Of a stretch of DNA of 64,000 bases, positions 1 to 64,000 are shown in pieces. This DNA is from Siphonodentalium dalli (taxonomy: Eukaryota > Mollusca > Scaphopoda > Gadilida > Siphonodentaliidae), in NCBI GenBank assembly GCA_032622095.1, contig CP136062.1:134123282-134187281 (forward strand). Direction: 5' to 3'. A program made the translations under genes and the position numbers. Position 1 is the stretch's first letter. Each line of letters opens with the position of its first letter. A model generated the notes under the pieces. The model saw only the letters and a list, made by a program, of their open reading frames with translations. It made no database searches and had not been told where the DNA came from.

Positions 1-1890
1 GGTACTTGTATGTTGCGTATATAATACCACAATGATTAGCAGCTTGTCAAATTGTGAGTAAGTGTTATTATAGCTGCACAAAGGTAATCGGGTAGCTCCA
101 TAGCAACGGTTGCCAAGCAGTTTTGTACCATACCAATATTGTCCATACACACTCGCTAAAATGATATGACATAAAGTTAACGCGGAAGGTTGTCATAATC
201 AACTTTCAGATAGTTTTATATCATAGAAATGCTTCTCGTGTCATTGTAACCATCAATTATAGTAATCAAAACAAACAACCCATTGTTTTTTTTTTTGCAT
301 TATATTTACGCTACTCCATCATCTTCTGGCCTATAATTTTTGTTTTGCAATCCTTAGAATTGTTATATATATATATACAGAGTGATTTATCAGTTTATAT
401 TTTCTTGTCAAAGTACATTTTATAATAAAAAATATACACACATCTCAATTAAATGTCGATACACGCAGCCAATAATAGGGACTTTCAAACAAATGGCGGC
501 CATTTTATCCGCCATTTTGATTCTACCCAACTATAACGGACACATGAGTCAATGTATATATAGCCTGATCCCTTTTCAGTACAAATAGGTACATAAAACA
601 TTGTTTTTCGATCAGAAACTGAGTCATAACGATGCATACTTGTTGGGATTGAGAGAAAAACAAGAGTTGTTGTCAAAACGGTTGCCATGGCAACCATGGG
701 CATTCTCCAGCTTGGCATGATATCAAAAATGTCTTATTTTTATATGTAGTACATGCGTGTCAAGTTTGGTGCTTTTACCATAAAATGCACGATTGTGTCA
801 TCTATCCGCCCCACTACATAGCTTCATAGCTTTATCTCACCCCGATAAATTTAAAGGAAATTCCGGCTCATTTCCGAATTTATCATAAAATTAATAGTAG
901 ACACTTTTTGACGTTAGGTAATTCGTTTGTGCCATACTTATCAGCCATTGAAAAGTATATGTGTAATTAAAGTGATGTGAAACACTCCGGGAGGGTGATC
1001 AAATAGAAATGGAGGATAATCTTGCTTAAAGTAGCTATTTTTACAAATATAATATCAAAATTGTCATGATACACCTTCATTCTGATATATTAATTAAATG
1101 CAGCGTCTCGATGGTGAAATCGTTTTCGTTAGTTCATCGCCAGTAGTTGCGTCCCGAATCGAGAGGTAAATATTTACAATTGAGCGTAGTTCAGACGATG
1201 TTTTCTATGAGGTGTTACGGTCAATTCGCTTGATATTTTCGGTGATGTTAGTAGAATGCTACATTCCACCAGTTGCATAGCGCCTGCATACTAACATCAA
1301 TTCCACTCACCCGAATAAGTCCATAATATGTCTTTAACTATAAAATTGTCCAGCCTACAGAGTGGTTCGCAAAAATACTATCCGCGACCAAGTTTGGGTA
1401 CCACTATAATTTCGGGTGTCAAAGCCGCGGATCGATCCTGGGATGAGATGTCGCCAAACCGGATTTTGGATGTCTAAGACTTCGCATTTTGACCGCTTCT
1501 GCTTGAAAATATCCCCATTGGACAGTCCGGCACATGGACCAGCTTTAGGGTGAGGGTGCATGTGCAAGGGCGAAAACGTGTATGTTTGTTTCTGTTTTAT
1601 ATTCTAATGTCATACTAATAGTATAAACTATTCTGTGTTATTCGATATATGGTATAGGCCCGTAACTGTGCAACGAATGGACACATTAAATTATTTTAAA
1701 TCATGAGTTAGCAGGGACGTGGCTAGAAGGTCACTGTTGGGGGTATTCACCTAGAGTGTGTTAGTGCACACCCTTTCGTGAACTTCTATTTGCATCCCCT
1801 GTTATGTTCGAGTTTTCATGGTGTCTAAAACGTATTTTCCAATTGTTGGATATGACAACCCCTAAGTTTAGATTTATTCATCTGATGACG
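1..1890. other. intergenic or intronic, no gene recognised
   Basis: No exon that I can support was found here on either strand. The stretch holds a roughly 300-bp dispersed repeat (about 965-1270) and AT-rich unique-looking sequence. It lies upstream of the first recognised plus-strand exon, so it could be intron of that gene. Short open frames exist but lack credible splice signals. Confidence 0.5.
965..1270 (+). repeat. dispersed ~300-bp repeat, copy 1
   Basis: The segment from AATTAAAGTGATGTGAAACA to the GATGTTAGTAGAATGC region recurs at 63428-63735 in the same orientation. It recurs at 29530-29865 and 38860-39110 in the opposite orientation, with moderate divergence. The repeat has no obvious coding capacity and its class was not determined. 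Confidence 0.75.
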
Positions 1891-1894
1891 ATTT

Positions 1895-2303
1895 CAGTTC
1901 ACAAATAGAGCTCCCGATTAGAGGTCTAGCATAACTAAATTTACCATATGTAGACCTCAATATGCTTAGGCCTCATCTTCTGGGAAGTATTTATAGTCTG
2001 GAATTAATATTGTTTTAGTTGTATATACTTCTCCCTTCTGGACAGTTTCTATTTGCCCTAATTTGCTTAATATAAAATGCTTAATCGATGTGACTAATGG
2101 GTGAACATCACCAGATTCAACTGGGGAACTCCAATCTGATCCTATATGTCTCCCATAGCAGTTGAGTCATATAAGCAGAATGAGGTTCCTAGAGGGTGAA
2201 TTTGGTGACGATATACCCCGCCGTGCGGGTTGGCCTCACTAGATTCACTCTATGTGGACCTCATTCTGCAAATATGCGACACAATCTATTTCAAGGTTTG
2301 CAT
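1895..2303 (+). mobile_element. MITE-like composite with CAGAATGAGGTCC hairpins
   Basis: This is a composite of about 400 bp whose hairpin reads GAATGAGGT...GAGGGTGAATTTGGTGA and then the complementary TTCACTCTATGTGGACCTCATTC. The same arrangement occurs at 55835-56200 and, inverted, at 8797-9150; a partial copy is at 37678-37890. It ends about 50 bp before the acceptor of the exon at 2354. Confidence 0.75.
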
Positions 2304-2353
2304 GGGGCATGACATTTTTGATTGAATATATATCTTTGAAAACAAACTCCCAG

Positions 2354-2505
2354 CATGAGTTCTACCTCAGACTCCGTGCAAACTGCAAAGGAGTCGAGTC
2401 GGATGCAATTTCGGTGACAGCAAGTATATACTTTAAATGCTTCCAGGATATCACAGAAACGGGGCGAGCCTTGCACAGATACTACACTACACCGGATGAG
2501 CTCAA
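2354..2505 (+). CDS. unrecognised plus-strand gene, exon A (internal)
   Basis: This is the first of five consecutive exons of one plus-strand gene whose 3' end lies in the window. The acceptor is ACTCCCAG|CATGAG; a second AG, TACCTCAG, lies 17 bp further in. The donor is CTCAA|GTAAGAG. The frame reads HEFYLRLRANCKGVESD, continues through SIYFKCFQDITETGRALH and ends RYYTTPDELK, in phase 2, which fits the next exon exactly. The upstream exon was not found. The preceding 60 bp is the end of a MITE-like repeat. I do not recognise the protein family; no signal peptide or membrane helix is visible in this part. Confidence in coding is high because five exons join in phase and give an uninterrupted, non-repetitive protein of about 124 residues. 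Confidence 0.82.
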
Positions 2506-3615
2506 GTAAGAGTCAGGGGAGTCTTGTACTATATCAGAAAGGGGGTCAGGTTACTACGAATCGGGTGCATGGCTGGTTCCACTGTGACAAGGACCATTCT
2601 AATGCGCGTAATTCGGTAACAACAGTTTCCTGACTGAGTTTCTACTTAGGAAGTAAAAGTACATTTTAATAAACAGATTTTCGTCTAAAAAGTGGATATA
2701 TTGCTTAGTGAATGAACAGAATGGTTCCTTGACATAAATCTTAAAACAGAATAACTCGACCCCTCCAGTTGTACTGTATGGTGTTCTTAACTAAATTCTC
2801 ATTGACGAGTAATTGCCTTGAAAATATGGCCGTTTGTTGAAATTATTATCTGAACATTTCCACCAGCAATGAATACTGATTCTTCCGATTGCTTCATCGA
2901 TCACTTATAAGTATTATCTATTCGTATGTCTGTCGTCTGCTTATATATATATTTCCTGAACATGCACCCATATGTAAATATACACCATTCCAATGTATAC
3001 GTTTATAACAGGGTCGGTGAAGCCATTCGATAAAATGGGTTTAATGACTATAGTAATTTATTGTCTCAATAAATGTTCAGACATCGTGTTTGGATGTGTT
3101 ATGAATATACATTTTGAGCATTATGAAATTAAAATTGGTAGATTTGTACATGCCATGCATATCATGCAGTGTTCCAATTTTTGAGATTCCCTATGTGGCC
3201 AGTAAACTATTCGGATAGTGGGGATAGTAACGCGCTTTCGGTCTAATGCATGCCTTATCATAGATATCTGTAATTCAACCATGAACCGTTCGATATTTAC
3301 TAAGGCAAAAGTTATTGGTAGGTTGCTTTAATATTCAAACAGTTATTTCGATAAATTTGCAACATCCGCAAAAAGAATAATAATACAAGAGCTATATAAG
3401 AACTAGGTCGATAGTATGTAGTCTGTTTTATTTTTATTTTGCACCCTTGACAAATCGATGATATATATAACGAGTATAAGTATGCGGCTGTATTAATTTT
3501 AAATTAAAGTCGTTTTCAGTTCACTGGCTGTCGGATAACTTCTGATACTAATATTGCCATTTAATCCCAGAGCTACAGCGTTATTGACATTTTCATCCTA
3601 TCTTCTAATTCACAG

Positions 3616-3701
3616 GAAGACTCGAGAAGAATGGTCTGCCTTTCTGAACAGGTCTCCGGAAAGATACAGCATAAATCTACCGGATCTGCCGAACAAAAAC
3701 G
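3616..3701 (+). CDS. unrecognised plus-strand gene, exon B
   Basis: The acceptor TTCTAATTCACAG|G is strong and the donor is AACG|GTACGA. One base completes the split Lys codon of the previous exon. The exon then encodes KTREEWSAFLNRSPERYSIN followed by LPDLPNKN, and it ends in phase 1. The charged, soluble-looking sequence is unlike the low-complexity frames around it. Confidence 0.85.
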
Positions 3702-4074
3702 GTACGAATAGAATCGGGGAATAGAATGTTTTGTTATTCAAATGATATATGTTGACAGAAAAACAAACAATAGCATTTCGTGGAAAATACTTCTTATTGA
3801 TGGTAATATATTGAACAATTTACGTTAAAACCTGCATACATAAAGGAAAGGTACAGAAAACATCTCCAAAACAAATTTCATTGTCAATATGTCAATTATA
3901 TAGACTTCTACATATTTCATGCACTATTGTGGAAATGTGTGTGCAATTTCGTTCCGGGCCCCTACCACGTTGTTTCAAGCAATGTCTCTCATGAATATGC
4001 CAATGAGTGATGCATTTGACTGTAAATATAATGTACACGTGAATCTTATATGACGTATTACCTATCATTGACAG

Positions 4075-4136
4075 ATTTGCATTATGAGGGGTATGCTGTG
4101 CGATTTCTCAGACCAGAGGTCACAGCTTCATGGAGG
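4075..4136 (+). CDS. unrecognised plus-strand gene, exon C
   Basis: The acceptor is CTATCATTGACAG|AT and the donor is TGGAGG|GTGAGT. The split codon G|AT gives Asp. The exon encodes DLHYEGYAVRFLRPEV then TASWR and ends in phase 0. The following intron (4137-5878) carries two abutting TTAA-flanked MITEs. Confidence 0.86.
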
Positions 4137-4284
4137 GTGAGTATTTTCTACTTGTTTGTAATCTGGACATAATCTGAGGTCGCATTCTGGACATAACCAC
4201 ATGCCCGTGGGGAAGATACTAAAATACCAATATAGACTATCACTTGGTGGACACTCCTGCCTATGGGCCACGGGTGTTCCTCTT

Positions 4285-4488
4285 CCATTGAGAATAATAA
4301 ACTGGCAGTACAGACCCAATCGAAAGTAAGCACAGTACACACGTCGGTACCTTGACAAAAACAACATGTTCACAGTTTATTCGATAAGTTGATAATACAA
4401 TGTTTTGGAGCTTCCTCTTTAAATGGTATATAATATGGAATATGTTATATAATGTAATCTAGCTGGTGATTCGAAAATTAAGTGGGCC
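4285..4488 (+). mobile_element. partial copy of the AGGCCCACTTAATTTTCGA MITE (right half)
   Basis: The sequence from GAGAATAATAAACTGGCAGT to CGAAAATTAAGTGGGCCTTT matches the right half of the full copies at 4693-5055 and 56293-56710. The left terminus was not found, so the copy is truncated. Confidence 0.7.
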
Positions 4489-4692
4489 TTTAAAATATAT
4501 GCAGATATGTGAAATAGTATGGTATGCATGGCATTTGTGATCTGTAACTCTGCAGATATCTTATTGAATGTATGTAACGAACGTGCACTAGTATTCATTC
4601 CCCAGACCAAAGCTGTAGAGTATATATAGAGCCATTTGTCAGTCGGCATATATAGCCGATGAATCAGGAAGAATGTAGATATTATGCATTAA

Positions 4693-5055
4693 AGGCCCAC
4701 TTAATTTTCGAGTCTCCGGTTATATATTTTTTATAGTGAGTTGATATACGGTTTTAATAACAATCTATGCCATAAAATATGATTAAAATACTATAATTCA
4801 TCACTATTTGAAACATCTGTGTCTCAGAAGATGCCCACAGAGAAATAGAAAACTGCTGAAGGCTCCCCCTCTGGCACCCAGAATGCAACAGAATTCTAAC
4901 TTTTTCAACTCAACAAAAACAACATGTCCACAGTTTATTACACCGGATAAGTTGATAATACAATGTTTTGGAGCTTCCTCTTTCAAATGGTATATAATTA
5001 ATATGGCATATATTTTATATAAAGTAATCTGGGGGTTCAAAAATTAAGTGGGCCT
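4693..5055 (+). mobile_element. TTAA-flanked MITE, AGGCCCAC family, full copy
   Basis: TTAA precedes AGGCCCACTTAATTTTCGA, and the far end reads AAAATTAAGTGGGCCT followed by TTAA. The inverted termini and TTAA target duplication match piggyBac-type non-autonomous elements (family knowledge). It lies inside intron C-D of the plus-strand gene. Both strands have open frames here, but they are repeat sequence. Confidence 0.85.
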
Positions 5056-5059
5056 TTAA

Positions 5060-5619
5060 AGGGAGAATATGTGCCAATTGGAATAAATTCCCGGTAATAA
5101 CAACGATCTAATATCGACAATATATTTTTATAAATAATTAATTTGAGTCGAAGATGTCTTCTGTAAACGTTCAGGTTAACATGTTATCTTAAAATCAATA
5201 TTTAATAATTTAATACATATTTACTTTATGGCTCCAGTCATAAATTGGTTACGAATTTCCACGTACAAGACGTAATACAATTAATTGACTTATAGTGGAT
5301 TTGGCAACGCGTGGCACATATCGTGTAAAATTATGTTGAAACGGCACGTGAACTCAAGACACTCACTGAGTGACTACATATATAAAAGTAATGAGTTTGT
5401 GGGACTATTAAGCATATAATATAACATGTATTTGATACATTTGCCTGATAACTGCACACACACATCTCGGTGGCGAGCGTTCTATTTGTGTATGCCGGCT
5501 GATCTGCCATCTGTAACATTACTTTGTACTCAGCAGCCATTCAAATAATGGAAATGTGGTTACCTTATTCTACGAAGAAGAGAATATAGAAACCAACACC
5601 ATTTGAGTATAGTACCCCT
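5060..5619 (+). mobile_element. diverged TTAA-flanked MITE, AGGGGTACTGTACGCC family
   Basis: The interior (CCGGTAATAACAACGATCTA, GAGTCGAAGATGT, ending AGTACCCCTT) is a diverged version of the copies at 7163-7745 and 48298-48868. It abuts the preceding element at a shared TTAA. Confidence 0.75.
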
Positions 5620-5878
5620 TGAGTGATGCAAACCACCCTTATTTGAATCATAGAAAATACACTAATTGCTATTTTCTGTTCTGTTGTCAAAATCCTGTGA
5701 CAGAAAATGTTTGGATGCGACATGTTTCGGGTTGTGGTTCTCTGTCCGGACTGATTCCCCTTATAGACACATTGATGTGGGTTATTGAAATATATGTTAC
5801 CACTATTATGAAAGTGTTATAACTAGCTCATTGATTGTCCCAATGCACTATAATTAAATCAATTCAATTCCCTTCCAG

Positions 5879-5943
5879 TACACATTCAAGCAAGAGCCGA
5901 CTTTGGACCAGTATGGACAAAAACCAATGCCAGCTAACGTTTT
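5879..5943 (+). CDS. unrecognised plus-strand gene, exon D
   Basis: The acceptor TTCCCTTCCAG|TAC is strong and the donor TTTT|GTAAGT is consensus. The exon encodes YTFKQEPTLDQYGQKP then MPANV and ends in phase 2. It joins the phase-0 end of exon C without a frame change. Confidence 0.87.
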
Positions 5944-5996
5944 GTAAGTCTTATATGCATTCATACACTGGCAAATTTGCTTTGCATTTGTTGCAG

Positions 5997-6075
5997 GAAG
6001 TTCGTCATAGAAAACCATATGGTGCCAGAATATGAGCGGCAACATGGCTATAAAATGCACCTTTACCAAATCTAA
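5997..6075 (+). CDS. unrecognised plus-strand gene, terminal exon E with stop
   Basis: The acceptor TTTGTTGCAG|G supplies the last base of a Leu codon. The exon reads KFVIENHMVPEYERQHGYK then MHLYQI and stops at TAA 6073-6075. The short intron D-E (53 bp) is unusual beside the kilobase introns upstream. The C-terminus has no ER-retrieval or peroxisomal tripeptide motif that I recognise. A possible AATAAA polyadenylation signal is at 6541-6546. Confidence 0.86.
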
Positions 6076-7162
6076 CGACATGAGAAGTAAAATGCCTGTA
6101 GATCCACATGTAACGATGCAACTAACATTTGCCTTCTAATACCTGTATGAATGATTCTTGCGAGATAAGTGCATGCTATTTGCAGGTAAATTTCGATATA
6201 TTTCGATATATGCATGTGGAACTACAGAGATTTCACTTCTTACGTATGCATTTTATAAGCATTTTTGTGTTCGTTTTCTGACGCATTATTTATTTGTGGA
6301 TCGAAATTCCTGCAAAAAAAAAAAATTCAAGCAAATTTGCGAGTATGCGACCCCAGTCACCATTATAGGAAAATGAATTGGAGGGGGTGTGGGTGCCTCA
6401 CCCCGAACTTTGGTCAAAACTTTCAGCAGCTGTGAATGTCGTGTCGAAAACAACACAACACAACGCAGTCGGAAATTTCCACCCGAAAATAGGTTCCAAT
6501 TGTTCCGATATACTGAGTTTCCAATCAATTTCCAGTGCAGAATAAAGATCAAGATTAGAGTATTGTCCTACTTTGAGTCAACATTTTAGTTTTCAGTTGG
6601 ACATTTTCTAACTATAGAGGGGTGTTATTGTTGGAATTTTCCCAACCAGTTAGAAACTTAGAAGTATCAAGGGGTGTAAATGGCGTTATTACAGAGTGTG
6701 GAATTTTTTTCTCCAAAGGGGATGCAATTTGAAATTCTGAGGTAGACCCCAAAATGTAGACCCTCTACCCACGTCCCAGATTCGCAGCAACCTCTGATTT
6801 CTTCCTTTCCCACAGCGCCAGATATCGGGACACCCACCCACAATACAACAGGAACGTGTCATCGGAAGCATGGCGATAGGGACGCGGGCAACATGTGGGA
6901 TACCTGCAGACGGTTGGATCACAACTGCGTTGGCGCCATATGGAAGAACGCTGCAGAAGGAGGCGGAGAAATGCTTGGTAGACCCTCATCATTTTATTTC
7001 CTTATTTTGTTTGAATAAAAATGGAATGACTATAAAATATCTTGCTATAAAAGTGTCACTGCATGTGGCAGAAGGAATCAAGTTACTATACGAACCAGGC
7101 GGTCGGTTCAATTGGGGAAAGGATAGGTCTAATGCTCGAAATTCCCTGAAATATCTGTTTAA

Positions 7163-7745
7163 AGGGGTACTGTACGCCATTTTCATTAAATTTCCGGTGA
7201 CAACAACGATCTAATATCGATAATATATAGAAACATAAGTAATTTGAGTCGAACATGTATTCTGTAAACGCTCAGGTTAATAGGCTATCTTAAAATTTAA
7301 TAATTTAAAAGTTAATAATTTGATATAAATTGAATTTATGACTGGAGCCATAAAATGGCGTCAATTAAATTACGAATTACCGTAATCAAAAACAGTAATT
7401 GAGGGATACTGGATTGTTAAACCGATCGCACACACGATCGCTTAAAATATTATGATGATACGTGGAGAACACTCAAGCCACTCACTGACTAGCGATGATA
7501 CAATAACTTAAATGATTATATGGGACTAGTATGCATATAATATAACTTTTATTTGATTCATTTGGTTGAATACTTTACAAAAATTACTCGACAACGACAA
7601 TTTGTATTTTTGCATTCCGGTAAATTTGTCATCCGTAACATGACTTCGTACTCAACAGACTTTCAAATAATGGAAAAATTGTTACCTTATTCTCCGACTC
7701 GGAGACTATAGAAACCAACAACAACATTTGGCGTACAGTACCCCT
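7163..7745 (+). mobile_element. TTAA-flanked MITE, AGGGGTACTGTACGCC family, copy 1
   Basis: TTAA precedes AGGGGTACTGTACGCC and the far end is GGCGTACAGTACCCCT followed by TTAA. The 583-bp element is very similar along its length to the copy at 48298-48868, which suggests recent activity. It has no transposase frame, so it would depend on an enzyme supplied elsewhere. Confidence 0.9.
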
Positions 7746-7898
7746 TTAAGAATGTATATAAAGGAAATATTAAACTATATTTTAATAGCAGAATATTGTC
7801 TCAAAATTTATATAAATGGTATGGAGATTGAAATTAAACTTTGCTATCTAAGGCTAAATATATATGAGATAGCATAGTTAATAGTGGCTTTGTATCTG

Positions 7899-7904
7899 TT
7901 TATT
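7899..7904 (-). promoter_or_regulatory. candidate AATAAA polyadenylation signal of the PDI-like gene
   Basis: TTTATT on the plus strand reads AATAAA on the minus strand, about 250 bp past the stop of the minus-strand gene. This is the first canonical hexamer I noticed downstream; no transcript support is available. Confidence 0.35.
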
Positions 7905-8155
7905 GGCGCGCACTCAATCTCTCTTGGTGAATAGACTGGTTCCTGGTCCAAACAGCTAACATCTGAAAAGGTGGTAAATTGAACATGTCGGTGTCCATAT
8001 TAATCTCTACGGTATAAATTATAAAATATAATTAGACGAATGATTGTAATGCAACCTGAAATTTATATATATACGATCCCTATATGACTCCAAAATATAC
8101 AGTATATGTAAGTCTAACAGAAGTGTACACAGAGCGTCGCGACAATGAACATCCG

Positions 8156-8333
8156 TCATAATTCCTCGTGGTGCACTTTTAAGATGGTTGGTTCTCCCTG
8201 AACGAAAGTTCTGTCCAGGGATAGTTTTCTGTCAGTATGAAGATTGACCTGACTTCTGTGATAGTGAGACATCTGATTCAACAAGGCGTTCAGGATGTTC
8301 CTCTGTCTGGTTATATCTTCACGTTCCGATCGT
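8156..8333 (-). CDS. PDI-like gene, terminal exon: end of ERp29/PDI-D domain and HEEL signal
   Basis: This last exon of the long minus-strand gene encodes RRSEREDITRQRNILNALL, the pattern that ends ERp29-type helical (PDI-D) domains. A tail of about 40 residues follows, ending KVHHEEL and stop. HEEL fits the KDEL-like ER-retrieval consensus, so the product should be a soluble ER-lumen protein (inference from family rules). Two AGs are available: TTTTCAG|GTGACC and, 8 bp further, CCTTAG|A. Only the second keeps frame with the upstream exon at 14470-14525 (AAA AG|A gives Lys-Arg). The first would need a different upstream exon. The tail between the NIL motif and HEEL is longer than in typical ERp29. 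Confidence 0.82.
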
Positions 8334-8796
8334 CTAAGGTCACCTGAAAACAACCATGCGGTATACGTATGTTGTCATGTCTGCACGATGCACTTGTCTA
8401 TATGGATGTAGACGTCGTTGACTGAAAACTATAACGGCATAACCCTGGTTATTATGTGTGGATATATAATTCATAGCTCATAGACATGATGATTTTATGT
8501 AAACGGCAAAGTTCACAAGTATGCAATAAGAACCTACATGCGCATAAAACATAAAACAGTGATTTTCATACAACTTAAAATATATTCAGGGTTACAGAAC
8601 CACTACAATACAACAACAGCAAGATATTTTTAATTAGATTTTATATCGGTATTTCGTTTGTCATGTAAAACAAGTTATCCTGTTAGAGACCAAACTTGAC
8701 ACACAAAGAAGGATTAGAAACCAAAATCTCATTTCGAACGATTATTTCGCAAACAATATTTTGTGTTTATACTGTTTTTAATATAGATATCGATGC

Positions 8797-9150
8797 AAGT
8801 CTGAGTTTAGTGTGCATGTCATTTGCAGAATGAGGTCCCCAGAGGGTAAATTTAGTGACGCTATTCCGCATAGCGGTCTAGTATCACCAAATTCACCCTC
8901 TTGTGACCTCATTCTGCTTGGCCTCATCTGCTATGGGTGAAATAGACTCAGATTGAAGTTCCCAAGTGGTGAATATTGTGATGTACACCCATTGGGAACC
9001 TCGATTATGCAATGTGTCAATTTGGGGATATACTAGAGAAACTAAACTAAAACAGAAATAGAATCTATGAAGAAGTTTCTATAGAAATTTGATAATAAAG
9101 AAACTTTCCAGAGAAGCTTAATGGGGCCTAAGCAGAATGAGATCCCCAGA
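8797..9150 (-). mobile_element. MITE-like CAGAATGAGGTCC composite, inverted copy
   Basis: It carries the hairpin GCAGAATGAGGTCCCCAGAG...GTGACCTCATTCTGC and the adjoining GGTGAATATTGTGATGTACA arm. The order is reversed relative to 1895-2303. Confidence 0.7.
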
Positions 9151-9710
9151 TGGTGAATCTAATTATGCTAGCCCGCTAAACTCAGGCTTGTATGGATGGT
9201 GCGGCATTTACGTGCATGCAACTGGTAGAGTACACTGTTAGACTCACCAAAACTAATTTTGTTAATCAATCTCTCTCTTTCGTCATCCAACGCCAGATGA
9301 CCAGAATCAGCTATCAGGTAGATGAGGTGCAAGTAATACTCCCCTTGTCTGAAAATTGATAGACATTCGTGTTAGGTTATACATGTATATATATATAAGG
9401 TATTAAGATATAGACCAACCAGCGTATGTCTATCCTTGAAAGTTCGTACATATATAGCAAATATTTAGACATGTTCGTCAATGGGCATGTTCCCTTCGCC
9501 CATACTACAGTTTGTGGTATTGGTCGTGCAAAATGCATTACTCGAAATGTATCTAATATCCGAAATACAACATGAATTCTGGCAAATGTTTTTGCAACCA
9601 ATCTCCGAATACAATCCTATGACAAGGTGTCAAGATGACGACTGAACATATTTATATGCATCGTGATCAGTTTTGTATTGCCTTCGAGCGGTCATCCGTC
9701 GAAAACTTAA

Positions 9711-9900
9711 AGGTACTCAATCCGACTAAACACCCCTAAATTACTATTTCTTTGGCTTCGGGCAGGGGGGGGGGGGGGGGGTTCAGGAAAAAAATTACGG
9801 ATACAAGGTGGAAATTTTGTGTTTTTCAGTTTTGGGGACCCACCACCCCGGGAGCGTAAGTTTTTTCCACCCAGGTCTGGGACACCCACCCCCAAAATTG
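9711..9900 (+). mobile_element. left end of an AGGTACTCAATCCGA-family element, with a G17 run
   Basis: TTAA at 9707-9710 is followed by AGGTACTCAATCCGACTAAA and the family's CTTTGGCTTCGGGC. A 17-base G run (9765-9781) then interrupts it. The matching right terminus was not located nearby, so the copy is incomplete or split. Confidence 0.6.
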
Positions 9901-10199
9901 ATGAAAATCATGTAAATTGTACTAAATAATGTGTTGTTGGCAGGGTAAGAGTCTCTCATTGTGTCTGCACCAGAACTGAGAGAACGCTGATCAAGTACAC
10001 CCACACAAAATAAACAAACAAAGCACATGGCTGAAAAATATGCCAACAAAACCTTTAAAAACCCAAATATTTATGGTTATAAATGTAAAATACCCACTTT
10101 AACAGGATAGTTGTGTCCCTTATTAGCAATAGGTTCAAATGTGTGCATGTGTAAAGTAAAAACACCATCAATTTGATTAAATAAACACAGTTCCAATCC

Positions 10200-12420
10200 T
10201 CTCCCAGTGGCGGATCCAGTAAATTTGAAAGGGGGGGCGCTATGTATTATTATATACCGGTATACGATGCGTAGCATCATCCGAGCCGCGAAGCAGCGAG
10301 TGGGGAAGAGCAGGAGATGGGGGTCTAACCCCCTTCACGTAAGTGGGGGTCCGGGGATTTTTTTCGTATACTACATTCAAAACGACGTGTTTTCCTGTGT
10401 TCTGGACCCAGTAATATATTGCTTTATATTAGGCCTATATATGGAACGGGTAACAATAACCTTCAGTACAATTACGGTATACTATGGAAAGTTAGTGATG
10501 AAAGATCAAAGCTTCTTTGAACAGTGAACTTATCTTCTGAAAGTCTGTGCAAATGTGAATTATCTGGGCGACATGGTGATTTTGGCGCGCCGGACATGCC
10601 CACGGAATAAGCCCCCGGAATCACCGGGTGCCTATGCTTTGGGCTGGTGCATGGGAGAATATTTTGTAATTCAGGATGAATACTCGCAATCATGGCTTCT
10701 AGTCGGTACTAGTATAGAGGTGTTTCGGCTGGTATACAATGCATCTATGCAACCTCTTAATCCCTCCATTAACCATGCTATTTTTTTCAGTTTTACTTCT
10801 AATAGCCATCAGCTTCATGATACACCAGCAAAATAAGTCACCAATACAAGCCAAACGGGTGGTCAGATCACACTCCAATCACGTACTCGTTTTATTAGTA
10901 TAAACACAGTTTTCACAAAAAAATATCTGACAAGGAACTGATTAACTAGTATTCCTATCCCCTATTCATCTACATTCTGGTTGCATCCATAATGTTAATT
11001 AAAATATTGTATGTAAATTATTATCTGTTGTGTAAATGTTTGGGTTATGAATAAATATATGTTCAGTCAATCAGCTGACTAATGACGATAAGGACACATG
11101 GAAACCGATGCTTTGAAGGACTCGTGTCAGACTTTTTTTTATTAAGCAATGGAAGATGCGTATTTGTCGTGACCTGAATATGTCTTGTTATCACACATTC
11201 GGTCCAATTAGGGTGCCACAACATGTGATGGAAGATATAACCAATTTTAAATGCCTTGCATATATACCATTGGAAACGAACCAGCAATGTATTTCTATAA
11301 TATAATTCGAAAATATACTATATGTATACGGTACATGTATACCATAGTAGTATGGCGTATGTGCCTTTAGATAATCTCTTTACGATGATACTGCCACCAT
11401 GCAGTGCGTTTTATAGTCCGGGCGTTGATCGGACTACATTGTATAACCTATAGAGTGCACTGTAGACGACTCATGTTTATCATTCATTCGTTCTTTACAT
11501 ATAGATGGAATTGTCTAAATTTTGACTCCACTTTCAGAATTGCTATATTTCTTTTTGATAGAAATATTCAGTGTTGAAACTTCGGGCGCACAAAACTTGG
11601 CGCCGGGCGAGATATTCTCCGATATAAAATGTCGCAGAAATTGTTTGCTCTGCATGGCGAAAAATAGCCCGCGGACCTTCATCTCGGGATGTTGGATTCG
11701 CGCCTTGCATGGCTATACGGTCATATCGTGGAATACCAAATTGAAGTCATTTCAAACCCACATTTTTTTTTTAAACTATACGTTTGAGTAATGTAAACAT
11801 GTAAACTGCTGTATTTACATGCGCGTTAGCAATATTCAGTGCGGAATCTTCGGGCGCCCGATACAAATGGTGCCAGGATCACCTCGCAAAAAAAATCCTT
11901 GCTCTGGCGAAAATAGGGGGGCGCCCCCCTTGGATCCGTTTGTCTCCATGTGGGAAATCACTGATGAGCAATGAGGAGCTCCCCTTAAAATCATTCTAGG
12001 CGAGTGGCGGGTAGCTCTCATAAAAAAGGCCGAAGGCCTGAGGAGGAAGTATGGGAGGGGGTCAGGAGGCTTCCCCCGGAAAATTTTGAATATTAGATGC
12101 TCTGAGATTGAATCTGGAGCCTTTTAATAATCCAATCAGTGAACAACACGTTATTATATGACTTAAGTCACTGTAGTCATTTATCGACATCGACCATGTA
12201 CTTCGACCACGTGGTCACTGTATTTATCATTTATTCAATATCTTGACTGATATCATTAATATAAACAAATGAGGCCAACGGGTTTTCAGCTTTTTGACAG
12301 TAAATCAATCTAATTAATGGGTCATACATTTTGAATTAATTCCTCGATCTATTTTAGTAAATAGCGCACATAATAAAAAGAAAACATTCGTGTTTTTAGT
12401 GAATATCGGAATTACCGATC
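10200..12420. other. intron of the PDI-like gene, repeat remnants only
   Basis: The stretch contains a GTGGCGGATCCAGTAAATTT remnant rich in G and C runs (10207-10360) and otherwise AT-rich sequence. It is part of the large intron between the exons at 14470 and 8333. I see no exon that would supply D-domain residues. Confidence 0.5.
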
Positions 12421-12498
12421 ACAGTGAGATACTGGAATCATCACTCGGGGTCATGGCCTAAAGGCCACTCGTGATGATTCCAGTATCTCACTGTGACC
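12418..12498. repeat. perfect foldback hairpin
   Basis: ATCACAGTGAGATACTGGAA and its complement TTCCAGTATCTCACTGTGA form arms of about 30 bp around a loop of about 25 bp containing GGCCTAAAGGCC. Confidence 0.8.
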
Positions 12499-12894
12499 AC
12501 TCATGAGATACTTCCGGTATTCATTCAAAAAACGCAGGTAACCTCTGTATAATAAGTTTACAAAGCCATGATTAACTATGAGAAAAGATGAGAATGAATT
12601 TGTTTTCATTGTAATTTTTTTCCTCGACCAAAACCGGACCCACCCCATGGTTTCAACTGTTAAAGGGAGAATTTGTGGACAAAAAATTAAAATATAGAGC
12701 CCCCCTCACTTGTATAGGGCTATATCATGCACTACTATATGAATCTGATTGTTTCAATTCATTTTGAAGCTGTAATTTGTCTTAGAAATGATTTTGGAAA
12801 AAAATTGCATGACATCAGAAAAAATCTGCATCCCGGGCTCGGAGACACCCACCCACCCGGTCCTTGTATCCTGTAATTTTTTTCCGACCACCCC

Positions 12895-13242
12895 CCCTGC
12901 TTCGGGGGTAAAAAATATTTGATTCGAGTCAAGGAACCCACCCTTCAAAGCTCAGAGTAATCAGATATCGATTTTTGAAATGTGTAAATTTTTGGAGATG
13001 TGGGCCACTTATTGTTAATAATAACCACTTGATTTTAGAGTTATCCATCTTACACCCGCAATTTGCCCGTTTGAGACGTGGAAGTGGCCCACATCTCCAA
13101 AAATTATCACATTTCAAAAATCGATATCTGATCACTCTGAGCTTTGAAGGGTGAGTTCCTCGACTCGAATCAAATATTTGTTACCCCCGAAGTCAAAGAA
13201 ATAGTAACTTAGGAGCGTCTAATCGGATTGAGTACCTTTAAT
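12895..13242 (-). mobile_element. AGGTACTCAATCCGA-family element with inverted internal arms
   Basis: The right terminus TCGGATTGAGTACCT is followed by TTAA. Inside, two long arms (about 12900-13010 and 13085-13200) carrying GATTCGAGTC...CAAAGCTCAGAG and its complement form a large foldback around AGTTATCCATCTTACACC. Confidence 0.7.
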
Positions 13243-13593
13243 GCTAGGCTAATCTGGATTTATCCTCAAAGATTGACGTGGTCACAATTTGGTATTAAGC
13301 AACTTTCTATGTAAACTATTTCATGATTATATAACATGTGCTTCTCCCAGCACCGTGTTTCCCAGGCCCGGTGACGAGATGACTACTACCACATCTATGA
13401 TGTTGAAACTGTCAGGACAGGGCAGCTTTTTCAAAGCCCAATTTTATAACTCATGTGAACAATTATAGCTAAGTTTTAGTCGTATATAAATGCTTAAAAG
13501 TCAATGCTGTTGAAACTGTCAGGGCATGGCATCTTTTTCAAAGCCCAGTGATATAACACCAACATGTATCTCAGGTGAAAATTAGTGCATTAA

Positions 13594-14042
13594 AGGTACT
13601 CAATCCGATCAGTAGGTCCCCATACCATCAATATACAACAACAATATTTCTTCAAAATACGCTTTAGTTATCAGAATCGATTTATTGCAACAAAATAATG
13701 CTAACCACTGTCAACTATGGTATCAAATTTCACAAAACTTGTTATTTATCAACATTTTGTTGAACAAAATATGGTCGTATTATCACTGTTAAAAGGATCA
13801 CGAAATTTGACTTTGATTTTAGAGTTATCCATCTTCATCCTCAATTTTGTCCGAGACCCTCCATTTGACGCGTGTTTTTGGGCCACATATTATTACACAT
13901 CTCGAGAAATAACACACTTCAAAAATCGATATCTGATCACTCTGAGCTTTGATGGGTGGGTTCCTCGACTCAAATCAAATATATGTTTCCCCCGAAGCCA
14001 AAGAAATAGTAATTTAGGAACATCTGATGGGATTGAGTACCT
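13594..14042 (+). mobile_element. TTAA-flanked MITE, AGGTACTCAATCCGA family, full copy
   Basis: TTAA, AGGTACTCAATCCGAT, interior, GGGATTGAGTACCT, TTAA. The interior shares TGATTTTAGAGTTATCCATC and the GATATCTGATCACTCTGAGC block with the copies at 12895, 31115 and 54560. The 109-residue open frame on its plus strand is element sequence, not a host gene. Confidence 0.85.
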
Positions 14043-14469
14043 TTAACATCTAAGTATTAGTCGTATATAATGGCTTGTCCCTCTCCTCCGGTTTCTCGAT
14101 ATGCGCTATCTACAATGTACTGTAGTATATTCCCATAAATATGTAATATCCGTTATCTACAGAAATTCACGTGCTGTCGTACATACTATAGGAAAATAAG
14201 AATATTCGATCTCGGGTAATTCCATATTGGTCAACAAAGGGGAAATAAATTTGGTATGTTTTTTCCATATTTGGCGAAAGTGCAAGGGCCCCTATTTATA
14301 TATGAGAATACATCGACGAAAAATAAAAAGTTTGCAAATTCTCAAGTTTTAGGTTGTTGGGCCTACGTGTATATAATAACGTCTAGTACCTTTCACTATA
14401 CCTGGAAAACAAAATGTAAAGCCGAATTGACAAAGCCTAGCAAATATTCACAAAATAAAAATGGCTTAC

Positions 14470-14525
14470 CTTTTATCCTCTTTCAAAGTAGCGACCAATT
14501 TATTAATCTTTTTCGTCAATCTACC
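14470..14525 (-). CDS. PDI-like gene, exon in the ERp29/PDI-D helical domain
   Basis: The acceptor is ATTATTTTTAG|GGT and the donor is AAAAG|GTAAGC. The exon encodes GRLTKKINKLVATLKEDK plus a split codon, ending in phase 2. It fits the Glu-x-x-Arg-Leu-x-Lys-Leu-Ile segment that precedes the NIL motif in ERp29-type D domains, and it joins the terminal exon in frame (LKEDK-RRSERED). It is also in phase with the exon at 17972-18043, but roughly 35-45 residues expected between them are absent. Confidence 0.75.
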
Positions 14526-14716
14526 CTAAAAATAATAATGATGGATATATAACTGGCTTAGAATCACCCAACTTTAATCTTTATACCACTTTGGGTTTTA
14601 ATGTGTAATTTACAGAAAATGCATGTAATAGTAGGTGTTGTAATTATTTACGAAAATTTACTTAGAGATTCATGGTCCGATTTCACATGAGATTAGTATA
14701 AAATTTCCTAAGTTAA

Positions 14717-15216
14717 AGGCCCAATTAATTTTCGAACCCCCAGAATGCCAGACATATATAAAATATATGCCATAGTATATACCATTTGAAAGAGGAAGCT
14801 CCAAAAAAACAATGTATTATCAACTTATCCGGCGTACTAAACTGTGGACATGTTCTTTATGTTGAGTTACTGACGTGTTCTGTGCTTAAATGTCATCTGG
14901 TTTTGTTGTGCAAAGTATATGATTTTCAATGGAGGGGGCATATCCCTATATTTTAAAGATAATGTTATTCCCCTTCCATTGAACATGTATACATGTTTAG
15001 TTTGAATTATGTTGCATTCTGGGAACCATAACGGGGGGATCTTTTTATGATATCAGCTGTTTTCTATTTATCTATGGGCCTCTTCTGAGACACAGACGTT
15101 TCAAATAATGATGAATTATACTATTTTAATCATATTTTATGGCATAGATTGTATTAAACCGTATATCAAGGCACTACAAAAAAAAATAATCGGTGACTCG
15201 AAAGTTAAGTGGGCCT
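14717..15216 (-). mobile_element. TTAA-flanked MITE, AGGCCCAC family, inverted copy
   Basis: TTAA, AGGCCCAATTAATTTTCGAA, interior, CGAAAGTTAAGTGGGCCT, TTAA. The interior contains the shared block GGACATGTTCTT...CCTCTTCTGAGACACAGACG. A 135-bp stretch near TTCAATGGAGGGGGC is longer than in the 4693 copy. Confidence 0.85.
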
Positions 15217-15663
15217 TTAATTTTCAGCTTACTGGACAAAAGAATACCTTACACGTATCTAAATTTTTCGCGCACCCATCGGTGCGCGAATTTTAAACTG
15301 AGCGAAAAATAATACAGAGTCCTGAGTTTACACCAAACCACCGGGAAACAAAAAGGCTATATGTTGATGAGTTACGTAATACTTGTATACACATTACGGA
15401 AGGTTGGTCCGAATATTAGGCTTGTATGACATTTATATTATTTACATGCGGGCAACCAACATCAAACCATTACTGATATGTATTACATAATTACATAGTA
15501 ACAAATCATGGCAACATCATTGATGTTGAAATATTTGTAAGAAGTAAACATATTGAGACTGAAGATGCACGAAAGCACGTCGCCGTATTCACAAAGCTGG
15601 CAGCCGGGCACTACACCGTGACCAAGCAGTCTGAGTTAGTTATGTCAACGCAAACCCATATAC

Positions 15664-15742
15664 CCTGTGCCAATGCATTCTCTTATATATGCGAGTCGAC
15701 AATAGGTCGCCTCGCATATATAAGAGAATGCATCGGTCTAGC
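15664..15742. repeat. solitary hairpin of the TGTGACCCGCC element family
   Basis: TGCCAATGCATTCTCTTATA and its complement form a hairpin of about 78 bp. The same hairpin occurs twice inside each 460-bp element at 18370, 31602 and 35611, and singly at 58158, 58256 and 59761. Confidence 0.8.
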
Positions 15743-16205
15743 CAACTTTAGATTTTTTCTTATGTAAGTTTTTAAAATGCGGTTGTGGTTTTACATCCTT
15801 CGAGTTCATTTCAATTAATTCATAACTACTTCAGTATCAGAATAATTATTTGGAGCGCATAAACACCGGTCTTCACAACAAATTGATGCAGTTATGTTAA
15901 ATTATGTAAAGCCGTGATGGTGTTTAATATGCACACGTATCTTCATTAACGACTAAGATCTGAAACTGTTATCAAATCCAAGCATTTTACGAAAATAGTT
16001 TTGTTAGTTTTAAATTCGCACAGCAAGGTGTGCGAATTTAAAACTGAGCGAAAAATAGTACTGCGCGAATTTAATTATGAATAAGGTAGTCACAAATACT
16101 TGCGTAATCAGCATCAATCACAATGTCACAGGCATTGCGAAAATCCATAGCGGCATACATAAATATATTACGCCGAAAGAGATCAAGAAACTCATAATTG
16201 AGAAC

Positions 16206-16436
16206 GCTCTTTATTATCTATCACTAATTTTGGGCGATGGAAGCGTGGACGCTATTTATTATCTATCACTAATTTTGGGCGATGGAAGCATGGACGCTAT
16301 TTATTATCTATCACTAATTTTGGGCGATGGAAGCATGGGCGCTATTTATTATCTATCACTAATTTTGGGCGATGGAAGCATGGACGCTATTTATTATCTA
16401 TCACTAATTTTGGGCGATGGAAGCATGGACGCTATT
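16206..16436 (+). repeat. 45-bp minisatellite, five near-identical units
   Basis: Five head-to-tail units of GCTATTTATTATCTATCACT...GGCGATGGAAGCATGGAC differ at only a few bases. Because 45 is a multiple of three, the plus strand stays open and would encode YYLSLILGDGSMDAI five times (frame 16077-16448). I see no splice or homology support for translation. Confidence 0.9.
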
Positions 16437-17004
16437 TGTAAGAGATGATCGTTGGATTTGTTTGCTAAACTGACCAAATTTTCAAAACGTGTTATAACTA
16501 CCTCTTTTGAGCCAAACCAACATATTAACCAGCTCGTGGGTTCCATCTAAATATGTTCTGGTATAAAAAAAACATACATATTGTGCTGTCAAATTGGACA
16601 AGGCATCTTTGACATGCTAAATTTTAAAATGCATAAAACAACGTTAAGTTCATTAGTTTAATTTAGTGATTGTAATACATACAAATTGACATAAAGTATC
16701 AGAGATATATGTAAATTACACTTGTGTGTATTATGTTTGCATGTAGATACTAAGTAGTTCGGTTATAACGACCGTGGTCGTTTTGGGTTTCTTTCAAAAA
16801 TACGAAATTTTTTTTATATGTTGGCATGCAAGACCAAAATATCTTAGTCCAGTGGTTCTAACCATAAACATGGGGCGTTGATCCAAGTTCAGAAAGGACT
16901 TTATTTAGTTTTTATTAACGTGCATTTTTAACGTGAACAAGACATGATACAAATAACGAGGAATTTTCAAGCTTTCTCTGTAATATGACGTGTACTGGCA
17001 TCTA

Positions 17005-17225
17005 ACTCTAAAATTATCTTATATCAAGACACCTTTTCTTGGTTTTAAGAAAAATATTCTATACCTAGAAACATTTTCTTGGGAGCACTAACACATTGAG
17101 AAATTGGATGGAATATTCTTAAAACCAGAAATAATTCTAGCAATTAAGAACATATTTCTTGGATGAACAATATTTATGTGCATAATACTATTAATGTATC
17201 ATATATAAGAAAATATTTATAAAAT
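17005..17225. repeat. dispersed repeat with TTCTTGGTTTTAAG motif, copy 1
   Basis: TTTTCTTGGTTTTAAGAAAA and TCTTGGGAGCACTAACACA recur at about 29925-30185. It is non-coding and of unknown class. Confidence 0.65.
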
Positions 17226-17971
17226 ATGACTATAGCATTTCTAGCGGGCGAGAAAACAAATTCTTCTGATAAATACGCGAGAAAACAAATTCTTCTGATA
17301 AATACACAAAGTGTACCCATAAAACAATAAGAGCACCCCCCCCCCCAACTTTGGTCAGAAAATATTAGTTGGAAACCTTACCAACAATACCTTGAAATTG
17401 TTCTTGTAGTTGATTTTCCAACATTTGCATATTTTTCTACTTTTTATCAAATTTTTGGACTGAAATGGTCTTCAGTTGGGGGTGTCAGGTTGGAATTTCC
17501 TATACATGGAAAGCTTGTGTCCTAGTCCCCCCTCCTTGGCCAGTCACAAACTGCTAGTTAATTAAAGAAAACAATATCTCCTACATTTATTCAAAATTGT
17601 GGACTGAAATGGATATCACAAGTGTTGGAATTTTCCAACATAAGTGTGGGGGTTGTTGGGTTTAAAATGTCTAACACTAGGAAAGATTGGGGCTAGTATA
17701 AATGCTAGGACTTTGCTATTTTCTTGTTCAGCTGTCAACATTTTCTCACACTGGACCAACCATGTGTTTGGTCTGATATCGGTCTGATTAAAGGGGGGGT
17801 GGTTGCAGTTGGAATTCCCAATGTGGGCACCCCACAATGGAGACCCTCAATCCACGTCCCTGAGGTCGGCATCATACACTTCTACGCGTCACCAGATGCA
17901 TCGAAAACGACATTAATTTGTCCTTCCTTCTTAGAATTTGGAAGTGGTATAATTATTGTGCAGAATCTTAC

Positions 17972-18043
17972 CAAATTTGAGCCTTTCACAATCTTCTTCA
18001 TATTCTGTTCAATGATCTCGTCCAGCTCTTCGATACGACCGGC
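17972..18043 (-). CDS. PDI-like gene, first exon of the ERp29/PDI-D helical domain
   Basis: The acceptor TTATTTTCCAG|GCC and donor TTTG|GTAAGA are both strong. Twenty-four codons encode AGRIEELDEIIEQNMKK then IVKGSNL. The Ala-Gly-Arg-Ile-x-x-Leu-Asp start is the hallmark of the D domain that follows the last Trx module in ERp29-like and D-domain PDIs (family knowledge). It is phase 0 at both ends and follows the GDLLDD end of the exon at 28018-28110 across a 9.9-kb intron, exactly as the family requires. Confidence 0.88.
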
Positions 18044-18369
18044 CTGGAAAATAATCAGTTGAATTCTGAAAGCGAGCGGAGTTACCACAAACTCATACAG
18101 ATTTAGGATACTTCTACACACTGGTAAACTGTCAAGGCATATCGTTGGTGTGATTATATGACGGACAAGTTGGACAACAGTACTACGTATAATATGCATG
18201 TGACTTACATGCTTAGCCTGCCGACGCAGGTACCACAACAGTTTATGTCGTAGCCGGCTGCCCTCATATTATTACACCTATTCAAGACTGATGAATTACA
18301 TATCGTACTTATGGCCAGGAACCTACGTCACCGATCAAATCATTAACACAAAGCTATTTTGATTATATA

Positions 18370-18838
18370 TATGTGACCCGCCATATCAAATCCAGTCCAC
18401 ATTGTGATAGTTACAGTTTTACCCTGTGCCAATGCATTCTCTTATATATGCGAGTCGACCATAGGTCGCCTCGCATATATCAGAGAATGCATTGGCCTAA
18501 CAATATTTTATCATTTTTTTTAAATAAATGCTTCTTACAATTTTTAGGACATAAAATAAAAAAATCATCCATTACCCTGCAGGGAGCCCCACACATATAT
18601 AGAAGCATATAGAAGAGTGTCGTCTGCTCATGTTTGTCTGGGGCTCTGTATGGGTGAAATTATAAATTGTTAAAGAATACAAGAACAAATTATAAAAATT
18701 GTAAAAAATTGTTAGGCCAATACATTCTCTTATATGTGCGAGGCGACCTATGGTCGACTCGCATATATAAGAGAATGCATTGGCACAGGGGAACAAAATT
18801 CCCGACTTACGACTGGATTTGATATGGCGGGTCACATA
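18370..18838 (+). mobile_element. 460-bp element, TGTGACCCGCCATATC family, copy 1
   Basis: The inverted termini are TATGTGACCCGCCATATCAA and its complement. Two internal hairpins built on CCAATGCATTCTCTTATATA flank a spacer with GGGAGCCCCACACATATATA and its distant complement. There is no transposase frame. Very similar copies are at 31602-32066 and 35611-36069. Confidence 0.9.
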
Positions 18839-18899
18839 TGTTTAAAACATAAAACCTTTGTCTGATGGGATAAACGAGTACACGAGCAGTGGAAATTCA

Positions 18900-21280
18900 C
18901 AAATCATATTAAAAAATCTGTAACCGTTAAAAGCTAATATTTATTACTGAAATTTAAAAGAAATAGCTTTCGGTTGTGCCCCGATTTTGAGCATCAAACA
19001 CACCTCAACCATTTAATATGTGTTCGTATAATGCGCAGAATCCCTTTCGCTCGTAAGCACATTAATCTAGCTCATCCACTGCATGAGTTCTCGGAAGTTT
19101 TCCCATTATACCAGAATTTTGTTTGGTATTATTATTATTATACCAGCAAAATGTGTTGCCCATATGCAATAATAAAGTTTATTATATGACTATCGTTTTT
19201 TCTTTCCCCAACACCGCTATTAGCGAGTTCGACGGGTACGGGTACCGGTAGATTCTGGTAGATTGGTGAAATTCGTCACGGTCATTTGCGTACTTTGAAT
19301 GCAGCACATAAAGCGATAGGGATTTGGAACGGGTAGATGTATCCCGTTGACTGGTAGTCTTTCACTAAAGTTTTCTCACTCAAAAGTACATTAGTTCTAT
19401 GAAATAACAGTCAGCTATGTATTAATATATTTATTGCACGATTACGTGGCCAAACCTCATTGATACATTTGTCATTTAAGCCATGTTTTATGTTCAAAGT
19501 GTCGAGGCGGCTTCTAGCACTAAGATAACTATGGAACGCCGATTTGTTTACTGACAACGGTCTTCACTCAAGTAATGACATGCTCTGATTAAGAGAGTTA
19601 TTTGATGGTGCTATACGCAGTCTCGGCACAGGGACGTGATAATAGAGGGTCTCCGCGTTGAGAAGGGGTGTCCACCTTCACATTCCCTACCAATTGAACC
19701 ACACCAAACAGAGGTTTGTGCGGAATTCCAATTATGCACCCCGTTGGGCTCTGATCCCCCCCCCCCCAACTGATCCTTCACTGTCCTGAATATTATTCTA
19801 GTCTGTTCTAAATGGATTAGTAGTCTTGTTAAAGAAGTCATGTAATGAAGAGTCCACCTCGCCGACCAGAACGAGAACAATTTTGTAGATATGAACCTGG
19901 AAATTGCAAAATCATAACATCTAGTGGTCTAACACCAGGCAAATTCACGCCCTATATTGTTTTTAACAAATTCATTATCAGTTTTGACGAGCCACTGAAT
20001 GTGGATAGACCAGGACATACCGGGTCGACCATGGTTCGGTCTGGTGGGAGAACGTTTTGAAATCTGAACATGAAAATTGATCAATTATAGACTTTCCTCA
20101 AGCTTTACATTTGTTGGATATTTCCAACATAACTGTTGGCCATATAGCCCGAATTCTTTCTACCAAAAGTAGGTATATTTGGTCAAAAACTATAAAAAAA
20201 AATCCCCATTTTTTGGAAAATCATACGGAATGACAGAATAAATTTCAACGTATTTTTGGTGTGTTAGGTATATACAATTTCCAACTGTTAAACAATTTGA
20301 CAGAAGTTGGGGTGAAAAACCCCAACCCTCTCGCCACGTCCCCTATCGACCCTTTGTGCGTGGGCATAAATACACCGTGAATGTGTTACACGATTGAATA
20401 CAACCGTTCAGTTATTATATCTTATGTGGTGACTGATTTCTCATTTTAATATAGATATTTGACATTTGAACGGACATGGCGCATTTGAACCTCAAGACTG
20501 TTGTATATTTGTAGTGGCCGATAGTGACACAAAATACTGATATACACACCTCATACTCAGCACAATCTTACTGTCGTCAGAGCGACTTTTATCTGTTTTA
20601 TTTGTTTGGCATACAAGTGAAGCAAACTTGAACGCTCTTTATTCAAACCATATAATGAATATTGTACCATTAAACACCCTTTATATTTAACAAAGTTTAA
20701 TTTTTCTACCTATACATCCGGATTTAGACCCAGACAAATATCCGAGTTCTTGGGATAAATATTCCCTTGCCAGACCCTTCGAACGATTCCAACCAAGTAT
20801 CAATTATATGACTATATATTCCCCAACTAATATAAGTAAGGGGCAATTTCGGTCTTATATCTGACTAAAAGTACATGCATGTAGGACATTCTTGGACCCT
20901 GTGTCTAAAACAACATATTTTACACCGAATAATGGTTGGATTATTAAATTAGCGTAATTGTATATTTGTGCTATCATAACATATTTTCTCAGCCTGAAAA
21001 TTCCATCTGTTCTAGACGAAACTAGAACGGTCTGGGAAATTACTAATGAAAGCCAATTATTGAAAATGTTACCAAAATGAGTCAAAGAAAGACGCCAATC
21101 CATTCCATTTTGGCCTCGTCCCAGGTGAATGCAATTCATTATCCTCGCAGAGGTCCATCATATGACCATAACATCAAGTATAACGTCGAATGCGGATAAC
21201 AATTTCTCTATCATATATATTTTGCTGCAATTGGCTCACCATACATTACCCGTCGATGTGCTTAATTATACCCGTAAAAC
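18900..21280. other. intron of the PDI-like gene, no exon seen
   Basis: This is AT-rich intronic sequence with scattered C or T runs. There are short TTGGAATTTTCCAACA-type and GGTACGGGTACCGG motifs. No splice-bounded coding segment on either strand met my standard. Confidence 0.45.
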
Positions 21281-21283
21281 AGT

Positions 21284-21362
21284 TTGCGATTTCAAAACGT
21301 GTACCGGTACGGGTAGCTACCAGTACCCGTACCGGTACCCGTACCCGTTTGAAATCGCAAAC
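21284..21362. repeat. foldback with GTACCGGTACGGG loop
   Basis: The arms CAGTTTGCGATTTCAAAACG and GTTTGAAATCGCAAACTC enclose a self-complementary loop of repeated ACCGGTACCCGTACC. A related GGGTACGGGTACCGG occurs at about 19236. Confidence 0.75.
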
Positions 21363-21585
21363 TCGCTATTGTATAGTATAGAGATCATTTCCTGAACATC
21401 GGATCAGCTGCAGTTTGATCCGATGTCATACCACCCTTCTCTATCTCGCATACTGCGTAAAATAGCCGGACGATTTATTATACAAAAATGGTTCCTTCTG
21501 TATTCTTGTTACTTGTGGCCTACATGTGGTTTCATTTCATAATTAATTGTGCTTTTTAAATAAAAAACATGTCATATAATAAACC

Positions 21586-21750
21586 TGTTATCGCTGAAAT
21601 GAATTGATCTGGGCTTCGCATCACGTCTCGTTGAATATGTCAGATCGCTGGATCAAACTCAACGCCTGCGGCGGCTCGTTTGATCCAGCGATCTGACCTC
21701 TTCAACTCGACGTGATACTTCGCCCAGATCAATTCACTGCAGCGATAACA
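21586..21750. repeat. ~165-bp long-stem foldback
   Basis: TGTTATCGCTGAAATGAATT pairs with AATTCACTGCAGCGATAACA at the far end. The stem continues through GATCTGGGC, the CACGT region and CAGATCGCTGGATCAAAC, around a small GC-rich loop. It is a MITE or foldback remnant. Confidence 0.8.
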
Positions 21751-21884
21751 TACATGAATATGTATTTTATTGAAAATTGTCAATAATAACTCTGTCGCGA
21801 TGGAATGAATATTGTTCTTCTCTAAATCTTATTGTTAATTACTTGTAAGTCTAAGTTATATAGACCGGCCCGCAGGTGAGGGTA

Positions 21885-23930
21885 GTGTCACACGAAAGGG
21901 TAGAAATTTTGACGCTATCTCCAATTATCCTTGCCCATGGGGGTTCCAAAACACTGAGGTATCCAGGGCGGAGCAGGTGGAAAATATATTTTGTTGACCT
22001 TTTTGGAGTTTTTGACCTGCAAATTTTAGTATAATCAGGAAAACCAATAAAATAAGACAAATGTTGAATAAAATATATTTGAATATAAGATATTTATTCT
22101 ATCTGGTTGCTTAACATTTATGATGTGCAAAAAGTTACATTATCCAACAATTTTTGTGAAAAATTCACGAAAATGCCAACAAAATGCATAAATTGCAGTG
22201 CTTTTTCAAAAAAGTTTTCCAGAAGATTTCCCATAAAATTTTCAATTTTTGGTATAAAGCTCTCATTGGTGAATCAAAATTTTAAGCATTATATACCTGA
22301 TTTATTAATATCAACAACACAAGCAGTGATATCCAACAAGCCGAGATATTTCCAAAAACTGAACCCACCCCCCCTAAACTGATTTTCTATCTGAAAATAC
22401 CTGTCAAGTCAGAATAGCCCGTTTTCATTCCGTTTGTTAACCAATTCAGAGTCTTAGCATATATTATATCATGGAATTAGAATGTATCTGAGGATGTTTA
22501 TGTTATGGTAGAGTCTATTTTGTTAAATATTAATTTTTTTGGGGGTAAATTAGCTAAAATTTTGATTATTTTTAAAGGTACGGTTGGCCTTGGCGGTGGG
22601 TATCCTGTGAAAATATTTACACCCGTCAAAAACCGCCACAAACAGAAAGAACATCAAAATGTAGACAGACTTTGTCCGTATACAAATAAGAAATATCGCA
22701 TAAACAGTATGTTATTGTCATCTGTTTGACCATTGTTATGTAAACAAAAACATAAAAAGTTACTTTTCTGGTGTTTATTTATATTATGATGGTAAACATA
22801 AAGAGCGTTCTTTGTTGGTGAATTCCTGATATGGAACTAATAAAGAGCGTTTATGCCATTTGTGTGTGATTAGCCAGTAGCATTGTGCTGTCTTCTGTAA
22901 CACAATCATGCTCTTGCTTAGGTAAAATATAGTAGGTCTTTGTGATAACACGCTGTTAACGCGATGGTCATGGTATATATGAACGAAACTGTATGCGTTT
23001 TAATGTTTTTCTGTTTACGGTGTTTGGAACAAATATGAATATATTCGACAACTAAGGCCTCACGTGCCTTTAAGTGAAATTAAAAAAAATAATTCCCATG
23101 ACTTTGTCAGTTTTGTAGATACAGCTGCACAACATGGACCACAATAATAATAAATTCTTCCCTAATATCAGACATGAAATGCTATAATCATGTACCAGAC
23201 CACAATTAAGAAAGAAAGTAAAACATAACCCTACTCCAAGATAGTGTTCTCAATGCTTTCAATTTTATGCTATACTAAACTCGAAAGGTCGTTCATACTA
23301 GTTGATAGAATTCATATAATAAATTCATATATAAATAGTTCTGCCCACGGATTATGTTAAATCTCATCTTCACTGTCACTGTCAATTTCATCAAATGTGA
23401 TGGTATCAGTCAATATAATTTCTGTGCAGCATCTTACAGGAAGAATGGTTCAAACAACTCAGGCTGCCTATCGGCCGTCCATCCATGAAGTGCTACACCG
23501 GGAGTGGTTGATTTGGCAACGGTTGCAAGTCTCCACTGTTTTGCTATTATATTGGCTCGTTTTGAGTGTAGAACTAAAGATTCCTCACATGGTGGAAGTG
23601 CATAAAGATCAACTACCTTTTGCTGATTCTCAAACTTCTTCTGGAACTTTACCCACCTAGCTTTATTCAATTTTCCCGAATGTGGACCATACATGTATAA
23701 GGCACATGTTAACTCCTTGATTGTATTAAGCGTGTCACTGTCCAAAAACCAATTCGTTCTGACTTCTATATTGTCTTGATGGTCTTTCCAGCAACTTCCA
23801 GAAGTGTTTTTTTCCTTTTCGGAACAACGATGAAAGGTAATTATTACCTGTGAAGGAATGGAACCCAACAACTGCATTCTTCTGTATATTTGGCTGCCAA
23901 AATGTGGAAATGGTAGATATTGACCCAGCG
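21885..23930 (+). repeat. left arm of a large inverted duplication
   Basis: From GTGTCACACGAAAGGG to the GAATGCAGTTG region, this arm matches 26285-27652 in reverse complement. The arms are separated by a 42-bp minisatellite. The left arm is longer because it carries a TTAA-flanked insertion (22576-23069) and extra sequence at its inner end. Confidence 0.85.
22576..23069 (+). mobile_element. 494-bp TTAA-flanked insertion inside the left arm
   Basis: TTAA at 22572-22575 precedes AGGTACGGTTGGCC, and CACGTGCCT precedes TTAA at 23070-23073. The right arm lacks the segment: its reverse complement reads straight through GATTATATTTAAGTGATT. It is therefore an insertion that postdates the inverted duplication, or an excision from the other arm. 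Confidence 0.8.
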
Positions 23931-23994
23931 TGTCCCGCAATCGCTTAGTAGTTGTGGTTGATGTATAAAATTGGATATTCTGCCTTATATACAT
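23434..23994 (-). pseudogene. relic of a multicopy repeat-associated protein family, copy 1
   Basis: The 186-residue open frame contains CSEKEKNTSGSCWKDHQ, then ALYMYGP, KARWVKFQKKFENQQK and LPPCEESLVLHSKRANIIAK. I recognise the order (FTGCD/GKGKK-like segment, YG, then LPPC, L-x-x-H, RAN, W) as the C-terminal part of uncharacterised proteins present in many copies in invertebrate genomes, often linked to mobile DNA. This attribution is from memory and untested. Here FTGCD is replaced by FHRCS, and the frame ends after LFEPFFL. The paralogue at 26290-26687 lies in the other arm of the inverted duplication. It is probably non-functional. Confidence 0.55.
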
Positions 23995-24539
23995 TGAACA
24001 CTAACATGTATGATGCACCTAAGTTAATTTTTACTATTGTCACCACTGACATTACCAGAAATATTGGATTTTTTCCTCACAAACTTGACATAAATAAAAC
24101 TTTTCAAGTAAAATGTAACTATGTTTGGTATGAAAGGCGTTTATTGTTTTGATCTACCTTACATGTGTCACACAAATGTGTTTATAATCCAAATTACTCA
24201 AAATGGCTTCCAAAATGGCAACCATATTTTACATATATCCCGAACATTATTCTCTGCGTTTCCGAAAATGTAGCAACTTGTGACTCACTTGGTTATTTTA
24301 CATGTTAGCTAATCAACTGACAACTAAATGTTCTATTCTGGTTGTCACATTTCCTTGTGGGGCATAACAAATTAATTTTGAAGTTGCCTATCTGTTTTTT
24401 TTCTTCCGAGAACCTCTTTTTGGATACTGGCTATATTTTTTTAATAAATGGACAGAACTTTGAAATGGAACTGAAATTAATCATAATCTGTGGCTATTCT
24501 GGCCTATTAGGATAAAAATTGATCAACACGATACAGGGT

Positions 24540-26125
24540 GGAGGTCAAGGTGGCAACCAGGGAGTTACCGTGTGGTCATAGGTGATGTGAATATGTATAA
24601 AGGGAGTTATTGTATGGTCATGAATGTTGTAAATAGGTGTACATGATTAGCTATATGATCACGATAGGGTGGGCATGGTGAGATATATTGGTAATCAACG
24701 AGTGAGTGTATGGTCATGTGTGCATGAGGTGAATAGATATACAGGGAGTGACTGCATGGTTGTATGGTTATGACTACCCAGTACAGGTGTACACAATGTG
24801 GCTCAATAGGCATTGCTGTGGTTTATGTAAATAACGAGAGTACCTACATTGTCATATGTCTGTTTATGTATATATGGAGTGACTGTATGGTCATGGGTTG
24901 GATGCACAGATGTACACTGTGTGGCTGTATTGTCACAGGTAGGTGTATATATATAAATACATGTGTTGTCTGTATGATCATGGGTGGGGTGAATGGATAA
25001 ATCGACGTGCAGTTATGTGCAATGCGTACAGGTGCACATGGAATGGCAGTAGTCATAATGGGTATATGTGTACCTGGTGTAAGTAGAATGGTCAGTGACG
25101 TGTGTGTGGGTGGTCATGTGTGGATGTATATGTATATATCGAGTGGCTATATGACTATTGACGGGGCAAATATGTATACAGTGAGTGACTCTATGGCCAA
25201 TAGTGAGGTGAATATGCTTTCAGGGAGTGACTGTATGACCAATGGTGAGGTGAACAGGTATACAAGGAGTGACTGTATGAACATGAATGTGGTGAATATG
25301 TATACATTGGAGTGTATGGTCATGACTCAGGTGTGGGAGTATACCTGCATGGCTGTATCGTCACATGTAGTGTGTACGGATATATACAAGCGTGGCTATA
25401 TGGTTATGGAGAGGTATGTGTATAAAGTGAGTGGCCATATCGTCATTAGTGAGGTGCATATGTTTACCTGGAGTGATTCTATGGTTATAGTTGTGAGTAT
25501 ATGTATAACTTGCGTTGCTATTTTGCCATGGGTTTGATGAACATGTATATAGCGAGTGACCTGTGACCAATGGTAAGGTGAATAGGTATACAATTATTGA
25601 CTGTCTGATCATGAATGTGTTGAATAGGTACACAGGGGGTGACTATATGGTCATGGGTCAGGTGTATGAGTATACCTAGTGTGCCTGCGTGTGGGCATGG
25701 TTGTATGGGCATTTGCGGGGTGTACAGGTATACACGAGTGTGAATATATATGGTCATGGGTGAGGTGTAGGTATATAAAGCGAGTAGCTATATGGCCAAT
25801 GGTGAGATGCATACATGTATACATGGAGTGACTCTATGATCATGGAGGGGTATATGTTTATCTTGAATGGCTATTTTGGCCATGGCGAATAGGTATGCGG
25901 GGATTGACCTATGGCCAATGGTGAGATGAATAGGCATACAAGGAATGACTTATGATCATGAAAGTTGTGAATATGTGTACAGGGAGTGACTATATGGTCA
26001 TGGGTCAGGTGTACGTGTATAGAGTGAGTGACTATCTTGTCATTTGTGCGATGTTTATGTGTATATATGGAGTGACTGTATGTTACTGGGTTGGTTGTAC
26101 ATGTGTACCTTGGGTTGCTATTGCT
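24540..26125 (+). repeat. ~42-bp degenerate minisatellite, ~1.6 kb
   Basis: Units built on GGAGTGACTGTATGGTCATG and GGTGAGGTGAATAGGTATAC repeat about every 42 bp, with substitutions and short indels. The period is a multiple of three, so long frames open on both strands (for example 25007-25537 plus and 25361-25633 minus). These are repeat artefacts. The array sits between the two arms of an inverted duplication. Confidence 0.88.
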
Positions 26126-26284
26126 TTCCACAATAACTCAACGATATATTAATCGAAAGAGAGGTCATGTCAGAGAGTTCTCCATCTTGATGGCGTTTAT
26201 GCACGATGGAGGAAACGTTAAATGATTTACCCCTGATAATAATTAATCAATTTTGATGCTAATGGGCAGGTGATTCACGTCAGT

Positions 26285-27652
26285 GATATCGAGATGTCAA
26301 ATGTACAGAAGAATGCACTTATTGGGTTCCATTCCTTCACGGTAATGATTACCTTCCAAAAAGGAACAAAAAGTTGTCTGAAAGTTGCTGGAAAGACGGT
26401 CAAAATATATGGAAGTCATGGCATATTTAGGAACGAATTGGGTTTTGGACAATGACACGCTTACTACACTCGAGGAGTTAGAATGTGACTTATATGTTCA
26501 ACGTTCGAGAAAAGTGAATACAGCTAGGCGGATAATGTTCCAGCAGAAATTTGAGAATCAGCAGAAGGTTCTTGATCTTTCTGCACTTCCACCATTTAAG
26601 GAATCTTTATTTCTACACTCAAAACAAGCCAACATGATAGCAAAACAGCGGAGACTTGCAACCGTTGCCAACTCAACCACAGATTAGATTGCATATAATC
26701 CGTGGGCAGAACTATTACATTTATTATATGAATTCTATCAACTAGTATGAACGACCTATCGAGTTTAGCACAGCATAAAATTGAAAGCATTGAGAACACT
26801 ACCTTGGGATAGGGTTAAGTTTTACTTAATTTCATAATTGTGGTCTGCTACATGATTATAGCATTTCATGTCTGATATTGGGGAAGAATTTATGCTTATT
26901 GTGGTGCATGTTGTGCAGCTGTATCCATAAGACTGACAAAGTCATGGCAATTAAAAAAAAAATCACTTAAATATAATCAAAATTTTAGTCAATTTACCCC
27001 CCAAAAATCAAATATTTAACAAAATAGTCTCTACTATAACAAAAACCTCCTTAGGTACACGCTAATTCCATAATATATGATAAGACTCTGAATTGTTTAA
27101 GAAAACGGAATGAAAACGGGCTATTCTGACTTGACAGGTATTTTCAGATAGAAAATCAGATTTAGGGGGGTGGGTTCAGTTTTTGGAAATATCTCGGCTT
27201 GCTGGATATCATTGCTTGTGATGTTGATATTAGTAAATCAGGTATATAATGCTGAAAACTTTGAAGCACCAATGAGAGCTTTATACTAAAAAATGAAAAT
27301 TTTATGGGAAATCTTCTGGAAAACTTTTTTGAAAAAGCACTGCAATTTATGCATTTTGTTGGCATTTTCGTGAATTTTTCACAAAAATTGTTGGATAATG
27401 TAACTTTTTGCACATCATAAATGTTAAGCAACCCAGATAGAATAAATATCTGCTATTCAAATATATTTATTCAACATTTGTCTTATTTTATTGGTTTTCC
27501 TTATTATACTGAAATTTGCAGGGCAAAAACACCAAAAACGTCAAAACAATATATTTTCCACCTGCTCCGCCCTGGATACCTCAGTGTTTTGGAACCCCCA
27601 TGGGGCAAGTATAATTGCAGATAGCGTCAAAAATTCTACCCTTTCGTGTGAC
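26285..27652 (-). repeat. right arm of the large inverted duplication
   Basis: Reverse complement of 21885-23930 minus the TTAA insertion. The matches include the 91-residue shadow frame at 22107-22382 (MLNIYDVQKVTLSNNFCEK in both arms) and the family relic at the inner end. Sequence identity is high but not perfect. Confidence 0.85.
26290..26687 (+). pseudogene. relic of the same multicopy protein family, copy 2
   Basis: Two overlapping frames (26270-26455 and 26385-26687) together correspond to the copy at 23434-23994. The first holds GFHSFTVMITFQKGTKSC, the second FENQQKVLDLSALPPFKESL and HSKQANMIAKQRRLATVA. A frameshift between them and loss of the YG motif show decay. The homology to copy 1 is direct from the sequence; family identity is inferred. 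Confidence 0.6.
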
Positions 27653-27739
27653 ACTGGACTATTATACATGCATGGCTACCCGTTCAGTAAGATATCTGTA
27701 TAATAATTCCACAAGCGTTCAGACGTTCAGATATATAAT

Positions 27740-27920
27740 TTGAACAAACAGCCGTGTGTTGAACTTATTTGGAACAGTTAATACCAATGGATTATATGAA
27801 GCCATTGTATTATCTATCTGTTCGTCGTCTGGCTGTCGTCTGTTTATATTCATGAACATACACCTTGATGAATAATAGACCATTCCAAAGTACATGTATA
27901 CTTTTATAACTGATGTGAGA
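27740..27920. repeat. dispersed repeat around GGAAATGTTCAGATAACAAG, partial
   Basis: TTTGAACAAACAGCCGTGTG...CTGTCGTCTGTTTATATTCA...AATAGACCATTCCAAAGT belongs to a family also seen at 2800-3020, 30845-31085, 33175-33385, 36545-36730 and 62200-62425. Confidence 0.6.
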
Positions 27921-28017
27921 AATCATTTAGTCAAGAACAAATTGTGTTAAATCAGGAGTCGTGCATAGGCCATGCATAGTTGTTTTACATGATTATAAGT
28001 AGTTTTTGTTTCCTTAC

Positions 28018-28110
28018 GTCATCCAATAAGTCTCCATCGCTCGCCCTCTGTGTCCCCATCTTATCGTTGATAAAGGCCGTCATTTCAAGGGAGTCGAATC
28101 TCCCACCATA
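28018..28110 (-). CDS. PDI-like gene, exon closing the third Trx module
   Basis: The acceptor CTCCTTTTCAG|TAT and donor GATGAC|GTAAGG are strong. Thirty-one codons encode YGGRFDSLEMTAFINDKMGT followed by QRASDGDLLDD. The Y-x-G-G-R...F-I-N-x-K-x-G-T-x-R...G-x-L pattern is the end of a PDI Trx domain and its link to a D domain. Phase 0 at both ends joins KKR upstream and AGRIEEL downstream. This exon, with the one at 17972-18043, is the clearest evidence for a PDI/ERp29-type product. Confidence 0.92.
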
Positions 28111-28145
28111 CTGAAAAGGAGTAACATTTTCGTGTGAAAAGAAAT

Positions 28146-28630
28146 GAAGTTCATGTTTGAAAAGTTAATTATGTCACCGTTTGAGGGGGGGGGGGGGGTA
28201 ATTAAATCATGCCATGACTCTCTACTATGGCTATAACGTCAGTTGATATAAAAAAAAAAATAACGCGGAGAATATATTTCTTAGTCATTATCTGTTCCTT
28301 AATAATGTACTTCACTGAAGGTGAAGGTCCCAACTCGAAATTGCACGATTTTCTGTGACTTTGAATTAATTACCCAGGAGAAATTAAATGAAGTTCATGT
28401 TTGAAAAGTTAATTATATCACCGTTTGAGGGGGGGGGGGGGTAATTAAATCATGCCATGACTCTCTACTATGGCTATAACGTCAGTTGATATAAAAAAAA
28501 AAAATAACGCGGAGAATATATTTCTTAGTCATTATCTGTTCATTAATAATGTACTTCACTGAAGGTGAAGGTCCCAACTCGAAATTGCACGATTTTCTGT
28601 GACTTTGAATTAATTACCCAGGAGAAATTC
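28146..28630. repeat. 245-bp tandem duplication in intron
   Basis: GAAGTTCATGTTTGAAAAGT through ATTACCCAGGAGAAATT occurs twice in a row (28146-28390 and 28391-28630), almost identical except for G-run and A-run lengths. A diverged, inverted relative follows to about 28780, and another lies at 43905-44260. It is directly upstream of the exon at 28110 on the minus strand. Confidence 0.85.
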
Positions 28631-29099
28631 TATAATAATTGTAAGCAACGCAAAGCAAAATCGCTCGCAAAATCGCTCACAAAGTCACTTAAATTGTGAA
28701 ATTTCGAGTTAGGATCTTCACCCACAGTGAAGTACATTATTAAGTAACAGATGATAAATAAGAAATATATTACCCGCGTTATTTTTAAAACTTCATAATG
28801 TTCCCTGTCAAAACTTCAAAAAGTTCCAAGGTTTTCTACTGGTGGAATATGATCTCTACGGGCGTTAATTTGAGTAGAGTTTCATGGCATGATCTAGGGG
28901 GTAATATTCCGTTATGTTTTAGTGTGAACTAAGGTTTTTGAAAGATAATTGATCGTCGGTGTATAATTTCTGCCAAAAATTACTTCATGGAAAATTGGAC
29001 AAGGACCATTAACTGTTCCTAGATACAACTTCTAATGTATGGCAATCATATATAGATGTACGGTGATTTGTTTGCTTCGGAAATCAGTGAATATCTTAC

Positions 29100-29166
29100 C
29101 CTCTTCTTTTGTTTGGTCTTCCCAGTAGAATACCAATAAATGGCAGGGTAACGTGGTGCGTTGAGC
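29100..29166 (-). CDS. PDI-like gene, exon with the Trx cis-proline region
   Basis: The acceptor GTTATACTTACAG|G and donor AAGAGG|GTAAGA are strong. The exon encodes LNAPRYPAIYWYSTGKTK then QKKR. The R-Y-P-A-I-Y-W-Y segment matches the conserved cis-proline strand (FPTIxYF) of thioredoxin folds, followed by G-K. One leading base completes a Glu codon from the previous exon; it ends in phase 0. Confidence 0.92.
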
Positions 29167-29477
29167 CTGTAAGTATAACAAGACGACAGAATAAGACATT
29201 ACACATACCGCTCCATGTATACTAGATACAACATATGGACAGGTTGAAGCAGAATGTTGCTGACAGAAACTGAACAATTTTGCTTAATAAAGTTTATTAC
29301 AAACGTTAATTTACAATCTAAATCGAGCCAACATAGACATCCAAATGTTTCAGCTGAGCAAAGAATTGATAGATCGTGTAACCGGGTACCTAATATCAGA
29401 GTAATATTAGAAAATCTCCACTACAATAACAACATTCAGCTTTCTGGAGGACAGAGGAAAGACTGCGATACGTGCCT

Positions 29478-29865
29478 TAAAGACATATCATGTACTTGTT
29501 CGGGTGCGTAAAACTGGTAAATTAGTATTCAGGTGCTATGTCAACTGAAGGAATGTAGCATTCTACTAACATCACCGAAAGTCTCAAGCAAATCGACCGT
29601 ACCACTCCATAGAAAACATTGCCTGAACTACGCTAAATTGTAAATATTTACTACTCGAATCGGGACGCTTCTATCGGCCATAAACTAACGAAAACGATTT
29701 CGCTATCGGCAGTCACTGCATTTAATTAATATATAAGAATGACGGTGTGTGTTGTCAATTTAGATATAATATTTGTAAAAATAACTACTCTGAACAATAT
29801 TATTCTCCATTTCTATTTGATCACCATACCGGAGTGTTTCACATCACTTTAACATAATTCAAAAA
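29478..29865 (-). repeat. dispersed ~300-bp repeat, copy 2 (inverted)
   Basis: Reverse complement relative of 965-1270. It includes the extra flank ATTCAGGTGCTATG that it shares with 38810-39110. Confidence 0.7.
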
Positions 29866-30738
29866 TTTGGGAATAAAAGGATATACAACGTGCTCACTTT
29901 ATGCAATAATTGAATCTTGCCAACCGCACTAGTATAAGCATGTGCACTGCTCACTGCCAGAAAATATTATCTTGGTAAAAACATATTTCTTAAAACAAGA
30001 AAATATATCTTAAATCAAGAAAATTGTTCTTGGTTTTAAGAAAAATATTCTACACCTAGAATATTTTTTCTTGAGAGCACTACCACACTGAGAAATATGG
30101 GGTGAAAATTTCTTATAACCATAAATTATTTCTAATGATTAAGAAAATTTAGGGTGAACAATATTTATTTTATATACCCATGATTGTAATTATAGAATCT
30201 GTTTCATTTCTGTTATTTGTAATTGGCATAGCCTATCACAAACCAAAAATCAACATTATTGACACAATGTAAACGCCAAGAACGAAATTGAAATTCCCAA
30301 CTACACCTTTTACCGGGCTCGGCCTCGGGGTCGCACTACAGCTCGACCTCAGGGTCGCACTACAACTTTTAGTGTGTCCCAATAATTATGATTCTATAAA
30401 TAGAACCCCCATGCGCTATGGCAGCGCCCAGGCGAAACAAGAATTTGTACATTAGTATACACGCGGCGCGCATAAGGATTACCGGTATTGAGAAGGTAAG
30501 AGTTCAAGTGACTTATATCATCATTTTACGAGGTTGTGAAATATGAACGCCAAAATTGTCATTACAGTGCATGAGTTGTGCGGGATAACTCATTAATCTA
30601 ACAGCTTGCTGATATCTTTGAAAATATAAAGAAAAAAAACGAATGCTGAAATTGTCAGGCGTAATATCTTGCCGACATGCATGTTCGAGCAAACTATGAC
30701 TTAGAATGCCGGTCCTAGATTATTAGGTGCATACTCAC

Positions 30739-30788
30739 TCGTCAACGAACATGCTTTGTTTGTTGATATCCACCGTCCCAAATATGAC
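30739..30788 (-). CDS. PDI-like gene, exon with Trx strand beta-3
   Basis: The acceptor ATACTTTACAG|GTC and donor GACGA|GTGAGT are strong. Sixteen codons encode VIFGTVDINKQSMFVD plus GA of a split Glu. V-I-F-G-T-V-D-I-N corresponds to the VxFAKVDC strand of PDI Trx domains. Phases agree with both neighbours (0 in, 2 out). Confidence 0.88.
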
Positions 30789-31114
30789 CTGTAAAGTATC
30801 GATGCACAACAAAGGTAGGTGTCGAAACACATATTTCAAACAGGCGTATATCTAGGGTCGTTAACAATTTATTTACTAAATTGATTCTCCCAATTAGTTA
30901 TAAATGTATATATTGGAACGGTATATTATTCATTTGGACAGACATACAGACAGGCAGACATACAGACAGAATAATGATACAGGAGCAGAATGATTCATAT
31001 TCCTTGGTGGGAAATGTTCAGATAACAAGTTCAGCAAACGACGTTATCTGAATATTTCCTATATAGGGGAACTATACTCATCAATGCATGTATATTTAAT
31101 ATACAAAAGGTTAA

Positions 31115-31594
31115 AGGTACTCAATCCGATAAAACTCCTCTCAATTACTATTTCAATGGCTTCGGGGGTCAAAAATATTTGATTCGAGTCGAGGAAGTCA
31201 CCCATCAAAGCTCAGATTTGTTAGATATCAATTTTAGAAATCTATTATTTTTCATTATCGGGAATACTTTCTGGCCCAGATCTCAGTCAAAATTGCGTTT
31301 TTATTACCGCTTGATTTTAGAGTTATCCATCCTTGTCTGTTTGAATAGAGTTTTGGTGTAAAAATCTCGAGCAGGATACGAAATTGACGGCAATTATTAG
31401 TACTCATCTCGAGAACATAACAAATTTCAAAAATCAATATCTAATAACTCTGAGCTTTGTTTGATGGGTTCCTCGACTCGAATCAAATATTTTTTACCCC
31501 CAAAGCCAAAGAAATAGTAATATAGGACCCTCTGATCGGATTGTTGTTGTTGGAATCTGTTGAGATGGGGACCCTCTTTACGGATTGAGTACCT
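31115..31594 (-). mobile_element. TTAA-flanked MITE, AGGTACTCAATCCGA family, full copy
   Basis: TTAA 31111-31114, AGGTACTCAATCCGATAAAA, interior, GGATTGAGTACCT, TTAA. The 460-bp TGTGACCCGCC element begins a few bases after its right target duplication. Confidence 0.85.
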
Positions 31595-31601
31595 TTAAAC
31601 C

Positions 31602-32066
31602 ATATGTGACCCGCCATATCAAATCCAGTCGGAAGTTGGGATTTTTTTACCCTGTGCCAATGCATTCTCTTTTATATGCGAGTCGACCATAGGTCGCCTC
31701 GCATATATAAGAGAATGCATTGGCCTAACAATTTTTTACAATTTTAATAATTTGTTCTTGTATTCTTTAACAATTTTATAATTTCACCCATACAGAGCCC
31801 CAGACAAACATGAGCAGACGACACTCTTCTATATGCTTCCATATATGTGTGGGGCTCCCTGCAGGGTAATGGATGTTTTTTATTTTATGTCCTAAAAATT
31901 GTCAGAAACATTTATTTTAAAAAAATGATAACAAATTGTTAGGCCAATGCATTCTCTTATATATGCGAGGCGACCTATGGTCGACTCGCATATATAAGAG
32001 AATGCATTGGCACATGGTAACAAAAATACCGACTTCCGACTGGATTTGATATGGCGGGTCACATAT
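31602..32066 (+). mobile_element. 460-bp element, TGTGACCCGCCATATC family, copy 2
   Basis: Both termini and both internal hairpins are intact. Frames seen on its minus strand (31892-32194) are element sequence. Confidence 0.9.
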
Positions 32067-32394
32067 AGGATTAAGAGGTACATGGCAGTCATTTCCATTG
32101 CGGGTAATGGAAATCTCCGCAGCCATTCCACACCTGAAACTAGACATCCTTCAACATAATTACCCCCACCCAGTTGTATGTGAACCATGTGCATGAATAA
32201 GGTCTTTTGTGTATTCCTTCAAATTATAAGATAGCGAATTTATCGAAACGAAATAACATAATATTATAAATTTGATACATAATATATACTGTTTAATTGA
32301 ATATGGAATAGACATTATTGTGAATGTTCAAACTGGTTGTCGTTATATACAATGCATACATGCATTAATGTATAACATAACATGTTTAACCTAT

Positions 32395-32586
<192 letters not shown>

Positions 32587-32690
32587 ATATATATATAGGC
32601 GCTAGTATATAATTTACCTTTTCGTCATACGGGAAGATTTCCGCCATCGTATTAAATACAGCATGTGCTTCGTCGTCGTCGTCGTCGTCG

Positions 32691-32692
<2 letters not shown>
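32587..32692 (-). pseudogene. partial tandem duplicate of the next PDI-like exon
   Basis: From GCGCTAGTATATAATTTACC to TACAGCATGTGC this segment repeats 32770-32843 almost exactly (one clear substitution, CGGG for CCGG). On the minus strand it keeps the donor AAG|GTAAAT and codons for AHAVFNTMAEIFPYDEK. Beyond that the GAC codons have expanded to six and run into a GA microsatellite, so the acceptor and first codons are missing. If read, it would begin with Asp repeats. Confidence 0.75.

Positions 32693-32772
<80 letters not shown>
32693..32772. repeat. (CT)n-(TA)n microsatellite between the duplicate exon copies
   Basis: TCTCTCCC then CT repeats, switching at about 32734 to about 38 bp of TA repeats. 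It separates the duplicated exon fragment from the intact exon. Confidence 0.93.
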
Positions 32773-32774
<2 letters not shown>

Positions 32775-32792
32775 CGCTAGTATATAATTTAC

Positions 32793-32863
32793 CTTTTCGT
32801 CATACCGGAAGATTTCCGCCATCGTATTAAATACAGCATGTGCTAAGTCGTCGTCCTTTGGTT
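32793..32863 (-). CDS. PDI-like gene, exon with the cysteine-less active-site region
   Basis: The acceptor AATATTCCAG|AA and donor AAAAG|GTAAAT bound 71 bp. With the last base of the upstream exon the codons read K-PKDDDLAHAVFNTMAEIF then RYDEK. By position this follows the Trx strand ALVLVYSE, so the usual WCGHC loop is replaced by S-E-K-P-K-D-D-D and the module has no redox cysteines. It is phase 1 in and 0 out, matching both neighbours. A partial tandem copy lies immediately downstream (32587-32692). Confidence 0.87.
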
Positions 32864-33595
32864 CTGGAATATTGTAGATTTGTGTGTTTCTAATTCAAAG
32901 CGAAATTTAGAATTCTGAGTGAGCTGGAACGATGAATACTGACTATATATGGTCCTGTGATACAGAGTGTTGTGAACATTATATTGATGGTTCGTCACCG
33001 ACTATACATGTGACACCCATTGCCACTCGTATACCGTGTTCACTTTGTTGCCAACGATACGTGAAATATGAAAACGACCGGAACGTGTTGAAGATTGCGT
33101 GTTGGATTACATAATCTGGTTCACCTAATATAAAAGCATGTAATTATTTTCTATTCTAAATCATCATTAATGAGTAGTTAACCCATAGATTCATATAATA
33201 AGTTCAACAAACGTCTGTTGAACTTATTATGTAAACATGCAGTTCCCTCAATAAATAGGGGTTCTTCTGCACTTTTATTTATATGTAGTCTGCTTGTATC
33301 ACATTATTATCCCTCCAAATGAATAATAGACCATTCCGATGTACACCTTTTAAATGACTGGGATAATCCATTTAGTATGGAAAGGGTTAACGGCTGTATA
33401 AAACTAAATAATTAGTGATGCCCATCTAAATGATCGAAACTATATGAAATAATTAGGTAGAAAATGCGACATCAAACAAGTTAGTAATTTTCGGGTGACA
33501 ATTCTCGTGCCAAGCGTGTTATATGATTCACTAATATAAGTAACATAGGTTTCATTTAAGAAATGACTAGAATATCGATTGTGGCCATTTGATTT

Positions 33596-33677
33596 TGACC
33601 GGCAGAGTAATTAAACAAAGTGTTTGGACACTGAAGGGATTCACACGAACTTTGTTTAATTACTCACCCGGTCAAAC
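33596..33677. repeat. foldback hairpin
   Basis: GACCGGCAGAGTAATTAAAC AAAG pairs with CTTTGTTTAATTACTCACCC GGTC around a short loop. Confidence 0.75.
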
Positions 33678-33896
33678 CTATAATGACCCCAATCGATCTA
33701 CTATTATTGGTTGATGAACATCGGAAACGTTCGTGTAACGGTATGCCGATTTGTATTGATTCTCAATTTCTCATGGGCACTAATTGTGTGAATGTAGAGT
33801 GTGTGTGATTATAAAATTGGTCTGGAGCCCCGAATACATCTTCCAGGAAACTAAAATCCACACTGAATCTGTGACTATGGCAATAGTATATCTTAC

Positions 33897-34066
33897 TTTC
33901 AGAGTATACCAGGACTAATGCATGTTGTGTCGAAACTTGTGTCGTCGTTCGAAAGTTATCAACGGTCAATTCCACAGAGTAATGTCGCTTTACTCCGGAG
34001 AAGTCGCCACCAAGAACATCTTCAACCAACGCGAAGAGTGAATCCACATCAAAGTCATCCGCATAT
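33897..34066 (-). CDS. PDI-like gene, exon joining two Trx modules
   Basis: The acceptor CTTTTTTTTCAG|A and donor TCTGAAA|GTAAGA are strong. The exon begins YADDFDVDSLFALVEDVLGG, the C-terminal helix of one Trx module. It continues HYSVELTVDNF...QHALVLVYSE, the first strand, helix and second strand of the next. V-E-L-T-x-x-N-F is a classic PDI domain start. Phases (2 in, 1 out) match the exons on both sides. The open frame continues past the donor to 33763, but splicing at 33897 gives the family-consistent product. Confidence 0.92.
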
Positions 34067-35419
34067 CTGAAAAAAAAGTTCGTCTCATTGATCTGTTGAT
34101 GTGTGAATGTTAAAATCAGTTAACAATATAGTACGCTATTTATCGGCCTATATATTTTGATCGAGCGCTATTTCTAGGTCTAATGTAAGTTTAACAGTAA
34201 CTGTTATGCGCTGCTTTTAAAATTGTGAAAAAAAGTAACTGTTACCTGCTATTCCATCCACTGCATCCGGATATGTCTATAGCGGTGCACATGTCTATAG
34301 CGCTGGAAATGCCTGTATATATACATGTAGCAATGGGATTTTAATGCGACTGCTTCTGGTTGGTTACCAATTAATCTGAAGGAAAATGGGCAGTAACTGT
34401 TGTGGTCACGTTAGCGCCATCTGAAGGGACGATAATTTGTTAATATGTACATCGATTACATAGCGTACGTGATTACTTATGTTAAATTATTCTATAATTA
34501 TGTTGATATATGATGTATTTATTATATGTCCAACTGCCCATTGAGTGTATTTTGCATAAACCTTATCTTATCTTATGATTGGACAGCGATTCTTCCGAAC
34601 ATGGAAACTTAAACCCTACACAGGTACGTACAGACAGGGTGTCAATGAGGACCATAATTTTCAATATTTGGAAATTTCATGACTCAATTTCCAATAGTGG
34701 TACTTATACATCAAGTTCCTCTCATAGCAGTATATTAATCAGTTTATTTAAATTTGTCCTGCAAGGTAGCAATGCAATGTCAATATTACAAGTTAATACA
34801 CAGTCATTTGAGTAAATAAATTCCAGTAATGCTCATTACCTGAACACATATATGAAATTGAAAGCAAATCATGTCCTTAAAGTTCAGACTCGTATGTTTT
34901 ACCAACCATAGATTCATGGTCACTAGTCTGTACGTAATGTCAAACCTCCATATCTTTCTGAGGACAGCTTTAACAATATAACAATAATTCAGCATGCATA
35001 CTTAATTGTTACCATTGTGTGAGTTATAACTTGTGACTTCTTGGAATTTGAATACTCGTATTCGTTCCTCAGCCATATTCTGATTAATATCATATATAAT
35101 GTACTGCATGCACAGTGTAATCAATACATAAAACATGGATCAATGCTATATATGTAATTCTTGTTATTAGTGTCTTTATTGGCACAGTCCATATTCTTAA
35201 AAAGAACATATAGGAACACAAATGATTAAGCCAATATTGGTATTTTGATTACTCAAAACCAAATCCTACATAGATGGAAATGTTATTCGACCAAATCATA
35301 TGTAGTTGGAAATTTTATGCCCCCCCCCCCAGTTGGAACCCCTAGCATCGTCACTGACCCTACAACCTACTAATCACATACTACAAGCGGAACCTGATCT
35401 CTCCGTATAGTATACGTAC

Positions 35420-35594
35420 ATGGTAGGTTCGGCTGTGCCTGGGATAAAATATGCAATAGACGGGAAGTGTGTTGCTCCCAGTGTGGATATCATCTTCTTA
35501 TTCTTCACCTTTGCCAAGTAGATATCGTCGTCGTCTCTAAATGTCTGATACAGCTGTAGAAAGACCGAGTAGGCCTCCCGACATCGGAAACAAC
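35420..35594 (-). CDS. PDI-like gene, exon with CFRC thioredoxin active site
   Basis: The exon runs from ATTGTAG|GT to ACCAT|GTACGT. It encodes GCFRCREAYSVFLQLYQTF, then DDDDIYLAKVKNKKMIS and LGATHFPSIAYFIPGTAEP. C-F-R-C occupies the CxxC position; Y-L-A-K-V and H-F-P-S-I-A-Y-F are the beta-3 and cis-proline strands of a thioredoxin fold. The weak-looking donor GTACGT is preferred because it joins in phase to give EPT-IYADDFD. The acceptor is poor in pyrimidines: a 460-bp MITE ends only 16 bp away. The first strand of the module must come from an upstream exon that I could not find. Confidence 0.8.
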
Positions 35595-35610
35595 CTACAA
35601 TGGTAGTGCA

Positions 35611-36069
35611 TATGTGACCCGCCATATCAAATCCAGTCGTAAGTCGGGATTTTTTTTACCCTGTGCCAATGCATTCTCTTATATATGCGAGGCGACTATA
35701 TGCGAGTCGACCATAGGTCGCCTCGCATATATAAGAGAATGCATTGGCCTAACAATTTTATCATTTTTTTAAAATAAATGTTTCTTACAATTTTTAGGAC
35801 ATAAAATAAAAAACATCCATTACCCTGCAGGGAGCCCCACACATATATAGAAGCATATAGAAGAGTGTCGTCTGCTCATGTTGTCTGGGGCTCTGTATGG
35901 GTGAAATTATAAAATTGTTAAAGAATACAAGACAAAATTATTAAAATTGTAAAAAATTGTTAGGCCAATGCATTCTCCTATATAGGTCGCCTCGCATATA
36001 TAAGAGAATGCATTGGCACAGGGTAAAAAAAACCCGACTTACGACTGGATTTGATATGGCGGGTCACAT
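35611..36069 (+). mobile_element. 460-bp element, TGTGACCCGCCATATC family, copy 3
   Basis: Both termini are present, with an extra GAGGCGACTATATGC repeat in the first hairpin and a shortened second hairpin. Its left terminus lies 16 bp from the start of the CFRC exon on the minus strand, within the normal branch-point and polypyrimidine zone. Confidence 0.9.
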
Positions 36070-36818
36070 CTGTATGCATCTGAACCACCTTAACCCTTTC
36101 TTTACTAACTAGTTTCTCCAATCAGTTATAAAAGTACTAGCTGAAACAGTCTTTATTCAACGTCGGCGGGGAATGCTGCCCCTTTGTGCGTTAGGGGCCC
36201 GCGCCCCTGTATGCGATTCGCGCACATTTCGACCTTAGACAAAGGCGACCCCTTTGTGCGCTTCGCGCACATTTTTATCATTTAAACAGTTTGATTTCAA
36301 AAAGAAAAAATAATTAAATTGTTTTTTTTTAATTAAATTTGTTTTAAATATTTTTTTTTTTTAGATAGAGCTTCTTGCTCAAAATTTGTTATATAAAACT
36401 TTTGAAAAACTAACGCCGTTATAACCTCCGTCATGGTATACACCCCGAGTCACCGCATCAAATTTGGTTGAAATCGGTCTAGGGGTCGGGAGAGTAATCC
36501 GAAGAGGCAGACGGACAGACAGGTCCTACTCTTTGATATATATATATAAAGAAATATAACCATACAACAGACTGGGAAAAAAACATATAATACAAGTATG
36601 AAGGGTTACTATTCATTGGTTGGAAATGTTCAGAAAATAAGTTCAACAACAGTCCATGGCGGTTTGATTAACTCGTTATCTAAACATTTCCTGATGGAAC
36701 TACTCTTCTATTTTGTAAAGAATGGTTAAATGTATACTTAGTTGAGGCTATATATAGCTGTAGTCAAACTTTTCACCAGGAAATGGAATTTATGAGACAA
36801 ACAACATGAACAACTTAC

Positions 36819-36941
36819 TCGGTCGATTGGCGTTGGAATTTTAGGAATCGGTTCAGGTATTTGTGAATGATTGTGCGTTATAAGTGAGAACGTATTCCAT
36901 TTCGAAAACTCCATTGTAGCGTATTTACCAATGGCGATGCG
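36819..36941 (-). CDS. PDI-like gene, probable exon ending the first Trx module
   Basis: The donor GACCGA|GTAAGT is strong; the acceptor ATTAACAAG|CGC is weak. Forty-one codons read RIAIGKYATMEFSKWNTF, SLITHNHSQI and PEPIPKIPTPIDR. It is phase 0 at both ends and therefore joins the exon at 39911-40002 (FNQ-RIAIGK). It does not join the CFRC exon, which needs phase 1, so at least one exon is missing between them. A decayed relative of this exon and its flanks lies at 45994-46154. I rate it probable rather than certain because the family match is weaker than for later exons. Confidence 0.55.
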
Positions 36942-36996
36942 CTTGTTAATTGAGATTGTTTTCTTTATATTTTACTCGTTTTTAACGACACGCCCA

Positions 36997-37019
36997 GGGG
37001 GGGGGGGGGGGGGGGGGGG
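36997..37019 (+). repeat. G23 homopolymer run
   Basis: Twenty-three consecutive G on the plus strand, thus C23 on the gene strand, about 55 bp upstream of the weak acceptor of the exon at 36941. Confidence 0.95.
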
Positions 37020-37677
37020 TCGGGAAAAAGTGCCATGACATTAGGCTGAAAAAACTTTTTTCCGGCTCTTGGGTACCCACCACCCCCCCTATTTGAAGGA
37101 AAAAATATTTTTTCCAATTTCATGCGGGGTACCCACCCCCTTTTTACCTCCAAATCTGTAATATCACACCATTTAAGCTTGATGGTCAGTATTACAGTTA
37201 CCCTATTTCCATTTCTGGTTCTTCTAAGTCATTCCAGTCTTTTGTAATAACACGAAACAGGTTCTAAAAAAAAACTTGGAAAAATCCAAAATAACACACA
37301 GAATACATGTGCTGATCAGTAAATTATTGATTGTTTCTTCCCCAAATATTGTCTAAGGTAGCTCATTATACATGTAAACAAGTATAAAAGCATTAGTGTA
37401 CCTTCTTTTCATCACAGCAAGTGTAACTTTAGATGAATTTATGTCAATTATGAGTTTTGAAAAAATAATTAGGGCAACACCACCTGGCAATTAACTCTCC
37501 AACAATACAGGTATTCCGCTGAAATCCACTATGTATCACAAAACTAATTTTCATTTCCATGAGCTGAGATCTTGGGCTAGGTACTGTGCTAAGGCCAGAC
37601 CCAGGTCAAACACTCAGACAAATACATGTACTGCGTGTAAATAGAAACTTGAAAATAAGACGGTCATATGCAGTCGG

Positions 37678-37890
37678 CAGAATAAGCTCCAAGGAGGGTG
37701 AGTTTAGTGATGCTACCCAGCATAGTGGGCTATAGCATTACGAAATTCACCATATGTGACCCTCATCTGCAGCTAGTTCTCCATGGTTGGTCGAGACCAA
37801 AATAGAATGAGGTTGTTAGAGGTTGAATGTGTTGATGCTATACCGGGTAGTATCGCCAAATTCGCCTTCTGCAGACTTCGATCATTTTAT
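37678..37890 (+). mobile_element. partial CAGAATGAGGTCC-family hairpins
   Basis: Two degraded hairpins: GCAGAATAAGCTCCAAGGAG...GTGACCCTCATCTGC and AGAATGAGGTTGTTAGAGG...CAGACTTCGATCATT. They are related to 1895-2303 and 55835-56200. Confidence 0.65.
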
Positions 37891-38809
37891 TTAGACTTGC
37901 ATATATATTAAGTTATATTATATTTTCTCTCCCTTCTTTTCACTCATCTGTTCTGATTTTGTTTATTCCACTTATCAGCCTTCTCCATATCTACACATTC
38001 AAGTTCTATGTATGCTCGCCCAATCTTTTATCTGGGTCCCACCATCTCAAGATTGTTGTCTCAGTGATATGCATTGTTGCAGTCTACAGTCCCATGCCAA
38101 GTTCCGATACAATTTTGACTGGGTTATCTGGTCTGATCAGGTATAATGAGTAAAATTAATGCTATAAATGAATAGCTTTTTTCATTTTATTTACATTAAA
38201 GTTTATTCATGTGCTACATAACTGTCCATTTTCATCTGGAACCAATAGCATTGGTACATGGCAATGTGATCGGATGTAAAAGGCGAATTCCTGAGATTTG
38301 GTTCGTAATCTGGATTTCTGAGAAGCATCATGCCTATATATCCACACTAACTACACCCTAAGCACTGCCCTAAGTGTCATACACACCTTAACAATGATGC
38401 TGAACACTTTGAGGCATTTATATTGAAGAAATGTTGTAAGAGGAAAAAATTGCGACCACTCAGGAAAAAATTGACTTTTTCGCAGCTGAACCACCCACCC
38501 ACCCCGGCCTAATGTATGGAAAAAAGTGGATGACCCCCCCCCCCCTGACACGCCCGGTGCGACAGACACACCCTTTGCAAGCTTACTACCATGATTTATC
38601 AGCTAATTACCGAATTAATCAGCCTATCGCTCTAGCTTGCAAAATTAGTCAACTTATCTTGAAACATCGGGGGTGCCCATGGGAGCTAAACAGAAATAAA
38701 AACACTCATCGACATGTATGTATATTTACATACCTTTTGGGTAGAGATACAAGAGCACGAAATGTTTCTTTGCTATCTGGAAATCAGAATAAAGATGTGT
38801 ATAATTATT

Positions 38810-39110
38810 AAAGACATATTATGGACTTGTTCGGGTGCATGGCATTTATAAGTTAGTACTCAGGCGGTATGCCAATATGGGGAATGTAGCAATCTACTAA
38901 CATCGCTAAACTAAAATTACAAAGATATCAACCATACCACTCCATAGAAAAATCGTCGGAACTGCGCCCAATTGTAAATATTTACATCTCGATCCGGGAC
39001 GCAACTATCGGCGATAATCTAACACAAATGATTTCGCCATCGAGACCCATTGCATTTAATTAATATATAAGAATGACAATGTGTATCGTCAATTTGGATT
39101 ATGATGACAT
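38810..39110 (-). repeat. dispersed ~300-bp repeat, copy 3 (inverted)
   Basis: Matches 29478-29865 in the same orientation and 965-1270 inverted. Confidence 0.7.
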
Positions 39111-39388
39111 TTTATTTTATCTTCACAAAAATGTATTTGATTTGTATACATATGACAAGATTGTCTCACTATAATTTGCATCAACTGACTTAGTGACCCG
39201 TCTCAAAAACAGCGTCTGGATTTGTTTGTGGACGTTGCAAAATTGAGACTGATGGGGAATCCAGAAACATGCCTATATGAGGTCGCTCGTGAAATTGCAT
39301 GGACCGGTCCATATTGTTCCCGGGATCAAAGTAGCCTACATACCAAATTTGAGTGGGATCGGTCGAGCAGTTTTCGAGTGTATAACAC

Positions 39389-39466
39389 ACATACATACAT
39401 ACATACATACATAAATACATACATACATACACACATACATACATACATACATACATACAGACAGAC
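39389..39466. repeat. (ACAT)n microsatellite
   Basis: About 78 bp of ACAT units with minor interruptions, ending in GACAGACAGACAG. The Cys-Met-Tyr-Val repeat frames on the minus strand come from it. Confidence 0.95.
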
Positions 39467-39760
39467 AGATGTTCCAAAGTATATAATAGATAATAAGGCG
39501 AAGTACGAAATTTGTTTTGTTTTGTTTTTGTCCCGTTTGAAATAAAACATAACACGTCATGCAATTATCAAGACGTTTGTAAAAATATACTAATATTTAA
39601 ATGATGCTTTCAATATAGATTTCGTATATAAAATGTCTGAGAGAAGAACAATAATTTGACAAATATAAATATTGCTAAATATCTACTTGTTTATTCTACC
39701 CCGTTTGAAGATTTAGTTTCACAAGACATGACTAAGGATATTTTGCTAGGTGTTGGATGC

Positions 39761-39858
39761 ACAGGCCCCTGGGGAAAATTACTAAAATACCAATATGGAC
39801 TATATGCACCGGTGACTAGTCTATATTAGTATTTTAGTAATTTTTCCCAGGGGCCTGT
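39761..39858. repeat. ~98-bp foldback
   Basis: ACAGGCCCCTGGGGAAAATT ACTAAAATAC pairs with GTATTTTAGT AATTTTTCCCAGGGGCCTGT. It lies about 50 bp downstream of the exon ending at 39911. A relic (GCCCGTGGGGAAGATACTAA) is at 4203. Confidence 0.85.
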
Positions 39859-39910
39859 GGTTGGAAATTAGAAATGGAGTGTCAAATATAATATAAGAAT
39901 CGAGGTATAC

Positions 39911-40002
39911 CTGGTTGAAATTTTTATTTCCTATCACATCCAACTCCGCAAATATCACTGAAACTGCTTTCAGAATCACTAAAGCGCGCAAAAATGCATT
40001 CC
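39911..40002 (-). CDS. PDI-like gene, exon of the first Trx module
   Basis: The acceptor ACATGTCTTCAG|GG and donor AACCAG|GTATAC bound 92 bp. After a split Gly codon it encodes NAFLRALVILKAVSVIFAEL then DVIGNKNFNQ. V-S-V-I-F-A-E-L-D matches the beta-3 strand of PDI Trx domains. Phase 1 in joins the exon at 53832-53929 (VFE-G-NAFL); phase 0 out joins 36941. The 14-kb upstream intron is filled with repeats. Confidence 0.75.
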
Positions 40003-40689
40003 CTGAAGACATGTCTGTTTAACCATGTGCGTAACGTATACTGATGGGAACATCTGTTATGAAACCTCAACGATCCACAAGGATCGACAAACAATTTGAA
40101 TTGCGGATGCTATAATTTTGTTGAGCGACAAACCCTTAATCCGTTTGTCAATGTGTCACACGTGTTTCGATGGTAGATTTTAGATGGAGGAAAATCAAAA
40201 TATCACCAGACAGATATAATCGATAACAAGGTTACTATAGGCGATGCAGAGAAATCTTAAATAGTGTATAATTATATCATGGTTAATGATTTTACACGGT
40301 GGGGAATCACGTGGTTACGATTTGATGAGTATCACGCATTCAAAATGGCCGAGGCGATCTAAAACGCGACCAGACGCGAGGAAATAAGGTAATAAACTAA
40401 GATATGACATATTACATATTACAGCTACGAGCAGATGCTATAATATTTTTCAATCAAGCTGATACCTCATGCATTTATGTCCAAATTCATATTTGTTTGC
40501 TCTAACATTTTGACCAACGTTGTTAGTCGAGGGATTCTCCAAGATGTATGGGCTGGTGTATTCCACGCACCTCCGACTGGCAGAATGTTATAACGAGAGG
40601 CCGATCATGATCGGCATATGCTTAACCCATACCTTGGCGATAGTGATCAGCTATTTTCAGTTCGGACGCGAAAATCCATAAGCCATAAC

Positions 40690-41240
40690 TCCGTTTAAAA
40701 AAAATTAAGTCTCTCTCTTAGAGCTAACTGATATCACAGGTAATTAATTGTAAGCTGCGATGGTTATATATTGTAAGCATAAAAATCTCAAATCTGTTCC
40801 AATTCTTAGTTAAAAAGGGGCCATAACTCTGGTATAAAAAACAGGATCTAAACCATATTCAAACTCGATCAGTATTTTGAGTTGACAAACTCGCATACCA
40901 AATTTGGTTCCTATCAGATGAAAACTGGTTGATTTATCGAAGCATGCATGAATTCTATGTCAAAGGGCCATAACTCCATTAAAAATAATCTAACCCATAT
41001 TCGAACTAGAACTGTATTCTAGGTGGAGAAACTCACATACCAAATTTGGTTCTGATCAGATAAATGTTTTTTTAGTTATCGTAGCATCCGTGAATTCTAA
41101 GTCGAAAAGGGGCCATAACTCCGTCTGAGAAACTCATATACAAAATTTGGTTCTGATCCATTACAAAATGTTTGAGTTATCGCACCATGCGTAAAGTGTC
41201 TACGGACAGACAGACGGACATACGGACGGACTAACGACGA
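40690..41240 (+). repeat. GGGCCATAACTC tandem-like repeat with GGACGGAC tail
   Basis: Four diverged units each carry GGCCATAACTCC, CATATTCGAACT and CATACCAAATTTGGTTC, ending CGGACAGACAGACGGACATA. A related array is at 45050-45910. I associate the pattern with lophotrochozoan SINE-like or gene-tail repeats; the class is uncertain. Confidence 0.7.
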
Positions 41241-41751
41241 GTGGTCAATCCGGACGTCGACATTATGTGTACCATACTATGGTATGGGTACACATAAAAA
41301 CCAATCTCTACCAGAGCGCACCAGTCATGCTTTATTCTGACTCTGTAACCGGCTGGGTACTAGTCCGTGGTTCTATATGTAGCATGAGATTTTCCAGCAA
41401 AAATGGCGAAACCCGATCGCTCCAAAGTAAAATTTTCTATGTGCTTTGAGAACAATTCCCACGCTAAAACATAATAACAGAACAGAAAATCAGAGCGGTA
41501 GTTTTGTTGACGATTTTCGCAAGCTACTCGTAAAAATTGCGTCAAATTAGAACTCTTGTGTTTGACTTGCCGTGCGAGTTGTGACAATGTCGTACACGTG
41601 CGTTTATACTTTTTTGTTGACAAAATAATCGGAGAACCGAATCACACCGTTTCGAATATAGTTCTTCGGGTTTACTACTCCGGTTTAGTGGGACTTTTCA
41701 AACACAAGGTCCAACATTTATACAAATTTTGTTCGATATTTTGTGTGCTCA

Positions 41752-42214
41752 AAGGCCCACTTAATTTTCGAACCCCCAGATTACTTTATATAAAATATAT
41801 GCGATATTATATACCATTTGAAATAGGAAGTTCCAAAACATTGTATTATCAACTTATCCGGTGTACTAAACTGTGGACATGTTGTTTTTGTTGAGTTTCC
41901 AATGCGTTTTGTCATCAAGATTGAAGTAAAAATCAATATTATTTTCAATGCAGGGGGGAATAACTCTATATATTAAAGATAGAGTTCTACCCCTTTCATT
42001 AAAAAAGTTTTATTTGTGTTGCATTCTGGGAGCCAGAGGGGGGAAATCTTCAGCGGTTTTCTATTTCGCTGTGGGCCTCTTCTGAGACACATATGTTTCA
42101 AATAGTGATGAATTATAGTATTTTAATCATATTTATGGCATAGATTGTTATTAAACCCGTATATCAAGTCACTATGAACAAAATAATCGGCGACTCGAAA
42201 ATTAAGTGGGCCTT
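41752..42214 (-). mobile_element. MITE, AGGCCCAC family, inverted copy
   Basis: It runs from AAAGGCCCACTTAATTTTCG to CGAAAATTAAGTGGGCCTTT, with the interior ordered as in 14717-15216. The flanking TTAA is degraded on both sides. Confidence 0.82.
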
Positions 42215-42822
42215 TACAAGGGCAGCATGTTGCTCTGTTCGCTTAGTATATATTTTAATATCGCGGAAGTTCCACCAAATGTGGGTGAAATGTCACCGGT
42301 AGCAGCGGTCTTACCGGGTCATCAAGGGGAGTAAACCCTGCTCGGAGTTTGATAGAAAACCACTAAGTATTTCCGAAAAAGTAAGGTATCAACTTGTTTC
42401 AAAAATAAACTAGCATATATGCTCGTAACAGTCAAACTGCTAAGTTTTGTGTCAGTGTGTCAGTTCCTCGTATATTATGTTTTTGTGCGTTTGCAAAGTT
42501 TGAATGCGTGGTACTCACCAACCGCGAAACCACGTGATACGCCACCGTGTTATATAGACAGTGTATATCACTTCCGGGCCACAATTACAAAAACAACATA
42601 TGGACAAGAAAACCATAGTCAGAAATGGTAACGCCACCAAGATCATATTATTAGCCATAAATATAAATTATAATATAAAATATATTGGTTACATGAATGC
42701 ACCGCCTCAGAATTTCGTCAAAACAACTGACTGGTGGAAATCCAAAATCCATTAATTTTGACGTGGAGAGATTCTTATAGACAACCTGTTGAAATTTGAT
42801 AAAGATGTGAACGAAGCCATTC

Positions 42823-43290
42823 TCACGTGTATGGAATCCTATTAGGGCCACTTGCTACTGGCGCTTTCGGCGCCGAAAGCGACAAAAAGTGCGCCATTAG
42901 TAACGCGCCGAAAGCGCCGAAATATGCGCCGTTACGGCGCACTATTTGTCACAAAATGTGCGATATTAGCGCATGTTTCGGCGCGCCGAAAGCGACAAAA
43001 TGTGCGCCGTAACGGCGCACATTTTGTCGCTTTCGGCGCGTTACTAATGGCGCACTTTTTGTCGCTTTCGGCGCGCGCCGAAAGCGCCATTAGGCATACT
43101 ATTATAGGTCCACTCCCTAATGGCGCGCGCCGGAAGCGACAAAAAGTGCGCCATTAGGGTATGTTTCGGCGCCGAAAGCGACAAAAAGTGCGCCGATCGG
43201 CGCACATTTTGTCGCTAAATTTCGGCGCTGACAAAAAGTGCGCCGAAAGCGCCATTAGCAAGTGGCCCTAATAGGCTTCCATACACGTGA
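42823..43290. mobile_element. GC-rich foldback element with nested GCGCCGAAAGCGACAAAAAG palindromes
   Basis: The outer arms TCACGTGTATGGAATCCTAT TAGGGCCACTTGCT and AGCAAGTGGCCCTAATAGG CTTCCATACACGTGA are inverted repeats. The inside is an irregular series of CGCCGAAAGCGACAAAAAGT GCGCC units in both orientations. It is strikingly GC-rich in AT-rich surroundings and has no coding support. Confidence 0.85.
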
Positions 43291-43904
43291 TCAAGCCGCA
43301 TTGTCGGTCCCATTAAAAGATCACTCACTTATAAAGAGAACGGTGTTATTGTGACCCTAATAAGATCACTGACCAGGCAAGTCTTAGAGTATGAAAATCG
43401 AATTCGAAATTCACGACTGATCAAATGTGCCAAATCACTGGAGGCTGGGTGTCCAAATGAGAGCTACAAAGCTTATTCCGAAAATATGCCAGCTATCATA
43501 CAGGCGAAAGGCTTCGAAAACTGAGTCTAATGTCACCAAATAAGCGTAGATTGAGAGGAGAGGAGACCTAATTATTCGTGGGTACTATATAATATCGATA
43601 TTTGTGAGTTGTTTGTAAGAAAGGCTGATACGAGGACGAGGGGTCACACATATAAGATCCAGACCAATAGATGTAACAAATACGTTAGGTTATATTTCTC
43701 TACAGAACTTGTTATCAACCAGTGGAATGACTTGCCAGAGTTTGTAGCTTGCCATTAGATCATGCTATAAATCTATACTCTAGCCACGCCCACAGAGATC
43801 ATACTCTACTAGTACAAAACCTACGAACTTTTTGATGTTCTGACCCATTCTGACTGGGAACTTTATAACATTGAGCCAACAAAGCAGTGAATATATTTCT
43901 TTGT

Positions 43905-44260
43905 GAATACTTGTTCCTCAATTATCTACTTCACAGCAGGGGTGGTCCCAGCTCGAGATTGCATGTTTGTTTTGCGAATTTTGTGAGCCGATATCGCAAT
44001 AAACATTGAATTAATTACCTGGGAGAAATGCCACGATTGTAAGCGACGCAAAGCAAAATCGCCCACAAAGTCACTGAAATCGTGCAATTTCGAGTTGGGA
44101 CCTTCACTTAATTTTAAATACATTATTAAGAAAGAGACATTAACTGAGAAATCGTTTACCTGCACTGGTTTTTTTTCAATGTTATAAACTTTCCTGTCAC
44201 CACTTCAAAAATTTAACCATGTTTTGAACTGGTGGAGTATGATCTCTACGGGCGTAATTA
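43905..44260 (-). repeat. relative of the 28146 tandem repeat
   Basis: AATTTCGAGTTGGGACCTTC, AATTAATTACC, the GGAGAAAT block and TGATCTCTACGGGCGT are shared with 28320-28880. Confidence 0.65.
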
Positions 44261-45049
44261 TAGATAGAGTAGAAATTGGTATGATCAAGCTTGATCTAGA
44301 TAATATTAGTCCATTTCTGCATGCACTATACATGATGCACACGCTTTGCTATAAATACATGTACTTGGGACCATTGCATGATCATTTTATATAGCAAGAG
44401 AGACGGTAATTTTCAGACAAACAACTAAAAACTAAGTGTTGTATTCCCGTATTACCACTGCAATGCAAAGTTGCATTGAGGGTGGTGTAAAGGGGTGGAG
44501 TTGCGTTACAACAAATTGTTTGCAATAATTTCCACCATGCATCACTTTTTTTGGGTGACTCTTGTGCTAGATCAAACTTCTAGAGATTTTCATCTCTATA
44601 TACTATACATGGTCATTCTGACATTTTGACCCATGGTAATGTCGTGGCATTGGTTCCAGAACACCTAGAATGAGAATACTTCTAGATATCAAAGAAACAT
44701 GCTTAAGATGTGTGACATAGTATCAGGCCAACTGATTCTAAATGAAAAATGTAGGAATACAAGCTCGGACAAAGTTGCATTCACGGACGGACGGACAAGC
44801 TTATTCATATATATATATGTTACGGATGTACAAGTGTTCTATAATAACAATGCACAGCAGAAAAAGATGGATTTATGAATTAAAGAGAATCAGATTAATG
44901 ATCTATCCAATTTTATTGCAAAGACATCGTATATGTTAACAAGAGCACGCTGCAGGGCGTGGCAAAATACGCCTGTTAGCAATTTCGAATTGTACTATAC
45001 CTGAAAACACAATAACAATTTGAGCTTACAAAGAATATCTGATATACCC

Positions 45050-45910
45050 CTAATTTTAATGCCAACATGCGGTAAAATTTTAAGTGAAAATTAATTGGAC
45101 AGAGCCCATATTCGAACTTAGCTTGTATTTTACCTGGGAAACACACATACCAGCTTTGTTTTAGATCAAATAATCCAAACGGGAGTTATCGGACTAAGGT
45201 GACATTGGTTACCAATGTCACCTTAATAGTTATCGGTCGGAAACCGAAATGTTATGAAATCGCGGTCAACTTCTAAGTCGAAAAAGGGTTTTAGCTCGGC
45301 AATACACATAGCAACATAAAATAATCCAAACTCGAGTTATCGGTCAAAAACCAAAACATTTTAACCAATGGACAAATCGGTCAAATTATAAGTCCAAAAA
45401 GGGCCGCAACTCGTGTTAAAATAACTCAACTGAACCCACAATCGAACTTGGCCTGTATTTTTGGCTAGGAAATACACATATATACCAATTTCGTTCAAAT
45501 TAAATAATCCAAAATAGAGTTAGCGGTCGGAAACCAAAAATGTTAACAGGCAGCTGGACGCCCCCAGCACGGCTCGACAGACGTCGATGCGTGGCAAATT
45601 ACGCCCGTTTCTGGAGTATAGTGGGGCAAGGTTTAATTCATATGTTTGAAATCTTTGACTTAAGACGAAATAATAACAAAAATAAAACACAAGAACTTGG
45701 AAACCGCATATCAGGTAAAATCTAAGTCGAAAAAGGGGCATAACTCTATCAAAATAATGCGGACGAAACCCATATTCGAACTTGATCTGTATTTCTGTGT
45801 GGTAAACGAGCATACCAAATTTGGTTCGGTTCAATCGATTCAATCTAAAGTTATCATCTGAAAACCAAAAGCGGACGGACAACGGACGACGGACGGACGG
45901 ACAACCTATT
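45050..45910 (+). repeat. second GGGCCATAACTC-type array with GGACGGAC tail
   Basis: About four diverged units contain CATATTCGAACTTGATCTGT, AAATACACATA and GAGTTATCGGTC, ending GCGGACGGACAACGGACGAC. The 120-residue minus-strand frame here follows repeat units and is not supported as a gene. Confidence 0.65.
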
Positions 45911-45993
45911 TACATAATACGACCTTTTTTTCAAAAGGGCGTATAAAAATGCATAGATACAATTGTGTATGATAATTATAAAAAATAGCTTTT

Positions 45994-46154
45994 ACCCGAT
46001 CGATGCATGGGCATTGGACTTTTAAGAATCTGTTCAAGCTTTGTGAACCATGGCCGTTAGAAGTGAGGAGTTATCTAAAAGCGAACTCCCTTATTAAATA
46101 TGTATTGTTTATCGATGCACTTTTTTAAAGTGACACACTCGTTTTAAACTGATA
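45994..46154 (-). pseudogene. decayed copy of the exon at 36819-36941 with flanks
   Basis: GTGCATCGATAAACAATACA...TTCACAAAGCTTGAACAGAT TCTTAAAAGTCCAATGCC aligns with the exon and continues into the CACTCGTTTTAAAC intron flank. Small indels break the frame, and the donor has become GGGTAAAAG. It is therefore a dead duplicate of exon plus intron margins, or both are copies of an old repeat. Confidence 0.55.
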
Positions 46155-46239
46155 TATTTTTTTGCCCCTGTGCACTAGGCCAAAACAGAGGGTTTTGGTT
46201 CTCAGGCCCAGTCGCCTTGGACAATGCAAGTGTCAACGA

Positions 46240-46700
46240 CACTGTATAGCTCAATTTGGAGGAGGTATAATTACATGTGTTACAGTCAATAGAGCAAATA
46301 CTAAATGTCAACATGAAGAGATCTATATAAAGTAAAATCCAAGATGGCTGCTGACAGCAATGTTTTCCAATTAATTTGTTTAATTGACAGCTCCCATCTA
46401 GTGGTCACCCCGAAGATCAATATGAAGTTTGGTGACGATCAGATGAGGGAAGATGGGTAGGATGTGCCAAAGGATTTAGTCATTCAAAGAGTAAAATCCA
46501 ACATGGCTGCCAGTTACCATATTTTTAACGAATTTCCGAAAACTTTGATGGCGCTCATCTGGTGGTCATCCCGAAGATCCATATGAAGTTTGGTGACGAT
46601 TGGTTGAGTGATATGGTCTGTAGGGTCAAATGATCAAGCCATGCAAAGAGTAAAATCCAAGATGGCTGATGTTCACACTATGCCGAAATGTTTTGGCCAA
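46240..46700 (+). repeat. AAAATCCAAGATGGCTGC repeat cluster, copy 1
   Basis: Three successive units carry CAAAGAGTAAAATCCAA, then CATCTGGTGGTCATCCCGAAG and ATATGAAGTTTGGTGACGAT. Related clusters are at 54190-54550 and 63770-64000. Confidence 0.7.
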
Positions 46701-46839
46701 ATCCTCATTTTTTGGTCATACAATTAATGAATATTATTGTTTTATTTAATAGTCCGTGAGCCAATTCCCAGAAAGCCTCTAGTTTAGAAGTTGGCTGCAA
46801 CCCCCACCCCCTCCAATAAAGGTTTTTTTTTTATCAAAT

Positions 46840-47600
46840 TGAAGGTCATTATATGACACATCCGATTTTGCTTGTTGCCCGCTTCAGAATGTGTCCCAAA
46901 ATAGATTTTTCAGGGAAGACAACTCCTAACCCTAAAATAAAATAAAAAATTCATCGAGTACAAGTGTCAGCATATAAAAAAATGACTGCGGTTATAAAGT
47001 GAACAAGACATTGTTTATATTAATTATAGATCACCATAAAACAACACTGGACCAATGTATAAGCTAGTTCGAAACAAAATGCGATAAATATTTTGAAATT
47101 GCGAAAATGACTTGGATTTTGAAAAATAGTGTCACATATAATTGGCTATAACTTGTTAAACACATGGGCTATTGACGCTCAACATGTCTCAAAAATTGCC
47201 CCAAAGACATAGCAAAACAATTTGGATGATGGAATGCCAATTATATTTCTGTGAAAATGCGCTGTGGGCATAAACTTAACCCCACCCGCTAAAATATAAT
47301 TTTCTCAGAAAAATTTATTGTATAGTTTACACTTAGAATGCCGCATGCAAAAAAGGATTTAGGGGCATAAATGAAACAGTGTAGAGATTGATGAAGGGGA
47401 ATGAAAAACAACCTTGTCCGAATGTGTTCTAAGATGAAAATTTGGGGGGAAATGGTGAAAAATGGTAATTTTTACTAATTTATCAAAAATTTACAACATT
47501 GTGATTAAATTTTGATAAGGGTATGGAAAAATCAGACGAGGATACTGGTCCATAATTTGTAAATTCATAAAACCTCACATGATAATTATAACTTTTTTGT
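46840..47600 (+). repeat. inverted relative of 53000-53760
   Basis: TTTTATCAAATTGAAGGTCA, GACAACTCCTAACCCTAAAA and the GGGTTAAGTTTATGCCCACA region occur in reverse complement at 53000-53760 with moderate divergence. Confidence 0.65.
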
Positions 47601-48297
47601 CAACTATTTCATATTTTTTTAATTTTTATTTGAATTTTTGTACAAAGCCGATCATATATTTTTATATTTCAACTGGTCACATATGGCTACCAAAGGCTGA
47701 TGAGTGAGGCTCACATTTTTAGGGAGGTATTTTCTTATTTCCTGGCGCATTTTGTGACACTAGACACAAATTACGATATATATAGCATCGGACACTTCAT
47801 GTTTGATAATTATTGTTTTAAGACGGCGTCCTAAACGGTCACCAACATCGAATATTTTCAATCTTACCGACACAAATTAAACTGGGTTCGTCATATGCGG
47901 ATAAGGGAATTAGTCATTAAGAAATGCATTCACTGGTGCTCCTCCACAAACTAAAGAACTCTAATATCTTGTCTCAACTCATTTATTGTGATGAGTAATT
48001 GATTGACGAAAATGCCCCCAATAACTCTGTTCATCCTCAGGGTAGCCAGTTAAGTAAAAATTGGCACTACTTCGGTTATTCCATTTCTAGGCCAGTACGA
48101 GATTCTCAGAAAGCCTCTAGTTTTTGAGATACCCCGCACTTCCGAGCCCTCGAGAAAATCATGTCCCAGGCTGTTAAACTACCTTTGGTACATGTGCCAT
48201 GGGTGTGCGATTTTTGATTCTCGATTGGCTGCTATGAAAAATATTGACTTTTGTGAGGTTCTGAGCCCGAAAATACACAAAAATGAATATATCTTAA

Positions 48298-48868
48298 AGG
48301 GGTACTGTACGCCATTTTCATTAAATTTCCGGTGACAACAACGATCTAATATCGATAATATATAGAAACATAAGTAATTTGAGTCGAAGATGTATTCTGT
48401 AAACGCTCAGGTTAATATGCTATCTTAAAATTTAATAATTTAAAAGTTAATAATTTGATATAAATTAAATTTATGACTGGAGCCATAAAATGGCGTCAAT
48501 TAAATTACGAATTTCCGTAATCAAACAAAGTAATTGAGGGATACTGGATTGTTAGACCGATCGCTTAAAATATTATGATGATACGGGGAGAACACTCAAG
48601 CCACTCACTGACTAGCGAAGATACAATAACTTAAATGATTATATGGGACTAGTATGCCTATAATATAACTTTTATTTGATTCATTTGGTTGAAAACTGTA
48701 CAAAAATTACTCGACAACGACAATTTGTATTTTTGCATTCCGGTAAATTTGTCATCCGTAACACTACTTCGTACTCAACAGACTATCAAATAATGAAAAC
48801 ATTGTTACCTTATTCTCCGACTCGGAGACTATAGAAACCAACAACAACACTTGGCGTACAGTACCCCT
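48298..48868 (+). mobile_element. TTAA-flanked MITE, AGGGGTACTGTACGCC family, copy 2
   Basis: TTAA 48294-48297, AGGGGTACTGTACGCC, ..., GGCGTACAGTACCCCT, TTAA. It is nearly identical to 7163-7745 apart from a 12-bp deletion near GACCGATCGC and scattered substitutions. Confidence 0.9.
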
Positions 48869-49068
48869 TTAAGAGAACTCCAGTTTTCACTAATCGCCGA
48901 CGAATGTGACATTTTTCGAACAGTAATATCAACATATTCAGATGTATGGCGAAACAGAACATTATGAAATATATAACATAAAGTCAAATTTTCGGGTATT
49001 TTGAGTGATATTGACGAATGGCATGGGCGAATCATCGCTTGCGTCGTTATCAACCTTAAATGGATTAG

Positions 49069-50322
49069 TCAAACCTGTATAAACTTTCTCCATGATGGCC
49101 CGAACTTTCCGTTCATCCGCAATGGTTCTAGGTTGGGTATCTCCCTGTGGAGTGAAGCTGACCCAGCATTCAGATCACACATTGTAAGTAGGTTCGACAT
49201 TACGTCCGCTCTTAGATGTGATGTAAGGTCATGGCGCTCGATGGCCTCGACACTTCGAAATGTGCCTTTCAAGAAACCACAATCTCTATTGAGAGTTTGC
49301 TCAATTCCCTGGTGGGACCATATATACGCCATTGAATGTTGCCGAAACGTTTCGAGAACGGCGGACTGTATGAAGTCCCTGACCCATAGCAGTGTACACA
49401 ACTGGATGCAAGTCTTACAGTGTGCTCATCTCTGCAAAGTATAGACATTCCCAACGCGCGTAGTTTCGCAAACATATCCAAGTCGATTGCGAAATCAGAG
49501 TTTATCTCGGCTGCAACATAGTTCAACATGCACTGAACCATACTCAGATATTCGTCCCAAAATGCGAACGTGACTGAAAGTTCGCAGCAACGCGACCTAA
49601 AGTTGGAGAATAGGTCTTTGAATTCACACATTGATGATGTCACATGATTCATAGCTTTAAGCACATCCTCTTCAATGGGATCAGTAACACCGCTACTGAA
49701 GACCATCACCAAATCATCCATTGGGACCTGCAATTTGTCTCTGATATTGTTCAGCACGGTAAATAATCGGGGGAAAAAATCAATAAATTCAATTTTAGGG
49801 CCACCGTTATGATAATATGGCACAAGAATTGGCTTATTTCATTCTAACAATTTATTTCGGTCACGAAAATAATCTCATGATCTCCAGGGAAAGTTCTGGA
49901 TCGAATCTATGGTCGATTTATCGAATTATGTTAAAAATAGCTTTAAAAACCATTAAACCCTATTTTAAAGGACCGTGCCAATCCGGAATAATAATTCGCA
50001 CAACCGTGCATTTGTCCCAGGGGTCACTGCAAACGGAAATAGCAAGAAATATCGGGGGCTCGGAAATGCGGGGTCGATTGGATTTTTCGAAAACTCGTAC
50101 TGGCCTATTCATACACCAGTACATCCTGACATGTCGGCAGCCAAATAACAACAATTCGCATGAATCATTGTAGCCAATTGCAAATCGCAGTAGTTCCATA
50201 ACTGCATTTGGATAGGGATGAAGTGCCATCAATGTGTTGTTGATGTGTAGGACCTCCAGGTCCCTCACGAAGCGACCGCCGATGGCCGTCATGGAAAACC
50301 AATCACATATAATCCCATGCAC
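49069..50322 (-). pseudogene. relic of the multicopy repeat-associated family, N-terminal and central part
   Basis: Three minus-strand frames follow each other: 49960-50322 (VVRIIIPDWHGPLK), 49269-49823 (AFWDEYLSMVQCMLNYVA) and 49069-49401 (GIEQTLNRDCGFLKGTFRS). FW-x-x-YL-x-MV-x-x-LL and IEQT-x-NRD are, from memory, motifs of a widespread uncharacterised invertebrate protein family; the relics at 23.4 and 26.3 kb look like its C-terminal part. Frame changes and truncation mark it as broken. The plus-strand frame 49001-49444 is its shadow. Confidence 0.55.
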
Positions 50323-50329
50323 CCATATA

Positions 50330-52990
50330 TCTCATGCACGGTAACAATGCTGTCAGTACGGTACTTCTGTTGCGGGGTCATTTTAGCCATGCCAATTTTC
50401 AAGCTTGAGGTAGACAAGCAGAACGCCCATGGCTTGATTATATATTAGCGTGGGGGCGGACCGGGGCGATCCGATAGACTGCATGTCAAAAGGTTCAGTA
50501 CTTCAGGATTTTGTTTTACTCTATTTAGCTGTTATGTTTCTGCCCAGCTTGTGGGTATATATTCTGGGTCAACTGAAATCATTTGGATTTGTTAACAATA
50601 CGAAGATTATAATATGAGCATGGTGTTTATCTATGCTATGAACCCGACGGGTATGAAAGGGACAATGAGAATGGACTGGCTGGTCATGATTACGCCTGAA
50701 TCTTGCTTCAGCATTGGTTATATATTCGTTCTTATGCAAGTGCATCTGGGTGCTGACTATTCCCGCTCTGCGTCCATGTTATAACATTATTTACACGACA
50801 CTCAAACGGGCATATAGGTAAGGGGGCATACTTTGGGGACAACACGTGTCACTATGCCTAGTGTTGTTATCATATAACCATAAACATGTATAGCATGCAC
50901 TAGAGACAGGGCTATGGTCATATATGCCACACAAGGTATGGCTATATATGGATACCAAATTGCATAGGGTATTAAGGACATGGCATTTCAGAATCGTTGT
51001 GAGTTATTGTGCCAAGTAATTGCCTGATAGTTTGCACGAAAAATGTGTTGCTTAAGAAGTCTGCATTTGGTGTTATTGTTCTCGTTTTACAACAGGAGAA
51101 ATTTATCGTAATTCATCGACTTGAATACATGTCGGCTTGTCACATAAAGCACATACAAATTCTTGGCAGGATGTACGTAGGTCATCATCGATATTAGTAG
51201 ATTGTTGAAGTTGCATAGTATGATACATGATTGCACCTTTTTTTCATAAGTCATTATGCTACCTTTTTCCTGCAACCCGAGAATACGTACAATCCTGGTA
51301 TTCAGGCAAGGCTTCACATATCCTGTACCCATAGCACAGTTCCAGACAATGCCAAATATTGATCAGGCGGTGACAACAAAGACTCCTTGGCAGGCTTCTA
51401 TTTTTTCGCGAATGGTCGAGTGCTGTTTCAAAATCACTGAATTATGTTTGCCGTGGGGTCGAATGTCACGTGATACAGTCCGTGAATGGCGAAGTTCGCT
51501 TAGAGTTAGTTCCTGATCTCGTGCTAGTATTATGTTGTATAACCGAATACTGGAACACACCTTCTACCACCAGCAGCCACAGACTCCTTAAGAAATCACA
51601 TTAACACATCTTCGTGCGAACTATATCAATGATTGGCACATCATACTGACTCCCCAGCGTTGTGTACCATGTTCTGACAGCCATAGTTGGTCACTCTTTG
51701 AGTCCTACAAACCAGTCGGATTATATTTCCTCCCGATCTACTGTGACTACTGAGCTTTGGCTGCAAAGATTCATGTGAATCTAACAAATGATCTTGTTTC
51801 AACGCAGACTGGCCATGTACCGATGTATGTGAGAATGTCTACAATAACCGAAAGAGTGTAAATTTTGACGACTCATATGATGAGCAGAGTGAGAGAACAT
51901 TTAAGGACTATAGATACTCAAATTATAGAACAGGAAGTAGTAGCATGTCTTGGAAACTGTTTGGCAACACAATATTATATACTGCAAAGGTAATTTCTTT
52001 ATTGACAAAAAAGTCCTCTGTATAGCAACTAATTTCGTTAATATAATTATTTCACCTGAACACATATTTACACCAGAGATAGGCAACTTGACAATAAAGG
52101 CTGGTAATTTGGGCATACAATTTCAATTTTCTTCAGACAACTTATGTATATCGATATTACTTATCAAAACTGATCCAAAAAGCACATGTTAGTGATGATT
52201 GTTTTAATCTTTCTATATCTTTTTATCAAGTATTCCCCCAATAAATAAGTCCTTAAGATAATAAATTACTCATTGGCTTAAATTAATTGAAACAATAGTA
52301 GGGTTCTTCGGTTTGTTTACGGTTACCAGTTAACTCATCATTAACAATTCCCTTGTCCCTAGATAACGAACTCAGTCACGTTTGTGACGGAAAGTGTGAG
52401 AAACTTCAATTCTGTTGGCCGTTTTTAGATGCCATCCTAAACTTATATATTACTTCAAGATTCTTTATTGTTGTTCTAATTACATGTGTAATACACGAAC
52501 AAATCAAATATAATAGATAGCACTGTGGTGTAAACAAATAAAATAGTAAGTATAACAATTGAAATTTAATAAAGTCATTGTAAACATTTGCCGTCGTCGC
52601 ATGTATATGTCTAGAGATGGTAAGGTAAGGTGGTGCTGCGGTGATCCGAATAATATATAGTATACCAATAGTTGCAAAGTCAATTCCTGTGGGGTATACC
52701 CTCGACAAGGAGTGAACTATGCAACATGTTGGGCGTATCTTAAAAACCCACACAACTTGTTCATGTGCACAGTATCGGTTGCGCAAGTAATGCCATATAT
52801 ATTGTCAGTTGTGATCACACTCCCGACATGCGCAGCACAAATAAGAAAATACCATTCTGTATAAGTACTATAACGCAAGTCTCACTCATAAACCATTATA
52901 GCCATATGTGTTCAGTTGAAATATATATGTATATTATATTTCCATAAATATTAAAGTAAAAATTGAAAAATATACGAAATAGTTGCCAGA
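50330..52990. other. intron of the PDI-like gene, no exon seen
   Basis: Mostly unique-looking AT-rich sequence. Short frames on both strands lack paired splice sites or family resemblance. This is the middle of the 13.8-kb intron between 53832 and 40002. Confidence 0.45.
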
Positions 52991-52999
52991 AAGGTGATC

Positions 53000-53760
53000 G
53001 TATGAGGTTTTAACTTACTAAATCTAGACCAGTGTTCTCGTGATGTTATACCATAGCCTATCAAAATTTAATGACAATGCTGTAAGTTTTAAAATTCTCA
53101 TTTTTCATCATTTGTTTTCAAATTTTAATCTTAGATCATGTTCAGACACCGTTATTTATAATTCCCTTCATCACTCTATACACTGTTTCAGTTTATGCTT
53201 CTAAAAACAACTTGACATGCAGCATTGTAAGTGTAAACTACATAATTCGTTTTTCTGCAAAAGTTATATTTTAGGGGGTGGGGTTGAGTTTACGCTCATA
53301 TAACATTTTCACAGCAATACTCTTGGCATTCCATTATTTAAATTTTTGAGCCATGTTGCGGATCAATAGCCCATGTGGTTCAGAAGGTATAGCCATTTAT
53401 ATGTGACAATTTTTTTTCAAAATCCAAATCATTTTTCGCGATTTCAAAATATTTATCGCATTTTTTATAACTAGCTCATAAAATGGTCTAGTTTTGTATC
53501 TCGTGTCATTTTATGATCATTTCTTAATAATATAAATGATATATTGTGCAGTTTATAACCGCAATAATTTGTTTATGCCCTGACACATGTACTCGAGAAA
53601 ATTTTCATTTTATTTTAGGGGTAAGAGTTGTCTTCCCTGAAAAATCAATTTTGGGACATTTTCTGAAACGGGCAACAAGCAAAATCTGATGCGCCATATG
53701 ATGACCTTTAATTTGATATATAAAACCCTTTGTTGGAGGGGGGGGGGGGGGGGGGGTGCA
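53000..53760 (-). repeat. inverted relative of 46840-47600, with a G19 run
   Basis: GTTGTCTTCCCTGAAAAATC and TTTTAGGGGGTGGGGTTGAG match the other copy in reverse complement. A 19-base G run (about 53738-53756) is inserted just before the exon at 53832. Confidence 0.65.
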
Positions 53761-53831
53761 GCCAACTCGAAAAATATCTGGTTTGGTCCACGGACTATAG
53801 CATCTAACACACAATAAAATTATGTCCATAC

Positions 53832-53929
53832 CTTCAAATACAGTGTCTAGACTTTTTAAATCCCACATTGTTACTTGACAATATACCACTACACAAAATC
53901 TACCATTCAGCCTTATGACAGACAAAGGA
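53832..53929 (-). CDS. PDI-like gene, exon opening the first recognisable Trx module
   Basis: The donor GAAG|GTATGG is reasonable; the acceptor AATGAG|T is weak and its position is uncertain. The frame reads PLSVIRLNGRFCVVVYCQVT then MWDLKSLDTVFE. R-F-C-V-V-V-Y-C has the hydrophobic-strand-plus-cysteine look of a Trx beta-2 strand but lacks CxxC. The phase-1 end joins the next exon as VFE-G-NAFLRAL, which is why I include it. Confidence 0.62.
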
Positions 53930-54189
53930 CTCATTAGTGTTGTTAATCCTCATTACTTTTTATTGCATTTGGTGGCCCATTGTTAGTTAATGCACTGCAA
54001 TTAGTGCCTTTTGTTACCCATTAAGATGTATCACCTAATCAATTAGCAGATGATCATACTATAAATTTTATTCTCATGTCGCTCCCCTTAAACAATCAAT
54101 TTGGGTGAATTAGATTTCCAATGTTCAGATAAAAAAAACTTGAAAGAAATTTGTTTTTGCCATTTTCTAAAAAAAAAATTGGGTATTGG

Positions 54190-54550
54190 CAAATTTGGGC
54201 TATGACAGCGTGAACCCTTCTGGCAGCGGCCATGTTTTTGATAGAAAATTGTTAAAATTCGATAGCTCCCATCTAGAGGTGATGCTAAACATGCCTGTAA
54301 AAAAAAAAAAAAAAAAATCCTATAAACTCAGGCTGCAGGGTGTGCCGATGGATTCAAATTCAAACAGTCATGATTTTGATGAATTTTTGAATTTTTGAAA
54401 AAAAAATGATCGCTCCCATTTAGAGGTCACCGCAAAGATCCATATGAAGTTGGTGATCGGATCGGATCTGGGAGGTGGCCTGTAGGGTGTGCCAAAAGAT
54501 TAGTCATACAAAGAGTAAAATCCAAGACGGCCACTGGTGACTATGTTTTT
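54190..54550 (+). repeat. AAAATCCAAGACGGCCAC repeat cluster, copy 2
   Basis: TCCCATTTAGAGGTCACCGC, ATATGAAGTTGGTGATCGG and CAAAGAGTAAAATCCAAGAC relate it to 46240-46700. Confidence 0.65.
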
Positions 54551-54559
54551 CGGAATCAA

Positions 54560-54798
54560 GTGGTAATAATAACAACTTGATTTTAGAGTTATCCATCTTC
54601 ATCCGCAAGACCGTCCATTTGACCACGTGTCTCTGGGCCACTTATTACTGCATATCTCGAGAAATAACAAACTTCAAAAATCTATATCTGATCAATCTGA
54701 GCTTTGATGGGTGGGTTCCTCGACTCGAATCAAATATTTTTTACCCCTGAAGCCAAAGAAATAGTAATTTAGGAGCGTCTGATCGTATTGAGTACCTT
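54560..54798 (-). mobile_element. right half of an AGGTACTCAATCCGA-family element
   Basis: TGATTTTAGAGTTATCCATC through GTATTGAGTACC followed by TTTTAA. The left terminus is missing. Confidence 0.7.
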
Positions 54799-54947
54799 TT
54801 AACGTTCAGCTATCCAGACAGGGGATGTGTGATATGTGAATCCACCCCCAAGGTAGAAGAAACATAAAATCATTGGAATTCCGAATGATGTGTCAGATGC
54901 TGGTTTATCTCAGTGCTGGTATTCTCAAGTGTGCTAATTACAGTTAC

Positions 54948-54978
54948 TTCGTGGTTTTCAAATTTCACAATGACGAGA
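54948..54978 (-). CDS. candidate short exon of the PDI-like gene
   Basis: The acceptor GTTGACCTTACCAG|T is good and a donor GAA|GTAACT exists. The codons read LVIVKFENHE, reminiscent of a Trx strand, and the incoming phase 2 fits the candidate exon at 56818-56881. It does not join 53929 in phase, and the opposite strand is also open, so this is weak. Confidence 0.3.
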
Positions 54979-55394
54979 CTGGTAAGGTCAACGGAAATGT
55001 ATCCCATCAGGGTTAATAATGTGAACTGTGTCTGAACAAAACAGAAGAACCAAAGTCTGACCTGTAATCACAAAAATAAAATTGTCACTCTTAATGCCTG
55101 CAACAACGGCAGATGATACAGCACAAGACATTGACTGCTTGAATGTTCAATTATTCCTCAACATTCAAATTAAGAAAGATTGACAACATATATTTCTATG
55201 TTCATTTATTTGTTCAAAACATTTCAAGCAACAAATGATTAACAAAGCCCCTGCGAACTCATACATAATCCAATGAAAACATTATATTACATACATTAGT
55301 GAACAATTTCTGTACTTCAGAGGTCAACTTCAATTACTACAAAGGTCAATAAAAATATCAGGTATGGTATGTATTATACAATAACAAGAGAGTA

Positions 55395-55560
55395 ATAATC
55401 AATTGATTTCGATGATTATGTGAAATAATTCAAGAGGGGAGCTGGCCCTTGTAAAGCACGAGTGAGCTGAGCAAAAAAGCCATTCTACCAATAGGACCAG
55501 CTCCCCGAGTGAATTATGTCATGCTATCATCAAAACCAATTGATTATTCTGTTTATTACA
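55395..55560. repeat. long imperfect foldback
   Basis: AATCAATTGATTTCGATGAT...GAGGGGAGCTGG pairs with CCAGCTCCCCGAGTG...ATCATCAAAACCAATTGATT. Confidence 0.75.
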
Positions 55561-55834
55561 CACTTTCCGCCACTTAAAAATGCTAATTCTAAAGATATTA
55601 TGTGACAAAATAGTCCCTGACAAGCTGTCGCCTGCGCTCACTGGGGATATAATTCACAGGTGTGACATTATCACTTTTAATTCATCGAGAAATCCATATA
55701 AATAACAGCTAAGTGTGTAATAAACATGCATTATGTTGAATTTTGTTGTTGTTGAAATACAGTACAATCGGTAGCTGGGTAATGTTTCTCGTAGGTGGCA
55801 TAAAGTAAAGTCTTGAAATAGTGTCTGTGTCATT

Positions 55835-56200
55835 TTCAGAATGAGGTCCCCAGAGGGTGAATTTAGTGATGTTATCCCACAAAACTGGCTAGCATAACCA
55901 AATTCACACTATGTGGACCTCATTCTACTTAGGCGTCATCTTCTGGAAAGTATCTATATTCTCAAATTAACATTGTTTTTAGCCACTTTGTCCCTTCTGT
56001 TCAGTTTCTATATCCCCTAATTTGCAGAAGATAAAATGCATAATCAAGGTGACTAATGGGTGAACATCACCAACTTCAACCTGAATGAGGTTCCCCAAGA
56101 GGGTGAATTTGGTGATGCTAGCTCACTTTGCGGGATAGCGTCACTAAATTCACCCTCTGGGGACCTCATTCTGAAAATGAGACACACTATTTCAAAGCTT
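55835..56200 (+). mobile_element. CAGAATGAGGTCC composite element, best-preserved copy
   Basis: Two hairpins (AGAATGAGGTCCCCAGAGGG...GTGGACCTCATTCT and GAATGAGGTTCCCCAAGAGG...GGGGACCTCATTC) flank about 160 bp with CGTCATCTTCTGGAAAGTAT. The arrangement equals 1895-2303. Confidence 0.8.
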
Positions 56201-56292
56201 GCATAAAGTAGCTTATGTAAAATATGTATCTGAAATGACATTAGTCAGTGTGAGTGTGTTACTAATTAACCACTGGATGATGTTGATATTAA

Positions 56293-56710
56293 AGATCCCA
56301 CTTAATTTTCTAATGTCCAGATCACATTATACACAACATATTCCATATTATAATACCACTTGGACGAGGAGCCAAAAATATATTCGGAAGAGTTGTGGCC
56401 AAGGAGTGTCCACAAGTGGTAGAGATTCTCAGATTCATCTCAAGAATTCCCCTGTTATTTACCCCAGAATGCATAACTAAGAAATAAAGTTATTCCCCCC
56501 CCCCCTCTGTTGAGAATAATAGACCGGCAGTACAGACCAGAACAAAATTAAACACAAAACACATGTCGGTACCTTGACAAAAACAACATGTTCACAATTT
56601 ATTTAACTGGATAAGTTGATGCTACGTTTGGAGCTTCCTCTTTCAAATGGTATATAATTTGGAATATGTTGTATAGTGTGATCTGGGCATTCAAAAATTA
56701 AGTGGGACTA
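56293..56710 (+). mobile_element. diverged MITE, AGGCCCAC family
   Basis: AAAGATCCCACTTAATTTTC, interior, AAAATTAAGTGGGACTATAA. The termini are degraded relative to 4693-5055. Confidence 0.75.
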
Positions 56711-56817
56711 TAAGCTCTCTAAATGTGCTTGTGATCACTTTCAGTACCAGTATCATTTTCCAAAAGAGCCTCCATGAACCAAGTTAATTTACATTTTGAC
56801 TAAAAAGTTCACCCTAC

Positions 56818-56881
56818 CAGCAAGAGACAAGGAAGTTGGCAGGAACAGCATACACTTCCACTACTTGTTTCACATGTGGGC
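56818..56881 (-). CDS. candidate upstream exon of the PDI-like gene
   Basis: The acceptor ATATTCTCCAG|GC is strong and the donor TGCTG|GTAGGG moderate. Twenty full codons read PHVKQVVEVYAVPANFLVSC, ending in phase 2. The sequence looks protein-like and is on the expected strand, but I cannot place it in a specific Trx module. Confidence 0.42.
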
Positions 56882-57009
56882 CTGGAGAATATTTGCTCAT
56901 TCAGCACTGACAGTCTTGCATATACTGACCTCCATGAACAGAGGCCACGCAAACAAACCTGCTTCTAAACCAAAACCTACTGGGATTGATTCCTATTTCC
57001 ATTTACAGT

Positions 57010-57115
57010 AATGCTCAAAGTAAGTGACCACTTAACCACAGAAGGATTATGGGTAATTTTTCAGGATTTAGTCGGAAATATGGCTTGTTGCCATTCATCA
57101 GAAAGCTCTCGCCTT
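57010..57115 (+). repeat. half copy of the 62804 foldback
   Basis: ACCACAGAAGGATTATGGGT AATTTTTCAGGATTTAGTC...CATTCATCAGAAAGCTCTC matches one arm of 62804-63017. Confidence 0.75.
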
Positions 57116-58157
57116 TAAGAAATGCAGTTTGACATCTATCAACAAATCAAATTTTGTTCAACTGTCCTCTTCCATTATGGCCCAGAAACAACATGTTCAT
57201 CAGCTGCTGTTTTGCTCATGAAATGTCTGCCAGCTTTTTTGTTTGTTGGCCAAAGGGAACTTTTTCACAATTTATGCCAAATATGTCAGAATTATTTATT
57301 AAGATTATTTTGCACAGACAAATATAGAACTAAATGCCATATATTCAATTATTTCTAGCCAGAATTACTAGACAGGTGTGGAAAACTTGAGTCAACAGGG
57401 CAACTGGGGCCTTTGTGGATAGTTCAAATTTGCATTTGAACATGACCATTGGATGTAAATTCTAACAAAAAATTTCTTTATTAAAAGCTGTGATCATCTC
57501 ATTTTCTTTCCATATATTGATTTAAATCAACATCCATTTCATATTAATAAAATAAAACCATTGTATATCTTATTGGTTTCATGGAGTCTATTAGATACTC
57601 AATATCAGGTTGGTCATATCAAAAGTGAACATCTTTCTCTCAAAACTTGGATCGGTCTCTTTTGATGTGCAGTAGTTGAGGTTCAAGTTGTAGTAATTTG
57701 ACTATCAAACAATTTTTTTTTTTACAGAGACTGTTTGTCTGTCACCATTGTTGAATATAAAATAAAAAAAAGTGGCACGATGTCATTAATGATAATACAA
57801 TATAGATGTTTTCAAATTATTTATGTGGTAAACTGTGCAATAGTACATGTGGTATAAAGCTTCTAAATGGCATATTTGATTTACCAACTCTCATGACATA
57901 TCAAACGTTGAGTATGCTGTTTAGAAGTATCATTTTCATGGAATCGATGTGAATTCATTATAACATAATGTGGTGTAAACATATTATGTACACATACATG
58001 TAATTATCATCCTTCACTCAATTAAAGCAAACTACAATCTCAAGGTTATCCTTAAACCAAGCTTTCATGTACTTTGTCACTATCTTGGGATAAAATTAGA
58101 ATGATAAACATATATTATCCCTTTGATGACGGGAGCTGCACTGGTGCAGCATTAAAG

Positions 58158-58332
58158 ATAATGTACCTGCACATTCTCTTATATATGCAAGTCTCCCATA
58201 GAGAGCCTTGCATATTTAAGAGAATGCACTGGCTTACAAGGTCATGGTAAATATTGTTAGGCCAATGTATTCTCTTATATATGCGAGGCTCCCTATGGGA
58301 GGCTTGCAAATATATAAGAGAATGCATTGGCA
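58158..58332. repeat. two adjacent CATTCTCTTATATATGC hairpins
   Basis: Hairpins 58158-58233 and 58256-58332 each pair GCATTCTCTTATATATGC-type arms around AGTCTCCCATAGAGAGCC or GGCTCCCTATGGGAGGC loops. They belong to the hairpin family of 15664. Confidence 0.8.
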
Positions 58333-58543
58333 AAGGGTTTTCGAAAAATTTCAGGAAGATTCAGTCATGGAAGTGTTAAACACCAGTCTCTTTAATAAGA
58401 AAACACTAATCTTATTAGATTTACATCTCCAGAATTCCTATTCGCAACCTATTTCTATATTAACGGGATTCCTATGTAACCATTGGTCATGTTGGCTACT
58501 ATGTGGACTAGAGATTAATATTATTCACCATAAAGTGTCTGAC

Positions 58544-58620
58544 CTGTTCATGCCCTCTGGATATTTCGTCCTTAGTTGGAACATCCAGTTTTATATTATG
58601 TTTCGCCAACGTCGAGTGTT
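58544..58620 (-). CDS. candidate upstream exon of the PDI-like gene
   Basis: A weak acceptor CATTGAG|AA and the donor AACAG|GTCAGA bound codons for HSTLAKHNIKLDVPTKDE then ISRGHEQ. The content is plausible for a soluble domain, but splice signals are weak and the family match is not specific. Confidence 0.33.
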
Positions 58621-59760
58621 CTCAATGTGTGAGTCAGTATGTGAGACATGTGCCACGATATGTGGTAGTTGTGTTTACTGACTAGCTTTTGTGCGCATTT
58701 GATATATCCCTCAAACTTTAATCTTACTATGTGGACTAATTGGTTAATGGCTAAACAGCTCATTGCAAGGCGGAATTAGTCTCTTTAAAAACACAGCTTC
58801 AATGATTGGGTTATATTTAATTGCAAGATCATAGGCCAATGACGTGTTGCCAATTTTTATAATACACAAGACCGGCAATATATTCATAACTGAATGCAAT
58901 CAAAATTACTCAAATGCAATCTAGGAAACATTATCTTGAGTTTTTAACAACCAATTATATTTATTCTAAGAGCTCTTTCCATCAATGTATCACATTATTA
59001 TAATCAATAAATTTGAAAAATGATCAAGGAAATATGGGTTGATACAAAAATCGGACTTGGCACTGAAAGGGTTAAACTCAAATCGATGCATATGAAAGCA
59101 ATGATTGTAAAACAACATTGGTGCTATGTTTTTGTCCTCTATTTTGATTGTATATCTAATAATATACTCAATATTTCTACTTATATTTATAACTCATAAT
59201 ACTTGCCAATGAATACATTCCACTCAATTCACAATTTCAGCCCAATTAAGGAATGTCATCCATTGCATAAACCAAAAAAATATAGCCCAATATATCACAT
59301 AATCAAACCAGATATCAGGAAAAAAATTCATTTAATTTTATATAAAAATGACGCTTTCAACTTTATTAGCCCATCAATTCAGCCAGATAATGGATGCCAC
59401 AGCTGAATTTAATAACAAATCTAACTTTAACAAATTCATCAAACGTTATAATAGGGACAAATACACACATTTTAATTTTTGGAAACTTTGAAAATATAAT
59501 ATGCACTTTCCCAGCAGTCTAATTCCCACAAGAACTTACTTTAAATATCAGTCAATCTATTTTTATCTCAACAGCAGTACTACGCCTGTTTTTTTAAATT
59601 GACATGCCGTTATCGATGAACAAAACCACAAAGCAATAATTAATGAACAGATAATGAATGAATGAAATGTCAGTTTCGTAATTGTGATTTTGCTTAGTTG
59701 GTTACTGGAACTTATGTCGCTTAATGGCTTAATCTATCCATGATTGAGGCATCCTGAAAT

Positions 59761-59836
59761 GTGCCAATGCATTGTTTTATATATGCAAGTCTCCCATTGG
59801 GAGCCTTGCATATATAAGAGAATACATTGGCCTAAC
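59761..59836. repeat. CATTCTCTTATATATGC-family hairpin
   Basis: TGCCAATGCATTGTTTTATA TATGC pairs with GCATATATAAGAGAATACAT TGGC. Confidence 0.8.
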
Positions 59837-59917
59837 AATATTTACCTTGAATTTGTAAGCCAGTGCATTCTTATATATGCGAGGTGGGAGACTCGCATGT
59901 TAATGGTATAAACTCAC

Positions 59918-60019
59918 TATTTTAGGCATCCATTCCATGTATGTCTGCCATGGCTGATCGCTAATCACACACTGCTCATGGGCATGCTTCACTTCCTGTG
60001 GGTCAACTCCATTGGTGTT
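59918..60019 (-). CDS. candidate exon enclosed by hairpin-element arms
   Basis: The acceptor ACACTCACCCAG|AAC is strong and the donor AAAATA|GTGAGT is good. Thirty-four codons read NTNGVDPQEVKHAHEQCV then ISDQPWQTYMEWMPKI, phase 0 at both ends. Two more in-phase AGs exist: CACTCAG 33 bp upstream (giving NPNGVDLTLTQ first) and GACCCACAG 24 bp downstream. The flanks are the two arms of a CATTCTTATATATGC hairpin (59858-59897 and 60090-60117), so the exon sits where the hairpin loop should be. It could be an upstream exon of the PDI-like gene or a captured host fragment. Confidence 0.42.
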
Positions 60020-60343
60020 CTGGGTGAGTGTGAGGTCTACTCCATTAGGGTTCTGAGTGTTCCATGTCAATGACACTGTAGTTCAACATCGCATATATAA
60101 GAGAATACACTGGCACAGGATCTTTATTGAGGCACCAGCGCAGCTCCCATAATGAAATTGTTAAATAAAAACTGTAACAACAATCCCAATGTGGACTACG
60201 AACACTGCCAGTTGAGATGCAACAAATATGTGTTGGTTTATTATGCCTTGGGATATTTTTCACGAATAAGTTTTTCACACATGCTCCTGAAAAACGGGTC
60301 ATATCTTTACACATGCCAAAATAAGATTATGGCATGAACATGG

Positions 60344-60740
60344 AATTATCGGATCGTCCAATGAAAATGTTGCGTTGCGTTGTGGAAGGCCAAGATAAAA
60401 TTATTGGTGCAATCAACAATCGCATTCAAATCGCACCAAATTTGATTTTAACAGACACAATTTCACCCGCTGTCAGTTCAAAATCCAGCTAATCCACGTT
60501 ACTTCATTATTGGGAAATTATCAGACAGAAAACGTATACATAGTATACATAATATACATAATATAATTGTTCTTGAAGAGAGATGAATATTTTTCAATCC
60601 AGTTAGTATTTTCTCCAAACTTATGGTAATTACATCACATACCTATATTATGGTAATACATACCAAATAAAGAATTTACAAAAGATACTATTGTGGGTTG
60701 TAAATCATAAGACGCACCAAATTATGGGTTTTACAACCGA
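60344..60740 (+). repeat. ~395-bp direct repeat, copy 1
   Basis: AATTATCGGATCGTCCAATG to GGGTTTTACAACCGA recurs at 61461-61848 in the same orientation with few differences. It does not have TG...CA ends. Confidence 0.88.
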
Positions 60741-61460
60741 TGGATATCACCAGTTCGGTAACACCAGTTAGGAGATATCGGCTTGGCACATAACTGCACA
60801 TGTGTGTTACTGGCCAATAGCTTATGACACTCTGCGATCATGGAAGGATAACATTTGAGTTATGCTATCCTTACTGTCACACTCGTGCCATAAACTGATG
60901 GCCAGTAACACACATCAATATATATTATCAATGTGTATTATCAAGTCAATTGCAAAATGAAGACCATGGGTGATAACTCAACTTCAAGCAATGAACCTCC
61001 TTTAATTTACATAATATATTTAAGTACAAGAGTATGTAAGATTCTCTCAATCTATGATGACTATATATACAATTCATGATATGTGCAAGATCAATTCAAG
61101 ATATGCGCATGATTCATTATTAGCACTATAGTGAATTTTCTGATCAAAATAATGTTAGAGTCTCTTTTTAGGCTCAATGTAAGAAGAACAAATAATTCAA
61201 TGGAACACGCATTCTGGCAAGTTATGAGCTGAGTACGGTACATTCTCTTTGTAGTATATTAAAGATACGGGCGGCCTTTGTCATGGGTATAGCTGTTAAA
61301 ATAGTCACATCTGCTAAATCTGCCACTGTTATATAATAGACAGATTTTGTTCTTATACAAATCATAAATATTGAGTAGATTGCATGTTCTTGTCATGCTT
61401 TGTAATGTAAACAAACATCAAAAACGTTACAAAATCATTTGTTTATAGACAAACACTCGC

Positions 61461-61848
61461 AATTATCGGATCGTCCAACGAAAATGTTGCGTTGCGCTGT
61501 GGAAGGCAAAGATAAAATTATTGGTGCAATCAACAATCGCATTCAAATCGCACCAAATTTGATCTTAATTGACACAATTTCACCCGCTGTCAGTTCAAAA
61601 TCCAGCTAATCCACGTTACTTCATTATTGGGAAATGATCAGACAAAAAATGTATACATAGTATACATAATATAATTGTTCTTGAAGAGAGATGAATATTT
61701 TTCAATCCAGTTAGTATTTTCTCCAAACTTATGGTAATTACATCACATAACTATATTATGGTAATACATACCAAATAAAGAATTTACAATAGATACTATT
61801 GTGGGTTGTAAATCATAAGACGCACCAAATTAGGGGTTTTACAACCGA
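61461..61848 (+). repeat. ~395-bp direct repeat, copy 2
   Basis: Same orientation as 60344-60740, separated by about 720 bp. It lacks one ATACATAATAT unit present in copy 1. Confidence 0.88.
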
Positions 61849-62507
61849 CGGACGTATAATGCACGCGAATCCAAATAAGGAAATGACGCAATATCGTGAC
61901 TGCTTATAAACAATTCAGTGCTTTTTGCAAGAAACTAAACAACACTCAACCTACATTTTCTCTGACACAAAGCGTGTTTTGTGAATAATATCATATTCAT
62001 ATCATCATTATGCTGTACTATTAGTATATTCTTGAGGAAATTATCATAACTTGATAAATGTTGTTCCTAAATTATAACCTGTAACGAAGGCCGCCTGACC
62101 CTTTAATGCTCTTTCCAAAGAAAATGTAGAAACACATATCTTCAGAGTATTAAGATGAGTCTTAAATATCTTTTTACCCTTTCTATACTAAATACTCATT
62201 GTTGAGAAGTTATCCCTCAGATAATATGTTTAACAAAAAACCATATGTCGTTTGTTGAAATTACTATCTGAACATTTCCCAATAGAAATCCTTCTGCACT
62301 TATAATATCTTTTTGTATGTCTATCGTCTACTCATTTCTCTTGGACACCCTCTGAATGAATGATAGACCATTCCCAATATACTTTTATAAATGTGGGGAG
62401 AATCCATTTAGTATAGAAAGGGTTAAGATATCAGAACACACTACAAATGAATGAATGGGATCCATCCAGGGCTTCTCGGTCTGTCTACCTATATCAGCCG
62501 AACATAC

Positions 62508-62555
62508 TTGTAAACGAAAAACAGACCATTCCAATGTATGCTTTCAAAGCTGAAT
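62508..62555 (-). CDS. candidate upstream exon of the PDI-like gene
   Basis: The acceptor TTTTCCCATTCTGTCAG|AT is excellent and the donor ACAA|GTATGT is good. Fifteen full codons read SALKAYIGMVCFSFT, with split codons at both ends. The short length limits certainty. Confidence 0.36.
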
Positions 62556-62803
62556 CTGACAGAATGGGAAAATTCATGCACAATACTCCAGACTACTCAA
62601 TACTGGTAATCCAAATAGTGCCCGCAGATCAGTCAAATTTAATACTGACTATAATATGGTACATTTGTGTCTCAATGACTAAAAAAGAAATGTTGCACAG
62701 ACTATGTTTAGAAAATAGAACATAACTGCCTCACTACTGGATAATATTTTAACACAGAGTGTTTTAGTACGTGGATGTTTGATGGGGACATTAGAAGATC
62801 ATC

Positions 62804-63017
62804 TACAGTAATGCCCTAAATAATCGACTCCTCAACCACAACAGAATTATGGGTAACTTTTCAGGATTTAGTCGGAAATATGGTTTGTTGCCATTCATCG
62901 GATAGCTCTCACAGAGCTTTCCGATGAATGGCAACAAGCCATATTTCCGACTAAATCCTGAAAGTTACCCATAATTCTGCTGTGGTTAAGGAGTCGATTA
63001 TTTAGGGCACTACTGTA
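62804..63017. repeat. ~214-bp near-perfect foldback
   Basis: TACAGTAATGCCCTAAATAA TCGACTCC pairs with GGAGTCGATTATTTAGGGCA CTACTGTA. The stem continues through GGATTTAGTCGGAAATATGG to a loop at about 62909-62917. Confidence 0.9.
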
Positions 63018-63057
63018 TCTTAACCTTGCAAATTTAATTTACTCAGCAAATGAGAAT

Positions 63058-63414
63058 TTATGGGTGTTCTTCATGAGTATGGCACACTAAGGAAATATCT
63101 GGTGGATATCGTCCATCAATCTTATACACAGTGACAGAAGAGCTGCATTCCTCAACTCGAGAAAGTTCTTTTGGTCTGCAGAACACACTGTGAAAACCAA
63201 TGGCTTCATTCATGGTAGAGACAGTGCTAACTGGTATTATAAACCAGCTTTGATTGGCCGCTGTACAAGCCACATTTATGTGATCACCCTGCTAAGAGAT
63301 TTTTCGAGTCTTTATCATCCTCTGTTGACTCGATCAATGACTCTAGATCAGGGTAATTAACTGCGGATAGATCCAGCAAGCCAAATGGAGCAGTGTACTT
63401 GATAAGTTCATTTC
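63058..63414 (-). CDS. probable exon(s) at the window edge, with an apparent 1-base frameshift
   Basis: After a strong acceptor (AATTTTTTTCTTCAG|GA) the frame encodes NELIKYTAPFGLLDLSAV then NYPDLESLIESTEDDKDSK and NLLAG, and hits TGA. One base over, the frame continues DHINVACTAANQSWFIIPV, TMNEAIGFHSVFCRPKEL, ECSSSVTVYKIDGRYPP and stops after HEEHP. Dropping one G of GCAGGGTGATC would join the two. Alternatives are a donor at G|GTGATC (63288) or an alternative acceptor TTAGCAG|G. I cannot assign the domain; VTVYKIDG resembles a Trx strand. It may be the upstream part of the PDI-like gene. Confidence 0.45.
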
Positions 63415-63427
63415 CTGAAGAAAAAAA

Positions 63428-63735
63428 TTAAAGTGATATGAAACACTCCGGTGGGGTGATCAAATATAAATGAAGTATAATCTTGTTCAAAGTCGTTATT
63501 TTTACAAATATAATATCCAAATTGACAACAAACACCGTCATTTTTATATATTTATTAAATTCAGTGACTCTTGAGGGCGAAATCATTTGCGTTAGTTTAT
63601 CGCCGACAGTTGCGTCCCAAATCAAGAAGTCAATATTTACAATTGAGCATAGTTCGGATGATGTTTTCTATGGAATGGTAAAGTCGATTTGCTTGAGATT
63701 TTTGGAGATGTTAATAGAACTGGAATATATAATCA
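63428..63735 (+). repeat. dispersed ~300-bp repeat, copy 4
   Basis: AATTAAAGTGATATGAAACA through GATGTTAATAGAAC matches 965-1270 in the same orientation. The remaining bases to the window end (63770-64000) are an AAAATTCCAAGATGGCCACT cluster related to 46240-46700. Confidence 0.75.
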
Positions 63736-64000
63736 CATCCATGGTCATCGGAAATAAAAAATGAAAGTGTCAATGACACTGTAGCTCAACTTGGGGAGGA
63801 GTTAATTTATTGCTGAGCAATGAAAAGAATAAGATCCATATAAAGCTTTATCATGATCGGATGAGGGGTATTGTTTGTAGTGTGCGCCAAATGATTAAGT
63901 CTAACAAAGAGAAAATTCCAAGATGGCCACTGGCGGCCATGTTTTTCTACGAATTTTGGTCAAAATACGAGGCTCCCATCTAGGGGTCTCCTCGAAGATC

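Follow-up and report, generated by a model that had tools for sequence, protein, structure and literature searches.

A predicted gene for a PDI-superfamily protein with two Trx modules, an ERp29-type D domain and a HEEL end

Described proteins with a D domain

The combination of two Trx modules with an ERp29-type tail has already been described in plants, fungi and amoebae. In plants, the available portion of PMC8836223 presents PDI-S/AtPDI11 as a tandem Trx pair followed by an ERp29-type D domain, and reports that the D domain of AtPDI11 binds calreticulin; active sites are given for both modules (available portions of PMC8836223 and PMC3017771), and plant group IV is described as having no ER-retention signal (PMC3017771, in part). 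Fungal ERp38/TigA and Komagataella Erp41 follow the order a-a'-c, with c as ERp29c, in the accessible text of PMC10938136, which also assigns Erp41 the unequal and unusual motifs CSHC and CGYC. Dictyostelium PDI-D likewise has two Trx modules and a D domain (PMC3017771, in part), with no ER-retention signal and a C-terminal part that keeps the protein in the ER (PMC3017771 and PMC7687155, both in part). For animals, the available portion of PMC8836223 states that the a-a'-D type has no ortholog, while that of PMC7687155 names ERp29 as the only carrier of a D domain in the human genome. A sequence-only reading of the present locus had described the animal D domain as known mainly from ERp29, and multi-Trx proteins with a D domain as better known from plants, fungi and protists, which agrees with the accessible parts of PMC8836223, PMC3017771, PMC10938136 and PMC7687155. 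In the open-licence literature, no title among the matches listed named an animal protein with two Trx modules and a D domain, a weak negative. ERp29 and Windbeutel (b-D) possess one Trx module only, redox-inactive in ERp29 by the partial descriptions at hand; Windbeutel reportedly keeps CxxC (PMC7506106, in part).

The gene predicted here, probably an animal one, lies in a window of 64,000 nucleotides and encodes a protein whose module order is that of the known a-a'-D type, except that the first active site has become CFRC and the second has been lost. Two tandem Trx modules are followed by an ERp29 C-terminal domain, as in the a-a'-D group, whereas CxxC is not found in both modules: C50 and C53 are the only cysteines of the protein, and it is therefore best placed as working like the a-a'-D group and not as a full member. 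Plant PDI-S/AtPDI11 has active sites in both modules and plant group IV has no retention signal, as far as the partial sources go, whereas the new protein has CFRC in the first, no site in the second and a HEEL end; the latter also separates it from Dictyostelium PDI-D. Much like Erp41, it has unequal, unusual motifs, but ERp38/TigA and Erp41 keep CxxC in both modules in the accounts available, and the second module here has no cysteine. With ERp29/Windbeutel it shares a full D domain (PF07749 model positions 1-94 of 95), an EEL-type end, an arginine aligned to Arg223 and a Trx adjoining the D domain, the one in ERp29 being redox-inactive; it differs in having two Trx stretches, the extra one in front carrying CFRC. 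The a' and a domains of classical PDI provide the best structure match of the first module (Trx1), but they carry CGHC and a charge-pair Glu, and we know of no D domain in classical PDI.

Gene model and domain evidence

The predicted gene consists of 12 minus-strand exons from 40012 to 8156 of the window (Table 1), spanning 31.9 kb and giving a spliced protein of 395 aa. All 11 introns are GT-AG and phase-consistent; exons 2-11 are flanked by AG and GT, and exon 12 is closed by HEEL and a stop. The protein is laid out as a signal-peptide-like start, a CFRC Trx module, a Trx module without cysteine (Trx2), the D domain and the C-terminal HEEL.

Table 1. Exons of the predicted gene and an associated duplication, in window positions
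Feature	Positions	Strand	Content
Exon 1 (predicted)	39911..40012	-	ATG, signal-peptide-like MSSGNAFLRALVILKAVSVIFA, first Trx1 strand; codons 1-34
Exon 2	38734..38776	-	Trx1 strand ahead of active site, IAKKHFVLLYLYPKG; acceptor 4.4, donor 5.2
Exon 3	35420..35594	-	CFRC active site (C50 codon 35592-35590) and cis-Pro loop FPSIAY of Trx1; PDI match
Exon 4	33897..34066	-	Trx1 end and Trx2 start (VELTVDNF...VLVYSE)
Exon 5	32793..32863	-	Trx2 active-site region without cysteine, KPKDDDLAHAVFNTMAEIF; acceptor -0.7, donor 3.7
Exon 6	30739..30788	-	Strand of Trx2, VIFGTVDINKQSMFVD
Exon 7	29100..29166	-	cis-Pro loop of Trx2, LNAPRYPAIYWYSTG; acceptor 4.4, donor 4.9
Exon 8	28018..28110	-	Trx2 end and linker into D domain
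Exon 9	17972..18043	-	First helix of D domain, AGRIEELDEIIEQNM
Exon 10	14470..14525	-	D domain; donor score 7.1
Exon 11	9248..9348	-	D domain including R326 (codon 9272-9270), aligned to ERp29 R223
Exon 12	8156..8343	-	Last D helix (RQRNILNAL), tail of ~40 residues, HEEL, stop
175-bp tandem duplication	32516..32855	-	Tandem Repeats Finder: 1.9 copies, 87% matches

Searched as a whole protein, the product matched Pfam ERp29 (PF07749) at E 4.4e-9 with 37.5 bits (curated cut-off 24.3) and Thioredoxin (PF00085) at E 6.1e-9 over two stretches with 36.3 bits (curated cut-off 23.5), E-values that are somewhat flattered because the exons were picked partly by their likeness to Trx and D. An ERp29_C match had been set beforehand as decisive, and the PF00085 match supplies the at least one PDI-type thioredoxin-fold module by which the PDI superfamily is recognized. 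The single Trx modules lie under the Thioredoxin cut-off (Trx1 20.7 and Trx2 22.1 bits), and TIGR01126 pdi_dom was matched over two stretches at E 2.1e-12 with 47.3 bits, short of the model's cut-off of 107.2. Among solved structures, the best match of Trx1 was the PDI chain 4ekz, with E 5.1e-8 over two stretches and 23.6 bits for the best single stretch. The D domain searched alone against the PDB found windbeutel only at E 0.12, the same level as the unrelated APH(2'')-Id, and ERp29 was absent at E up to 5; Trx2 and D searched together found neither ERp29 nor windbeutel at E up to 10.

The contribution of single exons was measured by comparing full-domain scores with runs lacking one exon. 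The D domain, with its tail also trimmed in these runs, fell from 40.3 bits to 30.3 without exon 9, 24.8 without exon 10, 17.4 without exon 11 and 27.5 without exon 12. Trx2 fell from 22.1 bits to 18.2 without exon 5 and 19.1 without exon 8, lost its Thioredoxin match without exon 6 and had no Pfam match left without exon 7, so that all eight of exons 5-12 contribute to the domain scores. Ten decoy chains of exons taken from the window produced no Thioredoxin or ERp29 match at E up to 0.1, and three of them had a weak match to another family (best E 0.0044). The GC of the gene by codon position is 0.48/0.32/0.49; its GC1-GC2 or GC3-GC2 difference was reached by 0 of 2000 random stop-free sets and its overall GC by 120 of 2000. 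None of 2000 open sets drawn at random from the window was as poor in cysteine as the protein.

Both cysteines lie in CFRC, and Trx1 also retains FPSIAY and K77. In HMMER alignments with PDI, Tyr44 occupies the position of the Glu of the Glu-Lys pair. Gly stands in place of Trp ahead of the first Cys. We take position 44 to be that of the buried Glu of the catalytic pair in PDI, and K77 to be the Lys of the pair. The available portion of PMC3017771 names Glu-Lys pairs for PDI in general terms. Given Y44 and the Gly before the first Cys, the CFRC module is expected from its sequence to be a weak isomerase, with more of an oxidase, reductase or escort activity. As the sole cysteine pair, CFRC offers a clean subject for redox assays.

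Proposed role and descent

The locus is probably a functional nuclear gene whose product is an ER-lumen member of the PDI superfamily, built as a(CFRC)-b(no Cys)-D-HEEL. The most likely role predicted for it is that of an ER oxidoreductase-chaperone docked to calnexin/calreticulin through the D domain. Entry into the ER would occur through the putative signal peptide, and HEEL would return the protein there, while the D domain would hold it, as it does ERp29, at the tip of the calnexin/calreticulin P domain. The module without cysteine may bind client or space the other modules in a b-domain-like manner. On glycoprotein clients that the lectin delivers, CFRC could make or reduce disulfides or form mixed ones.

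ERp29 mutated at R223, L227 or L241 no longer binds the P domain, according to the accessible part of PMC7687155. In a MAFFT alignment with human ERp29, rat D and windbeutel, R326 falls at R223, Ile344 at L241 and Lys330 at L227; the key docking arginine aligns, and a second docking residue, at the L227 position, does not. Cys157 of ERp29 aligns to an Arg of the new protein.

Tentatively, it is conceivable that, contrary to the published absence of two-Trx proteins with a D domain from animals, some invertebrates keep an a-b-D protein whose one-site CFRC module is docked by its D domain to calnexin/calreticulin, one polypeptide thereby serving for vertebrate ERp57 (redox) and ERp29 (docking and escort). 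If the gene is an animal one, the two-Trx protein with a D domain was either ancestral in animals or rebuilt, and ERp29 may be a shortened remnant of it.

Two further accounts concern descent and are compatible with the role proposed above. It is unlikely that the protein is a straightforward, though diverged, ortholog of PDI-S, ERp38/TigA and Dictyostelium PDI-D, the a-a'-D proteins, doing the same oxidative-folding job; module order and number are the same, but the described proteins have two active sites, and here one is lost and the other is CFRC. Quite unlikely is an origin from ERp29 (b-D) by gain of an N-terminal CFRC module in the lineage, Trx2-D being ERp29 and Trx1 new. The lack of cysteine in Trx2, a tail ending in EEL (cf. 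KEEL of ERp29) and a blastp E of 1.8e-4 between the D domain and human ERp29 in a four-sequence comparison all speak for such an origin, yet Trx2 had no clear match to ERp29/windbeutel (best blastp E 0.29), and the D domain starts with GRIEELD instead of GCLPVYD.

The 5′ end, exon 5 and the rest of the window

The sequence-only reading had proposed 12 minus-strand exons over 45.8 kb, coding for three Trx modules. The 11 exons from 38776 to 8156 stand, all junction phases from 34066 to 28018 and on to 17972 and 14470 agree, and the CFRC module, the cysteine-less module after it and the multi-Trx protein with D and HEEL are all present; the 5′ exon at ~53929 is not retained. The ATG at 40012 makes a better start. 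An in-frame TAA lies at codon -3 relative to it, the following peptide is signal-peptide-like with a lysine inside its hydrophobic part, and exon 1 lifts the Pfam score of Trx1 from 17.0 to 20.7 bits (+3.7) and brings its match to PDI up from 29.1 to 36.4 bits; the donor is GTATAC, with a score of 0.8. We infer that the second exon of the earlier model (39978-39911) was the 3′ part of exon 1 (40012-39911). With exon 1 at 40012 and no 53.9-kb exon, the gene therefore extends over 31.9 kb and has two Trx modules.

A three-module protein, or one with other 5′ exons at 53.9 kb, at 55.0 kb or outside the window, is very unlikely. The stretch at 53911-53832 is open, with a donor score of 4.7 and a phase that fits the acceptor at 39978, but the 34-aa stretch of the 53.9-kb exon, read earlier as part of a degenerate Trx, is too short to make a domain, would add two cysteines and has no Pfam match at E up to 1, and placing it before the CFRC module brings no gain (Thioredoxin score of 20.6 versus 20.7 bits). 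With a 5′ exon at 55061-54948 the match to PDI improves from 29.1 to 32.8 bits and the Pfam score from 17.0 to 18.6 bits, a smaller gain than with exon 1, although the lead of the latter is only 3.6 bits in PDI match. The stretch 63414-63288, with the strongest acceptor of the splice-site scan, has no Pfam match and was set aside.

The 175-bp duplication repeats the greater part of exon 5 together with the donor; the second copy, without the acceptor of the first, was set aside as a coding exon. A decaying copy, or pseudogene, is highly improbable: the divergent active site and the partial exon 5 duplicate would suit it, but 12 of 12 exons are open, 11 of 11 introns are GT-AG, codon periodicity is present and only active-site cysteines are kept.

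Over the whole window, neither Rfam, applied at gathering scores, nor a tRNA scan gave any match, and none of three pattern matches to viral contigs was a relative by tblastn. Finally, of the 95 open stretches, 40 were compared with Pfam, and two families turned up once each: Papo_T_antigen (E 2.4e-4) and RHD_RETREG1-3 (E 0.0057).

Assembly and 5′ end of the gene

The gene was rebuilt from minus-strand open stretches bearing splice signals. A first list was free of any phase constraint and held only the top-ranked stretches, while the remaining exons were added by sequence reading and phase-constrained searches. The reading frame is unbroken across the whole twelve-exon gene, all eleven introns are GT-AG (904 to 9974 bases), and the predicted spliced product has 395 residues. 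Exon choice was partly guided by resemblance, as was the frame or acceptor at 29166 and 18043, and thus the E-values are flattered and phase agreement is no independent count.

Exons of the gene model and other features of the window
Feature	Position	Strand	Basis or character
First exon	40012-39911	-	sequence reading / phase-constrained search
Exon	38776-38734	-	sequence reading / phase-constrained search
Exon	35594-35420	-	top-ranked, no phase constraint
Exon	34066-33897	-	top-ranked, no phase constraint
Exon (5)	32863-32793	-	sequence reading / phase-constrained search
Exon	30788-30739	-	sequence reading / phase-constrained search
Exon	29166-29100	-	top-ranked, no phase constraint
Exon	28110-28018	-	top-ranked, no phase constraint
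Exon	ending at 17972	-	top-ranked, no phase constraint
Exon	14525-14470	-	top-ranked, no phase constraint
Exon	9348-9248	-	top-ranked, no phase constraint; fitting link in phase-constrained search
Exon	starting at 8343	-	top-ranked, no phase constraint
Tandem duplication	32516-32855		175 bp; microsatellites on either side
Short repeat D3	15658-59852		dispersed, ~100 bases, 8 copies
Repeated blocks	7159-7734; 48294-48857		271 and 300 bases, 41 kb apart, 97 and 96% identity
Minisatellite	16204-16437		45-bp unit, 5.2 copies, 97% match
Open stretch	16059-16448	+	in frame through the 45-bp minisatellite
Minisatellite	24573-26119		degenerate, period ~42 bases
GC skew	24001-28000		0.218; elsewhere <=0.093 in size
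Open stretch	23437-24000	-	62% protein identity to 26382-26684
Open stretch	26382-26684	+
Open stretch	63288-63414	-	follows strongest listed acceptor (7.0); ends in stop

The sequence-only reading had proposed twelve exons beginning at 53929. The count fits if its second exon was, as we presume, 39978-39911, the 3′ part of the present exon 1, but the proposed start is not supported, as the stretch there lacks a Pfam match and leaves the score of the CFRC module unchanged when placed before it (20.6 versus 20.7 bits). A rival 5′ exon at 55.0 kb (55061-54948) raises the match of the first thioredoxin module (Trx1) to PDI chain 4ekz from 29.1 to 32.8 bits, and exon 1 raises it to 36.4 bits. Exon 1 opens with ATG, is preceded by an in-frame TAA at codon -3 and encodes a hydrophobic stretch containing one lysine; its donor is weak (score 0.8). 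With moderate confidence, exon 1 is taken as the gene start.

Most of exon 5, together with its donor, is copied in the tandem duplication. The copy differs at two residues, R being replaced by P and, close to its start, L by E, and (GAC)n repeats stand where the acceptor side would be. It may be of recent origin or reflect an error of assembly.

Domain matches and module anatomy

The product matches the Pfam ERp29 C-terminal domain (D; 37.5 bits against a cut-off of 24.3; residues 259-353, model positions 1-94 of 95) and, in two stretches, Thioredoxin (36.3 bits against 23.5). Further Pfam matches (Thioredoxin_6, OST3_OST6, AhpC-TSA) each fall below their own cut-offs, as do two matches to the NCBIfam PDI domain (E 2.1e-12). 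By themselves, Trx1 and the second module, Trx2, score 20.7 and 22.1 bits, both below the Pfam cut-off, and the modules are therefore diverged. Omitting each of eight tested exons in turn weakened the score of the domain concerned in every case. Ten decoy chains were drawn from the window, both strands included; none matched Thioredoxin or ERp29 at E up to 0.1, and three matched other families weakly.

The findings on cysteines and on codon positions are freer of exon-selection bias than the E-values. Only two cysteines occur in the protein, and each lies within CFRC; random stop-free sets averaged 15.1 (minimum 3), with none of 2000 having two or fewer. The GC contrast between codon positions exceeds that of all 2000 sets; overall GC is less outstanding, its value being reached by 120 of the 2000.

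Trx1 retains CFRC, the cis-proline loop and K77, while HMMER alignments place Tyr44 at the buried Glu position and Gly49 in place of the Trp preceding the first Cys. Trx2 has KPKDDD at the would-be active-site position. The chain ends in HEEL, which presumably functions as a retrieval signal. D can be aligned with windbeutel and with the human and rat forms of ERp29, and places R326 at ERp29 Arg223, Ile344 at Leu241 and Lys330 at Leu227. According to PMC7687155, mutation of any one of these three ERp29 residues abolishes binding to the calnexin/calreticulin P domain, and PMC7506106 characterises the KEEL end of ERp29 as a retrieval signal that leaks.

Possible role and relation to known D-domain proteins

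From these features of Trx1, Trx2, D and HEEL, the protein probably resides in the ER, where D would dock it onto lectin chaperones and the one unusual site, CFRC, would act on the disulfides of their clients. Against this reading, D matched windbeutel weakly in a PDB sequence search (E 0.12), and a query of Trx2 plus D matched neither ERp29 nor windbeutel there.

Proteins with two tandem thioredoxin modules followed by D (a-a′-D) are described from plants in PMC8836223, which states that animals have no orthologue of this type, and PMC3017771 reports them in Dictyostelium, Aspergillus and Neurospora. The sites of Komagataella Erp41 are unequal according to PMC10938136, and PMC7687155 states that D in the human genome is confined to ERp29. 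The present protein differs from ERp29, which has a single thioredoxin module. It shares the module order of the a-a′-D group but lacks the group's two active sites, and for this reason is described here as a variant that would work like the group rather than a member. Orthologues were absent from the literature searched, which is weak evidence, and may well be present in databases labelled, for example, ERp29-like.

Repeats and other features of the window

The short repeat D3 is overlapped by D6, a 67-base family of nine copies with inverted ends. Such dispersed short repeats, the long introns of the gene and a CpG observed/expected ratio of 0.81 are compatible with a large invertebrate genome, although they are no proof of one. 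The repeated blocks could be a young mobile element or a duplication. The two open stretches sharing protein identity, neither of which is known to contain a Pfam domain (the minus-strand one has none), are possibly pieces of one mobile element. The stretch at 63288-63414 may represent the terminal exon of a different gene; it drew no Pfam match at E up to 1.
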